A stretch of DNA of 53,538 nucleotides from a bacterium (lineage in GTDB: Bacteria > Cyanobacteriota > Vampirovibrionia > Obscuribacterales > JAKAZS01), in assembly GCA_021815785.1 (NCBI GenBank), contig JAKAZS010000009.1, positions 1-53,538 of the forward strand. Reading direction: 5' to 3'. The position numbers were made by a program, and so were the translations under genes. The notes under the pieces were generated by a model. That model saw only the letters and a list, made by a program, of their open reading frames with translations, searched no databases and was not told the origin of the DNA. Positions 1 through 53,538 of the stretch are shown piece after piece; the stretch's first letter is position 1, and every line of letters starts with the position of its first letter.

Positions 1-207
1 AATTTGGGTGTCGCCAACGGGAGGTGTTTGAGCTACTGGGGCGGTAATTTGGGTGTCGTTACCAGTAGTTTGAGGATTGCTTGAAATACTAGGACCTTGG
101 GCTAATTCATATAATTGCTTACTTAGTTTGATGTTAGTTTGAGGATTCTTTTCAACACTATATTTTACATTATTAAAGTATAACCATTCTTCCATCGACT
201 CTTTCAT
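1..207 (-). CDS. Hypothetical protein, N-terminal part (cut by window edge)
   Basis: The first 69 codons of a minus-strand gene are present and the rest lies outside the window. The ATG at 207 is preceded by GGAG about 12 bases upstream. The product starts MKESMEEWLYFNNVKYSVEK and then becomes rich in Gln, Thr, Pro and Asn. The short element 'DTQI' is repeated (a 13-base element is seen at 1-13 and 47-59), which suggests the start of a low-complexity linker or repeat region. No signal peptide or known domain is visible, and the function is unknown. It lies downstream of the minus-strand gene ending at 332 and could be cotranscribed with it across a 124-base gap. Confidence 0.6.
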   Translation of the reverse strand, partial: MKESMEEWLYFNNVKYSVEKNPQTNIKLSKQLYELAQGPSISSNPQTTGNDTQITAPVAQTPPVGDTQI

Positions 208-331
208 GATTAAAATGTACTCCTAGCAATAAGTAAAATATGGATTTTAGAGAAAGTATAAATTATTAATTGATTAAGTGAATGCGTAAAAATACCATAA
301 AGCTTTAAAATTAATCTTTATTTGAAAAAAT

Positions 332-1561
332 TTAATCTGGTTTATCAAAAATTAAATGATTTACATTGCCTAAAGTCCAGGCACCAAGAATATAAGTCAT
401 TCGTGCGGCCGTGGTTTCAGCTGGCATAAGCATTGAAGCTCCCATTAATAAACTGGAAAATGGAGTTGGTTTTAAAAATTGTGAATATTGGGTTTCACCA
501 TTTCCTTTAGGTAAGATTGCGTTTATGGCCAGGCTGGCAATTGAGCCACCAAGACCATAAGTTACTACTGATGCCATATTTGGAGCCGATAGGGCTACGG
601 GTAAAAATAGTCCGTTAAAGAGCCAATTGGCATCATGGTGATTTTGTTGGGTAAATAATCTGTCGACATAATCATTAGCTGAAACAGCTAAACCAGCTAT
701 AGCAGCTCCTTTTACAAATTCGCCAGCTAATTCAGGAACGCTATTAACCCCAAAGATATCGCTGTGATCGCTAATGAATTCATTGGGTTTAATTAATTTG
801 GGTGAATTAATTAAATTATCTAATTTATTACCAACACTATTGTTTAAATAATGGCTAAAGGCAAAAAAGCTATCCTCGCCATTAATTTCTGGGTGGAGGT
901 TTTTGACAAATTTTTCACTGTAATCAGCAAAATCAGTGTTAATATCGCCACCTTGATCAACGCTATAATTTGGAGTTTGAACTGTATGTGGGGTATTTTT
1001 TGTGGAAAGGTTTTGCCATTTTGTTTTGACATCATTATAATAATGGCTGAATTTTGTATCGTTAGGTATTTTTGCCGTGATTTGCTTGTCGATAAATTTT
1101 ACGGCATAAGGAATTGGCCCACCGCCAAGTAGGCCACCTAAACCACCATAAACGAGCATTCGGCTATAGTCAATTGGCGTATTGAATTGACTATCAGGCG
1201 AAGGGTTCGGTGGCTGGTTAGGGTTAGCTAGTTGACTGACTGAGTTCCAGGGAATACTTCCGGGATTCCACTGCGTAGAATCTGGTGGGCGATAAGTAAT
1301 GTCGTTAGCACTACCTGAATTTTTCAGGTTTGCTAAAGTTGAACTGTTGCTGGGTAAGGGTATTATCGGTGAATCATTAGCTGTTTGGGGGTTGAGCGCT
1401 CCACCTTGGGTATCCGTAAAGCCATTAGTTGAATTATTTAAATCATTAGGATTAAAATTTGGATTGGTGGAATAATTTTTAACGGCATTTTGCAGGTTAA
1501 TTTTACCTTGGTCATTTTGGGTGGACTTTACCTGGTTAATAAATTGTTCTAGGTTGCCCAT
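332..1561 (-). CDS. Hypothetical protein with Asn/Pro-rich N-terminus and hydrophobic C-terminal half
   Basis: A 409-residue protein I do not recognise. I chose the ATG at 1561 because GAGG lies about 6 bases upstream; a TTG four codons earlier is possible but lacks a better site. Residues 1 to about 130 are Asn-, Pro-, Gln- and Ser-rich and probably disordered. Several Gly/Ala-rich hydrophobic stretches follow: around 138-155 (LVYGGLGGLLGGGPIP), around 280-300, and several in the last 95 residues. These could be membrane segments or amphipathic helices. There is no N-terminal signal peptide. It is divergent from msrA, so the 1562-1686 gap probably holds both promoters. Long open frames on the opposite strand inside it look like by-products of codon composition. 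Confidence 0.7.
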   Translation of the reverse strand: MGNLEQFINQVKSTQNDQGKINLQNAVKNYSTNPNFNPNDLNNSTNGFTDTQGGALNPQTANDSPIIPLPSNSSTLANLKNSGSANDITYRPPDSTQWNPGSIPWNSVSQLANPNQPPNPSPDSQFNTPIDYSRMLVYGGLGGLLGGGPIPYAVKFIDKQITAKIPNDTKFSHYYNDVKTKWQNLSTKNTPHTVQTPNYSVDQGGDINTDFADYSEKFVKNLHPEINGEDSFFAFSHYLNNSVGNKLDNLINSPKLIKPNEFISDHSDIFGVNSVPELAGEFVKGAAIAGLAVSANDYVDRLFTQQNHHDANWLFNGLFLPVALSAPNMASVVTYGLGGSIASLAINAILPKGNGETQYSQFLKPTPFSSLLMGASMLMPAETTAARMTYILGAWTLGNVNHLIFDKPD

Positions 1562-1686
1562 ATTTTGCCTCAATGAAAAATTCTAGAAATTAGCTAATTT
1601 TTTGCTGAATTATAATTTATAATATACAGAAGATTAAAAAAATTAAAAGCGTAATTACCGTAAATTAAACCAAGGAATGATTAAAA

Positions 1687-2244
1687 ATGTTCAAAAAAAT
1701 TATTGGGTTAAGTTTAATGGTATGTTTAGGATTAGGAATGTTATTTAATATGGTGGTCAATGCCAATGAAGGAGAACCTAAAATGGAAATAGCTGTGTTT
1801 GCTGCTGGTTGTTTTTGGGGAGTTGAGGAACATTTTCGCACATTAAAAGGGGTGATTTCGACTCGGGTTGGTTATTGTGGTGGTGATTACTGCGATCCGG
1901 ATTATCAGACAGTTTGTACGGGAAGGACTAATCATGCTGAAAGTGTCGAAATTGAGTATAATCCTAATTTGATTTCTTATAATGAATTATTAAAGGTTTT
2001 CTGGACAAGTCATGACCCAACAACGCCAAATCGTCAAGGTCCAGATTTTGGTACCCAATATCGTTCAATTATTTTTTACACTAATAAAGATCAAGAAAAA
2101 CTGGCTAATGAATCTAAACTTAAAATGGCAAAATCATTTCAAAGCCCAATTGTAACTGAAATATTACCCCTTAGTGATTTTTATCAAGCTGAAGAATATC
2201 ATCAAAAATATTTATTAAAACATGGTCAAAATATGTGTCATTAA
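1687..2244 (+). CDS. msrA: Peptide-methionine (S)-S-oxide reductase MsrA, exported
   Basis: MsrA reduces the S-epimer of methionine sulfoxide, free or in proteins, to methionine. The family signature GCFWG is at residues 41-45 with catalytic Cys42, followed by the conserved regions HAESVEIEYNP, GTQYRSIIFYT and YQAEEYHQKYL. A Cys near the C-terminus (about residue 184) could serve as the resolving cysteine. Residues 1-26 form a signal peptide (MFKKIIGLSLMVCLGLG, cleavage near VNA-NE), so the enzyme should act outside the cytoplasm on oxidised envelope proteins. AAGGAA lies upstream of the ATG. At 185 residues including the leader it is of normal length. A decayed copy lies directly downstream. 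Confidence 0.95.
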   Translation: MFKKIIGLSLMVCLGLGMLFNMVVNANEGEPKMEIAVFAAGCFWGVEEHFRTLKGVISTRVGYCGGDYCDPDYQTVCTGRTNHAESVEIEYNPNLISYNELLKVFWTSHDPTTPNRQGPDFGTQYRSIIFYTNKDQEKLANESKLKMAKSFQSPIVTEILPLSDFYQAEEYHQKYLLKHGQNMCH

Positions 2245-2330
2245 TTGACCCTGGCTTAAGGTAACGATGGCTAAATTTTATATTGAACCAATACTTCTAA
2301 CTTTGTGATTAACTAAAATTGAGAATTAAT

Positions 2331-2613
2331 ATGATAAAAATGTTTAAAAAAAATATTTGGCTAAATTTAATGGTGTCATTTGCTTTAATTATTTCATTTA
2401 ATGTAACAGTTAAGGCTACCGAAGCTAGTAATGACAAAATTAAAATGGCCGAAGCTGTATCAAAAAAAACTGGCTACTGCAACTAAACTTAAAATGGCTC
2501 ATAAATTAAATCGACCAATTATAACTGAAATACTACCAGTTAATGATTACAATCATTTTGAAGAAGAGACCTATCGCCAAAAATATTTATTAAAACATGG
2601 TTATAAATTCTAA
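2331..2613 (+). pseudogene. Decayed second msrA copy (internal deletion and frameshift)
   Basis: Starting at the ATG at 2331, the frame gives an MsrA-like leader (MFKKNIWLNLMVSFALIISF) and then KIKMAEAV, and stops at 2484-2486. In the +1 frame the sequence continues to 2613 as KLATATKLKMAHKLNRPIIT, EILPVNDY and YRQKYLLKHG, matching the C-terminal end of the intact upstream MsrA (SKLKMAKSFQSPIVTEILPL; YHQKYLLKHG). The whole middle of the enzyme, including GCFWG, is missing. The frame change lies in an A8 run at about 2462-2469. It looks like a tandem duplicate that lost its core and then shifted frame. A translated remnant cannot be a working reductase. Confidence 0.8.
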
Positions 2614-2725
2614 TGGATAGAGTAAAGCCTATTGTAAAATTTAAACATTCTTATTGTCTATTTGTTCTTTGAAATTTTACTTGTATTTAAGTATTTAATT
2701 AAAGGTAAAAATTAGCTACAAATTT

Positions 2726-2741
2726 TAAAAGCCTAAAGGCT
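2726..2741 (-). terminator. Possible weak rho-independent terminator
   Basis: Read on the minus strand, a short hairpin (AGCC-TTTA-GGCT) is followed by TTTT. It lies 25-40 bases after the stop of the tandem-repeat gene at 2766-3374. The stem is only 4-5 base pairs, so the call is tentative. Confidence 0.3.
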
Positions 2742-2761
2742 GTTATGGTAAAAAAAAACAT

Positions 2762-3146
2762 GGCGTTACCATTGCTGCGTTGGCATAATGCGTGCTGGCA
2801 AACCACCATTACCAGGAAAAAACATGGCGTTGCCATTACCCGTTGGCATAATGCGTGATGGTAAACCACCATTACCAGGAAAAACCATGGCGTTGCCATT
2901 GCCCGTTGACATAATGCGTGTTGGTAAACCACCATTACCAGGAAAAACCATGGCGTTGCCATTACCCGTTGGCATAATGCGTGATGGTAAACCACCATTA
3001 CCAGGAAAAACCATGGCGTTGCCATTGCCCGTTGACATAATGCGTGATGGTAAACCACCATTACCAGGAAAAACCATGGCGTTGCCATTGCCCGTTGACA
3101 TAATGCGTGTTGGTAAACCACCATTACCAGGAAAAACCATGGCGTT
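2762..3146. repeat. 63-bp tandem repeat array, six copies
   Basis: The element beginning GGCGTT recurs at 2762, 2826, 2889, 2952, 3015, 3078 and 3141. The period is exactly 63 bp, except that the first copy (the 3' end of the coding strand) is 64 bp. Copies differ at only a few positions, so the array looks recently expanded and probably varies in number between strains. Confidence 0.95.
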
Positions 3147-3374
3147 ATGGTTGCGGTGAAAGAAATTAAAAAAATTGGCAATGCGATGTTTAGTCGTTAC
3201 ATTATTGATTGTATTTATCGATGAATTATTAAAATTGCTGTTTGTCGTTGAATTGACTTTGTCGGGCATTTGCAAACCAGTGTTTCCATTAATATCATTA
3301 GACTGAGCAAAAGCTAAGTTGCCCGAACATAAAGTTTGGCATATGATTATTGTAGTAATAATGTAATTGTTCAT
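2766..3374 (-). CDS. Small secreted protein of 21-residue tandem repeats
   Basis: A 202-residue protein. Residues 1-23 look like a signal peptide (MNNYIITTIIICQTLCSGNL, cleavage near AFA-QS). An Asn/Ser/Thr-rich spacer follows, then six copies of a 21-residue unit with core AMVFPGNGGLPSRIMPTGNG, varying mainly at T/S/A before RIM and S/P after it. The last DNA copy carries one extra base relative to the others, which shifts the frame and gives the tail PTQQW and the stop. No domain is recognised; Gly/Asn/Pro-rich repeats would suit a structural or surface role. I see no convincing ribosome-binding site. Because the unit is 63 bp, two other frames also stay open, but only this one has a leader peptide. 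Confidence 0.65.
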   Translation of the reverse strand: MNNYIITTIIICQTLCSGNLAFAQSNDINGNTGLQMPDKVNSTTNSNFNNSSINTINNVTTKHRIANFFNFFHRNHNAMVFPGNGGLPTRIMSTGNGNAMVFPGNGGLPSRIMSTGNGNAMVFPGNGGLPSRIMPTGNGNAMVFPGNGGLPTRIMSTGNGNAMVFPGNGGLPSRIMPTGNGNAMFFPGNGGLPARIMPTQQW

Positions 3375-3447
3375 ATATGTGTGTGTTTAAGAGAACCAGC
3401 TTAATTCTAATTATAACTTAACTTTAAAATTTAGATGAGGTATTATT

Positions 3448-3473
3448 AGTTTAAATTAGATCGAATTTAAACT
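3448..3473. promoter_or_regulatory. 26-bp perfect dyad upstream of the kinase pair
   Basis: AGTTTAAATT (3448-3457) and its exact inverse AATTTAAACT (3464-3473) flank the six bases AGATCG. The dyad ends 15 bases before the first kinase ATG and is followed by five T's. It could be an operator for a dimeric regulator or an RNA hairpin close to the start codon. It also lies in the divergent gap shared with the tandem-repeat gene. Confidence 0.45.
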
Positions 3474-3488
3474 TTTTAGATTAATTTT

Positions 3489-4919
3489 ATGACTGAACAC
3501 CAAATAGCAATTTCCTATAATTCTAGATTACGAAAGTTAAACATTATTTTACTTTGTTTGTTTTTGCCAGTATGGAGTATGATTTTGCCATTATTTTTAA
3601 TACTTTTTATCGGCTGGAATACTGTTACTCAATCGCATTTAAATCTGTGGCTTACGATATTTATTGTTGGGATTTTCGGTATATTTATATTAGCTGGTTT
3701 TTGGCTTTCATACATGGCTGAAGATGACAAAATCTATTTATCGAAAAATGGGTTGATTTTTCCTTGGTTTTTCTCTTACCAATTAGCCAATAATTTAAGA
3801 CTATCCTGGTCTAAACTTAGGCATGCTGAATTAATTACTGAAAATAACTCTCGTTCGAAAATTCTATTATTAGATTTTGCCAATGTTACTTTATTACCTT
3901 TAAATTTAAAGTATTTAAAAAATAACGATATTGAAGATTTGCTGTTAGCTATAGAATTATGGGGGATTAATTGTAAACGGTCAGATGAATTAATTCAATA
4001 TCAAAATTTAATTCAAAATTCTAATAAAGGATTAGACCAAATAAGTTATACTCAGTTATGGCAGGAAGAATTATCTCGCAGATTTAATGCCATAACTTTT
4101 ATTCCTTTAGAACCTAATCATAAATTGCAAAATGGCCAACTTACTGTTATTCGGCAATTAGCCTTTGGCGGATTTTCGGCAATTTATCTGGTGCAAAAAG
4201 CACAAGCACAATTATTTGTTTTAAAAGAAGCAGTTGTGCCGCAAAATTGTGATTTGGCTCAAAAATTAATGGCCGAAAAATATTTAAGTAGAGAATTTGC
4301 CATGTTGACAAAGTTAAATCATCCTCAGATTGCTCAGATCTACGATTGTTTTGTTGAAGCAGAACGTAATTATCTTTTAATAGAATATATTAATGGTATT
4401 GATTTGCGTCAATATGTAAGGCAAAATGGAGTTTTTAATGAATACCAGGTAATTGATATAGCGATTCAGTTAAGTTTAATTTTAGAATATTTACATAACT
4501 GCAATCCTTGTATAATACATCGTGATTTTACGCCTGATAATATTGTGTTTAAAAACGAAACAGAAATTGTTGTGATTGATTTTGGCTGTGCTAATGAATT
4601 TTTGGGTACAGCTACTGGTACTTTGGTTGGTAAACAGGCTTATATTGCTCCCGAACAATTTCGGGGTCAAGCCAGTCCGCAAAGTGATTTATATGCTTTA
4701 GGTGGAAGTTTATTTTATCTGTTAACGGGGCAGGATCCTATTCCTTTAACACAAACCATAACCAAAGATACATTGCCAGGCATTAGTGATAATATGAATA
4801 ATTTAATTAGTAATTTGACTTGTTTTGAAAGTAGTCAGCGGTTGCAGACAATAGGCGAAGTCTTAAAATTATTAAAATCCCTGAAAAGCTTTTCAGCAGA
4901 TTCTGTTAAAGGAAATTAA
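3489..4919 (+). CDS. Membrane Ser/Thr protein kinase (two TM helices, PH-like region, kinase)
   Basis: A 476-residue Hanks-type kinase. Residues about 18-45 and 54-78 are membrane helices. Residues about 80-165 form a beta-rich stretch resembling a PH-like domain, and SYTQLW (186-191) precedes the catalytic domain (about 220-465). Kinase landmarks: glycine loop FGGFSAIYLV, ATP-binding Lys246 in VLKEA, catalytic loop HRDFTPDN (His344; Thr replaces the usual Lys of HRDLKPEN), metal-binding DFG at 364-366, and an APEQFRGQAS activation/P+1 segment. The kinase faces the cytoplasm if the N-terminus is inside. It is followed after 6 bases by a second kinase of the same plan, so they form an operon. 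No strong Shine-Dalgarno sequence is visible. The substrate is unknown; the missing Lys in the catalytic loop may affect activity. Confidence 0.9.
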   Translation: MTEHQIAISYNSRLRKLNIILLCLFLPVWSMILPLFLILFIGWNTVTQSHLNLWLTIFIVGIFGIFILAGFWLSYMAEDDKIYLSKNGLIFPWFFSYQLANNLRLSWSKLRHAELITENNSRSKILLLDFANVTLLPLNLKYLKNNDIEDLLLAIELWGINCKRSDELIQYQNLIQNSNKGLDQISYTQLWQEELSRRFNAITFIPLEPNHKLQNGQLTVIRQLAFGGFSAIYLVQKAQAQLFVLKEAVVPQNCDLAQKLMAEKYLSREFAMLTKLNHPQIAQIYDCFVEAERNYLLIEYINGIDLRQYVRQNGVFNEYQVIDIAIQLSLILEYLHNCNPCIIHRDFTPDNIVFKNETEIVVIDFGCANEFLGTATGTLVGKQAYIAPEQFRGQASPQSDLYALGGSLFYLLTGQDPIPLTQTITKDTLPGISDNMNNLISNLTCFESSQRLQTIGEVLKLLKSLKSFSADSVKGN

Positions 4920-4925
4920 AAGATT

Positions 4926-7900
4926 ATGGCTAATGATGATAATATTGATGATCAAATTTCTGTTCATGAAACTGCGGGTAAAATGGATCCCGAATTTAAA
5001 AATATTGAACCAACTAAAACCTCGTTGGCCTTTGAAATAAAACAGGAATTTTATAATAAAATCTTGTCTATGTTTCCTTCGGTTCGCTTGGGGATTTTGC
5101 TTATCCTGTTTCAGATTGGTGTAGCTTATGGAGCTATTATGAGGATTTTAGCTTTGCTTCAGGAAATTTTTGATCCATTCCAGAACCCTGTTTATTATGG
5201 TGTGATCGCTTTAGTCCTTGTATTAATTTTTTTTGGGGCTTCATACTTATGGATTTATTCAAGTTTTACAAAAATATATTTGGCAATTAAACCATTTCTT
5301 CGTAATAATAACAAATTAGCCAGTCCAAAATTTATTCCTTTATTAGGTATTGTAAATTCTTTAGTGATTTTAATACCAATAATTTCTTATTCTTACTTGT
5401 ATATTTTTATTAATCTAATTCCGGGTATATTATACTTTGCACTGCTTTTCACCAGTGTGATTTTAAATATAACTTTTTGGCATTGGTTGTATCAATTAAG
5501 CGTTGTCTTGAATGATAGCTTGCATGTGCCAGGATTTAAATTTGTTAATGAGCGAAATACCTTGTTAATTGTTGCGATTTTATTTTTTCCGTTTCTTTAT
5601 CTTATTTTATTAATGCCAATGTTATGGTTAATTACTGCCGTGGTTTATATTGGCTGTGTCAAGCAGCTAATACAACATTTGGTTAAAAGTGAAGAATTGT
5701 CATCGCCTAACAAATATATTATCAATTATGAACAGAATAATAATATATTAAATATGATTTTACGCCGTTCTATTGGACATAGCCTTAAAAGGGAAAGCAG
5801 CATTTTAAAACTTGTGCTGGTAATTATTAGTCTTGGCGGTGGTGGGTTTATTTTAAATAGAATTATTAGCAATTTACTAGTTGTTAACGAATCGGTTAAA
5901 CCAGTTATAATTACCCAATCTGTTAATCTTAGTCATTTGGCTAGTCCTAGTACAAATTCTACCCTGGAATGGTTCTTAAAGTTATTATTGTTTGGGTTTG
6001 GTTTAAGTTTTGGGTTTATTTATATTTATCTAAATAATAAAAAACTTGAAATAAATCGTCAAGGAATTAAACTTTATTTACAACTATTCAAGAATTGGAC
6101 GATAAATATTAATTATTTAAATTGGCCGGATATTACTTCGTTAGCTTTAGCAAGAACAGCTAAGGCTAATGAAACAATCGTCTTTATGGCTAGTTCAGGA
6201 AAAAAATTAGTAATTAATTTAAATATGCTTAACAGCCTTTCTGACCGAGAAAATATTTTAAAGGCAATTGAAACCTGGGCACCTAACCTTAAACGTGATT
6301 ATGATACGATTCAAGCCCTTACTGTGCCTAGTAATTTTAGTTATACGCAATTGTGGCTAGAGGCTTTAGCTGGACCACCTAAACGCGATAACTTACGGCC
6401 TTTAGCTAATGAAAGTCAAATTAAGCATAATGCTTACACTGTTAATAATATAATTGCTATAGGTGGTCAAGGCACAGCTTATTTGGCTACTGATAATTTG
6501 ACTAATGAAGTGGTAGTTTTAAAAGAATTTATTTTACCAGTTTATGTAGATATTGGCGTACGTAAGAAAGCTTTAGAAAATTTTGAACATGAAGCTAAAA
6601 TATTAAAGTCAATTAAGCATCCGCAAATTGTAAAGTTAATTGATTTTTTTGTCGAAGATTATCGTGCATATCTGGTCTTGGAATATATTAATGGTATTTC
6701 TTTGCGAAAATATATTATTGCTAATAATGTTTTCTCGCAAACCAAAGTAATTGATATAGCTAGACAAATAGCTCATATTCTCAAGTATTTACATGATTTA
6801 GATCCACCCATAATTCACCGTGATTTAACGCCAGATAATTTAATTATGGATAATTCTGGGCTGATTAAAATTATTGACTTTAATGTTGCTAAACAAATTG
6901 AATCTACGGCTACTGGTACTATAGTTGGTAAATATGCTTATCTTCCTCCTGAACAGTTTCGCGGTCAAGCCTGTATTCAAAGTGATATATATGCATTTGG
7001 AGCTAGTTTATATTTTTTATTAATTGGTAAGGACCCGATTCCAATTAGTGAGGCCCAAGTAAAAGCAGAAACGCCTCAAATAAATAGTAAATTAGCTTAT
7101 ATTATTAATAAAGCTACCAAAATTAATCTTAGTGAACGGTATCAAAATATTCAAGATTTGATTGACGATTTGGCTGATTTGGCTAGTAATGTTGATGACA
7201 TGACACCGTCTGACGTAATTCCCCAACCAAATATTCTAGCTGGACTAAATATTAGCCATTTGCCTGAGGCTAAACTAAATACGACTAATAATATTTTTAC
7301 CCCACTAGCTAAAGATATTAAAATTAACGTTAAAGCTGAACAAATCAATAATCTGAATATCGTTCAGGATGATTTAGCTAAGCCATCATCAGTTATTAAT
7401 ACCAAAGGACAAAATATATTTAACATAAGTCCAGGGTTATTTTTCTTCGATAGATTTAAAATTAAGCCTAACCAGATTTTGGCTTGGTTTAAAAATTTAT
7501 TTAATTATTATAATTATATTGAAAAATTTGCCCTTATAATGATTTTATTTGTGTTTTTCTGGATTTTGTCACCAAAGCCATTTCATTATTATTTTGATCG
7601 GCAATTTTATACTAATCCTCATTTGTGCATAGCTAAGCATCAGTTAGAATGTCCGAAAATTTTCGGGTTGATTCCAATTAGTTTTATGTATTCGACTTAT
7701 TTTGAAAAGTATCATAATAAGCTTTTCAATCACCTGGTTAATTATACTTATGTCATTGATGAAGGTAAAAAAGCTTTAGTTCTAGACCCTAAATCATATG
7801 ATGCCTGTATATTATTAAGTGATTGTTATAGTCATAATAAAAATTATCAAAAGGTTTTGGCCTATGCTAAACAGGCTATTAGTATAAACCCGCATAATTA

Positions 7901-8627
7901 TCTAGGCTATGAATATGCCGCATTAGCTTGTCAAAAGCTTTACTATATCGATGAAGGGTATAATTATTCGATTACTGGTGCTAAGTTAATTGCTGATTTT
8001 TATAATATTAATAGTCATAATGATTTAGAAAAGTTGAATAGTTTATTGTTATCAGTTGTTCAAAAATATAATCTTGAATTAAATATATTTAGTTATCTAA
8101 ATTATGAGCCAGAGTTGGCCTTAAAAACATTTTTAAAAGAGGATAATTACGGTAATGTATTTGAGTATAAATGGTTATTGCAGCATAATGATAAAAATCT
8201 CTATGTTCTTGGTATTTTAACTAAGTCGATTGGGTATCTGGAACTGGCTCCAGTATCCCTTAAGCACCAATGGCCGGACTTACAAAAAGGGCTGTTACTG
8301 CTTGAAGAAACTAAGCAAACCAGCCCTAATTGTGCCAGTTTATTTGCGCTACGTGGCAATATTTATCTGCGGATGGCTTCATTAGATAAAGTAGAATCCA
8401 AGCGTAAAATTTACCGTAACATGGCAGTTGAGCAATTTAACCAAGCCTTACAAATTGAGCCTGATAATCTTTATGCGTTATTAAGTAAAGCCCAGATAAA
8501 TTATAAGTTAAATAATTATAAAGCTGCCCGTATTGACTTAAATCATATTTTAAAACTAAATAATAATCCGGCCTTTATTAAAGAAGCTAAACGTTTAATT
8601 GAAACAATGAAAGACGAACCAAGCTAA
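4926..8627 (+). CDS. Large membrane Ser/Thr kinase with C-terminal TPR repeats
   Basis: A 1233-residue protein with about six or more membrane helices in residues 45-370, then a PH-like beta region (about 370-460) and SYTQLW (472-477), both shared with the preceding kinase. The kinase domain (about 500-765) has the loop IGGQGTAYLA, Lys533 in VLKEF, HRDLTPDN (His631) and DFN at 651-653, where Asn replaces the Gly of DFG, followed by PPEQFRGQAC. After a linker, one more helix lies near 870-885. The remainder, probably on the other side of the membrane, holds TPR-like helical pairs (about 945-1010 and 1150-1225, e.g. AVEQFNQALQIEPDN). The plan suggests a sensor-effector that links a protein-interaction tail to kinase output. 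The gene ends one base before the convergent stop of the ATPase gene. Confidence 0.9.
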   Translation: MANDDNIDDQISVHETAGKMDPEFKNIEPTKTSLAFEIKQEFYNKILSMFPSVRLGILLILFQIGVAYGAIMRILALLQEIFDPFQNPVYYGVIALVLVLIFFGASYLWIYSSFTKIYLAIKPFLRNNNKLASPKFIPLLGIVNSLVILIPIISYSYLYIFINLIPGILYFALLFTSVILNITFWHWLYQLSVVLNDSLHVPGFKFVNERNTLLIVAILFFPFLYLILLMPMLWLITAVVYIGCVKQLIQHLVKSEELSSPNKYIINYEQNNNILNMILRRSIGHSLKRESSILKLVLVIISLGGGGFILNRIISNLLVVNESVKPVIITQSVNLSHLASPSTNSTLEWFLKLLLFGFGLSFGFIYIYLNNKKLEINRQGIKLYLQLFKNWTININYLNWPDITSLALARTAKANETIVFMASSGKKLVINLNMLNSLSDRENILKAIETWAPNLKRDYDTIQALTVPSNFSYTQLWLEALAGPPKRDNLRPLANESQIKHNAYTVNNIIAIGGQGTAYLATDNLTNEVVVLKEFILPVYVDIGVRKKALENFEHEAKILKSIKHPQIVKLIDFFVEDYRAYLVLEYINGISLRKYIIANNVFSQTKVIDIARQIAHILKYLHDLDPPIIHRDLTPDNLIMDNSGLIKIIDFNVAKQIESTATGTIVGKYAYLPPEQFRGQACIQSDIYAFGASLYFLLIGKDPIPISEAQVKAETPQINSKLAYIINKATKINLSERYQNIQDLIDDLADLASNVDDMTPSDVIPQPNILAGLNISHLPEAKLNTTNNIFTPLAKDIKINVKAEQINNLNIVQDDLAKPSSVINTKGQNIFNISPGLFFFDRFKIKPNQILAWFKNLFNYYNYIEKFALIMILFVFFWILSPKPFHYYFDRQFYTNPHLCIAKHQLECPKIFGLIPISFMYSTYFEKYHNKLFNHLVNYTYVIDEGKKALVLDPKSYDACILLSDCYSHNKNYQKVLAYAKQAISINPHNYLGYEYAALACQKLYYIDEGYNYSITGAKLIADFYNINSHNDLEKLNSLLLSVVQKYNLELNIFSYLNYEPELALKTFLKEDNYGNVFEYKWLLQHNDKNLYVLGILTKSIGYLELAPVSLKHQWPDLQKGLLLLEETKQTSPNCASLFALRGNIYLRMASLDKVESKRKIYRNMAVEQFNQALQIEPDNLYALLSKAQINYKLNNYKAARIDLNHILKLNNNPAFIKEAKRLIETMKDEPS

Positions 8628-8628
8628 T

Positions 8629-11600
8629 TTAAAGCGTTGGCTTGTTGGTCTCATTTAGTTTTGCAACTAGTACTTGCCGGGCATTTTGGACTAGAATTTT
8701 TTGAGCCTTAAAGGACAATTCAATGTTTTTGAGCATATTTACACAGAGGCAATACATGTAATCAATGTTATTAGGTGTCATGAGATTTTGTTCTTTAGCA
8801 ATTTTCAGAGCATGTTCGGCCATAACGGTTGAGGCATCGGTTTCAATATTTTCAAATAAATTTTTAAATTCACTCTGAACCCCACGCATGCGGATAAATT
8901 CTTTGACTTCAAAGCCATACTGGCAGGGACTGGTGCATAAATGACAGGCTATTTCTGGGCCAGTTGCCCGTTTGCGGATTTCAAACATTTTGGTTTTCCA
9001 TTCGATAATTTTGGGCACATTTAGACTGCCTTTAGAATCATCATCAGTAAAGGCCAGGCGTAAAATAGCTAGCCATAAGCCATACACTTCCTGTAATTGG
9101 TCATAAAATGAATAGTTGAATTCACCGCGGCGTTCATAGTACCGTTCACTGGCTTGCGTCATAACGCACCATAAAATTCCATTTATAACATTATCTTTAG
9201 CCCGGCGACGTGAGATACGGTAAATGTCATTTATAAATAAGGTTTTATATTTATTGATAACGGTAAAGATTTTATGGGCTTTAATGGGGTCAGTATCAGT
9301 AGCAGGATTTTCAGGTTGATTAAGGCATTCCAGGATAAAGTTATTAAAAGACTGCCGAAATGAAGTATCATCACCAACTTCTTTAGCTAAAGCTAGAATA
9401 TAGGTGTCACACCGATGCAGGCAGTCTTTACAGCCATAATACTTGTCAAATTTTTCAACAATATTAAGTTTCTTCATAGCCTGGCGCACAACTTCATTGG
9501 ATTCTTCAGGCGTTTCTGGTGGTGGCACTTCTTTGGTTTTATCAAACATAATGGCTAAATGATAGGGTTGTTCCATTCTTTCAGCATAAACAACTGCTTG
9601 CCCCTGTTCAAGAGCAGTAGCATGCCGTTTGGATGAATCGTCCATATTCATAGCATCACCCATCGCATCACGATCATCTTTAGCGACAATCCGGTGCATG
9701 ATTTTAAGGTTAGTATTTTTTAAGGCTTCTGGGGCAAGTTTATTCGGAATTTGGTCGGCAATGATAAAGCCTTGTCCGTATGATCTTATTTCGGCTAGCA
9801 TATTGGTAAAAAATTCAACAGCTTTACCAGCTGGATTAGCTTCTTCACCAGACTGACCGGTTGGTACGTTTTTAAGCAGACGGTGAGCTTCTTCAACCAG
9901 CATTATATGTTGTAATTGATCATGGGGCCCTAAAGTTTCGCGATATTCATAGAGGAATACTAAGAGCATACCCATGAGAAATGACTTTTCACTGTCTTCT
10001 GAAACCATTTTTAATTCAACTACAGTTGGCCGGCCAAAGAGAATTTCAGGTGGTATCGAACGTCTGGTATTAAGCATTTGTCCTTTACCGCCAATAAGCA
10101 GTGAGCCAATTCTAGCTTTTAAGGCTGCCTGTACATCTGGACCAATACGTTCAGAATAGCCAAATGATTCGGTCACCGGATCAATAATTTCATAAAGATC
10201 TTTCATGGTTGGATAAATTTCGGGCGGACAGTTAGGATCGCCTGGTTTAATATGTGGTGGCAAACGCCGATTGATATTTTGAATAAGATCCCAGCCGCGA
10301 CAGCTATAAATTTCATTTAAGGCTTTTTCCATAACCTGAGGCATTGGGGCATACATTTCAAAACTGGCATTAAATACTGATTTTAAGGCATCTAAATGGG
10401 TTTGAACTTTAACGCCTTTCATTATTTCAAATGGGTTAAGGCGAAACGGCGATACCGTTTCATCGCCAAGTGAAAAGGCCTGGCCTATGCCTTTGAACGT
10501 ATCAGACATTAACATCATATGACGGTATTCAGATTTGGCTGGTTCGATTACCATAAAAGGAATATTAAATTTCCAGATTTGACCAAGTAAATAAAAACAG
10601 GTGTTGGTTTTTCCGCCACCAGTTACTCCGCATACTAAGGTGTGTTTTTGCAATGCGTCTACGTCAACAGCATATAAATTGCCAGTATCTTTGCGCTTAT
10701 CCAGAATATTGCCAACAGCAATTGAGCGCGCTGGATTTCGCGGAGATACTATTGAAGTGGTAAAATTGGCTGTGCGTTTAATTCTTAGCCCCGGCAATTC
10801 CTGTTTAGGTAAATGGATATAGGCTGAAAGCTGTCTTGAATTTAATGGTGTCATATATTTGTAGCCCATCAATGGGTTATAACTTTTATCTGGCCGAGGT
10901 GAACTGATAAGACCAAAATTCAGTAAATGGTCTTTAAAATTGTCATTTTTGATTAAGCGAAATGGAGTTGGCTTTGAATTTACATCAGAGTAGATAGCTC
11001 GCATTGAAGCTTCCAGTTGAACAAAGGAATTATAGTCGTTGGCAAAGAAATAAACAATAGACTGATACATTCCTAAGCTTACACCATTAATAATCTGATT
11101 CTTATAGATTTCCATAAGTTCCAGATACTGTTTGACAATGTGCTTTTTCTGCGCATCTTCAGCCATTTGAGTTTTTTCCAGTTGTTCAAGAACACTTTCT
11201 AATTCATTCATAACAAAGGTCTGGGGTATGGGTGAGGCTAAGGTAAGTACTCCGAATTTGCTTTTTCTTAAGCCAGAGGCCAGACGATCGACCTGATAAA
11301 AATCATTGCTATCAAGAGGATCCAGTCTTAAAGCTGGATTGCCTGTAGCAATACCAATGTAATTGGCATAGGGTTCAATTAGTTTAACGATATCGCTCCC
11401 GAAATACTGTTTGGGGTTGAATTCAATGCCGCGAAAAACAGTAGACAAACCATGTCTAATGAGATTGAAATTGTCAGTGACAATTTGGTTGGTATCAGTT
11501 AAATCATCCGGTGTACTTTGATCAAATTTATACATTGAAGAACCATAATAAAATTCGATTTTAGTTTTTGAGCCGAGGATTAAATAAGCAATATTAGCAT

Positions 11601-11874
11601 TGGTTTTAGCTGAACTTATAATTGCTGATTCCATCGGATAAAGGCGTTTAGGCCCTTGTTTGGGATCTTGCGGTTGATTGGTATTCTGATTCCGTCTTTG
11701 TTTTTCTAGTTCCAGATCCCAGGTTCTTAGTAATGATTCGACTTTGACAAAGATTAAATTGGTCATGGGGTGACTAATAATATCACTATCATGTTTGTCG
11801 TTAATCAAATAAAGTCTTCGCAAGTCAGCAATTTTTTCTTCCCAGATATTTAGTTGTTGATCAAATTCAGCCAT
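8629..11874 (-). CDS. HerA/DUF87-type P-loop ATPase, paralogue 1
   Basis: A 1081-residue ATPase of the HerA/FtsK-like class. Walker A GVTGGGKT is at residues 416-423, and Walker B (IMLVEEAHR) is around 657-665. The region between them contains the family stretch PFMVIEPAKSEYRHMML and NPFEIMKGVKVQTHLDALKS; sensor-type motifs follow (GQGFIIADQIPNKLAPEALK, MHRIVA). The N-terminal 380 residues (FVKVESLLRTWDLE...) are specific to this trio and contain a Gln/Asn-rich insert near 60-75. The C-terminal 250 residues carry two cysteine knuckles of spacing C-x2-C-x3-C (815/818/822 and 977/980/984), which suggests metal binding. No nuclease domain is seen. HerA-class proteins are hexameric translocases of DNA or, in relatives, secretion motors; the substrate here is unknown. 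No clear ribosome-binding site is visible. Confidence 0.85.
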   Translation of the reverse strand: MAEFDQQLNIWEEKIADLRRLYLINDKHDSDIISHPMTNLIFVKVESLLRTWDLELEKQRRNQNTNQPQDPKQGPKRLYPMESAIISSAKTNANIAYLILGSKTKIEFYYGSSMYKFDQSTPDDLTDTNQIVTDNFNLIRHGLSTVFRGIEFNPKQYFGSDIVKLIEPYANYIGIATGNPALRLDPLDSNDFYQVDRLASGLRKSKFGVLTLASPIPQTFVMNELESVLEQLEKTQMAEDAQKKHIVKQYLELMEIYKNQIINGVSLGMYQSIVYFFANDYNSFVQLEASMRAIYSDVNSKPTPFRLIKNDNFKDHLLNFGLISSPRPDKSYNPLMGYKYMTPLNSRQLSAYIHLPKQELPGLRIKRTANFTTSIVSPRNPARSIAVGNILDKRKDTGNLYAVDVDALQKHTLVCGVTGGGKTNTCFYLLGQIWKFNIPFMVIEPAKSEYRHMMLMSDTFKGIGQAFSLGDETVSPFRLNPFEIMKGVKVQTHLDALKSVFNASFEMYAPMPQVMEKALNEIYSCRGWDLIQNINRRLPPHIKPGDPNCPPEIYPTMKDLYEIIDPVTESFGYSERIGPDVQAALKARIGSLLIGGKGQMLNTRRSIPPEILFGRPTVVELKMVSEDSEKSFLMGMLLVFLYEYRETLGPHDQLQHIMLVEEAHRLLKNVPTGQSGEEANPAGKAVEFFTNMLAEIRSYGQGFIIADQIPNKLAPEALKNTNLKIMHRIVAKDDRDAMGDAMNMDDSSKRHATALEQGQAVVYAERMEQPYHLAIMFDKTKEVPPPETPEESNEVVRQAMKKLNIVEKFDKYYGCKDCLHRCDTYILALAKEVGDDTSFRQSFNNFILECLNQPENPATDTDPIKAHKIFTVINKYKTLFINDIYRISRRRAKDNVINGILWCVMTQASERYYERRGEFNYSFYDQLQEVYGLWLAILRLAFTDDDSKGSLNVPKIIEWKTKMFEIRKRATGPEIACHLCTSPCQYGFEVKEFIRMRGVQSEFKNLFENIETDASTVMAEHALKIAKEQNLMTPNNIDYMYCLCVNMLKNIELSFKAQKILVQNARQVLVAKLNETNKPTL

Positions 11875-11927
11875 AGATGTTTGTGATTAAATTAAGTTGA
11901 GGATTGGTTGGATTACCTTACAGATAT

Positions 11928-14900
11928 TTAGCTAAGAAACGAATCAATAGTTGCTGAAACCTTGTTTAAAAGTTTAAGCTGGGCATCAGCGGCCATTTTT
12001 TTCTTCATTATGTAATGAACGGAAATACAATAGGATAAGTCGCGTTCAGACATTACGGTAACACCGTTAGGTGGCGGATTAACATCATCATAACCAAAAA
12101 CATTCATAATCATTTTAGTTAAGATTATAGAAATATTGGCCATATTAACTTCCGGTGGTGATTCACTGTTTTCGTAAGACGAATCAAAATCAGCCATAAT
12201 TTTTTCATCCCTTAAAGTTTCTTCAATTTCAAAATGATACATACATTTAGATTTGCAGTTAGAGCATGCTGTAAATGGCCCTTCATTGCGGTTGTGTACT
12301 TGTTTATAAGTTTTCTTCCATTCAAGCTGTTGGGATTCTAAGGCCATAGAATTTTCGGTTGGATACAATATTAGTTTTAACAGATCTAGGAATTTTGCCT
12401 GTTCGTTATGGACTAAATTATAATACCACACATATTCTTCGCCCTTGCGTTCAAAAAAACGAGCAGTGGCCTGGGTTAAAGCGCACCAGATTAAGCCCTC
12501 CACTCGGTAATCTAAATAGCGGTCACCAATAATCCTCTGTACGAGCAGTTTAAGCTCTTCCATCCCATTTTGAAAGAAATAAAAATTATGGAAACTAGCG
12601 ATTATATAAAAATTAAACTGTTGCCGAAAATAGGCATCGTCAGCTACCATTAAGGCATCCGTAAAAATATCGGAGACATTACGGGTGGGACAGGTAGCGC
12701 AACCCATAAATTTATCAAATTTATTTAAAATATCTAACTCTTTCATGGCGTCACGCACAATCTGATCAGATTCTTCAGGCGAATCTGGTGGTGGCACTTC
12801 TTTGGTTTTGTCAAACATTACCGCTAAGTGATAAGGAACTTCCATTTTTTCGGCATAGACAGCGGCTTCACCTTGACCTAAAGCTGTTACATGACGTAAT
12901 TGAATTTTATCTAAATTCATGGCGCCACCCATAGATTCACGATCGTCGTTAGCCACAATACGGTGCATGATTTTAAGATTGGTATTTTTCAAGGCTTCAG
13001 TAGCTAGTTTATTGGGAATTTGGTCGGCAATAATAAAACCCTGACCATAAGAACGAATTTCAGCTAACATATTAGTAAAAAATTCAACCGCTTTACCAGC
13101 TGGATTAGCACTTTCCGATGCCTGACCGGTTGGTACATTTTTTAAGAGCCTGTGGGCTTCTTCAACTAACATTATGTGTTGCAAATTATCATGTGGTCCA
13201 AGGGATTCACGATATTCATAAAGAAAAACTAGTAACATTCCCATAAGGAATGATTTTTCGCTATCTTCTGATACCATTTTCAATTCAATTACGGTCGGTC
13301 GACCAAATAGAAGTTCAGGCGGAATTGAGCGCCTGGTATTAAGCATTTGTCCTTTGCCACCAATAAGCAGTGAGCCAATTCGGCCTTTCAAAGCGGCCTG
13401 AACGTCTGGTCCAATTCTTTCAGAATAGCCAAAAGATTCCGTAATTGGATCAATTATTTCAAATAAATCCTTCATGGTTGGATAAATCTCACTTGGGCAG
13501 TCGGGATCACCAATTTCAACACCTGGTGGTAAGCGCTTATTGGTGTTTTTTACTAAATCCCAGCCTCTTACCGTGTAAATTGCATTTAAGGATTTTTCCA
13601 AAACCTGAGGCATCGGTGAATACATTTCAAAACTGGCATTAAAAACTGATTTAAGGGCGTCTAGATGAGTCTGGACTTTAACCCCTTTCATAATTTCAAA
13701 AGGATTTAGGCGAAATGGCGATACTGTTTCATCGCCAAGCGAAAAGGCTTGACCCACACCTTTAAACGTTTCTGACATAAGCATCATGTGGCGATATTCA
13801 GATTTAGCTGGTTCGATTACCATAAACGGAATTTTATAATGCCATAACTGTCCTAACAGATAAAAACTGGTATTGGTTTTACCGCCACCAGTTACCCCGC
13901 AGATAATGGTGTGTTTTTGCAAAGCGTCAACATCAATGTAGTAAAGATTGCCGGTATTTTTGCCTTTGTCTAAAATATTCCCAATAGCGATTGAGCGGTT
14001 TGGATTTTTAGGTTTAATTTCGGCCAAGCTAAATTCAGCATAACGCTTAACTTTAAAGCCACTAATCTCTTGTTTGGGCAAATGGATAAAGGCTGAGAGA
14101 TATCTTGAATTGAGTGGAGTTAAATATTCATAGCCTAAAAGCAAATTGCTGCTGGGGCTATTTCGGGTATTGGTGGGTAAGGCAAAATTGTAGATTAACG
14201 TTGCTAAATTTTTGTCGCAGATAGATTTAAGCGCATTAGGTCTGGATGTTTCATCGTTATAGATTGAATTAACAGTTCGCTGTAAAAGCTCAAGCGTTGC
14301 TTTAGTGTTAGCAAACATATAATAACTGGTCTGAAAGGCACCGATTCTATTACCTAATTGAATTTGCTTTAAATATAAATCAGCCTGTTCAACATAAAAT
14401 TTGGCGCGGGCTTTTTTTTCAACATCTTCTGATTCAAGTGCCTTTTGGAGTAAGACCAGTTCATTTTGTTCTTCTTCGATAAGATTTTTTTTCGGAATCG
14501 CTGCGGCTAAAACCATTATGCCAAATTCCTTACCTTGCATAGCGGCTGCGATTCGTTCAATTTGCTCGGATTCAAATACCTCACCAAGGGTATATTCAAT
14601 ACCCGGCATTCCTGAAACTAAACTTGAATAATTTAACAGTGGTTCTATGGTATTTTGGATTTCGCTAGCGGTAAAAGGCGTGGGGTGAAAAATTAGACCG
14701 TTGTATATGCTATCCAGATTGGCGGTTAAATTGTTAAAATTAAATTTCCGGATGGATTCTTCATCCAGGGTATAACCGTCAATTTTAGCCATATCTTCAA
14801 AAATAGCCATTACCTGGGGTGGATAACTGGCTCCCATGTAGTAACTTATGCCTTTGTTATTGCCAACGATTAAAAAGGCTAGATAGGCACTTTGGGCATG

Positions 14901-15167
14901 CAGAGCGGTTAGCGTTTCTTCCATGAGATATTTATTTTTGGGTAACTGGCCTGGTTCAGTAAGACTTGGCGCTTGGGTTAAAATCTGTTTTTCATTATCT
15001 AAATCCCAGGAGCGATAGATACCATCAATTCGCACAAAAGTAAGACCTGGTATCGGGAAATAGGTAAATTCACCAGCGTTTTGCTTGGTCTTATCTTCAA
15101 GGCCAAAACCCATAAGGTCAGTATATTTCTGTACGTAGATATTTTTGTCGTGAAATTCTATGGCCAT
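11928..15167 (-). CDS. HerA/DUF87-type P-loop ATPase, paralogue 2
   Basis: A 1079-residue paralogue of its downstream neighbour, 53 bases apart in the same direction and probably cotranscribed. Walker A is at 424-431 and Walker B (LVEEAH) at 667-672. The central block from GVTGGGKT to KTKEVPPP is almost identical in protein sequence to the other two copies, whereas the first 380 and last 270 residues are only moderately similar. The second cysteine knuckle is intact (968/971/975), but the first keeps only CATC (823/826): its third Cys is replaced by Asn (CPTRN). GAG lies upstream of the ATG at a suitable distance. The divergent 375-base region before it also serves the giant gene. Confidence 0.85.
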   Translation of the reverse strand: MAIEFHDKNIYVQKYTDLMGFGLEDKTKQNAGEFTYFPIPGLTFVRIDGIYRSWDLDNEKQILTQAPSLTEPGQLPKNKYLMEETLTALHAQSAYLAFLIVGNNKGISYYMGASYPPQVMAIFEDMAKIDGYTLDEESIRKFNFNNLTANLDSIYNGLIFHPTPFTASEIQNTIEPLLNYSSLVSGMPGIEYTLGEVFESEQIERIAAAMQGKEFGIMVLAAAIPKKNLIEEEQNELVLLQKALESEDVEKKARAKFYVEQADLYLKQIQLGNRIGAFQTSYYMFANTKATLELLQRTVNSIYNDETSRPNALKSICDKNLATLIYNFALPTNTRNSPSSNLLLGYEYLTPLNSRYLSAFIHLPKQEISGFKVKRYAEFSLAEIKPKNPNRSIAIGNILDKGKNTGNLYYIDVDALQKHTIICGVTGGGKTNTSFYLLGQLWHYKIPFMVIEPAKSEYRHMMLMSETFKGVGQAFSLGDETVSPFRLNPFEIMKGVKVQTHLDALKSVFNASFEMYSPMPQVLEKSLNAIYTVRGWDLVKNTNKRLPPGVEIGDPDCPSEIYPTMKDLFEIIDPITESFGYSERIGPDVQAALKGRIGSLLIGGKGQMLNTRRSIPPELLFGRPTVIELKMVSEDSEKSFLMGMLLVFLYEYRESLGPHDNLQHIMLVEEAHRLLKNVPTGQASESANPAGKAVEFFTNMLAEIRSYGQGFIIADQIPNKLATEALKNTNLKIMHRIVANDDRESMGGAMNLDKIQLRHVTALGQGEAAVYAEKMEVPYHLAVMFDKTKEVPPPDSPEESDQIVRDAMKELDILNKFDKFMGCATCPTRNVSDIFTDALMVADDAYFRQQFNFYIIASFHNFYFFQNGMEELKLLVQRIIGDRYLDYRVEGLIWCALTQATARFFERKGEEYVWYYNLVHNEQAKFLDLLKLILYPTENSMALESQQLEWKKTYKQVHNRNEGPFTACSNCKSKCMYHFEIEETLRDEKIMADFDSSYENSESPPEVNMANISIILTKMIMNVFGYDDVNPPPNGVTVMSERDLSYCISVHYIMKKKMAADAQLKLLNKVSATIDSFLS

Positions 15168-15542
15168 CTTATACTCTAAGGGTTACGTTAAAATTCAAGT
15201 TTCGTTAAACATTTTAAATATTATACTAGTAAATTTCGAATAAAGCTAAAATTCTGTTTTCAAGGAGAATTGATAGTCGTTAGTTAAAACTTGGTTTACA
15301 GCTAATGCTTCAGTCGGGTCAAAAACTGATTGCGGAAAACTTCTCTAGTAGAAACTGGTTAATTATATTTAACACAATGGTCTCGGTTTTTGTTTAAATT
15401 CTTTCTTTAATAGGCTTTCAAGTTTGACTTTTATTACAGGGCGTTTATCTTAATAAAGTTATAAGGGTCAAAAGAGGCCTTGATTTTATATAATTAAGCC
15501 TTATAACTTTTAAATTTTTGACGTAACTTGAGGTTCTAAATT
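15168..15542. other. Divergent intergenic region between ATPase 2 and the giant gene
   Basis: These 375 bases separate two divergent large genes and should hold both promoters. The part near the giant gene contains a long inverted repeat, listed separately, and GAGG 9 bases before its ATG. A 30-codon frame at 15305-15397 has no ribosome-binding site and is not called. Nothing else is recognisable. Confidence 0.5.
15455..15510. promoter_or_regulatory. 12-bp inverted repeat around a TATAAT box before the giant gene
   Basis: AAAGTTATAAGG (15455-15466) is matched exactly by its inverse CCTTATAACTTT (15499-15510), with 32 bases between. A TATAAT hexamer lies at 15489-15494, inside the loop. No good TTGACA is found 17 bases upstream. 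A repressor or activator binding both arms would bracket the promoter; alternatively the transcript could fold. The arms end 32 bases before the ATG. Confidence 0.4.
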
Positions 15543-18500
15543 ATGTTCATTAGTAATGTCGGTGACCACTGTGGCATTAATTATTTGTTTAAGTCTTTAT
15601 GTTTAAAGGTTATAGCTATAATTTTGATATTCTGTCAGGTTTTTAGTCAATCGGCCATGGTTTATGCCAGTCAAACCGGTAATTATAACAGCAGTTCCAT
15701 CCACAATCAGGTTAATCATGATGGACTATTGCCTGGTTTAGCTCATGAAAATGGTCAGGTAATAATGGGTTTTAATTCGCCATTAATTAACTCTACCTCT
15801 GAAATTAGTTCGATTTTACATAGCATTGTAAATTCTAGTCTAGACTTAAATTCGCTGGTAAAATCCCAAGATTTTGTTAATTTGCCCCATGAAATTAGCC
15901 TAAGCATAGGGCTACATAGTTTAACAGTTAAAGATGACCAGTTTTTAACACCAGCCGAAGCTGTAACTGTTAATCAGCTGTTAACGACTGGTCAACAGTC
16001 TTTAGTCCTTAATTCGTTAGGGCAGGCCGTTGGTGGTAGTTTGAATGTAAGTATACTTGGTAATAATATAAATAATCTTGAATTGCCACGCGGTGTTACG
16101 TTAATAGATACTGGTAGTAATTTTTTGGTTAATGGAAATTTGGTTAATTATGGAGATATTGAATTTACCATGGGTGGCAGCCTTCAGGCCAATGCTATCG
16201 TTAATGAGGGTGGTAGTTTGATAAGTTCATCTAATAGCTTGGTAATTTCGAGTAATTATTTGTTGAACGAAGGAGGCCTTTATGGCGCAAATGGTGTCAG
16301 CCTTGTTTCACCCTTTATCTATAATTCAGGCACTATTGAAGCTGGTTTAGGAAATATTAATATTTCTGGTGTCAATACATTAGATGTTACTGGTACTCAG
16401 GATAGTATTTTTCAAGCCGGTTCAGGTGACATTAACCTAGAAGTCGGTAAATCATTATTGTCTAATAGTAATTTACCTTACGGTATGAATTTGATTTACG
16501 GTAATTACTTGAGTCATGAATTGAATTTAAACGCTAATTCTGGATATGTTCAAGGGTTTACGGGAAATGTTACTGGACAGATAAATACGTTAGCTGATAG
16601 CGTTCATTTGGCAACGCAATCTGGTGACATGGTAATTGGCAACACTATCGTTAATGGTGACCCGACTTACGTAAATACAAATGGAAACATTACCTTGAAC
16701 GGAAGTATAACAACTGACGGAGCACCTTTATCGATTATTGCCAGTGGTAATATAAATATAGCCAGTGGTTCAGCTACGAGTATTAATACTCAAGCTAATA
16801 ATTTAAGTGGTGGCAATGTTGTTATGATAGCTGGTGTTGGTAGTAATATTTCTTATTCGGGTGCTAATAACACAACTGGAATCCCTCTTCCTGGAATAGC
16901 TATTGGTAATACGGAAACTGTTTCGGTTCAGCTTGGTGCTAGCTCTGGAAACACAGGTGGAAATATAGATTTGGTTACGAATAATAATTTAGCCAATGGA
17001 AGTACTATAATAAATACAGCTGGTAGCGTTAGCGGTGCAAGTACAGTAGGTGGAAACGTTGTATTGGTAGCTATCGCCAATGGGAGTGTTGGTGGCGAAG
17101 TCTTAACCGGTAATGGTACAACAAATTATGCCATAGAAATTGGAATGCCTGGTACCAGTATTGTAAATGGGCAATTAACTGTAATTAGTAGCGCTAATAG
17201 CGGAACCGGAATTAATCTTGGTTCAGTTATATCAACCAATGGTACTTTTGCTTCTAGTGCTGTCGAATTATATACGGCGAATCCTCTGGTTGCAAATATA
17301 GTATTTGATTCGTCCGGAAATTATACTGGTTCAATTTCTGCTAATGTTAATAGTTTATCTGGTTCAGATATTGTGATAAATTCGTCGCTTAACTTAGGTG
17401 GAGTTCAATTAGCTATTATTTCAGGTGGCAGTATTTCCATTGCCAGTGGTGCTAGTTTAAACACGCTTGAAAGTTTAAATCTGCAAGCTGCAACAGGTGG
17501 TATTGGCAGTGCGTTAAATCCGGTTTTAACTGAGGCTAATTCCCTTACTTTATTAGCCCCTGGTGGTAGCGCATATATTAACGATAGTTCTAAGTCACTA
17601 ACTTTAAATAATTTAACTGTTAGTTCTTCGGGGGTATTAGATTTATCAATGACCAATACGGCGTTTGGCATGTTAACAATTAATGGTTTGCTCTCAGCTG
17701 GTAACGATAGTGGGACTGGGGAAGTAATTATAAATATTGATTCGGCTATTTCGAATTTTGTCACTTCTAATTCAGCTCTTATTCAATCCGGTAGCGTAAA
17801 CCTTGTAACTGGTGGTGGAAGTATAGGTAAAAGCGGTAATGTTAATATTGACACCAGTCAGATAAGTGTGAAAATAGCTAATAACCTTACATCTCCCATT
17901 GTAAATTTAACCGATAGTTACAGTGGTTTAGTGAATCTTTCCAATTCCAACATAAATATCGGCAATAACGGTACTTTCTCTTTTGAAATGACTAATTCAA
18001 CGCTTGGGAGCATTTTCTTAAATGGGTCAATGACGATAAATAACGGAATTGTTAATATAGTTGCATCTGGATCTGGTTCGATTAGCCAAAGCAACAGTAA
18101 TGATATTTTAACGGCTAATTCAATTACTCTATCGACTTCAGGCAATAATATTGGTACAGCCAATTTGCCGATAAACACCGCTGCAAGTACTTTATCTTTA
18201 AGTACACTAAATAATTCGTCATCTTCGGGTAGTATTTTTATTAATTCTCAATTATCACTAAACAGTTTTAGTGCTTTGGCCGGTAATCAGGTAAATTTAC
18301 AGTCCTTTTGGGATTTGTATCTGTACAATGTAACTGGTGATAATATAAACATTAGCGCCGGCAGTTCAGATATATATATTCTTGGAAATATCGGCAATCC
18401 GATTATCCCTGGCTCGATTCCGACAAGTACTGTAACTTTATCCGCTAAGGACATTTATTCGTATTATGTATCACCGCTTGGTTACTCTTTAGTTGGTGGT

Positions 18501-21500
18501 GGAATGATATACGCTGATAACTTAAGTTTAACCGGTATAAATAATATTGGGCAGCCTAATTTACCTGTTAATATAAGCGCTATCAACCTTAATTTGTACG
18601 CATCCGGTAATGTCGTAGTAAACAATCAAAATGTTGTTGAAACTCCTGCTACTGGAACTACTAGTGCGCAGTATTATCCTTTAGAAATTCAGTATAACCC
18701 TTTTGTCCATTTCGATTATTTGTCGCTGACATCTTCAAATTCAATAGTAACAAATTCTCCTTTGACTGCTAGTAGTAGTAGTGGTTCTAGTGAAATTGAT
18801 TTGACGGTGCTAAATAACGGAACAATTATTCAAAATGGGTCATCAAATACTTTTACGGCTAATACCATTAAAATTACAGCTGATACTGGGGTTATCGGAT
18901 CAGCTTCTATGCCATTATATATTGATTCGAACAATATTTTTATCAATAGCTACGCCAGCGTCTTTTTAAATGATGTATCTGCCGTTAATATCAATTCATC
19001 ATTTATTGGCGGGACGTTTTCGCTGGTAGATACAGTTGGGGTTAGTATGACTTCTAATCAAACTTTAACGGCGATTCAGGATATAAGTATTAACTCTTCT
19101 TCAAGTTTAAATGTTAGTAATGTTTATTCTTTGTATGGTGGAATTAACCTGACCAATACTAGTAATGAACTCAGTGTTAATTCTGGCTCAGTATTAGACG
19201 CTGGCAATGGTGTATTGATTTTAAACAGTTTAAGTACAACTAACGGGTTAATTAATATTGGTAGTAATTCGGTATTAGTAGCGACCAACGCCAGTAACCC
19301 AGCTAATAATAATGAAATAATTTTAGCCATAGGTAGTATTCCATCGTCTCCTACCAATACAAATATTCCAAATAACGCAACTGTCAAAACAAGTAATGGT
19401 GGCAATGTTTATTTTGGAGTTAATAGTATTACAGCTAATTCACCTGTTAATAATATTTCTGCCGATACTTATAATGTCGTTTTTAGTGGTTCTTCTGGTT
19501 CTAACGCTATTGTTCTATCGGGTGGTGATACGATAATTGCTCAACAAGGTATAATAATACCTAGCCTTGATTTGACTCAATCGTCGGTAACTTCAGCACT
19601 TATTAATATGCAAAGTGCTGGAATTATTGGTGGAAGTCTGATTGTAAATAGCTCGGGCGTAGCTACAGGTGGAAATGTTATTTTTAACCCACAAGATATC
19701 TTGACTAATTTATCTGCTTTAAATATACCATATAACGTTAGCGTACAGGTAACTAGTTTATCAAATAGTGTACCTCTTAATGAATTCGTTAATATAACTG
19801 CAAACAGCTCAACTAGCCAGGTTACTATTGATGGTACCGAACAGTTTACAACAACTGGTGGTGGATCTTTAGTTAATATTTATACAAATGGTTCGGTTCT
19901 TATATTTGGTGGAAATTTATCCAGTGATGGCAATTTAAACGTAGTTTCATATGGAAATTTTACTACTCAAGGCTCTAATTCAGTTATCAGCGCAGTCAAT
20001 AGAATCAATATATCAACTTCACCAGATTCTGCCACTAGCTCTATAAATTTATACGGTGAGCTAATGGCTAGTTCGGCTATTTCAGTTATTACCCTAGCCA
20101 GTTCAGCTATTTTAGGAACTTCAATTATTGATGCCATTTCTGCAGGCTCTATAAACCTTACCAGTTATAATGGTGAGATTGGTATGACAACTTATGCTTT
20201 GGATGGGTCAGTCATGATTGCACCAATTTATATCAATTCGACCAATTTATATATTAATATGACCGGTTTACCAGGTTCAGCTAATGCTGCTTATATAAGT
20301 GACGCTGCTAGCAGTTTGTTAGTAGGTAACGGTGAAATTACGGCAACAAACGGTCCTTCACTGTATTACACTATGACGAATTCAACTTCTGGATCTATTA
20401 CAGTTGATGTTGGTGGCCTAGGCGCTATACCTAATACATATGGAAGTACTTTACCCGTTAATTATTTTGAAACTATAAATTTAACAGCCAGTGGTTCTGG
20501 CACTATAACATCCAATAGCAAGGGTGCGGTGATTGCCCAAAATTTAAATTTAACTTCCGATACTGGTAATATTGGAACATCACAATCTTCTCCCTTGTAT
20601 GTGATTAGCGGTAATTTGACAGTCAGTTCAAGTCAAGGTAATGTTTACTTAAATAGTAACGCTATCAGTTATACACAAAATTTAGATTTACCGGTAATAC
20701 TTAATTCTTCCGGAACATTTTACATAACTGGCAATAGTTCTTTAAATGTAACTTATCCAATTTCAGTAGGATCAGCTAATGGAAGTGGCCAAATTATAAT
20801 TACAGTCGGTAATGTTTCTTCTGGTTTCGTTCAGAATTTTACAGCTGGTACTGTAAATATTGGTGCGAATGAAGGTTCTATTGGAAGTAGTAGTAGTGTT
20901 ATTAATATTGATTCAGCTAATATTTCCCTTAACGCTTTAAATGGATATTATAATACATCGTCTGTATATGCCGACGATACTTATACCGGAACAATTAATT
21001 TGAGTGCTTCTAGTGCTGGTGTTGATGGGGTTTTTGACCTTCAGGCAAGTGGTAATTTAAATATTACGGGAAATGTTTCGGCTGGAACTACTTTTGATTC
21101 AGGTATAATCGGCATTAATTTATTGTCAAACAGTAGCATTACTAATACTTCTAATAGTACTATAACCGCTGGAACAATAAATATAACTTCTAATAGTGGA
21201 AATATCGGCGTCTCCGACATTAGTCCCTTGTATATTAATACAGCACAACTGACTTTAAATACGAATGACGCTAGTGCTTATATCGATAATTCTTGCACTA
21301 ACATATTAAATTTAGTAAATTCAACAATTGGCGGCGGATTATACTTGACTGACTCTGGAGCTGTTAGTATAAGAGTTATGAATGCTTTTAATAATGTAAA
21401 TGTTTTAGCCTCTTCGGATTTGTCAGTATATTCTAATCTGTTAGTGACTAATGGTGGAATTTCTTTAGTTTCTAGCGGCAATTCAATATTTATTGGAAAT

Positions 21501-24500
21501 TCAATAAATATTGATGCCTTGAATGGATCCGTAATTATAAATGATACAAATACTGTTACTGGTTCAATAACTATTGGCAGCAACGTTAATATAACTGGCT
21601 ATCAGGTTAATCAACCTTCCAATAATAACGAAGTTATTATGGCAATTGGAAACATCCCCACAAGCTTTAATAATTCTCAAATTCCAGCCAATGTTGTGGT
21701 TAATAATATAAATGGCGCTAATGTTTACTTTGGTACTAATAGTATAACTGCCAGTGCACCCGTTAACACTATAAATGCCAATACCTATAATGTCGTTTTT
21801 AGCGGTTCTTCATCATCAACTCCTATAACTTTATCTGGTGGTGTTATTATTAATGCCCAACCTGGTCTTTATATACCTAGTTTAGATTTGACCCAGTCAT
21901 TTGTGGCAACTTCGTTAGTAAATCTACAAAGTAGTGGTTTAATAGGCGGAGCATTAACTCTTAATAATTCTGGTGTTGCTATTGGTGGTAATGTAATTCT
22001 TACTCCTCAAGATTATATAAGTAATTTGAGTGCTATGAATATTCCAGCTGGTGTTACCCTTACTTTAAATGGTTTTACTAATAGTACCCCAGTAAATGTT
22101 AATTTGAGTAATGCAAGTACCACGCAACAGGTTATTATTAATGGTATTGAACAGTTTATTACAAGCGGTGGGGGATCTTCGGGTCAATTAAATATCTCTT
22201 CATCACTTTCAAGTCCTAATCAACCTTTGCTATTAATTAATGGATCCCTAACTAGTGACGGCAGTTTAAACGTTGATGTCATGGGAAATATTAATGTGAC
22301 CAATAATGCTATTGTTAGCGCTGTTAACAGTATAAATCTTTTAACATTGCCAGGTTCTAATGGTTCGATTACAAATGACGGTAGTATTACTGCTACTTCC
22401 ACAAGTAGTATAGTCACGTTAAATGCTAATGGTACAGGAAGCATTTCTAGTGGTAGTTCAAGCGCTGTAATTACAGCCAATACAGTAAGTTTGACAAGTT
22501 TAATGCAAAGTATTGGTTTATCGGCTATTAATCCTATTTATATTGACGCCAGTAATTTAATTATTAACACTCAATATAGTGCTTATTTAAATGATTCGGC
22601 TACTAGCCTTTTACTTACAGCTTCTTCTGTTAATGTTGGAAATTCAGCAGTGTTTAGTTTGTTAATGTCTAATAACACAAATGGCAACATTGTAATTGGC
22701 AATGGTGGTTTAAATATCGGCAATGGCACGTTAGATTTATCTTCAACTAATATTTCTCAGTCTAGTTCTAGTGATGTATTGACAGCTAATACAATGAATT
22801 TTAGTGTTGGGGGTTTATTGGGAACTTCTTCTTCTAATCCGATGGTTATTGACTCTGGTAATCTCAATGTGAATGCTAATGGAGCCAGTGTTTATTTAAG
22901 CGATTTATATACTAATAACGTTGTTCTAAATACGATTAATCAAACATACGGTGGTCCTTTTTATCTAACATCGGCGTCAGGAATAATTATTAACGGGGTC
23001 TTAAATGGTAATCAGACTTATTTGACAGCTTCGGGCAACGGTACTATTACCAGTGCTAATCCAAATGATATTATATACGGTGAAGTTATCTTGGCTAGTT
23101 CAAATGGCAATATCGGTGTTTCTCAAGCTGATCCTTTGTATATTAATTCGATTTACATTAGCGTAAATAATAACGCTAGTGCATTTATTTCGAATGCTTT
23201 TAGTGGTGGAAATCAGATTAGTAATTCCAATGTATCTATAAATTCAGCTGGGACATTTTACCTCTCAACGCCTGATGCAATTTCTGATTCTGGAATTTAT
23301 ATTGTTGGTTCTTTAACTGTAGGTACCGATACCGGCAGCGGTCAAATTATTTTAAGTGTAGGTAGCCAGGGTGAAATAAGTCAAGCCAATTCTAGCGATA
23401 TAATTACAGCTGGCAGTATTAATCTGACATCTGATAATAGCGGTATTGGTATTTCGAACAGTAATAAGTTAGTTGTAGATACAGCTAATCTTACAGCCAA
23501 CAGTGCTTATTCTAATGTATTTATTAGCAATAATTACACTGGCAATCTTAATTTAAATCAATCTGGTAGCAATGATAATTTTGTATTAACCGATAGTGGC
23601 TCAATTACAATGGCCGCAGCTTCTGTTTTGAATGCTAATTTGAGCGTGAGTCTTACCAGTGAAACTGGTTTGTACGTTAATAGTATTGCCGTTGCTTCGG
23701 GAACCATGTCTTTAATTACGGCTGCTGGCATTTTGGACGTTACTAACGGATCGACGTTATACGCTGGTAACGGGGCTTTAATTTTAAATAATACCAACTC
23801 TACAGGTGGCTCAATAACTATCGGCAGTAACGTTAGCATAGATGGTTATTCTGGTTCGGCACCTAGTAATAATAACGAGATTATACTTGCTATTGGTTCT
23901 ATTCCCACGTCCCCACAAAATACTACACAACCAGCTAATGTTACCGTAAATACTAGCAATGGTGCTAACGTATACTTTGGAATAAACAATATTATTGCTA
24001 ATACACCCAATAACGCAATTAATGCCAATACCTGGAGCGTTGTATTTAACGGTAGTTCAAGTACTACGCCAATAACACTAGATGGTGGTGTGACGATAAA
24101 TTCTAACCCGGGTTTTTATATTAATAGCCTTGATTTGACTAATTCAACCGTAACTGCAAATTTATTGGCCTTGCAAAGCAATGGCAGTATCGGTGGTAAT
24201 TTAGTCGTTAATTCTAGCGGTGTGGCTACAGGCGGCAATGTGATTTTTTATGCAAGTAAAGATAACTTGTCGCAATTGGCAGCAACCGATATACCAGCTA
24301 ATGTGACTGTTGAATTTAATGGATATACCAGCTCCAATCCTGTTCAGACTAACCTGACAAATCTAAGCACTAGTCAGCAAGTTTTAATAAATGGTAGTGA
24401 AGAATTTATTACGACAGGATCTGCCTCTGGGGCTATTGTTAATGTGTCTGATTCTTTGACGACTGTTACGCAGCCACTGATGTTAGTTGGCGGAAGTTTG

Positions 24501-27500
24501 ACCAGTGACGGCAGTTTATCGGTCAATGTCTCAGGCAGTCTTAGTATAGCAGCTAACGCTATTATAAGTTCGCAAGGCAATTTATCTCTTGAAGCATCTG
24601 GCAACGTATCAATAGCTAATGCTGCTAGTGTGACTTCTCAAGGTGATTTATCAATTCAAAACGCTACCGGCAGTAGTGGTTCGATAACTATTGATGGCGA
24701 TATTTCCGCTAATGCCACATCCGGTGTTATAACGCTTGCCTCAGATGGAAGCGGTAATATAACTAATGCTGGCATAAATAATGCCATTATAGCTAATACG
24801 CTTAACCTTATTACGACCGGAGGAAATATTGGTAATAGTCAAAGCATTCCTTTGTATACAAATGCGCTAAATATCAATTTTACTACTCAAAACATAGGTA
24901 ATATTTACGTATATAATTTAAGTTCAAATCTATTAAATATAGGTTCTCTAAATTCACAAAATATTAGTATCGTTAATAATTCAGCAATTGATATAGCAGG
25001 CAATTTAACTGCCTCAGGCGATATTTTCATATCTGCTGGATCTAGCCTAACTATTGGTGCCAATATTACAGCTAACAATAGCGTTAATTTAAACGCTAGC
25101 CAAAATGGTAGTATTCTAGCTAATTCACCGTCAGACGTGATTACGGGTGGAAGCGTTTTTCTAGCTACAGTTGGTGAAAATATTGGATCGAGTAATCAGT
25201 ATATTTATGTGAATACAGAAAACTTGAATATTTATGCATTAGGTGGAATTCCTACAGCCAGTGCTTATGTTAACGATATTAATTCAACTTTACTCAATCT
25301 CAATTCTGCTCAAATAGCAAGTTTAGGCTCGTTAAATCTTTCGGTGGATAGTTCGTGCAATATTTTAGGTCCTTTGGTCAGCGGTAGTAATTTTAATTTA
25401 AGTGCTGCTGGTGATATAATTGTCGGTGATACAGTTACTGGCAGTGTTAATTCAATTATTGACCTGATTGCCAACGGTAGTATATCTACTTCAGCTAACA
25501 GTGATGTATTGTCTGCTTTTAATGTTGAATTGAATACGGATGGCCAAAATATCGGTAGTAACACTCAGTCGGTAATGCTTAATGCCGCTAGTTTTAGCGT
25601 TAATACACTTAATAGCGTAAATTTAACTGGCAGTGCCTATATAAATGACGCTGCTAACAGTGTTATCCTTAACACGTCAAGTCTGGGAACAGCTAATTCG
25701 CTGAATCTTGTTAGCTTGGGGAGTGTTTTAGTCAGTGGGTCAGTTACGGCCGGGTCAGATAGCTCGACTTCTGTTATTGATATAAACGCCAATGGTTCAA
25801 TTAATACTGTTTCTGGTTCTACTACAGACAGTTTGGTGGCTGGAAATGTAAATTTAAATACAAGCAATGCTGGTAGCGATATCGGTTCATTAACCCAAGG
25901 TGTATTGGTTGATGCTAATAATGTTTCGGTAACAACTGGTAAAACATCTGGTAGCGCTTATGTTTATGATTTAAGCCCCAATAACATAACTATAACAAGC
26001 GTTTCGGTCGGGACTGCTAGTAATGATACATTTGGCTTTAGTGGATTTAATTCAGCGACAACTTCAATTACATTAGCTACAGGTCTAATTATATCGGCTC
26101 CAAATATAATTGTTGCCTCCATTAATGGTAGTATTGGTGATGGGACTGGGGCTAGCCAGGTATTTAATATTAATTCGAATAATGTGACTTTTAACGCTAT
26201 GTCAAATAGTGTGTATGTTAATGATATAGTTTCTGGACCGGTTAATTTTGTTAATATAACTTCTGGCAGTAATGTTGTAAGTAATGCGGCTGATTTAAAT
26301 GGTGGTGGAACTTATTATTTTTCTGACAATAATTCAAATAGCCAGTCTAATTTTTTAACTATAAATGGTGCTAGCATAAGCGGTAATTTTGTTCAATTAA
26401 GCTCTAAATATTGGTTTATTGGTGCGTCTAACAATTTTTTAAATTTAGATGCTAATAATTTAAGTATAAACACAACCATTGGCGCCTATTTAAATGACAC
26501 TGCTAATAATGTTACATTAAATAATTTTGTACTCGGTCAAGACGTTGGCTTGACTGTGGTTAGTACTGGTGGAATTGTTGTTGATGGCTCAATTAATGCT
26601 GGTATTAATGGTGGGGTTATTCTCTTAACAGCTTCAGGAACTGGCAATATTACAAGTGTAAACAGCACTGATGTTGTGACCGCAAATAGACTGTTTCTGA
26701 CTAGTGCCAGTGGCAGTATTGGTACGGCGTCTAACAATTTATTTATTAACACTGATTCTTTTATTATTAATACCGCAGCTAATTCTTATTTAAATGATTC
26801 GGCAAATACGGCCTTTGTTAGTAACGCTAATATTACCGTTGGCAGTGCGGAAACATTTAGTTTGATTATGAATAATGCTACTTCCGGGTCTATAACAATT
26901 GCATCTGGTGGACTAAGTATCGCTAATGGAACTATAACGCTACAAGCTAGTGGAAGTGGGAATATTACAGAGGTAAATCTGGCCAGTATACTTACAGCCA
27001 CGTCCATAAATCTGGCATCTGATAGTTCCGATCTTGGATCAAGCAGTTCAGTAAATAGTTTTATAGTTAATTCGCCTAATTTAAGTCTTAATACAGCTGC
27101 AAGTGCCTATATAAATGATTTGGCATCAAGTGTAAATCTAGATACTTCAAGCGTTGGCGCTGCCAATATTTTAAATTTAACTACTCAAAATATAATTATA
27201 AATGGACAAATTACCGCTGGTACTGATAATGGCAGTGGGGCTATATTTTTAAATGCCAATGGCACAATTAATACTGTTGCTGGGTCTGTAACAGACATTT
27301 TGACAGCTGGTTATGTAAACTTAAATACAAGTGCCAGTGGCGGTAATATTGGATCTCTGACTAATGGTGTCTTGGTTGATTCAGATAATGTCAGTATAGC
27401 TACTGGTAATTTGACCGGAAGTGCTTTCGTAAATGACGTTAGCGTTAATAACATTACTATAGATTCGGCTAATATTGGTGATTCTAGCAGTGATACTTTC

Positions 27501-30500
27501 GGATTTAGCGGTGTTAATTCGTCAACAACGGGTATATCTGAAGCAACCGGTTTGACTATAACGGCCACAAATATAGTAATAGCTTCTGTTAACGGTAGTA
27601 TCGGTATTGGAACCGGTTTGTTGCAAACATTTAATATTAACTCTAATAACGTTACTTTTAATGCTACGTCTAATAGCGTTTATGTCAGTGATTCGGCTAG
27701 TGGTAATATAAATTTCGTCAATGTATTATCGGGCAGTAACGTCGTTAACAATGCAGCTGATCTTAATGGCAGTGGTACTTATTACTTTGTTACCACTAGT
27801 CAATTAAGTAGCGCAAATTTTGTAACTTTGTCAGGATCTTCGATAACTGCTAATTATTTGAATCTTGTTAACAATCAGGGTTCAATAGGTAATTTATCTG
27901 ATAATTTCTCTATTAACGCTAACAATTTAAATATTAATTCGGCAAATTTCGCTTATATAAATGATACTGCTAATAGTGTTAATTTAAATTCATCCGTTAT
28001 TTCTGCTTCCGGTACATTGAGTTTAACTTGTTCTGGCTCAATTTACGTTATGAATGAAGTTTCAGCTGGCTCGATTATATTGACAGCTGCTGGGAGTGTT
28101 TTGAACGTGAACGCTAATTCAATAATCTCAACTCAATCTGGAAGTTTGATTTTAAATAACACAAATACTACATCAGGTTCAATTACTATAGGCGCAAATG
28201 CTGTTTTGAACGGTATGTCCGTTCAAGCTCCCAGTAATAATAATGAAATTTATATAATTATTGGCAGTTTGCCTTCTAATCCTGTAAATACGGCTGTTCC
28301 AGCCAACGTTACGGTTAATAATTTATTTGGCGCCAATACTTATTTTGGTACCAATGGTATTATTGCCAATTCACCAAATAATACTATTAATGCTAATACA
28401 TGGAATGTCATTTTCAATGGTTCAACTAATCTTACTCCGATAACCCTTGATGGAGGAGTAATTATTAATTCGCAGCCTGGTTTCGTAATAAATAGTCTTG
28501 ACCTTACCAATGCTAATGTAACGAGTAATATATTGACTTTACAAGCTTCTGGCGCTATCGGTGGCAATCTTATTGTAAATTCTTCTGGTGTAGCAACCGG
28601 TGGCAACGTTATATTTTATGGAAGTAAAGATAATCTGTCACAATTAACTGCCGAAGATATTCCGTCGAGTGTGACGGTTGAATTTAATGGTTTTACTCTT
28701 TCCAATCCAATAGATGTCAATCTTACTTCTTCTAGTACTAACAGTCAAGTTGTCATAAATGGAAACCAAGAATTTATTTCAACTGGTGGTGGTTCTTCAG
28801 GAATTATGGATGTAAACAGTACGTTTACTGGAGCTACGTCTTTAAATATCGGAAATTCTGGCATAATCAGTAGTGATGGTAATTTAGCTGTTGTAGTTGA
28901 AGGAAATGTTCAGATAAACGGTCAGATTTTAAGTCAAGGTAATTTAACGTTATCTACAAGTACAGGTAATAATTCAAATATAGACATCGCTAATAATATA
29001 ACCTCGGCCAATGGTATTGTTACAATTTCTGTCAATGGAAGTGGGGCAATTTCACAAACGAATGGACTTATTTCAGGAAATACTGTGTCACTCATAGCTG
29101 GCGTTTCAACTATTGGAACACCAAGTAGTAATTTAATTATTTCGGCACCAAATTTAACTTTAAATTCTAACGGTTATGTTTATGTTAGTGATACTTTAAA
29201 TCAGCTGGCCAACGTTGACAGCGTTTCTACTTTAGCTGGCTTAAGCTTAACTACTACGTCTTCTGTTGATTTAAACGGCAGTATTTTGGCAAGTAATAAT
29301 ATAACTATAAATTCTGGTTTAAATATATTAATTGCTGGAAGTTTAACTGTTTTAGGTACTGGAAGTATAGATTTAACGGTAACTGGTACTGGAAATATAG
29401 CGCAAGCTAGTTCAAGCAATTTAGTTACAGCCCAATCTATTGATTTAACTTCTGGCAGTAGTGATATTGGTGCTATTGGAAGCATAAATGCTTTTTTTGT
29501 TAACTGTCAGACTCTAAGTTTTTTAACTTCTGGAAATGCTTATATAAATAATCTGAGTTCAGTAGGTTTTAATTTAAATGCATCTTCAGTTGGAGTTGGT
29601 GATAACTTAGATTTAGTCAGTAATAGTAGCATTACAATAAACGGTGTAATAAATGCGGGGTTAGATACTGGCACGGGAAATATTAGTTTGGCTGTAATTG
29701 GGACTGGTAATATTTTAAGTAATAATTCAAATGATTTGCTAACGGCCGGTAATATTGCTTTATCATCTTATTTTGGCAATCTTGGTAATTCAGCCAATAA
29801 TTTATTTGTCGATGCAGGCAATATAAATATAAAATCTGCTGGTGATGCGTATCTGAATGATATGGCTAGTTTGGCTAATTTAAGCAATACCAATATAATT
29901 GTTGGAAACAATAATGTTTTTAGTTTGGTTATGAGTAATTTGGTTTCAGGATCTATTTCCATTAACAGTGGTGGTCTACATGTTGGTAATGCTAACGGCA
30001 ATGGAACAATAGACTTGACTGCCAGTGGAACAGGAAGCATTCAAGAAAATGGTGTTAATTCTGTACTTGTTGCCTCAGCGATAAATTTAAAATCAGTTAA
30101 TGGCGATATTGGCCTTATTAATCCAACTGCTTATCCACTTTATATTAACACTGCAAGTTTAAGTGTATATTCTTTAGCTAGCGTTAATATAAATAATATT
30201 GGTAGTTGTACCGTAAACGCTTCACAGGCACAAGAGCTTTATATCTCTGAATCCGGAACTAGTGCTAATTTAAACTTAAATGGAAATATGCAGGCAAATA
30301 CAGTTAATTTAATTACCGATAATAATGGCAATATAGTAATAAATGCAATTATTTCTGGTTTGTCAGGTTCAGATGCTAATAATGTAACTTTAAAGGCAAG
30401 TGGAAGTATCATTGAGCTTCTTGGGGGAGTTGGCAATCCAAATATTTTAACCGGATCATTAAATTTATATAGTTCAACTGGAAGTATAGGAAGTTCAGGA

Positions 30501-33500
30501 ATTACCGGGCAGACAGCAATTGATACAGATGCTTCAAACCTATTAGTTTCGGCTTCAGCTAATGGTAACGCTTATGTTTTTGATACTAATACGAGTACAA
30601 TCAATCTTCAGGGTGGTTCAGCTTTATCGTTTAATTTAACAACTACTGCAAGTAATATCACTTTAAATATTCTTAATATTCTTGCTGGAAATATTATAAA
30701 TATCAACGCTGCTAGCAATACTAATATAGTTATACAATGCACAATTGAAGGAATAGGCATAAATCCTTCCTTTATTGACGGAAACGGGAATTCTATGAAT
30801 GATGCAACCAGTGTAACAATTCAAACAAATGGTACTGGCAATATATTGTCTACCGTTAACACTAATTTGGGCGAAATCTATACTGAATCATTAAGTTTAA
30901 TAAGTGGAAGTGGTAATATAGGAATGACCATCCCAAACAGCTTATTGTATTACAATATTGCTACTGACGCCACTACTTTAAGCGCTAAAACGTCAGGCGA
31001 TGTATATTTAGACGATTTAAATCTTACTGCCAATGTTAACATGATAGCTTCTAGTGGTAATATTATAAATTATACTGGTCAATATTTAACTTTTACCGGT
31101 TTGATTAATGTCAATAATTTATACGTTCAAGCAAATCAATCAATAACAATTACAAACACAATTGAAGGTTTAAGCGCTGGAACTGACGCGCAAACAGTCA
31201 ATTTAAATACCGGTGGCAGTGTAATAAGTTTAATAAATACCACAACCCCTATCATTCTCACTCAAAATCTAGCGATAAGTAGTTTGAGTGGCAATATTGG
31301 CAGCTCAGGTATAAGCGGACAATCGGTAATTTTTACTGATGCTTCTAGCCTTACGTTTTCAACTTCAAAAAATGTTTATGTAAGCGACTCCAATAGCAAC
31401 GTTATTAATATATATCCTTCAAGCATTTTGAGTCCCAGTCCAACTAATCCAAACATTTTTAATCTTGTTTCAACTGGTAATTTAACAGGTTTAATTTTTA
31501 ACGGTAACTTCGTTGCAAATTCTTTTACTCTAACTACATATAGCAGCGCAACTAATTTAAATATTGTTGGTTCTTCGAGCGGAACTATATATTCTACCAG
31601 TAATTTTACATTGATTTCTAATGGCAATTTGTCTAATTTGAATTTTAATAGCAAAGTTAATTCTAGTGATGTTGTAATAACCCTTGAAAAAAGTGGTAAC
31701 ATTATTTTTGCTAATAATCTTCAAAATAATTCAGAAATTACAGCGGCAAGTACAACATTAACAGTTGATGGTTCCGGCAGTATTTTGAGTCAAAATGGTT
31801 CACTTAATCCAAGTATTATTGGTGATTATTTATTTTTAAATGCTGGCATTGGTAGTATTGGTAGTGTGAATGGAAACGGATATTCTTCACTAGTTATAAA
31901 TGTCGAAAATCTAACTTCAGTTTCATCAGGTAATGTATACCTTACCGATGTTAACTCTGCTGGGATTACTATTAATGCTTCTAGCGGAAATTTACTTAAT
32001 CTTACCGTAGAGAATTCTACGAATAATGTAAACATTGGCGGTACGTTAAATTTTAATACTATTGATTTGGCCGTTAGCGATGCTAGTAGTTATGCCTACG
32101 CAAATCAAAGCTTTATTATTGTCAATAGTGATGTTTTAGCTAGCAATATTAATTTTTCAACAGCACAATTTGGTGGCATAACCGTTAACTCTACAGTTGG
32201 AACCGCTAATTCTAATGTTTCATTTGACGTTCAGGGAACTGGCTACATAACAACCGGAACTAACGGTGTAATTATCGGCAATGGTTTATCCCTGGTAAGT
32301 AGCGGCGGCGAAATCGGCTTTAATGGAGCCGGATTAATAACGCAGGCTAATAATATAGTTTTTAGCGCTGGTTTATCGGTTGGTATCAATAACACAAGTG
32401 CAAATTTAAATGTTGGTAATAGCGGTTCTGGTGCTAACGTTTATGTGATAACTAGTGGGAATTTAACTGGCAGTGGCACCATAACTGCACCGGTAGTTGG
32501 ATTGTATTCAATTTATGGTACAAGCGGAATTGGTACTAGTGGCAATATAATGCAATTAGACGCCCACAATATTGGTATAGAAGCATTTGCTACCAGTTCT
32601 AGTGTATACGTAAACGATACTTATACTGGTAGTACCATAATGCAGGCAAGCCAGGCTAGTAATATCTTTAAGTTAGATACAGCTGGAGCTTTAACAATAT
32701 ATGCTCAAATCAATCAAGGTGGCGTAACTACATTGGGTAAAATTGCTGGAAGCATAATTGCCATTGCTGCCAACGATGCCAACGGTGGTTACGGAATATA
32801 TAACGACGCCAATATCGTAGCCAATGACTTTATATTCTTAACAGCTAGTGGAAATGGTTATATAGCTGAACCAGCAACTGGAGCGTTAATGTATGCACCT
32901 AATGTAAGTTTGGTAAGTGGTGGTGGAGCTATTGGAGCCGATGGCCGAATTCTATTAAATAGTACCAATGTAGCTGCTTCAACCGTTGGCTTAAATAGTT
33001 TTGTCAATATCTATGACGAAGCAGCTAATTCTAGCATAGTTGGCGGTCAGTCGGGTAGTTATTTTACGTTCAATACAAACGGTAACGTAAATATATACGG
33101 CGGAATCGCAACCGGAGCCGGAACCAAAGCCAATGGTGGCGCTATTAACATTTCAGCTAATGGCAGTTTGAATGTTGGTGTCAACGGTACCGGTATATCG
33201 ATGACGACGAATAATGGGCCAATTGTAGTAATAAATAACAGTGCAACAAATGGTTCAATTGACTTGGCCAAAGGTGATTATATTTATACCAATACACCTA
33301 GTTCAGCTACACCTGGATATATAGTATTTAATGTTGGAGCGTATGCCCAGACTAATACGACAAATCCAAACCCAGCCAATATATCAGATACAACAAGTGG
33401 TGGAGCTAATATTTTCTATGGAGTCAATGGCATAAGCGCGCCATTAGGTGGTAATGTATTAAATGCCAAAGGTCAGAGCATTGTCTTTAATACCGGGAGC

Positions 33501-34568
33501 CTACCAGCCAATGCCATCACTTTAGGTGGTAATGTAAGTATTACAGCTGATCCGCCAGTAGCGCCAAACAATATTGGTATCGTTCAGAATAGTGTTAGCG
33601 GCAATGTTAGTATTACCGCTGATCTGCCGGTTTCGTCGTTAGTTAATTTAAGTGGGTTAAACGTGATTCAAAATAATATTGCCAATATGAATTTAGTCAC
33701 GCCAAATGCTACCAGCCTAGCTAATTCAAACTTGTTTAATAATGCTGCTATGAATGTATTAGATAATAACCAAGCTACAGCGATAACTAACAATAGTAAT
33801 AATGTTAATAGCAACAAAGCCAGCGAATACAGTTATTTAACAGATAATGAAGACAATAATGAAATAGTCAATAATACTAGCTTAATAATGCCAATAGCTT
33901 ATAACCATGAAGTAGCTAGCTTAACTGCTCAATCAATCAATGCCAATAATAGCTTAGCTGTTAGCAATGCCGCTAGATGCCAAACCAGTGGTTTGACTTT
34001 TAACTTTGGAATTAGTAACAATGCTAAGAATAATGCAAGTCTTAGCTATGGCAGTGTCGTAATAAGCGCCAGCCACAATATGGAAATAAGTTTAGGCTCG
34101 GGTACTAAGCTTAGCCTAAAGCGTGGAGCTATCGTGTTAGCGATAGCTAACGGCAACGTTGTAAGTGTATACGATTTACACGACAATAGCGCTAATAGTG
34201 TAGTGGTAACTGGTAAAGGTGTAAATGCTATAGCTCTAGCCCCAGGCCGACACGTAACGATTGCCAAAACTAATAGTGCTATCGACTTTGCCTACGTCAA
34301 TCAGGTAGGTAAAATAGCCTACCGTGGCCTAAATACCACATTGAAAAATGGTAACGCCTCGTATGTAAGCGATTTCTCGATACCCAGTGCTATAAGTGCG
34401 ATTAAGCCATTAAAAACCATGTTTAGAAGCAATGATGCTAAGGTCGCAGCTTTAGCCAATCAGATCTTTAAGACAATAGTTGTAGTAACGCAAAGCACAA
34501 GTGGTAGAGGTGTTTACGAACAAGTAGTTAAGCCAAAGTTAATTGTTAACTGCTCTAACTCCTGGTAA
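15543..34568 (+). CDS. Giant secreted repetitive adhesin-like protein with FecR-like C-terminal region
   Basis: One open frame of 6341 codons without interruption, with GAGG upstream of the ATG. Residues about 14-43 are a long signal peptide (LKVIAIILIFCQVFSQSAMV, cleavage near YAS). Residues about 80-310 are homologous to the second giant gene at the window end (LHSIVNSSLDLNS, NYGDIEF, NEGGLYGANGV, AGLGNINI). Almost all the rest is Asn/Ser/Thr/Gly/Ile/Leu-rich short-strand repeats of beta-helix/filamentous-haemagglutinin character, with a recurring motif of type SAYLNDxA. Larger modules are duplicated (listed separately). Residues about 6150-6260 resemble a FecR-type domain (LSYGSVVISASHNMEISLG ... 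LKRGAIVLAI ... ALAPGRHVTIAK). No sortase motif, outer-membrane barrel or canonical TPS motif is seen. The likely role is a cell-surface filament or adhesin; the export route is unknown. Confidence 0.85.
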   Translation: MFISNVGDHCGINYLFKSLCLKVIAIILIFCQVFSQSAMVYASQTGNYNSSSIHNQVNHDGLLPGLAHENGQVIMGFNSPLINSTSEISSILHSIVNSSLDLNSLVKSQDFVNLPHEISLSIGLHSLTVKDDQFLTPAEAVTVNQLLTTGQQSLVLNSLGQAVGGSLNVSILGNNINNLELPRGVTLIDTGSNFLVNGNLVNYGDIEFTMGGSLQANAIVNEGGSLISSSNSLVISSNYLLNEGGLYGANGVSLVSPFIYNSGTIEAGLGNINISGVNTLDVTGTQDSIFQAGSGDINLEVGKSLLSNSNLPYGMNLIYGNYLSHELNLNANSGYVQGFTGNVTGQINTLADSVHLATQSGDMVIGNTIVNGDPTYVNTNGNITLNGSITTDGAPLSIIASGNINIASGSATSINTQANNLSGGNVVMIAGVGSNISYSGANNTTGIPLPGIAIGNTETVSVQLGASSGNTGGNIDLVTNNNLANGSTIINTAGSVSGASTVGGNVVLVAIANGSVGGEVLTGNGTTNYAIEIGMPGTSIVNGQLTVISSANSGTGINLGSVISTNGTFASSAVELYTANPLVANIVFDSSGNYTGSISANVNSLSGSDIVINSSLNLGGVQLAIISGGSISIASGASLNTLESLNLQAATGGIGSALNPVLTEANSLTLLAPGGSAYINDSSKSLTLNNLTVSSSGVLDLSMTNTAFGMLTINGLLSAGNDSGTGEVIINIDSAISNFVTSNSALIQSGSVNLVTGGGSIGKSGNVNIDTSQISVKIANNLTSPIVNLTDSYSGLVNLSNSNINIGNNGTFSFEMTNSTLGSIFLNGSMTINNGIVNIVASGSGSISQSNSNDILTANSITLSTSGNNIGTANLPINTAASTLSLSTLNNSSSSGSIFINSQLSLNSFSALAGNQVNLQSFWDLYLYNVTGDNINISAGSSDIYILGNIGNPIIPGSIPTSTVTLSAKDIYSYYVSPLGYSLVGGGMIYADNLSLTGINNIGQPNLPVNISAINLNLYASGNVVVNNQNVVETPATGTTSAQYYPLEIQYNPFVHFDYLSLTSSNSIVTNSPLTASSSSGSSEIDLTVLNNGTIIQNGSSNTFTANTIKITADTGVIGSASMPLYIDSNNIFINSYASVFLNDVSAVNINSSFIGGTFSLVDTVGVSMTSNQTLTAIQDISINSSSSLNVSNVYSLYGGINLTNTSNELSVNSGSVLDAGNGVLILNSLSTTNGLINIGSNSVLVATNASNPANNNEIILAIGSIPSSPTNTNIPNNATVKTSNGGNVYFGVNSITANSPVNNISADTYNVVFSGSSGSNAIVLSGGDTIIAQQGIIIPSLDLTQSSVTSALINMQSAGIIGGSLIVNSSGVATGGNVIFNPQDILTNLSALNIPYNVSVQVTSLSNSVPLNEFVNITANSSTSQVTIDGTEQFTTTGGGSLVNIYTNGSVLIFGGNLSSDGNLNVVSYGNFTTQGSNSVISAVNRINISTSPDSATSSINLYGELMASSAISVITLASSAILGTSIIDAISAGSINLTSYNGEIGMTTYALDGSVMIAPIYINSTNLYINMTGLPGSANAAYISDAASSLLVGNGEITATNGPSLYYTMTNSTSGSITVDVGGLGAIPNTYGSTLPVNYFETINLTASGSGTITSNSKGAVIAQNLNLTSDTGNIGTSQSSPLYVISGNLTVSSSQGNVYLNSNAISYTQNLDLPVILNSSGTFYITGNSSLNVTYPISVGSANGSGQIIITVGNVSSGFVQNFTAGTVNIGANEGSIGSSSSVINIDSANISLNALNGYYNTSSVYADDTYTGTINLSASSAGVDGVFDLQASGNLNITGNVSAGTTFDSGIIGINLLSNSSITNTSNSTITAGTINITSNSGNIGVSDISPLYINTAQLTLNTNDASAYIDNSCTNILNLVNSTIGGGLYLTDSGAVSIRVMNAFNNVNVLASSDLSVYSNLLVTNGGISLVSSGNSIFIGNSINIDALNGSVIINDTNTVTGSITIGSNVNITGYQVNQPSNNNEVIMAIGNIPTSFNNSQIPANVVVNNINGANVYFGTNSITASAPVNTINANTYNVVFSGSSSSTPITLSGGVIINAQPGLYIPSLDLTQSFVATSLVNLQSSGLIGGALTLNNSGVAIGGNVILTPQDYISNLSAMNIPAGVTLTLNGFTNSTPVNVNLSNASTTQQVIINGIEQFITSGGGSSGQLNISSSLSSPNQPLLLINGSLTSDGSLNVDVMGNINVTNNAIVSAVNSINLLTLPGSNGSITNDGSITATSTSSIVTLNANGTGSISSGSSSAVITANTVSLTSLMQSIGLSAINPIYIDASNLIINTQYSAYLNDSATSLLLTASSVNVGNSAVFSLLMSNNTNGNIVIGNGGLNIGNGTLDLSSTNISQSSSSDVLTANTMNFSVGGLLGTSSSNPMVIDSGNLNVNANGASVYLSDLYTNNVVLNTINQTYGGPFYLTSASGIIINGVLNGNQTYLTASGNGTITSANPNDIIYGEVILASSNGNIGVSQADPLYINSIYISVNNNASAFISNAFSGGNQISNSNVSINSAGTFYLSTPDAISDSGIYIVGSLTVGTDTGSGQIILSVGSQGEISQANSSDIITAGSINLTSDNSGIGISNSNKLVVDTANLTANSAYSNVFISNNYTGNLNLNQSGSNDNFVLTDSGSITMAAASVLNANLSVSLTSETGLYVNSIAVASGTMSLITAAGILDVTNGSTLYAGNGALILNNTNSTGGSITIGSNVSIDGYSGSAPSNNNEIILAIGSIPTSPQNTTQPANVTVNTSNGANVYFGINNIIANTPNNAINANTWSVVFNGSSSTTPITLDGGVTINSNPGFYINSLDLTNSTVTANLLALQSNGSIGGNLVVNSSGVATGGNVIFYASKDNLSQLAATDIPANVTVEFNGYTSSNPVQTNLTNLSTSQQVLINGSEEFITTGSASGAIVNVSDSLTTVTQPLMLVGGSLTSDGSLSVNVSGSLSIAANAIISSQGNLSLEASGNVSIANAASVTSQGDLSIQNATGSSGSITIDGDISANATSGVITLASDGSGNITNAGINNAIIANTLNLITTGGNIGNSQSIPLYTNALNINFTTQNIGNIYVYNLSSNLLNIGSLNSQNISIVNNSAIDIAGNLTASGDIFISAGSSLTIGANITANNSVNLNASQNGSILANSPSDVITGGSVFLATVGENIGSSNQYIYVNTENLNIYALGGIPTASAYVNDINSTLLNLNSAQIASLGSLNLSVDSSCNILGPLVSGSNFNLSAAGDIIVGDTVTGSVNSIIDLIANGSISTSANSDVLSAFNVELNTDGQNIGSNTQSVMLNAASFSVNTLNSVNLTGSAYINDAANSVILNTSSLGTANSLNLVSLGSVLVSGSVTAGSDSSTSVIDINANGSINTVSGSTTDSLVAGNVNLNTSNAGSDIGSLTQGVLVDANNVSVTTGKTSGSAYVYDLSPNNITITSVSVGTASNDTFGFSGFNSATTSITLATGLIISAPNIIVASINGSIGDGTGASQVFNINSNNVTFNAMSNSVYVNDIVSGPVNFVNITSGSNVVSNAADLNGGGTYYFSDNNSNSQSNFLTINGASISGNFVQLSSKYWFIGASNNFLNLDANNLSINTTIGAYLNDTANNVTLNNFVLGQDVGLTVVSTGGIVVDGSINAGINGGVILLTASGTGNITSVNSTDVVTANRLFLTSASGSIGTASNNLFINTDSFIINTAANSYLNDSANTAFVSNANITVGSAETFSLIMNNATSGSITIASGGLSIANGTITLQASGSGNITEVNLASILTATSINLASDSSDLGSSSSVNSFIVNSPNLSLNTAASAYINDLASSVNLDTSSVGAANILNLTTQNIIINGQITAGTDNGSGAIFLNANGTINTVAGSVTDILTAGYVNLNTSASGGNIGSLTNGVLVDSDNVSIATGNLTGSAFVNDVSVNNITIDSANIGDSSSDTFGFSGVNSSTTGISEATGLTITATNIVIASVNGSIGIGTGLLQTFNINSNNVTFNATSNSVYVSDSASGNINFVNVLSGSNVVNNAADLNGSGTYYFVTTSQLSSANFVTLSGSSITANYLNLVNNQGSIGNLSDNFSINANNLNINSANFAYINDTANSVNLNSSVISASGTLSLTCSGSIYVMNEVSAGSIILTAAGSVLNVNANSIISTQSGSLILNNTNTTSGSITIGANAVLNGMSVQAPSNNNEIYIIIGSLPSNPVNTAVPANVTVNNLFGANTYFGTNGIIANSPNNTINANTWNVIFNGSTNLTPITLDGGVIINSQPGFVINSLDLTNANVTSNILTLQASGAIGGNLIVNSSGVATGGNVIFYGSKDNLSQLTAEDIPSSVTVEFNGFTLSNPIDVNLTSSSTNSQVVINGNQEFISTGGGSSGIMDVNSTFTGATSLNIGNSGIISSDGNLAVVVEGNVQINGQILSQGNLTLSTSTGNNSNIDIANNITSANGIVTISVNGSGAISQTNGLISGNTVSLIAGVSTIGTPSSNLIISAPNLTLNSNGYVYVSDTLNQLANVDSVSTLAGLSLTTTSSVDLNGSILASNNITINSGLNILIAGSLTVLGTGSIDLTVTGTGNIAQASSSNLVTAQSIDLTSGSSDIGAIGSINAFFVNCQTLSFLTSGNAYINNLSSVGFNLNASSVGVGDNLDLVSNSSITINGVINAGLDTGTGNISLAVIGTGNILSNNSNDLLTAGNIALSSYFGNLGNSANNLFVDAGNINIKSAGDAYLNDMASLANLSNTNIIVGNNNVFSLVMSNLVSGSISINSGGLHVGNANGNGTIDLTASGTGSIQENGVNSVLVASAINLKSVNGDIGLINPTAYPLYINTASLSVYSLASVNINNIGSCTVNASQAQELYISESGTSANLNLNGNMQANTVNLITDNNGNIVINAIISGLSGSDANNVTLKASGSIIELLGGVGNPNILTGSLNLYSSTGSIGSSGITGQTAIDTDASNLLVSASANGNAYVFDTNTSTINLQGGSALSFNLTTTASNITLNILNILAGNIININAASNTNIVIQCTIEGIGINPSFIDGNGNSMNDATSVTIQTNGTGNILSTVNTNLGEIYTESLSLISGSGNIGMTIPNSLLYYNIATDATTLSAKTSGDVYLDDLNLTANVNMIASSGNIINYTGQYLTFTGLINVNNLYVQANQSITITNTIEGLSAGTDAQTVNLNTGGSVISLINTTTPIILTQNLAISSLSGNIGSSGISGQSVIFTDASSLTFSTSKNVYVSDSNSNVINIYPSSILSPSPTNPNIFNLVSTGNLTGLIFNGNFVANSFTLTTYSSATNLNIVGSSSGTIYSTSNFTLISNGNLSNLNFNSKVNSSDVVITLEKSGNIIFANNLQNNSEITAASTTLTVDGSGSILSQNGSLNPSIIGDYLFLNAGIGSIGSVNGNGYSSLVINVENLTSVSSGNVYLTDVNSAGITINASSGNLLNLTVENSTNNVNIGGTLNFNTIDLAVSDASSYAYANQSFIIVNSDVLASNINFSTAQFGGITVNSTVGTANSNVSFDVQGTGYITTGTNGVIIGNGLSLVSSGGEIGFNGAGLITQANNIVFSAGLSVGINNTSANLNVGNSGSGANVYVITSGNLTGSGTITAPVVGLYSIYGTSGIGTSGNIMQLDAHNIGIEAFATSSSVYVNDTYTGSTIMQASQASNIFKLDTAGALTIYAQINQGGVTTLGKIAGSIIAIAANDANGGYGIYNDANIVANDFIFLTASGNGYIAEPATGALMYAPNVSLVSGGGAIGADGRILLNSTNVAASTVGLNSFVNIYDEAANSSIVGGQSGSYFTFNTNGNVNIYGGIATGAGTKANGGAINISANGSLNVGVNGTGISMTTNNGPIVVINNSATNGSIDLAKGDYIYTNTPSSATPGYIVFNVGAYAQTNTTNPNPANISDTTSGGANIFYGVNGISAPLGGNVLNAKGQSIVFNTGSLPANAITLGGNVSITADPPVAPNNIGIVQNSVSGNVSITADLPVSSLVNLSGLNVIQNNIANMNLVTPNATSLANSNLFNNAAMNVLDNNQATAITNNSNNVNSNKASEYSYLTDNEDNNEIVNNTSLIMPIAYNHEVASLTAQSINANNSLAVSNAARCQTSGLTFNFGISNNAKNNASLSYGSVVISASHNMEISLGSGTKLSLKRGAIVLAIANGNVVSVYDLHDNSANSVVVTGKGVNAIALAPGRHVTIAKTNSAIDFAYVNQVGKIAYRGLNTTLKNGNASYVSDFSIPSAISAIKPLKTMFRSNDAKVAALANQIFKTIVVVTQSTSGRGVYEQVVKPKLIVNCSNSW
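19120..20010 (+). repeat. Giant-protein module A (first of four about 900-bp modules)
   Basis: It encodes the ordered motifs GNGVLILN, INIGSN, ANNNEIILAIGSIPSSP, NVYFGVNSITANSPVN, TYNVVFSGSS, IPSLDLTQS, VNSSGVATGGNVIF, and EQFTTTGGG followed by SDGNLNV. The same order occurs in modules B, C and D. The boundaries are approximate. Confidence 0.8.
21430..22350 (+). repeat. Giant-protein module B
   Basis: The same motif order as module A: GSITIGSNVNITGY, PSNNNEVIMAIGNIPTS, GANVYFGTNSITASAPVN, TYNVVFSGSS, IPSLDLTQS, NNSGVAIGGNVIL, EQFITSGGGSSG, SDGSLNV. It starts about 2.3 kb after module A. Confidence 0.8.
23665..24600 (+). repeat. Giant-protein module C
   Basis: The same motif order: GNGALILNNTN, GSITIGSNVSIDGY, PSNNNEIILAIGSIPTSP, GANVYFGINNIIANTPNN, TWSVVFNGSS, INSLDLTNS, VNSSGVATGGNVIFYASKDN, EEFITTG, SDGSLSV. 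It starts about 2.2 kb after module B and is closer in sequence to D than to A. Confidence 0.8.
25632..26320 (+). repeat. Giant-protein duplicated segment, copy 1
   Basis: It encodes SAYINDAANSVILNTSSLG, then GSLTQGVLVDANNVSV, DTFGFSGFNS, INSNNVTFNAMSNSVYVNDI and SNAADLNGGGTYYF. The same order recurs about 1470 bases downstream with many substitutions, so this is an old duplication inside the gap between modules C and D. Confidence 0.75.
27102..27789 (+). repeat. Giant-protein duplicated segment, copy 2
   Basis: It encodes SAYINDLASSVNLDTSSVG, GSLTNGVLVDSDNVSI, DTFGFSGVNS, INSNNVTFNATSNSVYVSDS and NNAADLNGSGTYYF, matching copy 1 at 25632-26320 along its length. Confidence 0.75.
28040..28960 (+). 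repeat. Giant-protein module D
   Basis: The same motif order: SLILNNTN, GSITIGANAVLNGM, PSNNNEIYIIIGSLPSNP, GANTYFGTNGIIANSPNN, TWNVIFNGS, INSLDLTNA, VNSSGVATGGNVIFYGSKDN, QEFISTGGGSSG, SDGNLAV. It starts about 4.4 kb after module C, roughly twice the A-B and B-C spacing. A shorter degenerate relative (NIFYGVNGISAPLGGNVLNA) is found near 33400-33500. Confidence 0.8.
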
Positions 34569-34676
34569 GCAGATAATTAGAGGTTCTAAAGTAAGTATAA
34601 TGAATATACCTATGTAATTCAGGTAAGCACGCCAAAATTAATCACTATGTGGTAAAGCCAGGCTAGTTAAATAATA
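34569..34676 (+). other. Region after the giant gene with a vestigial C-terminal-like tail
   Basis: This short convergent gap has no clear terminator hairpin. In one frame, bases about 34602-34655 read YTYVIQVSTPKLITMW and then a stop. This resembles the true end of the giant protein (YEQVVKPKLIVNCSNSW, stop), which may indicate a remnant of an older or duplicated 3' end. The match is short and may be chance. Confidence 0.3.
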
Positions 34677-37600
34677 TTATTTTATGTCAAAAATACTGGG
34701 AAAAGCTGAAGCCCCTGGTTTAGCAGGATCTGATTCGTTGCTATCTTCAATTTGCGCGCGGATTTGGGTTAATTTTTCTAATTCTGAATTTTCCCGCAAG
34801 CCTAGTGCTTTGATTAAATGCAAGGCGATGCAATATGATAAATCATTGTCATTGATATTTTCGATTAAGCCTTTGGCTAAAGCTGAACTATATTTGCTAA
34901 TAGGTTCAACAATTGCACCTTCTTGTTTGCCCATCATTTGTTCAAAATCAGCCTGAATTTTAGGATTACGGACTAATTCGGAAACTTCGAACTGATAGGC
35001 ACAGTGATTTTGACAGTTAACACAGCCAGCATAAGGTCCTTGGCGTTCCTGATTGAATTTTTGTAAAATCTGTCGCCATTGTTCAAGGGTTTTTTCATCG
35101 ACAGTGGGATTTAAATTATCATGAGGAAACATCAGTCTTAAAATTTCTAAAAAGAAATTATGGAATTTGCGTTGAATGTCATACTGCCAGGATGCTAATT
35201 CACCACGGCGATCATAATAGCGTTCGGTAGCTTGGGTCAAGGCACACCAGGTAACACCAGTTAAATTGGTTTCATCAATAACGCTACCAGATATACGTAA
35301 AATCTCTTTAAAAAATAAATCGCGATAATTTAATATTTGTTTGGGGTTATGCATTATATCTAAAATGAATTGATTGTATAACTGACGAAAAGACTGATCG
35401 TCAGCTATCGGAATGGCTTTATCCAAGATTTTGGTATCGCAGCGGTAAACACATAATTTACAGCCTAAATGGCGGTCAAACTGAGATACAATATTTAATC
35501 CAGCCATGGCATCGCGTACTATTTGATCAGATTCTTCGGGAGTTTTTGGTGGTGGCACTTCTTTGGTTTTGTCAAACATAATTGCTAGGTTATAGGGTAT
35601 TTCCATCTTTTCCGCATAAACGGCAGCTTGACCTTGACCTAGCGCTGTTACATGGCGTTTCTGATTTTCTTCAATATTCATAGCTCCACCCATGGAGTCA
35701 CGATCATCTTGAGCAACAATCCGGTGCATTACTTTAAGATTGGTGTTTTTTAAAGCTTCCGGAGCTAGTTTATTAGGAATTTGGTCAGCAATTATAAAGC
35801 CTTGACCGTAAGAGCGAATTTCGGCTAACATATTGGTGAAAAATTCTACGGCTTTACCAGCCGGATTAGCACTATCGGAGGACTGACCGGTAGGTACATT
35901 CTTAAGTAGTCGGTGGGCTTCTTCTACCAGCATTACATGTTGAAGATGGTCGTGTGGACCAAGTGACTCACGATATTCATAAAGGAAAACGAGGAGCATA
36001 CCCATAAGAAATGATTTTTCGCTGTCTTCTGATACCATTTTAAGTTCAACAACTGTGGGTCGACCAAATAATATTTCGGGCGGAATGGATCGCCTGGTAT
36101 TAAGCATCTGTCCTTTACCGCCAATAAGCAGTGATCCGATACGGGCTTTTAAGGCCGCCTGTACGTCTGGTCCAATCCGTTGTGAATAGCCAAAAGATTC
36201 AACTATGGGATCAATAATTTCATAAAGATCCTTCATTGTTGGATAAATTTCGGGTGGGCAGTTAGGATCACCTGGCGCTATATTTGGTGGTAACCGACGG
36301 TTGATATTCTGGACAAGATCCCAGCCCCGGACAGCATATATAGCGTTTAAAGCTTTTTCCAGAACCTGAGGCATCGGGGCATACATTTCAAAGCTGGCAT
36401 TAAATACTGATTTTAAGGCATCAAGATGGGTTTGGACTTTAACTCCTTTCATGATTTCAAAAGGATTTAGGCGAAATGGTGAAACGGTTTCATCGCCAAG
36501 CGAAAAGGCTTGCCCAATACCTTTAAATGTTTGGGACATTAGCATCATATGGCGATATTCAGATTTAGCTGGTTCAATTACCATAAACGGAACTTTATAA
36601 CTCCAGAGCTGTCCTAGTAAATAAAAACAGGTATTGGTTTTACCGCCACCAGTTACTCCGCAGACAATGGTATGTTTTTGCAGAGCATCGACATCAATAC
36701 AGTATAAATTACCTGTATCTACCCCTTTTTCTAAGATGTTACCAATAGCAATTGAGCGGTCGGGATTTTTCGGCTTGACTTCGCTTGCGGTAAATTCGGC
36801 ATAGCGGTAGATTCGAAACCCTGTAAGTTCACGGCGGGGAATATGAATTAGTGCTGATAATTGCCTGGCATTTAGGGGCGTTAAATATTTATAGCCGGTG
36901 ATTTTATTGTAACAGGTATCAGTTCTTGTATTACTAATAATACCAAAATCTAGTAAATGTTTGGGCAGATTTGGTATCCGTAAATTACGCACAGGGGTAG
37001 GTAAGTTGTTCTCGCCACTAAATACCCCTCTTAAGACATTATCTAATTTGGTAAATGAGCCTAATTCATTGCTGAAATAATAGGTAATAGTCTGAAATAG
37101 ACCCACTCCGGTACCAGTATCGAGCTGTTTATAGTAGGCTTCGACTAATTCCAGATAATGTTTAATTAACCGTTTCTTTTCGGCATCTTCATTTTCCTGG
37201 GCTTTTTGAATTTGACGGCTTACGGAAAACATTTCTTCACTAACCAGATTTTCTGGTACCGGAATAGCCAAAGTCATGATACCAAACTTTTCACCTTGCA
37301 TACCACTAGCAATTCTTTCCAATTGTTCACTGTCGCGCGTATCCACTGAAGACTGGCGGATACTTGGAACCCCGGTTAAAATACCGACGTGTTTGGCATA
37401 AGGCTCAATAATTTTGCGAATGTCGGCTTGGGTAAACCCTTGTTTATTAATGGGAATACCCGTATAGACGCTTTGGAGAATGTAGGTAAGGTGATTATAG
37501 GTTTCTTCAACATAGTTTGTCTCGTCTAAGCCATTTATCGCGGTGCCCAAATAGAATTTGATATAGGTTTTATCGCCAATAATTAAATAGCCAAAATTGG

Positions 37601-37880
37601 CTCTAAGCCCATATAGACTTGCCAGGACATCTTCCATTGCGTACTGGCGTTTTGGTCCTTGCGTGGGATCATTGTTTTGTTGCCCTTGTTGATTGCGCTG
37701 CTGTTTATCTTGGTCCTTATCCCAGGAGCGAAGCAAGCCCTCAATCTGGACAAAAACTAAATTAGGTAAAGATTTGCTAATGATATTTTCACTAGGATCA
37801 TAACCTGAATCTAGATCACTGCGATAAAGATCACGGATTTTATCGTTCCAGATATTAGTCTTAGATTCATTATTGTCCAT
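34677..37880 (-). CDS. HerA/DUF87-type P-loop ATPase, paralogue 3
   Basis: A 1067-residue third member of the ATPase family, convergent with the giant gene. Walker A GVTGGGKT is at 408-415 and Walker B (LVEEAH) at 651-656. The core around these motifs is nearly identical in protein sequence to the two copies upstream of the giant gene. Both cysteine knuckles are intact (807/810/814 and 953/956/960). The N-terminal half is closer to paralogue 1 than to paralogue 2: both carry a Gln/Asn-rich insert near residue 65 and the stretch QGPKR. A C-terminal Pro/Ser-rich tail follows the last helix. The ATG has no obvious ribosome-binding site. The substrate is unknown; HerA-class translocation is the best family-based guess. 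Confidence 0.85.
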   Translation of the reverse strand: MDNNESKTNIWNDKIRDLYRSDLDSGYDPSENIISKSLPNLVFVQIEGLLRSWDKDQDKQQRNQQGQQNNDPTQGPKRQYAMEDVLASLYGLRANFGYLIIGDKTYIKFYLGTAINGLDETNYVEETYNHLTYILQSVYTGIPINKQGFTQADIRKIIEPYAKHVGILTGVPSIRQSSVDTRDSEQLERIASGMQGEKFGIMTLAIPVPENLVSEEMFSVSRQIQKAQENEDAEKKRLIKHYLELVEAYYKQLDTGTGVGLFQTITYYFSNELGSFTKLDNVLRGVFSGENNLPTPVRNLRIPNLPKHLLDFGIISNTRTDTCYNKITGYKYLTPLNARQLSALIHIPRRELTGFRIYRYAEFTASEVKPKNPDRSIAIGNILEKGVDTGNLYCIDVDALQKHTIVCGVTGGGKTNTCFYLLGQLWSYKVPFMVIEPAKSEYRHMMLMSQTFKGIGQAFSLGDETVSPFRLNPFEIMKGVKVQTHLDALKSVFNASFEMYAPMPQVLEKALNAIYAVRGWDLVQNINRRLPPNIAPGDPNCPPEIYPTMKDLYEIIDPIVESFGYSQRIGPDVQAALKARIGSLLIGGKGQMLNTRRSIPPEILFGRPTVVELKMVSEDSEKSFLMGMLLVFLYEYRESLGPHDHLQHVMLVEEAHRLLKNVPTGQSSDSANPAGKAVEFFTNMLAEIRSYGQGFIIADQIPNKLAPEALKNTNLKVMHRIVAQDDRDSMGGAMNIEENQKRHVTALGQGQAAVYAEKMEIPYNLAIMFDKTKEVPPPKTPEESDQIVRDAMAGLNIVSQFDRHLGCKLCVYRCDTKILDKAIPIADDQSFRQLYNQFILDIMHNPKQILNYRDLFFKEILRISGSVIDETNLTGVTWCALTQATERYYDRRGELASWQYDIQRKFHNFFLEILRLMFPHDNLNPTVDEKTLEQWRQILQKFNQERQGPYAGCVNCQNHCAYQFEVSELVRNPKIQADFEQMMGKQEGAIVEPISKYSSALAKGLIENINDNDLSYCIALHLIKALGLRENSELEKLTQIRAQIEDSNESDPAKPGASAFPSIFDIK

Positions 37881-38079
37881 TATATTTTGTGTTTTAGGGC
37901 CATTGATAAAAGGATTTGGATTGGCTTCGTTAAAAATGGTTTAAATATTTGGCAGTACCATTATGATTTGAATTCTTTAATCTATATTAAAGCATAACAT
38001 AATTACCTTAAAATTGAACGGTAAATTTGGCGTTTTTTAAGGTAACCATTTATACTTAGGCATTAAATTGGTTTTAAGC

Positions 38080-39042
38080 TTATTTTAGAAAATAGCTGAA
38101 TTTTTGTTGATTACTTTTAGTGCCATTCGTACTTACATGAATATAATGATTTCCGGCATCCAAAGATTTAGGAATTCTGATTTTTAATTCAATCGGGCTT
38201 GCCGATAATATTTGTGCTGGATCGATATCATCAATGTATACATGATTGTGGTCACCAATACCGTCAAAATATTTTCCCGATATTTTTAACACATCAAAGT
38301 GATCTTTATAAATTTCCAATTTTTCAATTATGGGTGACGGTTGTTCGACTGAACTTACATAAGCTTGTCCAGGGATTAACTTGGCTGTTACGCTATAGTT
38401 GTCATTAAGTAGATATACTTTTAAACTATTACTATTACTAACCGGTAATAAGGTAACAACTTGACCTGTGTAATCTGACTGAAAATCATTATTATCAATT
38501 TTGATACCAATATAACTTTGGGGATCACCTAAATTATCCAGGATGCTTATTGTTATGAAACTTCCGGAAACACAGGTATCAGGAAGGAAAATGCGCGAAT
38601 TTTTGACTGGTTGTTTGATTAAACCTTGCATTGCTGAACCATAGTTAATAGAACTTGGGTTATAGCTTTCTTTTAATTCTGTTCTAATTTGCTCACGTAA
38701 GGCCTTATAATCTATTTCTTTCAAATCTAACTCATCGGATATATCGTTTCTATTTACGCTATCAGTATTGTTGTTTTTGCTATTAACCTTAGTACTTTTA
38801 ATAATTGCTTTTAAATATTCAGCCCCTGGCTGTAAAGTGCTGTCAAGATTCGTTTCGACAGCCGACACCGGTAATTGGTTCAAAATAACGAACAGAGTCA
38901 TTAAGAGGGCATAGCTTAAATTGCCAGTTTTTCTTGACTTAGGGAAAATAGCCTGACTAATAAATACTGAAAATATTATTGAATTCAGCTTTGCTTTTAA
39001 CTGTTGAATAAAGTTGACCAAATTTTCTTTAAGCAAAAACAT
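38080..39042 (-). CDS. Exported protein with C-terminal IPT/TIG-like domain
   Basis: A 320-residue protein. The N-terminus is basic with a hydrophobic stretch at about 42-62 (LSYALLMTLFVILNQLPVSA), either an unusually long signal peptide or an anchor. Residues about 65-135 are charged and probably helical or disordered. Residues about 150-225 look like a beta-sandwich (SGSFITISILDNLGDPQSYI). Residues about 235-320 resemble an IPT/TIG immunoglobulin-like domain (LKISGKYFDGIGDHNHVYID ... IELKIRIPKSLDAGNHYIHV). GAGGA lies just upstream of the ATG. The role is probably extracellular binding or structure; the specific function is unknown. The gene is separated from the M23 gene upstream by 214 bases containing a large palindrome. 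Confidence 0.7.
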   Translation of the reverse strand: MFLLKENLVNFIQQLKAKLNSIIFSVFISQAIFPKSRKTGNLSYALLMTLFVILNQLPVSAVETNLDSTLQPGAEYLKAIIKSTKVNSKNNNTDSVNRNDISDELDLKEIDYKALREQIRTELKESYNPSSINYGSAMQGLIKQPVKNSRIFLPDTCVSGSFITISILDNLGDPQSYIGIKIDNNDFQSDYTGQVVTLLPVSNSNSLKVYLLNDNYSVTAKLIPGQAYVSSVEQPSPIIEKLEIYKDHFDVLKISGKYFDGIGDHNHVYIDDIDPAQILSASPIELKIRIPKSLDAGNHYIHVSTNGTKSNQQKFSYFLK

Positions 39043-39143
39043 ATTTTCCTCGTAATTTTATTTATAAGTCGTAGTATAAGGCAAGTTAAATTATTCGTAA
39101 ATCAAGTTAACCAAATTGTTAAAAGTATTAATGAATGTGATAA

Positions 39144-39187
39144 TTCTAACCTAATTATCACATTTAAATGTGATAATTAGGTTAGAA
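39144..39187. repeat. 44-bp perfect palindrome
   Basis: Two 20-base arms (39144-39163 and 39168-39187) are exact inverse complements around a central TTAA, so the whole 44 bp is a perfect palindrome. The right-arm core ATGTGATAATT also occurs as a direct copy at 39135-39145. It lies in the gap after the M23 gene and before the TIG gene, both on the minus strand. No T-run follows it on either strand, so it is not a classical terminator. It could be an operator, a cruciform, or a hairpin protecting the upstream mRNA end. Confidence 0.85.
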
Positions 39188-39256
39188 AGTAAGTCTTATC
39201 CTACATAAATTGTAGTAATTAATAATATTAAGTTTAGCTAGATTACATTTATTTTT

Positions 39257-40840
39257 TTAGTAGTAATTTTTGTTGCCATAAAATAAATGTTGATAGAGGG
39301 CAATTGTTTCAGCTTGTGTTAGGCCATAACCTAGATATTTCTGTTTGACCCAAATCTCAAAATGAAGGTGTTGATGAAGTTTATGGCTGGATAACCCTTC
39401 ACTGGTTCCGGATGAGCCTATTTGACCGATAATTTGTCCACATTTAATTTGCTGACCAATTTTTAAATTGGGGTTAATGGAGTTTAAATGGGCATATTTG
39501 GTTATAACATTATGACTATGGCTAACCCATACCTGGCATCCTCTTAATAAATCTTCATTGCTTTCACTGGTAAATAAATTTTGTGAGCATTTAGCAATAA
39601 TGTTATTACGTTCGAGAGCGCTCATATTTTTATAATTAGTATCAAGTCTAACAATTGTGCCATTGGCGGCACAGTATGCATTAGCTGGTTTTAAGCTTAA
39701 AGCGCCGTATAAGAAAAAATCAATACCTTTGTGAATGCCGTGTCGATAGATACGCCGAGCGCCAGGATAAACACCAGGATGACCAGGTAAACTACTGCCT
39801 TTAACCGGCATGGCAAATTCTGGTAAGGGTAAATTTAAATAATGCTTGGCTATGGTGTTAGGCTCAGTATAGTTTAGTATCAAAATTCTGGTGTCAGCTA
39901 GTACCAGAAAGTTATTTGCTTGAGGGATTACAGTTCTAATAATAGTATTATCAGGGAAGTTAAAAACTTTTACTTTCCGCGTTTTCGTATTTAAATAATC
40001 AATTTTACAATTTTCCTGGTAACAAATAAAAAAATTGTTCTTGTTATCTTTAACCAGTCGGGTTGGAATGTTGTGGTGGCTATGTTGATAGTATAACGGT
40101 TTATTGATAATGGTTTTAGTCGTGTTATATTGTAATTGCTGGATATCACCATGACAGTTTATAATATTTAATGCGTCTAGAGCCAAAGCCTTAGTTACGT
40201 TAAGGCAATTAGGTTTTAACTGCCAAGAAAAAAACTGTTTTAATAGCGGAAAAATTTTTCCGTCTTGATAAATCCAGATTTGGTTGCGTTCCGGATCTAA
40301 TAAAGTTATCCCATATGGTGATACTGAAATGTCAATAAATTGTGGATCTGGTTCACCATTGAACCAGGTATTTGGTCGAACCAGTTTTAGTATATGTTGG
40401 TCAAGGGAATATTGGAAAATACTATTGGATTTATCTAAAATATAGAAATTATTTGCCTTGAAACAAAACTGGGTAAACTCTTGAGGATGCGTTTTGAATT
40501 TACCATATTGATATAGCTGATTTGGTTTAAGCAAGGCCTTTAATTTTAGAGTCGTTATAGACTGGATATTGTTTAAGACATTAGTAGCAATATATATTTG
40601 ATCAGCTGTTAAAAAATACAGGTCATTGTTTACATTATAAAAGGAAATTGGATACAGGGGATAATTGTTTTCGTCGGTTAATTGGATTGAATGGGGATAA
40701 TTTGTTTTATTACTAGTTGTATTGGTAGTGGTTTCACTTAAAGCTATTACTTTAAATATGAGTAAAATTAACAGTACGGTTAGTCCAAAACCAGTTTTTA
40801 AAGTCAGGTGATTAAACCAGAAAATAGTCTTGACAGGCAT
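39257..40840 (-). CDS. M23-family metallopeptidase with N-terminal beta-propeller-like region
   Basis: A 527-residue envelope protein. Residues about 12-34 are a membrane anchor or signal (GFGLTVLLILLIFKVIALSE). Residues about 45-340 consist of repeated short strands resembling a beta-propeller (e.g. SVSPYGITLLDPERNQIWIY). The C-terminal 170 residues are an M23 (LytM-type) peptidase: HKGIDFF supplies zinc ligands His370 and Asp374, VWVSHSHNVITKYAHL matches the central block, and HLHFEIW supplies His491 (catalytic) and His493 (zinc). All key residues are present, so it is predicted to be an active peptidoglycan endopeptidase. The start is 8 bases downstream of the stop of the IMS-like gene, so the two form an operon. 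This suggests a joint role in cell-wall remodelling or division. Confidence 0.88.
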   Translation of the reverse strand: MPVKTIFWFNHLTLKTGFGLTVLLILLIFKVIALSETTTNTTSNKTNYPHSIQLTDENNYPLYPISFYNVNNDLYFLTADQIYIATNVLNNIQSITTLKLKALLKPNQLYQYGKFKTHPQEFTQFCFKANNFYILDKSNSIFQYSLDQHILKLVRPNTWFNGEPDPQFIDISVSPYGITLLDPERNQIWIYQDGKIFPLLKQFFSWQLKPNCLNVTKALALDALNIINCHGDIQQLQYNTTKTIINKPLYYQHSHHNIPTRLVKDNKNNFFICYQENCKIDYLNTKTRKVKVFNFPDNTIIRTVIPQANNFLVLADTRILILNYTEPNTIAKHYLNLPLPEFAMPVKGSSLPGHPGVYPGARRIYRHGIHKGIDFFLYGALSLKPANAYCAANGTIVRLDTNYKNMSALERNNIIAKCSQNLFTSESNEDLLRGCQVWVSHSHNVITKYAHLNSINPNLKIGQQIKCGQIIGQIGSSGTSEGLSSHKLHQHLHFEIWVKQKYLGYGLTQAETIALYQHLFYGNKNYY

Positions 40841-40848
40841 CGGTTAGC

Positions 40849-42612
40849 TTAATTCTTTTTATTAGTTGTTTGGGTAACTACGGCTGAATCAACAATAAAC
40901 CACTGACCATTAATTTTAAGAATGGTATATTTAACATTGTATTTATCAGTAGTATCCTTAATTGATTTTTTTGTGGTTTCATCCATTAACTTGCTATTTT
41001 CTTTGATTTCAACAAAAACCAGATATTTAGAATTTTTATCTACGGCTTCGTATTTAGTGATATTAACCCCTAAAGGGGTTAATTCGTAGTATTTATGATT
41101 GGTTTTAAGCCAAGTAATGGCATCCTGTTGTCGTTTTAATGCATTTAGTGCTAGATAGTGATTAAGTTTAGTTGTGTCACAAATTTTAACAGCTTCTTGT
41201 TTAGCTTTTTGCCAGGATGATATTAAATCAAGAAATTCACCTTTTAACTTATCTGTTGAGGTCGTTTTAGCATGTGAATTAATTTTAGTTTTGGCGGCTG
41301 TATTATCTTGATTTCGATTAGCCTGGGGTTGGTTAGCGGTGGCTAAAAAATTATTTGAACTGGTATTGGTAGCACTATTCTCAGGCTTAGTTTCTTGGTT
41401 AGTAGAACTAATAGAGGTACTGTCTCCATTAGTATTGGTAGCACTATTCTCGGGCTTAGTTTCTTGGTTAGTAGAACTAATAGAGGTATTGTCCCCATTA
41501 GTATTGGTATCACTTGAATTATTAAAAAGATTATGATTGGTTTTTGCTAAATCACTATTTGGCGATTTGGTGGTTTCGACTGATGCTGAATCATTGCTTT
41601 CATTGTCCGAAACTGTGTTTAAGTTTGGCTTATTAGTGGCCGCTGATAGATCCGTATCAGTTTCAGCGATAGAACTTTTGGTTGATTCGTGATTATTACT
41701 TTTGTGGTGTTTGGTATTATTGTTACTAGCTTTATTGATGGTTTTATCAGTTTTGAAGTAATTAAAGTTATTATGGGCTAAAACTGGTTCAACATTATGA
41801 TTTAAAGAAGAGGCTAAATTAATCATAATGGTTTTGCCATTGTCATTGTCAACTGTAGCTATATCAATAAGATATTTGTTAACCGGTAAAGTTAAAGGTT
41901 TTTTGAGCGTGAATGAATCAATATTGTCTTTGACATTATTAAATTTATCATTAAAATCAGATAATAGGCCGGCATTGCCACCGATTGCTTCAAGGAGAAA
42001 ATCAATGACCACCTGAAGGTTTAGCATTGTATAACTAGTAATTTTATCAATATCAAAGTAAAATTTTAAACCTAAAATATTATTATTTTTGTCGGTGGTA
42101 AAAACCAATTTGTTGTTGTGAATATCCACCATAGTATGACTGTCATCATTACTTTGTTTAAAAGGCCCAATACTTGGCCAATACAAACCATTGACAAATT
42201 TACTATGTTCAAAATCTGGCAATGAAGCTATGGCAATTAGTTTTTTAGCTAAATGAGCGTTATTTACTTCAGCATCATTAGTTTCATTATTGTTTGAAGC
42301 TTGGGTCTCAGTTGCAGTTTCATTCCCTAAAGTGTTTTCCTGTTCTTGATTACTAGTGGCATTATCTGAATTACTTCTATTACTTGATTTTGCACTGATA
42401 TTATCCGACTGCCATAAATCATTAATACTGGCTTTATTATTTTGAGCCATAAGCATTGAATCATTATTTGAGGTTAAATTATTTAAGGATTGTGCTAAAA
42501 CCAAATTACTTGGATTTAAAGTTATAAAGCTTGCTAGCAGAATTGTCAGCTTTGGTGTATTAAGCTTTATAAACGAATTAAATTTGAAAAGCGATTTTGG
42601 GTAAGTCTTCAT
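40849..42612 (-). CDS. Secreted low-complexity protein with C-terminal ARC6/IMS-like domain
   Basis: A 587-residue protein. The leader is basic and hydrophobic (LTILLASFITLNPSNLVLAQ). Residues about 125-275 form a folded region that binds nothing recognisable. Residues about 280-445 are Asn/Ser/Thr/Lys-rich linker including two copies of a 23-residue repeat. Residues about 460-587 match the pattern of the ARC6-like IMS domain known from cyanobacterial and plastid division proteins: LISSWQKAKQEA (Trp467), a hydrophobic middle with YYELTPLGVNITKYE, YLVFVEIKENS, and the closing KYTILKINGQWFIVDSA. In that family the domain lies in the intermembrane or periplasmic space. GAG lies 9 bases before the ATG. 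It is the first gene of an operon with the M23 peptidase. The domain call is from pattern recognition only. Confidence 0.7.
   Translation of the reverse strand: MKTYPKSLFKFNSFIKLNTPKLTILLASFITLNPSNLVLAQSLNNLTSNNDSMLMAQNNKASINDLWQSDNISAKSSNRSNSDNATSNQEQENTLGNETATETQASNNNETNDAEVNNAHLAKKLIAIASLPDFEHSKFVNGLYWPSIGPFKQSNDDSHTMVDIHNNKLVFTTDKNNNILGLKFYFDIDKITSYTMLNLQVVIDFLLEAIGGNAGLLSDFNDKFNNVKDNIDSFTLKKPLTLPVNKYLIDIATVDNDNGKTIMINLASSLNHNVEPVLAHNNFNYFKTDKTINKASNNNTKHHKSNNHESTKSSIAETDTDLSAATNKPNLNTVSDNESNDSASVETTKSPNSDLAKTNHNLFNNSSDTNTNGDNTSISSTNQETKPENSATNTNGDSTSISSTNQETKPENSATNTSSNNFLATANQPQANRNQDNTAAKTKINSHAKTTSTDKLKGEFLDLISSWQKAKQEAVKICDTTKLNHYLALNALKRQQDAITWLKTNHKYYELTPLGVNITKYEAVDKNSKYLVFVEIKENSKLMDETTKKSIKDTTDKYNVKYTILKINGQWFIVDSAVVTQTTNKKN
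41371..41508 (-). repeat. 69-bp tandem repeat, two copies
   Basis: Two nearly identical 69-bp units (41371-41439 and 41440-41508) encode SATNTNGDSTSISSTNQETK plus PEN in the linker of the IMS-like protein; a partial third follows. The period preserves the reading frame, so copy-number change would alter only linker length. Confidence 0.85.
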
Positions 42613-43056
42613 TTTATTCTCAATTACTCAAGTTTTAATAGAATTGGGGGGTATTGATAAAATAATATAGCCTATTTTAATACTATTATAATATAGATGG
42701 TTTTACTAATCGCTAAAAATACTTAATAATTATTACTGCTTGACAATAATTAAAGGCTTTAAATGATATATTTGTCAATAAATTAAGGATAATGCCTAAG
42801 TTAGAAATATGGGTATGGCTTAAAATTAATTTTTAAACCTTTATTTCAAGTGGATAATATCGTTTGAAAATTGATTTGTTTTTTATAGTTAAAAAAAACT
42901 TAGTTTAAAACTTTTTAACCTGGTATAACAATTTATGATAATTGTTAATTAAGATATTAGATTTTAATATACTGTTTTTTAAACTGGGAATTTTTACGTA
43001 AACAGTAAAGTATTCCAACATTTACAAATGGTTACGCATAAGATTTAAGGATATAC
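42613..43056. other. Divergent AT-rich intergenic region before leuS
   Basis: These 444 bases lie between the minus-strand envelope operon and leuS and contain no credible gene. TTGACAA (42740-42746) and its inverse TTGTCAA (42772-42778) form a spaced dyad. The first arm could serve as a -35 box for leuS-direction transcription, but the downstream -10 is poor. AAGGA lies shortly before the leuS ATG. I see no T-box or other leader RNA. Confidence 0.4.
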
Positions 43057-45594
43057 ATGAGTCATACTGAAACCGAATACAAACCTCAGGTTATTGAGGA
43101 AAAATGGCAATTGTTGTGGGAAAGCAATAACCTTTATCAGGCGGTAGATAATCTCGACAAGCCTAAATTCTATTCTTTGGTTATGTTTCCTTATCCAAGT
43201 GGTGATTTGCATATGGGGCATATGCGAGTGTATACAATTTCGGATGTTATTTCTCGTTATAAACGGATGCTTGGTTTTAACGTACTTAATCCGATGGGCT
43301 GGGATGCTTTTGGCTTGCCAGCTGAAAATGCCGCTATCGATCGAAAATTACACCCTGGCGCCTGGACGCAATCCAACATAAAATATATGCGTGATACCCA
43401 GTTAAAGAAGCTTGGTACCAGTTATGACTGGTCGCGGGAAATTATAACCTGTAATCCTGACTACTACAAGTGGACGCAATGGCTGTTTCTTAAGTTTTAT
43501 GAGCATGGTTTAGTCACCAGTAAGTTCGCACCAGTTAACTGGTGTGCTAAATGTGCATCGGTTTTGGCTAACGAACAAGTCGAGGATGGCTGTTGCTGGC
43601 GACATAGTGATGAAGTGGTCATTCAAAAACAGATGAAACAGTGGTTTTTTAAAATCACCAATTATGCTGACCAATTGTTGGATGATCTTGATCTTTTAAC
43701 CGACTGGCCTAATAAAGTTAAAACGATGCAGGCAAACTGGATTGGCCGCTCTACCGGTGCAAATTTAATCTTTACCTGTGAAAATAAACCTAATATCCAG
43801 ATTGAAGTGTTCACCACAAGGCCTGATACTGTATATGGTGTAACTTTTATTGTCTTATCGCCTGAGCATCCTTACCTGTTTGAATTGACTATAGCTGAAA
43901 ACAAGTCTAGCGTTGAAGATTATGTAAATAAAGCTCAAGCGAAAACCGAATTGGAGCGATTAAGCAATGAAAAAACTGGTGAGTTTACGGGCAGTTATGT
44001 GGTAAACCAGTTTAATGGTGATTTGGTACCAATTTATGTTAGTGACTATGTTTTAATGAATTATGGTACAGGCGCTGTTATGGCAGTTCCAGCGCATGAT
44101 GAAAGAGATTTTCAGTTTGCCCAAAAATATAATTTACCCATTAAAGTGGTTATAAGTCCCGATCAAAAAATTCCGGACAAGCTTGAATCTGCCTATACTG
44201 AAGCTGGTTATTTAGTTAACTCTAATCAGTTTAATGGTATGAGTAACAGTCAGGCAAAATTTGAAATTGTTAATTTTGCCTTTGAAAATAAATTTGGTGA
44301 GCCTTGTACCCGTTTTAAGCTTCGTGACTGGTTAATCAGCCGTCAACGTTATTGGGGTTGTCCGATTCCGTTAATTCATTGTGATAATTGTGGCATTGTT
44401 GAAGTCCCGCAGCATGATTTGCCCGTACTTTTACCTATTGAAGAAATTAAATTAACGGGGCAAGGTGGATCTCCACTAGCTCAGCTAGATTCTTTTGTTC
44501 AGACTACTTGTCCCAAATGCAAGGCTAATGCGGTAAGGGAAACTGATACCATGGATACGTTTGTTGATTCCAGCTGGTATTTCTTAAGGTATCCTGACAG
44601 TAATAATTCTCAATTAGCGTTTGCCAGCGATAAAGTTGATTACTGGATGGCTGTTGACCAGTATGTTGGCGGAGTTGAGCACGCCATCTTGCATTTACTT
44701 TACTCACGCTTTTTTACCAAGGCTTTATATGACATGGGTCTGGTCAAAGTAAAAGAGCCATTCCTTAACTTATTATCTCAAGGTATGGTTACCCAGTATT
44801 CACAAATATCTAAACGAGTTGAGAAAATGTCTAAGTCAAGAGGTAATGTTGTCGGAACGACCGAATTTTTTAGTAAATATGGTGCCGACACAGCTCGATT
44901 GTTTACTTTATTTGCAGCTCCGCCGGAAGTCGAATTAGAATGGTCGCAAGATAGCGCCATAGGCCAATACCGTTTTCTTAACAAAATCTGGCGTTTGGCT
45001 GGCGAAATTGGCGAACGATTTGGCGATTTTAAGGCAGTTTACCTGAAAGATTTAGATTTAAATGCCCTGGATTGCAATGATCTTGAACTATTAAAAATTA
45101 CTAATCGTACGATAAAAGTTGTTACGGCCGATTTAGACCCCCAAAAATACACTTTTAATACAGCTATAGCCAGGCTAATGGAATTTGTTAATGCCTTTAA
45201 TAAATATCTAGCCAATACAACCCAAATTAAGGCTGTTAATCAACACCTGGTTTATTTTTGCGAGCATAAGTTTTTACTTTTGCTTGCGCCATTGGCCCCG
45301 TTTATTAGTGAGGAAATCTGGCATCAGCTTAAATTTGCCAATACTGATAATCAGTCTATTCATAGTGAAAACTGGCCTGATTTTATTGAAGCCTTAACCG
45401 TAAGCAATGACATTGAACTAGTGTTTCAGGTTAATGGTAAATTAATTAGTAAAATCAATACGGTCCGTGGCCTTAGTCAAGATGAAGCTAAAGAAATAGC
45501 TTTAAAAGATGTGAAAGTCCAGCAAAAAATTACCGGAAAATCCTTTAAAAAGATTATCGTAATTAATGATAAACTTGTTAATATTGTGGTTTAA
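43057..45594 (+). CDS. leuS: Leucine-tRNA ligase
   Basis: Leucyl-tRNA synthetase (class I) charges tRNA-Leu with leucine using ATP. At 845 residues it has the normal bacterial length. The HIGH-type motif is HMGH (52-55) within [17 protein letters not shown]; the KMSKS loop is at 590-594 ([12 protein letters not shown]). The editing domain is marked by [12 protein letters not shown] and by [13 protein letters not shown]. Cysteine pairs (CAKC, CDNC, CPKC) suggest zinc-binding insertions. The anticodon-binding region ([26 protein letters not shown]) and the C-terminal domain are present. AAGGA precedes the ATG. It is the first gene of a run of plus-strand genes. Confidence 0.98.
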
Positions 45595-45650
45595 TAAAAA
45601 AGCTATAATTATTCATGTTTAAACTCTTAACATCGTAAAATATTCTTTTT

Positions 45651-46502
45651 ATGACTTATGTAAAACCCCGACAAGTTGAAATTGCTCCGGAATTCCCGTT
45701 AATAACAGTATTAGCGTTGCTGGCTGTGGGTTTTTGTTTTATGCAGTCGTCGAGTGTTGGTTTACAATGGTGGCTGGAACATAACTGTTTAAGCCTGGTT
45801 AAATTTAGCCAGTTAATCAACAGTAAGGATTATGTGCCGGTTTTAATTAATATTTTTTATTCCAGTTTTATCTGTGCAAATATACTTCAGCTATTAGTCT
45901 CGCTATATTACATCTGGTCGGTTGGTCATAAGCTTGAACAATTTCTTGAAGCTAAAGGTTTTTTACTATTACTGTTTACGACTTTACTTACGACTTGGCT
46001 CGTTATGTTTTTTGAAAAAAAATGGCTGGAAGGCTCTCAATATAATGTTGGTCCAGCCTTATTAATTTTTGCCTGTTTAGGTGGACTATTGGTCTTACCA
46101 ACTAAAAAAAGGCATTTAGGGCCAGTTGATCGCAGCAAAGTTGTTCAACATGAAGAAACATCTTTATTAGATAATATTAAATCGTTAGACCCTAAATTTT
46201 TACTGTTAGTTTACATATCTTATGAAGCTGCCCTAGAATACTATATCCGTCAGCATAATACCAGTATTGTAACCATACAGCCACTAATGGGTATTTTCGC
46301 CTTTGTCTGGGGGATGATTTTTGTTGGAGTTAATTTGTCGGTATCTAGTGAAGAGGCTGAACATCGACCAATGCGTAATATGGCTAAAAAATTATATAAA
46401 CAAATGCGAAATTATGATTTGTCCGAAAAGGACGCAATTTTGGCAGTTTCTAAAGAGTTAAAAGTTCCTTACTTTCAGATTAAAGAATGGATATCTAAAT
46501 AA
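45651..46502 (+). CDS. Rhomboid-fold membrane protein lacking the catalytic dyad
   Basis: A 283-residue protein with about five or six membrane helices. The segment VLINIFYSSFICANILQLLV, then YIWSVGHKLEQFLEAKGFLL, strongly resembles the L1/TM2 region of rhomboid proteases (NxxFLWxFGxxLE...G). Where active enzymes have GASG the sequence reads NVGPALLIFACL, without Ser, and the TM6 His is also missing (QPLMGIFAFVWGMIFV). It should therefore be a pseudoprotease that binds membrane clients, or a distantly related fold. The last 55 residues are a soluble, charged tail (EEAEHRPMRNMAKKLYKQMR ... KVPYFQIKEWISK). The gene lies 56 bases after leuS. No strong ribosome-binding site is visible. Confidence 0.6.
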   Translation: MTYVKPRQVEIAPEFPLITVLALLAVGFCFMQSSSVGLQWWLEHNCLSLVKFSQLINSKDYVPVLINIFYSSFICANILQLLVSLYYIWSVGHKLEQFLEAKGFLLLLFTTLLTTWLVMFFEKKWLEGSQYNVGPALLIFACLGGLLVLPTKKRHLGPVDRSKVVQHEETSLLDNIKSLDPKFLLLVYISYEAALEYYIRQHNTSIVTIQPLMGIFAFVWGMIFVGVNLSVSSEEAEHRPMRNMAKKLYKQMRNYDLSEKDAILAVSKELKVPYFQIKEWISK

Positions 46503-46524
46503 AAATATTTTAATTTATTTTAAG

Positions 46525-46619
46525 GATAAAGAATTTAAGCTTGGATATAGTAACTTCTCATTGATTAAGCAATAGGTATGCTATACGATATAATGATAAA
46601 GAATTTAGGCCTGGATATA
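46525..46619. repeat. Spaced 25-bp direct repeat upstream of the sugar-dehydratase gene
   Basis: A 25-base element beginning GATAAAGAATTTA occurs at 46525-46549 and 46595-46619 with only two differences, 70 bases apart. A TATAAT hexamer (46589-46594) abuts the second copy. The arrangement would suit paired regulator sites or a duplicated promoter region. The 266-base gap contains nothing else that I call. Confidence 0.5.
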
Positions 46620-46768
46620 TAAGAACTTGTCATGGCAACAACCGTAAATTTTTTCAATGATTTTAAACTGTTTGGGAAAATGGCAGTTATAATATCCGGG
46701 AAAGAGAATCTAAAGTTAAATTATCTTTATACTGATAAAATAAGGTAAATAAGATCGAGGATATTCAT

Positions 46769-48634
46769 TTGTTTTTGGCTCAGATTCGTTGGCTGCGTTT
46801 GTTGCAGATTGTTCTTGATATAGGATTAATTTGCCTATCTTTATTTCTGGCTTTTTATTTACGTTTTGATGGATCTATTGAGCTTAAATATCTGAATGAG
46901 TTAAGTCGGGTTTTACCAATAGTTATTGTTTTACAGATAACCGGTAATTTTTTCTTTGGTATTTATCGCAGGCTCTGGCGATATACTGGTTTAACTGAAA
47001 TAATGGAATTAGGTTTAAGTGTTTTAGCTACTTCTACCTTATTAATGTTAGTTAGAGTAAGTGGCTTGTTAATTTATCATAATGAACAGTTATCCTATGC
47101 CATCATTTTAATTTACGCGCTGTTAGTCAGTGCCTTTATGAGTACACCGAGAATTATTCGACGTCTGCAGATTGAGCATTTACAAAGGCGGCACTGGCGT
47201 CAACCATTTCGTAAACGAGCCTTGGTCGTTGGTGCTGGTGATGCTGGTCAGTTGGTAATTAAAGAATTAGAACAAAGGCAGGATTTAGGTGTTGATATTG
47301 TTGGCATTGTTGATGATGACCCGCAGAAATTAAAGAAAAAAGTAGGCAGGGCTGTTGTTATTGGTAATACGCAAAAACTTAAATTTTTAATTGAAACCTA
47401 TCAGGTTGACCAAGTGGTAATAGCTATGCCATCAGCTTCCAGCGATCAAATTCGTGCCATAATAGATATTTGCCGGGACTGTGAAGTAGAAACCAAAATC
47501 TTACCGGGCTTGTTTGAGCTTATTAATGGTAAAGTTAGTGTAAATCAGTTACGTGAAGTCTCGTTAGAAGACCTATTAGGTCGTGAGCCAGTAAAATTAG
47601 ATATTGACTCAATTGCTAACTATATTGAAAACCGTTGTGTATTAGTAACTGGAGCTGGTGGATCCATTGGTAGCGAATTAAGTCGACAGATTTTAAATTA
47701 TGAACCAGCTACAATTCTTTTGCTGGGCAAAGGTGAAAATTCAATATTTAGTATTTACGAAGAGCTTAAATTACGTCCGTCCAGGGTTAAAATCATTCCG
47801 CTTATAGCTGATATTCGCGATACGCAAAGAATGTACAATATTTTTGAGTCCTATCGACCTAATGTCGTTTTTCATGCAGCAGCCCATAAACATGTCTATT
47901 TAATGGAAGTTAATGTAGTTGAAGCGGTTAGCAATAATATTTTAGGTAGTTATAATGTAGCTAAATTAGCTAAGGATTTTAAAGTTGAAACTTTTGTCCT
48001 GGTCTCAAGCGACAAGGCTGTGAATCCAACTTCAATTATGGGTGGCAGTAAACGCATAGCGGAAATGGTCATTCAGCAGATTAACCAGTCTTGTGATACC
48101 AAATTTGTGGCGGTGCGTTTTGGTAATGTATTAGCCAGTCGGGGCTCGGTAATACCAGTATGGAAAAATCAAATTGCTAATGGTGGGCCAGTCACCGTAA
48201 CCCATAAGGATGCTATCCGCTATTTTATGTTAATTCCTGAAGCGGTTCAGTTAATTATCCAGGCTGGTGCCTTAAGCAATGGCAGTGGTGAAATTTTTGT
48301 GCTGGATATGGGAAAACCGGTAAAAATCCTGGATTTGGCCTATGATTTAATTAAATTTTCGGGTTTGCGTCCGGATAAAGATATTAAAATTGAATTTACT
48401 GGACTTAAGCCTGGTGAAAAATTATATGAAGAATTGCTTACTAGAGCTGAAGGTTTACAAAAAACCTTAAATGAAAAAATTTTGGTTGGTAGCCCTAAAC
48501 CTTTTAGCGAAACAGAAATTAACCAGCATTTAGAATTACTTAAAATATATTGCATTGAAAATAACGAAACCCAAATTCGTGAATATTTTAGTAAAATAAT
48601 TGAAGGTAGTTTAATTAATAAAAATCCTGGTTAA
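46769..48634 (+). CDS. Membrane NDP-sugar 4,6-dehydratase (WbpM/CapD/PglF type)
   Basis: A 621-residue polysaccharide-biosynthesis enzyme. The N-terminal 120 residues hold four membrane helices. A first nucleotide-binding fold has GAGDAG (155-160); the catalytic SDR domain has TGAGGSIG (294-301). The active site is of the membrane-dehydratase type: SSDKAVNPTS, then Met424-x3-Lys428 in place of the Tyr-x3-Lys of soluble SDRs. Family members convert UDP-GlcNAc to a 4-keto-6-deoxy sugar for glycans, O-antigen or capsule. I accept a TTG start because GAGG lies 8 bases upstream and the first in-frame ATG would delete membrane helices. Length matches the family (about 600-660). The exact sugar cannot be read from the sequence. 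Confidence 0.92.
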   Translation: MFLAQIRWLRLLQIVLDIGLICLSLFLAFYLRFDGSIELKYLNELSRVLPIVIVLQITGNFFFGIYRRLWRYTGLTEIMELGLSVLATSTLLMLVRVSGLLIYHNEQLSYAIILIYALLVSAFMSTPRIIRRLQIEHLQRRHWRQPFRKRALVVGAGDAGQLVIKELEQRQDLGVDIVGIVDDDPQKLKKKVGRAVVIGNTQKLKFLIETYQVDQVVIAMPSASSDQIRAIIDICRDCEVETKILPGLFELINGKVSVNQLREVSLEDLLGREPVKLDIDSIANYIENRCVLVTGAGGSIGSELSRQILNYEPATILLLGKGENSIFSIYEELKLRPSRVKIIPLIADIRDTQRMYNIFESYRPNVVFHAAAHKHVYLMEVNVVEAVSNNILGSYNVAKLAKDFKVETFVLVSSDKAVNPTSIMGGSKRIAEMVIQQINQSCDTKFVAVRFGNVLASRGSVIPVWKNQIANGGPVTVTHKDAIRYFMLIPEAVQLIIQAGALSNGSGEIFVLDMGKPVKILDLAYDLIKFSGLRPDKDIKIEFTGLKPGEKLYEELLTRAEGLQKTLNEKILVGSPKPFSETEINQHLELLKIYCIENNETQIREYFSKIIEGSLINKNPG

Positions 48635-48661
48635 ATATAAAGTTGAATATTTCAATTAATA

Positions 48662-48697
48662 ATTGTTTATTGGTAGTTTAATTAATAAATAAACAAT
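48662..48697. other. 10-bp inverted repeat overlapping short AT-rich direct repeats
   Basis: ATTGTTTATT (48662-48671) and AATAAACAAT (48688-48697) are exact inverses with a 16-base loop. The loop contains GGTAGTTTAATTAATA, which repeats the 3' end of the dehydratase gene (48605-48622). A 14-base unit is then tandemly doubled (48689-48716). It could end the dehydratase transcript, but there is no T-run. It also looks like a small duplication of the gene tail. Confidence 0.45.
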
Positions 48698-48794
48698 ATA
48701 AAATAAACAATATAAAATAACCAATATTTTTAGTGATAATCAGATTTTACTATTTTAAGCTAACCCTTTGTTTGGTATTTAATCAACCATTTAT

Positions 48795-49625
48795 ATGACC
48801 AGTACAATGACCCTAGATTTATCAAGTAAAGAAAAGCAGTTAAAACAGGAATTGTTAAAGCTGGATAGTGTAATTATTGCCTATTCTGGTGGCGTTGATA
48901 GCAGTCTTTTAGCTTATTATGGCAAATTATTGCTTAAGGATAAATGCCTGGTGGTAATAGCCGTATCGCCAAGCCTGGCTAGTTTTGAACTAGATTTTGC
49001 CCGATCGCAAGCCCAGCGTTTAAATTTTAACTTAATTGAAATTAATACTAATGAGACGCAATTACCTCAATATAAAGAAAATAATGTCAATCGCTGCTAT
49101 TTTTGTAAAAGCACTTTATTTCATGATTTGACTAATTTAGCGAAAATACATAATATCAGTCATATTGCTTATGGTGCTAACCTGGATGATTTAGATGATT
49201 TTCGTCCTGGTCATAAGGCTGCTCAAGAATATAATATTTTAGCCCCATTGGTATTAGCTAAGTTAACTAAAGCTGATATTAGGCTTTTGGCTAGTTTAGC
49301 TAATTTGCCAAGTTATGACAAACCACAGTCTGCCTGTCTTTCATCACGGTTTCCGACATTTATTACGATTGATGATACTAAGCTTTCCCAGGTTGATAAG
49401 GCGGAAAAATATTTGCACGATCTTGGCTTTAAACAGTTAAGAGTAAGGCATCATAATGATTTGGCTCGAATCGAGTTAGCCCAAGTCGAAATTACCCGAT
49501 TAACCCAAGATTTAACTTTAATGAATCAGATTACCGAATATTTAAATTCCTTAGGCTATAAATTTGTTACTTTAGATTTAAATGGCTATCGCATGGGATC
49601 TAGTGTGGAGAAGTCAAAAATATGA
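48795..49625 (+). CDS. larE: LarE-type sulfur transferase for nickel-pincer cofactor
   Basis: LarE adenylates the pyridinium carboxylates made by LarB and donates sulfur to form the dithiolate precursor of the nickel-pincer nucleotide. The PP-loop SGGVDSS is at 31-37, with YGANLDDLDDFRPGHKAAQE and SACLSSRFP further on. Three cysteines are conserved-looking: Cys101 and Cys104 (RCYFCK) and Cys181 (ACLSSR). This set fits the [4Fe-4S]-type LarE rather than the single-Cys sacrificial type; that is inference from family knowledge. At 276 residues its length is normal. It overlaps larB by 4 bases (ATGA), which indicates translational coupling. The start has no clear ribosome-binding site; a Met at residue 5 is an alternative. 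Confidence 0.93.
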   Translation: MTSTMTLDLSSKEKQLKQELLKLDSVIIAYSGGVDSSLLAYYGKLLLKDKCLVVIAVSPSLASFELDFARSQAQRLNFNLIEINTNETQLPQYKENNVNRCYFCKSTLFHDLTNLAKIHNISHIAYGANLDDLDDFRPGHKAAQEYNILAPLVLAKLTKADIRLLASLANLPSYDKPQSACLSSRFPTFITIDDTKLSQVDKAEKYLHDLGFKQLRVRHHNDLARIELAQVEITRLTQDLTLMNQITEYLNSLGYKFVTLDLNGYRMGSSVEKSKI

Positions 49626-50491
49626 ATCAGGAAAACCTCGTAAAACTGCTCGAACGATATAAGCATAATGAGATTCAGCTTCATGAAATAGTTGAAAAAT
49701 TAGCTATATTACCTTATGCTGACCTAAATTTTGCTAAACCTGATTTAGATCGATCGATTCGCCAGGGTTTTGCTGAAACAATATTTTGTCCTGGTAAAAC
49801 CGCCCAGCAAATTGTTGCCATCGCTAATGAATTGGCTAAGTCTGAGCAATTGGTATTAGCTTCTAAAGCCGATAAGAATTTAGCAAATGAAGTTTTAGCC
49901 TTAAGCCCAGGTGCTAAATATATTGCTGAAGCGTTAGTCATTTACTGGGGGCAGTTTCCACCGCTTAAACACAGTCATAAAATCAGCCCGACTTTAGACT
50001 CTAAGGCTATGAGTAAATTAGATAAGGACTGCACTAAATCTCTTTTACCTAAATCAAGTAGCGAATTAGCCAATCAATGCCCGAAAACCTTTACCGTTGG
50101 TTTAATAACTGCTGGAACTAGCGACATTAGTGTCAGTGAAGAGGCGTTCGTTTTTTTGCAGGCTTTAGGAATTAATACGGTCAAATTTTATGATATTGGC
50201 GTAGCTGGATTGTCAAGACTGTTGAGTAATCTTGAAGAAATTAGACTTTGTCAAGTGATAATTGCTGTTTGTGGTATGGACGCCGCCTTAGCTAGTGTAA
50301 TAGCTGGCCTGGTTGCCTGTCCGATAATTGCCATCCCCACATCTGTTGGCTATGGTGCTAATTTTACCGGTGTGGCCGCGTTGTTAAGTATGCTAAACAG
50401 CTGTGCTAATGGTCTTACGGTTGTAAATATTGACAATGGTTATGGCGCCGCACTTGCCACATATAGAATATTCAATAAATTTTATAATTAA
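49622..50491 (+). CDS. larB: LarB, nicotinate-dinucleotide carboxylase/hydrolase
   Basis: LarB carboxylates nicotinic acid adenine dinucleotide and hydrolyses it, giving the mononucleotide that LarE then thiolates. The N-terminal part has YADLNFAKPDLDRSIRQGF and EVVFC-like ETIFCPGKT. The C-terminal part is PurE-like (GLITAGTSDISVSEEAFVFL, VCGMDAALASVIAGL, PIIAIPTSVGYGANFTGVAA, MLNSCANGLTVVNIDNGYGA). At 289 residues it is slightly longer than many relatives because of a Ser/Lys-rich insert near residues 122-160. Its ATG overlaps the larE stop. The nickel-inserting LarC and the racemase LarA are not in this window. Confidence 0.94.
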   Translation: MNQENLVKLLERYKHNEIQLHEIVEKLAILPYADLNFAKPDLDRSIRQGFAETIFCPGKTAQQIVAIANELAKSEQLVLASKADKNLANEVLALSPGAKYIAEALVIYWGQFPPLKHSHKISPTLDSKAMSKLDKDCTKSLLPKSSSELANQCPKTFTVGLITAGTSDISVSEEAFVFLQALGINTVKFYDIGVAGLSRLLSNLEEIRLCQVIIAVCGMDAALASVIAGLVACPIIAIPTSVGYGANFTGVAALLSMLNSCANGLTVVNIDNGYGAALATYRIFNKFYN

Positions 50492-50587
50492 GGTATACTT
50501 TAAGAAAATTATGCATACTATGTTTATAGTAAAGTTATGTTTTATATTTAATCAATTAGTCGTAGATTTAAAGAGTAAACAAGGTAA

Positions 50588-51100
50588 ATGGAAGATAGCG
50601 AGTTGACAACTGATATTAAAAGTCTTAAATCCAAAAGGCTAGTTGCCTTAATTATCGATTTAATGGTTTGTTTTTTTGTATCATTAATTGTTTCGATTAT
50701 CCCGTTTATTAATAGAGTCTTTTCCTGGCCCGTAGTATTTTTGGGCTGTTTTTTAGTTAAAGATGCTTTATTTGCCGGTAAAGGAATTGGCAAAAATTTC
50801 TTAGGTATTCAAGTTGTAGATTCTGGTAATGCTGGCATAATTTCGTACAAACAATCAATTATTCGTAATCTGGTATTGGTTTTTCCATTGTTAATCTACG
50901 ACGTTCTTGTACCAATATTAACGCTATTTATTAAAAATGCCGTAACTATGAATATTATAACTACCATAGTAGTATATGCTGGAGCTTTATATTTTGCTGT
51001 TGTAGTGTTATCGGAAAGCTATAAAGCTTTCATTTTAAATAATACAGTTAGATTGGGAGACAAAATGGCTAAAACCGATATTGTCATTATAAATAATTAG
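50588..51100 (+). CDS. RDD-family membrane protein
   Basis: A 170-residue membrane protein with about four helices. The RDD pattern is present: KRLVALIIDLMVCFFV near the start (Arg and Asp of the first helix), KDALFAGKGIGKNFLGIQVV in the middle, QSIIRNLVLV, and the typical ending RLGDKMAKTDIVI. Some RDD proteins have been linked to ion transport, but the activity of this one cannot be predicted. AAGG lies unusually close (3 bases) before the ATG. It follows larB after 96 bases and may or may not be cotranscribed. Confidence 0.85.
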   Translation: MEDSELTTDIKSLKSKRLVALIIDLMVCFFVSLIVSIIPFINRVFSWPVVFLGCFLVKDALFAGKGIGKNFLGIQVVDSGNAGIISYKQSIIRNLVLVFPLLIYDVLVPILTLFIKNAVTMNIITTIVVYAGALYFAVVVLSESYKAFILNNTVRLGDKMAKTDIVIINN

Positions 51101-51152
51101 AATTGATACCTAATTATTTTATCGAAAATATTGCCATAAGGAGCTACAGTTA

Positions 51153-52211
51153 ATGCCAAAAAAAAATAAGATTTTAATTTGGGGCCCAGCCACCAGTTTC
51201 TCGATACCTGTAGCGATTGCTATGGCCAAGTCTGGTTGGGAAGTGCATTTTGTGGGCAAGTCTTTTTTAAATTTAATGACCCCATTAAATTTAAAGGCCG
51301 GTTTAAAAACAGCTTTAAAGCTTAATTTCCTTGATGAAATTAAGGATGAAAACTTTGATGACTGTATTAAAGTTGTTGATTCTAATTCCATAAATTCAAA
51401 TAATAATTATTCGGCCGTAATTTTTTGTGGATTACCACCACATTTTGATGAAGCAAAACTTCCACGTGCCCCCTGGTCTATTGATGAATTTTGTAAATTG
51501 GCTAATTTATTTAAACAGATTCCGGTATATTTTATATCATCAATTTGGTCTGCTGTTCAGGAAGAAGATGGAACGGTATTAGAAGATATTGGTTATGTTA
51601 AACGTAAGCCTGAAACTGCTTTTGAAGCAGTATGTCAGTCTTATGAAAATGAGTTGGTAAAACGCAATAAGTTTGCTAACTGGTATCTAATTAGAATACC
51701 TTTAATTCTTGGTGATAGCCATAATGGTCAAACTACTAATTTCACTGGATTATATTCATTAATTCATCAGATGATCATATTGAAAAATAGTCATAGTGAT
51801 ACCATGGCTCACTCGGTTAATGGATCGCTTAATCTTAACTACAATCCGCATGCCTGTTTGAATTGGTTGCCAGTAGATGTTTTGACCTTCTTGTTGGTAA
51901 ATTATATTAATGATCCAATTGCTCCTAAAATTTGTAATTTGGTTCCTACGCAGGCTTTACTTAATGAAGAATGGATTAATACGCTTGCTAAAGCGGTTGG
52001 TTTTAGTAAAGCTATTAAATCTGATTATGACAATCTTGGTATACAGCCTACGTTACGTAAGCTTTTAAATGAAAATATTCAAATTAAAATGCGTAACTTG
52101 TACGAAGTTATTGGCCGTTACAAGCCGAATTTATCCAATCTTGATGAAAACTATTATGGTAATTTAATTACCTATGCTAACACTAAAAACTGGGGTAATA
52201 CCACTAAATAG
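51153..52211 (+). CDS. Extended SDR-like NAD(P)-binding protein
   Basis: A 352-residue protein with a strong ribosome-binding site (TAAGGAG, 9 bases before the ATG). The N-terminus reads KILIWGPATSFSIPVAIAMA, then EVHFVGKS, a Rossmann-type start whose glycine motif is degenerate compared with GxxGxxG. Further matches to the extended SDR / NAD-dependent epimerase class are YFISSIWSA (the Ser position), AVCQSYENELVKRNKFANWYL and IRIPLILGDSHNGQ. The usual Tyr-x3-Lys is unclear (YVKRK near 150 is a possible remnant), so catalysis is doubtful. The family includes sugar epimerases and acyl-CoA-reductase-like thioester reductases; I cannot choose between them. It ends 312 bases before the second giant gene. 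Confidence 0.6.
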   Translation: MPKKNKILIWGPATSFSIPVAIAMAKSGWEVHFVGKSFLNLMTPLNLKAGLKTALKLNFLDEIKDENFDDCIKVVDSNSINSNNNYSAVIFCGLPPHFDEAKLPRAPWSIDEFCKLANLFKQIPVYFISSIWSAVQEEDGTVLEDIGYVKRKPETAFEAVCQSYENELVKRNKFANWYLIRIPLILGDSHNGQTTNFTGLYSLIHQMIILKNSHSDTMAHSVNGSLNLNYNPHACLNWLPVDVLTFLLVNYINDPIAPKICNLVPTQALLNEEWINTLAKAVGFSKAIKSDYDNLGIQPTLRKLLNENIQIKMRNLYEVIGRYKPNLSNLDENYYGNLITYANTKNWGNTTK

Positions 52212-52523
52212 ATACTGTTTTGCTAAAAGAAGTATTTTACCGTACTTCTGTATGGTAGTTTGTGATGGTTATGTATTAAAAAAATGTTACATGTTCCGTA
52301 GAAGTAAATTAAAAGTATATAAGCATTAATTTTTTTAAATAGTTAATTTCCTATTTAATTGTAGCTTTCAAGAAACTTTCAGTTGTAATTAGTAATTTCC
52401 GTTAAAATTCTTTTAAGTTTACTGGACTTAAATATCTATTATTATTATTCAAATTCTTGCAGGTTATTTAACACAACTGCGGACTTAGTTCAGAACATTT
52501 TTTTCGTGTAGGAGCAAAAAAAT
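52212..52523. promoter_or_regulatory. Intergenic region upstream of the second giant gene
   Basis: In these 312 bases there is a short hairpin near the start (AGAAGTA ... TACTTCT), overlapping a second one (TACCGTAC ... GTATGGTA, one mismatch), that could end the preceding transcript. TTTAAGT (52412-52418) and ACTTAAA (52426-52432) form a perfect 7-bp dyad about 90 bases before the ATG. GGAG (52511-52514) is a clear ribosome-binding site. No convincing -35/-10 pair is seen. Confidence 0.4.
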
Positions 52524-53538
52524 ATGCAATTCAACAGCAAAACCCCAACGCAGGCTACGGCTATTAACGCCAACAGCACGGCCAATACGGTAGTTCAAGA
52601 TATAGCGACGTTAGCTATAGCCAAAACTCCACCAAAGGTCGACAATTCGCGGCAAAGGCGGGTTAGTGCAAGCCGATCGATAACCAAAAAGCTTATGGTC
52701 GCTTTGTTTGCGGTTATGTTCCCGCTAAGTCAAGCTAGTTCCGTACTAGCTAACGAAATTAGCGCCAGTAACGCTGGTTCTGCTTTATCAGCCGCCAACG
52801 CCAGCCATCATCATAACGTAGAAGCTCCTAACTACGTTACTGCTGCTGCCCATGCTGTTGCTACGATTAATCCATCCGTTGTCAATCCTACTGTCGAAAT
52901 TGCTAATATCCTACACAGTGTCGTTAACTCAAGCTTAGACCTAAACTCGGTTCTTCACAGCGTAAACGTAGGTCAATTAAGCCATGAAGTTACAATATCG
53001 GCTGGTAACCACAATGTTGAAGTTTTCAGCAACCAGGCTGTTACGCCATCAGAAGCCTTAGCTGTAAGCCAGGTATTGGCAACCAATCACCAGTCTTTAG
53101 TGCTTGATGCCTTAGGCCAAGCTACCGGTGGTAGTTTAAACGCAAGCTCACTAGGCAATACTGTAAACAATTTACAGGTTGCTAGCGGTGTGACCCTTGT
53201 TGACAACTCTAAAGCATTAACACTAACCGGAAACCTTGCCAACTATGGCGATATAGTATTTTCTGGCAGCGGTAATTTAACCGCCAACAATATATTAAAT
53301 GAAAGCGGAGCGCAAATATCGGCTAACGGTGTTTTAGGCCTTACCGCGCACGAACTTATTAACGAAGGCGGAATTTATGGCGCCAATGGCGTCAATATTA
53401 ATGCATCTACCATATATAATTCGGCTACCGTCGAAGCTGGTCTTGGCAACATTAATATAGCCAACGCTAATACGCTTGACATTACTGGTACGCAAAACAG
53501 CGTTTTTGAAGCGGCCAATGGAAACATTAATATAGATG
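52524..53538 (+). CDS. Second giant adhesin-like protein, N-terminal part (cut by window edge)
   Basis: An open frame of 338 codons starts at the ATG at 52524 (GGAG 10 bases upstream) and runs off the window. Residues 1-52 are a long basic N-terminal extension, 53-76 a signal peptide core (KKLMVALFAVMFPLSQASSV, cleavage near LA-NE). From about residue 100 it is homologous to the N-terminal region of the 6341-residue protein: ILHSVVNSSLDLNS, LSHEVTISAG, GQATGGSLN, GVTLVDNS, NYGDIVFS, NEGGIYGANGVNI, AGLGNINIANANTLDITGTQ. The shared region is therefore probably a conserved N-terminal module of this family, perhaps for export. Codon use looks more GCC/AGC/ACG-rich than the middle of the first giant gene. 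Confidence 0.88.
   Translation, partial: MQFNSKTPTQATAINANSTANTVVQDIATLAIAKTPPKVDNSRQRRVSASRSITKKLMVALFAVMFPLSQASSVLANEISASNAGSALSAANASHHHNVEAPNYVTAAAHAVATINPSVVNPTVEIANILHSVVNSSLDLNSVLHSVNVGQLSHEVTISAGNHNVEVFSNQAVTPSEALAVSQVLATNHQSLVLDALGQATGGSLNASSLGNTVNNLQVASGVTLVDNSKALTLTGNLANYGDIVFSGSGNLTANNILNESGAQISANGVLGLTAHELINEGGIYGANGVNINASTIYNSATVEAGLGNINIANANTLDITGTQNSVFEAANGNINID

Follow-up and report, generated by a model that had tools for sequence, protein, structure and literature searches.

Tripled VirB4-like ATPases beside a giant surface-protein gene point to a candidate chromosomal translocator in Obscuribacterales

Results

The window, a stretch of 53,538 nucleotides that forms the whole of contig C129 in a 2.9 Mb genome of 144 contigs, carries three ATPase genes on the reverse strand and a single very large gene on the forward strand. 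P0001 (positions 8629 to 11874, 1081 amino acids) has orthologues in both congeneric genomes, while P0002 (11928 to 15167, 1079 amino acids), the fastest evolving of the trio, sits 53 bp upstream of it in the direction of transcription. Then follows P0004 (15543 to 34568, 6341 amino acids), which encodes a giant surface protein rich in Asn, Ser and Thr, and beyond it P0003 (34677 to 37880, 1067 amino acids), the paralogue closest in sequence to the orthologue found throughout the order. All four reading frames are open and uninterrupted, confirming the initial annotation of three ATPase paralogues flanking one 6341-codon gene. That annotation had also listed NurA, Sir2 and DUF4297 partners as absent, and indeed none is found in the window with Pfam or PADLOC. 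No further ATPase copy was found in the genome assembly.

Walker A (GVTGGGKTN) and Walker B (LVEEAH) motifs are intact in all three ATPases, and the central DUF87/HerA domain matches PF01935 above the cut-off in each of them. In P0003 the Walker A motif spans residues 408-416 (36633 to 36659, reverse strand) and the Walker B region lies around residues 649-654 (35919 to 35936, reverse strand). The proteins had been described as near-identical, which overstates their likeness, as overall identity is 53-60%. This value is made up of a motor core with 85-89% identity between N-terminal and C-terminal regions with 33-45% and 30-34%, respectively. The combination of a near-constant core with diverged terminal domains suggests that the copies are specialised. 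The C-terminal Cys knuckles proposed earlier are present as Cys pairs of the form GCxxCxxRC and CxxCxxxC, located in P0003 at C807, C810 and C814 (35439 to 35462, reverse strand) and at C953, C956 and C960 (35001 to 35024, reverse strand); the description does not hold in full for P0002, whose first cluster has no third Cys.

At synonymous sites of the motor core, copies within the genome are more alike than orthologues between species. P0002 and P0003 match at 202 of 307 such sites within the genome, compared to 165 of 329 for between-species orthologues (p = 8e-5), and the same comparison for P0001 and P0003 gives p = 0.013. Judged from these sequence comparisons, this is a modest hint that gene conversion may act on the core alongside diverging tails.

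We then analysed the predicted fold of the ATPase. The full-length model is poor (pLDDT 61.7, pTM 0.42), and the 13 best hits of its fold search are VirB4/TrwK-bearing chains of the R388 type IV secretion system (T4SS), ahead of HerA, with E-values down to 2.6e-9 and a probability of 1.0. A model of the N-terminal domain alone (residues 1-372) is better defined (pLDDT 79.8, pTM 0.82). Below an E-value of 0.001 it matches only R388 VirB4/TrwK entries (12 chains), the best with an E-value of 4e-6, a probability of 1.0 and a borderline TM-score of 0.47, i.e. under 0.5; the HerA barrel is not among these matches. In P0003 the domain with this predicted VirB4/TrwK-like fold comprises residues 1-370 (36771 to 37880, reverse strand). 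At the level of sequence, comparison of the N-terminal domain with the VirB4 profile gives no match (probability 0.4%) and the Pfam VirB4 model does not match the ATPases, so that the assignment to VirB4 rests on the fold. The VirB6/TrbL model (PF04610) finds nothing in 10 genomes, with a control matched in 3 of 14. Given a fold match without a sequence match and no VirB6/TrbL, we describe the ATPase as VirB4-like and do not file it as a member of the T4SS family. HerA equivalogs of NCBIfam match far below their cut-offs (e.g. 33 of 970 bits), and among the equivalog models CedD scores highest on the motor core, with 54-64 bits against a cut-off of 600. Thus, the earlier label "HerA-type" is appropriate for the motor core but not for the N-terminal domain, which is VirB4-like in its predicted fold. 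Based on the structural models the ATPase probably also works in a VirB4-like manner.

The ATPase is present in 48 of 53 Obscuribacterales genomes, mostly as one full-length copy each, and absent from all other members of the class that were searched. It is tripled only in the present genus and normally single-copy elsewhere in the order. In a phylogenetic tree the trio and its congeneric orthologues form one clade with a support of 100, which places the triplication within the genus and before the split of its species; the branching order of the duplications is uncertain owing to long branches. In the congener G292 the orthologues of P0003 and P0002 follow each other at a distance of 6 bp without an intervening giant gene, and the orthologue of P0001 is found among ordinary genes of a separate contig. 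As the contig with the tandem pair ends inside the second gene, the remainder of the arrangement in this genome is inferred.

In the sister family of the order a gene for a VirD4/TrwB-like protein lies directly upstream of the ATPase gene, within a conserved order of coiled-coil gene, VirD4-like gene, ATPase gene and small gene (c2). The VirD4-like protein, of roughly 1000-1500 amino acids, combines a TrwB/TraD-like motor with a zinc ribbon and what appear to be membrane segments, and the CedB model matches it weakly. Its gene occurs in 47 of the 53 order genomes, and the five genomes without the ATPase are also without this gene; this gives 47 genomes with both genes, 5 with neither and 1 mismatch (p = 2.1e-6). 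Part of this co-occurrence may reflect physical linkage in incomplete genomes, since with adjacent genes the shared absences in the sister family are possibly due to one missing contig. In the present genus the two genes co-occur but are unlinked. The ancestral neighbourhood, with an rRNA-methyltransferase-like gene, a SelA-like gene, the coiled-coil gene and the VirD4-like gene, is found here without the ATPase on contig C98, which ends shortly after; in G292 and G293 genes other than the ATPase follow the VirD4-like gene. The small gene c2 gave no match in the present genus in a search that had no positive control. Beside the more distant ATPase relatives of photosynthetic cyanobacteria and plasmids, profile searches found no VirD4-like partner, which limits the demonstrated pairing to the order. 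We found no description of this VirB4-like and VirD4-like pair in the open-access papers that were searched.

In most sister-family genomes the ATPase operon faces a convergent giant LysM gene of 2541-5933 amino acids, whose product is unrelated to the P0004 family, is conserved in its C-terminal region and shows no obvious signal at the N-terminus. L053, L061, L077 and G296 lack this neighbour. The LysM giant could be a cargo, an envelope anchor or unrelated to the pair.

P0004 itself belongs to a family with about 20 dispersed loci in the present genome, and another member begins at position 52524 of the same window. Its conserved N-terminal 600 residues (15543 to 17342, forward strand) have 23 matches in the present genome and 24 in G292. 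The conserved C-terminal 199 residues (33969 to 34565, forward strand) have 19 matches here, and in the sister family single genomes contain as many as 34; giants with a matching C-terminus reach open frames of 9534 amino acids there. A putative Sec-type signal stretch is found at the start of the protein. When its N-terminal pieces were searched against Pfam and NCBIfam, the haemagglutinin-activity (TPS) domain was not matched; the TpsB/ShlB model PF03865 had no match in the genome, nor any in the control. The NCBIfam model 'ser_rich_anae_1' matches below its cut-off and provides no functional lead.

The proposal that trio and giant form one system is not supported by their distribution in related genomes, and it fails the refutation test that the initial annotation had set for it. 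Among the 53 genomes of the order, 35 carry both the ATPase and the giant family, 13 the ATPase only, 4 giants only and 1 neither (Fisher p = 1), and the four genomes with giants only hold 8-31 of them. In the sister family the number of ATPase matches shows a weak positive correlation with the number of giants (rho 0.31, p 0.027), which we set aside because the ATPase counts include distant or partial matches and larger genomes are richer in both. Synteny with the congener G293 breaks between 15268 and 15542, the backbone being 94% identical up to 15268; beyond the breakpoint G293 carries a giant in the opposite orientation. A search for inverted repeats able to flip the giant gave only short matches at chance level. 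All three ATPases are located on C129, so that the giants on the other contigs of the present genome have no ATPase next to them. The chance that a giant lies in one of the four gaps of a three-gene array is about 3%, and in genomes full of giant genes such neighbours are to be expected; in the respect that matters the giant is thus beside the ATPases no more than by chance. With no co-occurrence, an empty site in G292 and an inverted giant in G293, we rejected the link. We judge P0004 to be an incidental neighbour, one of about 20 variable family members, with no demonstrated role in the system.

Discussion

The likeness of the ATPases to VirB4/TrwK of R388 lies in the predicted N-terminal fold and the C-terminal RecA-like motor. 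VirB4/TrwK works in a T4SS together with the coupling ATPase VirD4/TrwB, a relative of which is the consistent companion here. The proteins described here differ from VirB4/TrwK in the missing N-terminal sequence match, the lack of a detected VirB6/TrbL and the extra C-terminal Cys clusters, and their genes are located on the chromosome, occur throughout the order and are present in three copies in the genus studied here. As a functioning system, the crenarchaeal Ced system for DNA import comes closest; its ATPases CedB and CedD co-occur, belong to the HerA clade and have VirB4-like N-terminal domains (PMC11868833). Both cases have two co-occurring chromosomal ATPases. However, the pair described here is bacterial, includes one VirD4/TrwB-like ATPase and is known from genes and predictions, and no CedA-like channel was recognised in a membrane-channel search that consisted of the VirB6 Pfam model.

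With the HerA-NurA, HerA-Sir2 and HerA-DUF4297 systems the ATPases have the DUF87/HerA motor core in common, but they lack a nuclease or Sir2 partner and their N-terminal domain is not a barrel according to the fold search. TdtA of Thermus thermophilus is comparable as an orphan motor of the HerA/FtsK superfamily that is required for DNA donation; it has about 64 kDa, its gene belongs to an integrated mobile element, and its partner is a homologue of NurA (PMC5365140). More divergent relatives are DUF87 proteins of actinobacterial plasmids, with 32-37% identity over 63-84% of the length, which differ also in being plasmid-borne. The copy on Rhodococcus opacus pRoPD630_2 is flanked by relaxase/mobC on one side and a T4SS coupling-protein gene on the other, and the Streptomyces and Embleya plasmid copies have no T4SS genes annotated nearby. 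As for the giants, Apilactobacillus kunkeei also encodes a number of very large extracellular proteins in a genome of small size (PMC12863079); the family described here is dispersed over about 20 loci of a relative of cyanobacteria.

Taken together, we consider it fairly probable that the ATPases are VirB4-like motors of a stripped-down chromosomal T4SS-like translocator, duplicated and specialised in the present genus, with the giant as an incidental neighbour. Of the possibilities raised in the initial annotation, the evidence favours a translocation machinery that has nothing to do with the giant. The trio represents lineage-specific duplicates of one gene conserved across Obscuribacterales. 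By structure prediction the ATPase combines the VirB4-like N-terminal fold with a motor of the HerA/VirB4 clade. A cytoplasmic VirB4-like ring may work with an inner-membrane VirD4-like ring, and the two motor rings, stacked or cooperating, would then form a minimal, chromosomally encoded Ced-like translocator that transports DNA or protein through the inner membrane. In the present genus the motor gene has left the locus of its partner and tripled, and the three copies may have specialised by retaining the motor core while their N- and C-terminal domains diverged. Tentatively, one may go further and picture a vertically inherited two-ATPase envelope translocator without the usual T4SS parts, for which one genus has evolved three specialised VirB4-like subunits, combining one core with three sets of docking domains, that may form mixed rings.

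Other explanations have to be weighed against this reading. A role of the motors in exporting or assembling the giant surface protein is suggested by the adjacency of the trio and P0004, by the giant beside P0002 in G293 and by the other, unrelated LysM giant that the sister-family operon faces. We nevertheless regard it as highly improbable, considering the null co-occurrence, with 13 genomes in which the ATPase but no giant of the P0004 family was detected and four with the reverse, the giants without an ATPase beside them on other contigs, the giant-free pair in G292, the differing orientation in G293 and the putative Sec-type signal stretch of P0004. A protein exporter of another kind, in which the VirD4-like protein and the ATPase handle the convergent LysM giant as main cargo in the sister family, with a different or lost cargo in the present genus, would fit the conserved C-terminus and the lack of an obvious N-terminal signal in this protein, as cargo of type IV secretion systems often has C-terminal signals. 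It seems rather unlikely to us, given the four relatives without the LysM neighbour and the failure to find c2 in the present genus.

The ATPases might also be true HerA helicases that take part in the resection of DNA ends or in defence against phages, with no nuclease partner recognised. DUF87 and the sub-cutoff HerA matches in the motor core are consistent with this, as are the defence-like plasmid neighbourhoods of more distant relatives. Yet no NurA, Sir2 or DUF4297 gene is nearby, the N-terminal domain matches the fold of VirB4 and not of HerA, and near-universal, single-copy syntenic inheritance across the order is unlike that of a defence island, so that we hold this explanation to be unlikely.

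The analysis corrects a tempting but wrong association between the ATPases and the giant. If the translocator interpretation is true, a conjugation-like translocator is inherited on the chromosome throughout an entire order of cyanobacterial relatives that do not photosynthesise, and the archaeal Ced system would have a counterpart in bacteria. The translocator would provide a possible route for DNA exchange or protein export in bacteria that are known mainly from metagenomes.

Third-codon similarity and neighbours of the ATPase genes

In the motor core of the three VirB4/HerA-clade ATPases (residues 371-790; window 8629-37880), third-codon positions are more similar between paralogues within this genome than between orthologues across species, which hints that gene conversion may have acted on this part of the sequence.

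The stop codon of the ATPase gene P0001 lies one base away from the end of a Ser/Thr protein kinase gene with TPR repeats (4926-8627), itself adjoining another Ser/Thr protein kinase gene (3489-4919). In the congener G293 (locus L044) the P0001 orthologue is likewise flanked by a homologue fragment of the TPR-bearing kinase gene. In another congener, G292, TadE/TadG-like genes, identified by eye, follow the membrane VirD4-like ATPase gene (locus L117, 12979-18694) and occupy the place held by the VirB4-like ATPase in relatives.

Distant ATPase relatives are surrounded by defence-like neighbourhoods (loci L119, L120, L130, L131 and L132): the accompanying genes in Lactococcus are dynamin-like and HNH genes, in Photobacterium DUF2357, and in photosynthetic cyanobacteria Hsp70/MreB-like genes.

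Giant genes

Most sister-family genomes carry a giant gene of 2541-5933 aa that follows the VirD4-like/ATPase operon on its downstream side in convergent orientation (loci L133-L142; sister-family loci L054-L082). It encodes LysM-like motifs and a zinc ribbon, and its C-terminal region is conserved. The window contains two members of the giant N/S/T-rich surface-protein family (15543-34568 and 52524-53538), of which the 2.9-Mb source genome harbours about 20 loci. Relatives carry up to 34 loci per genome, with longest frames of 9534 aa, and these genes are expanded throughout the order Obscuribacterales.
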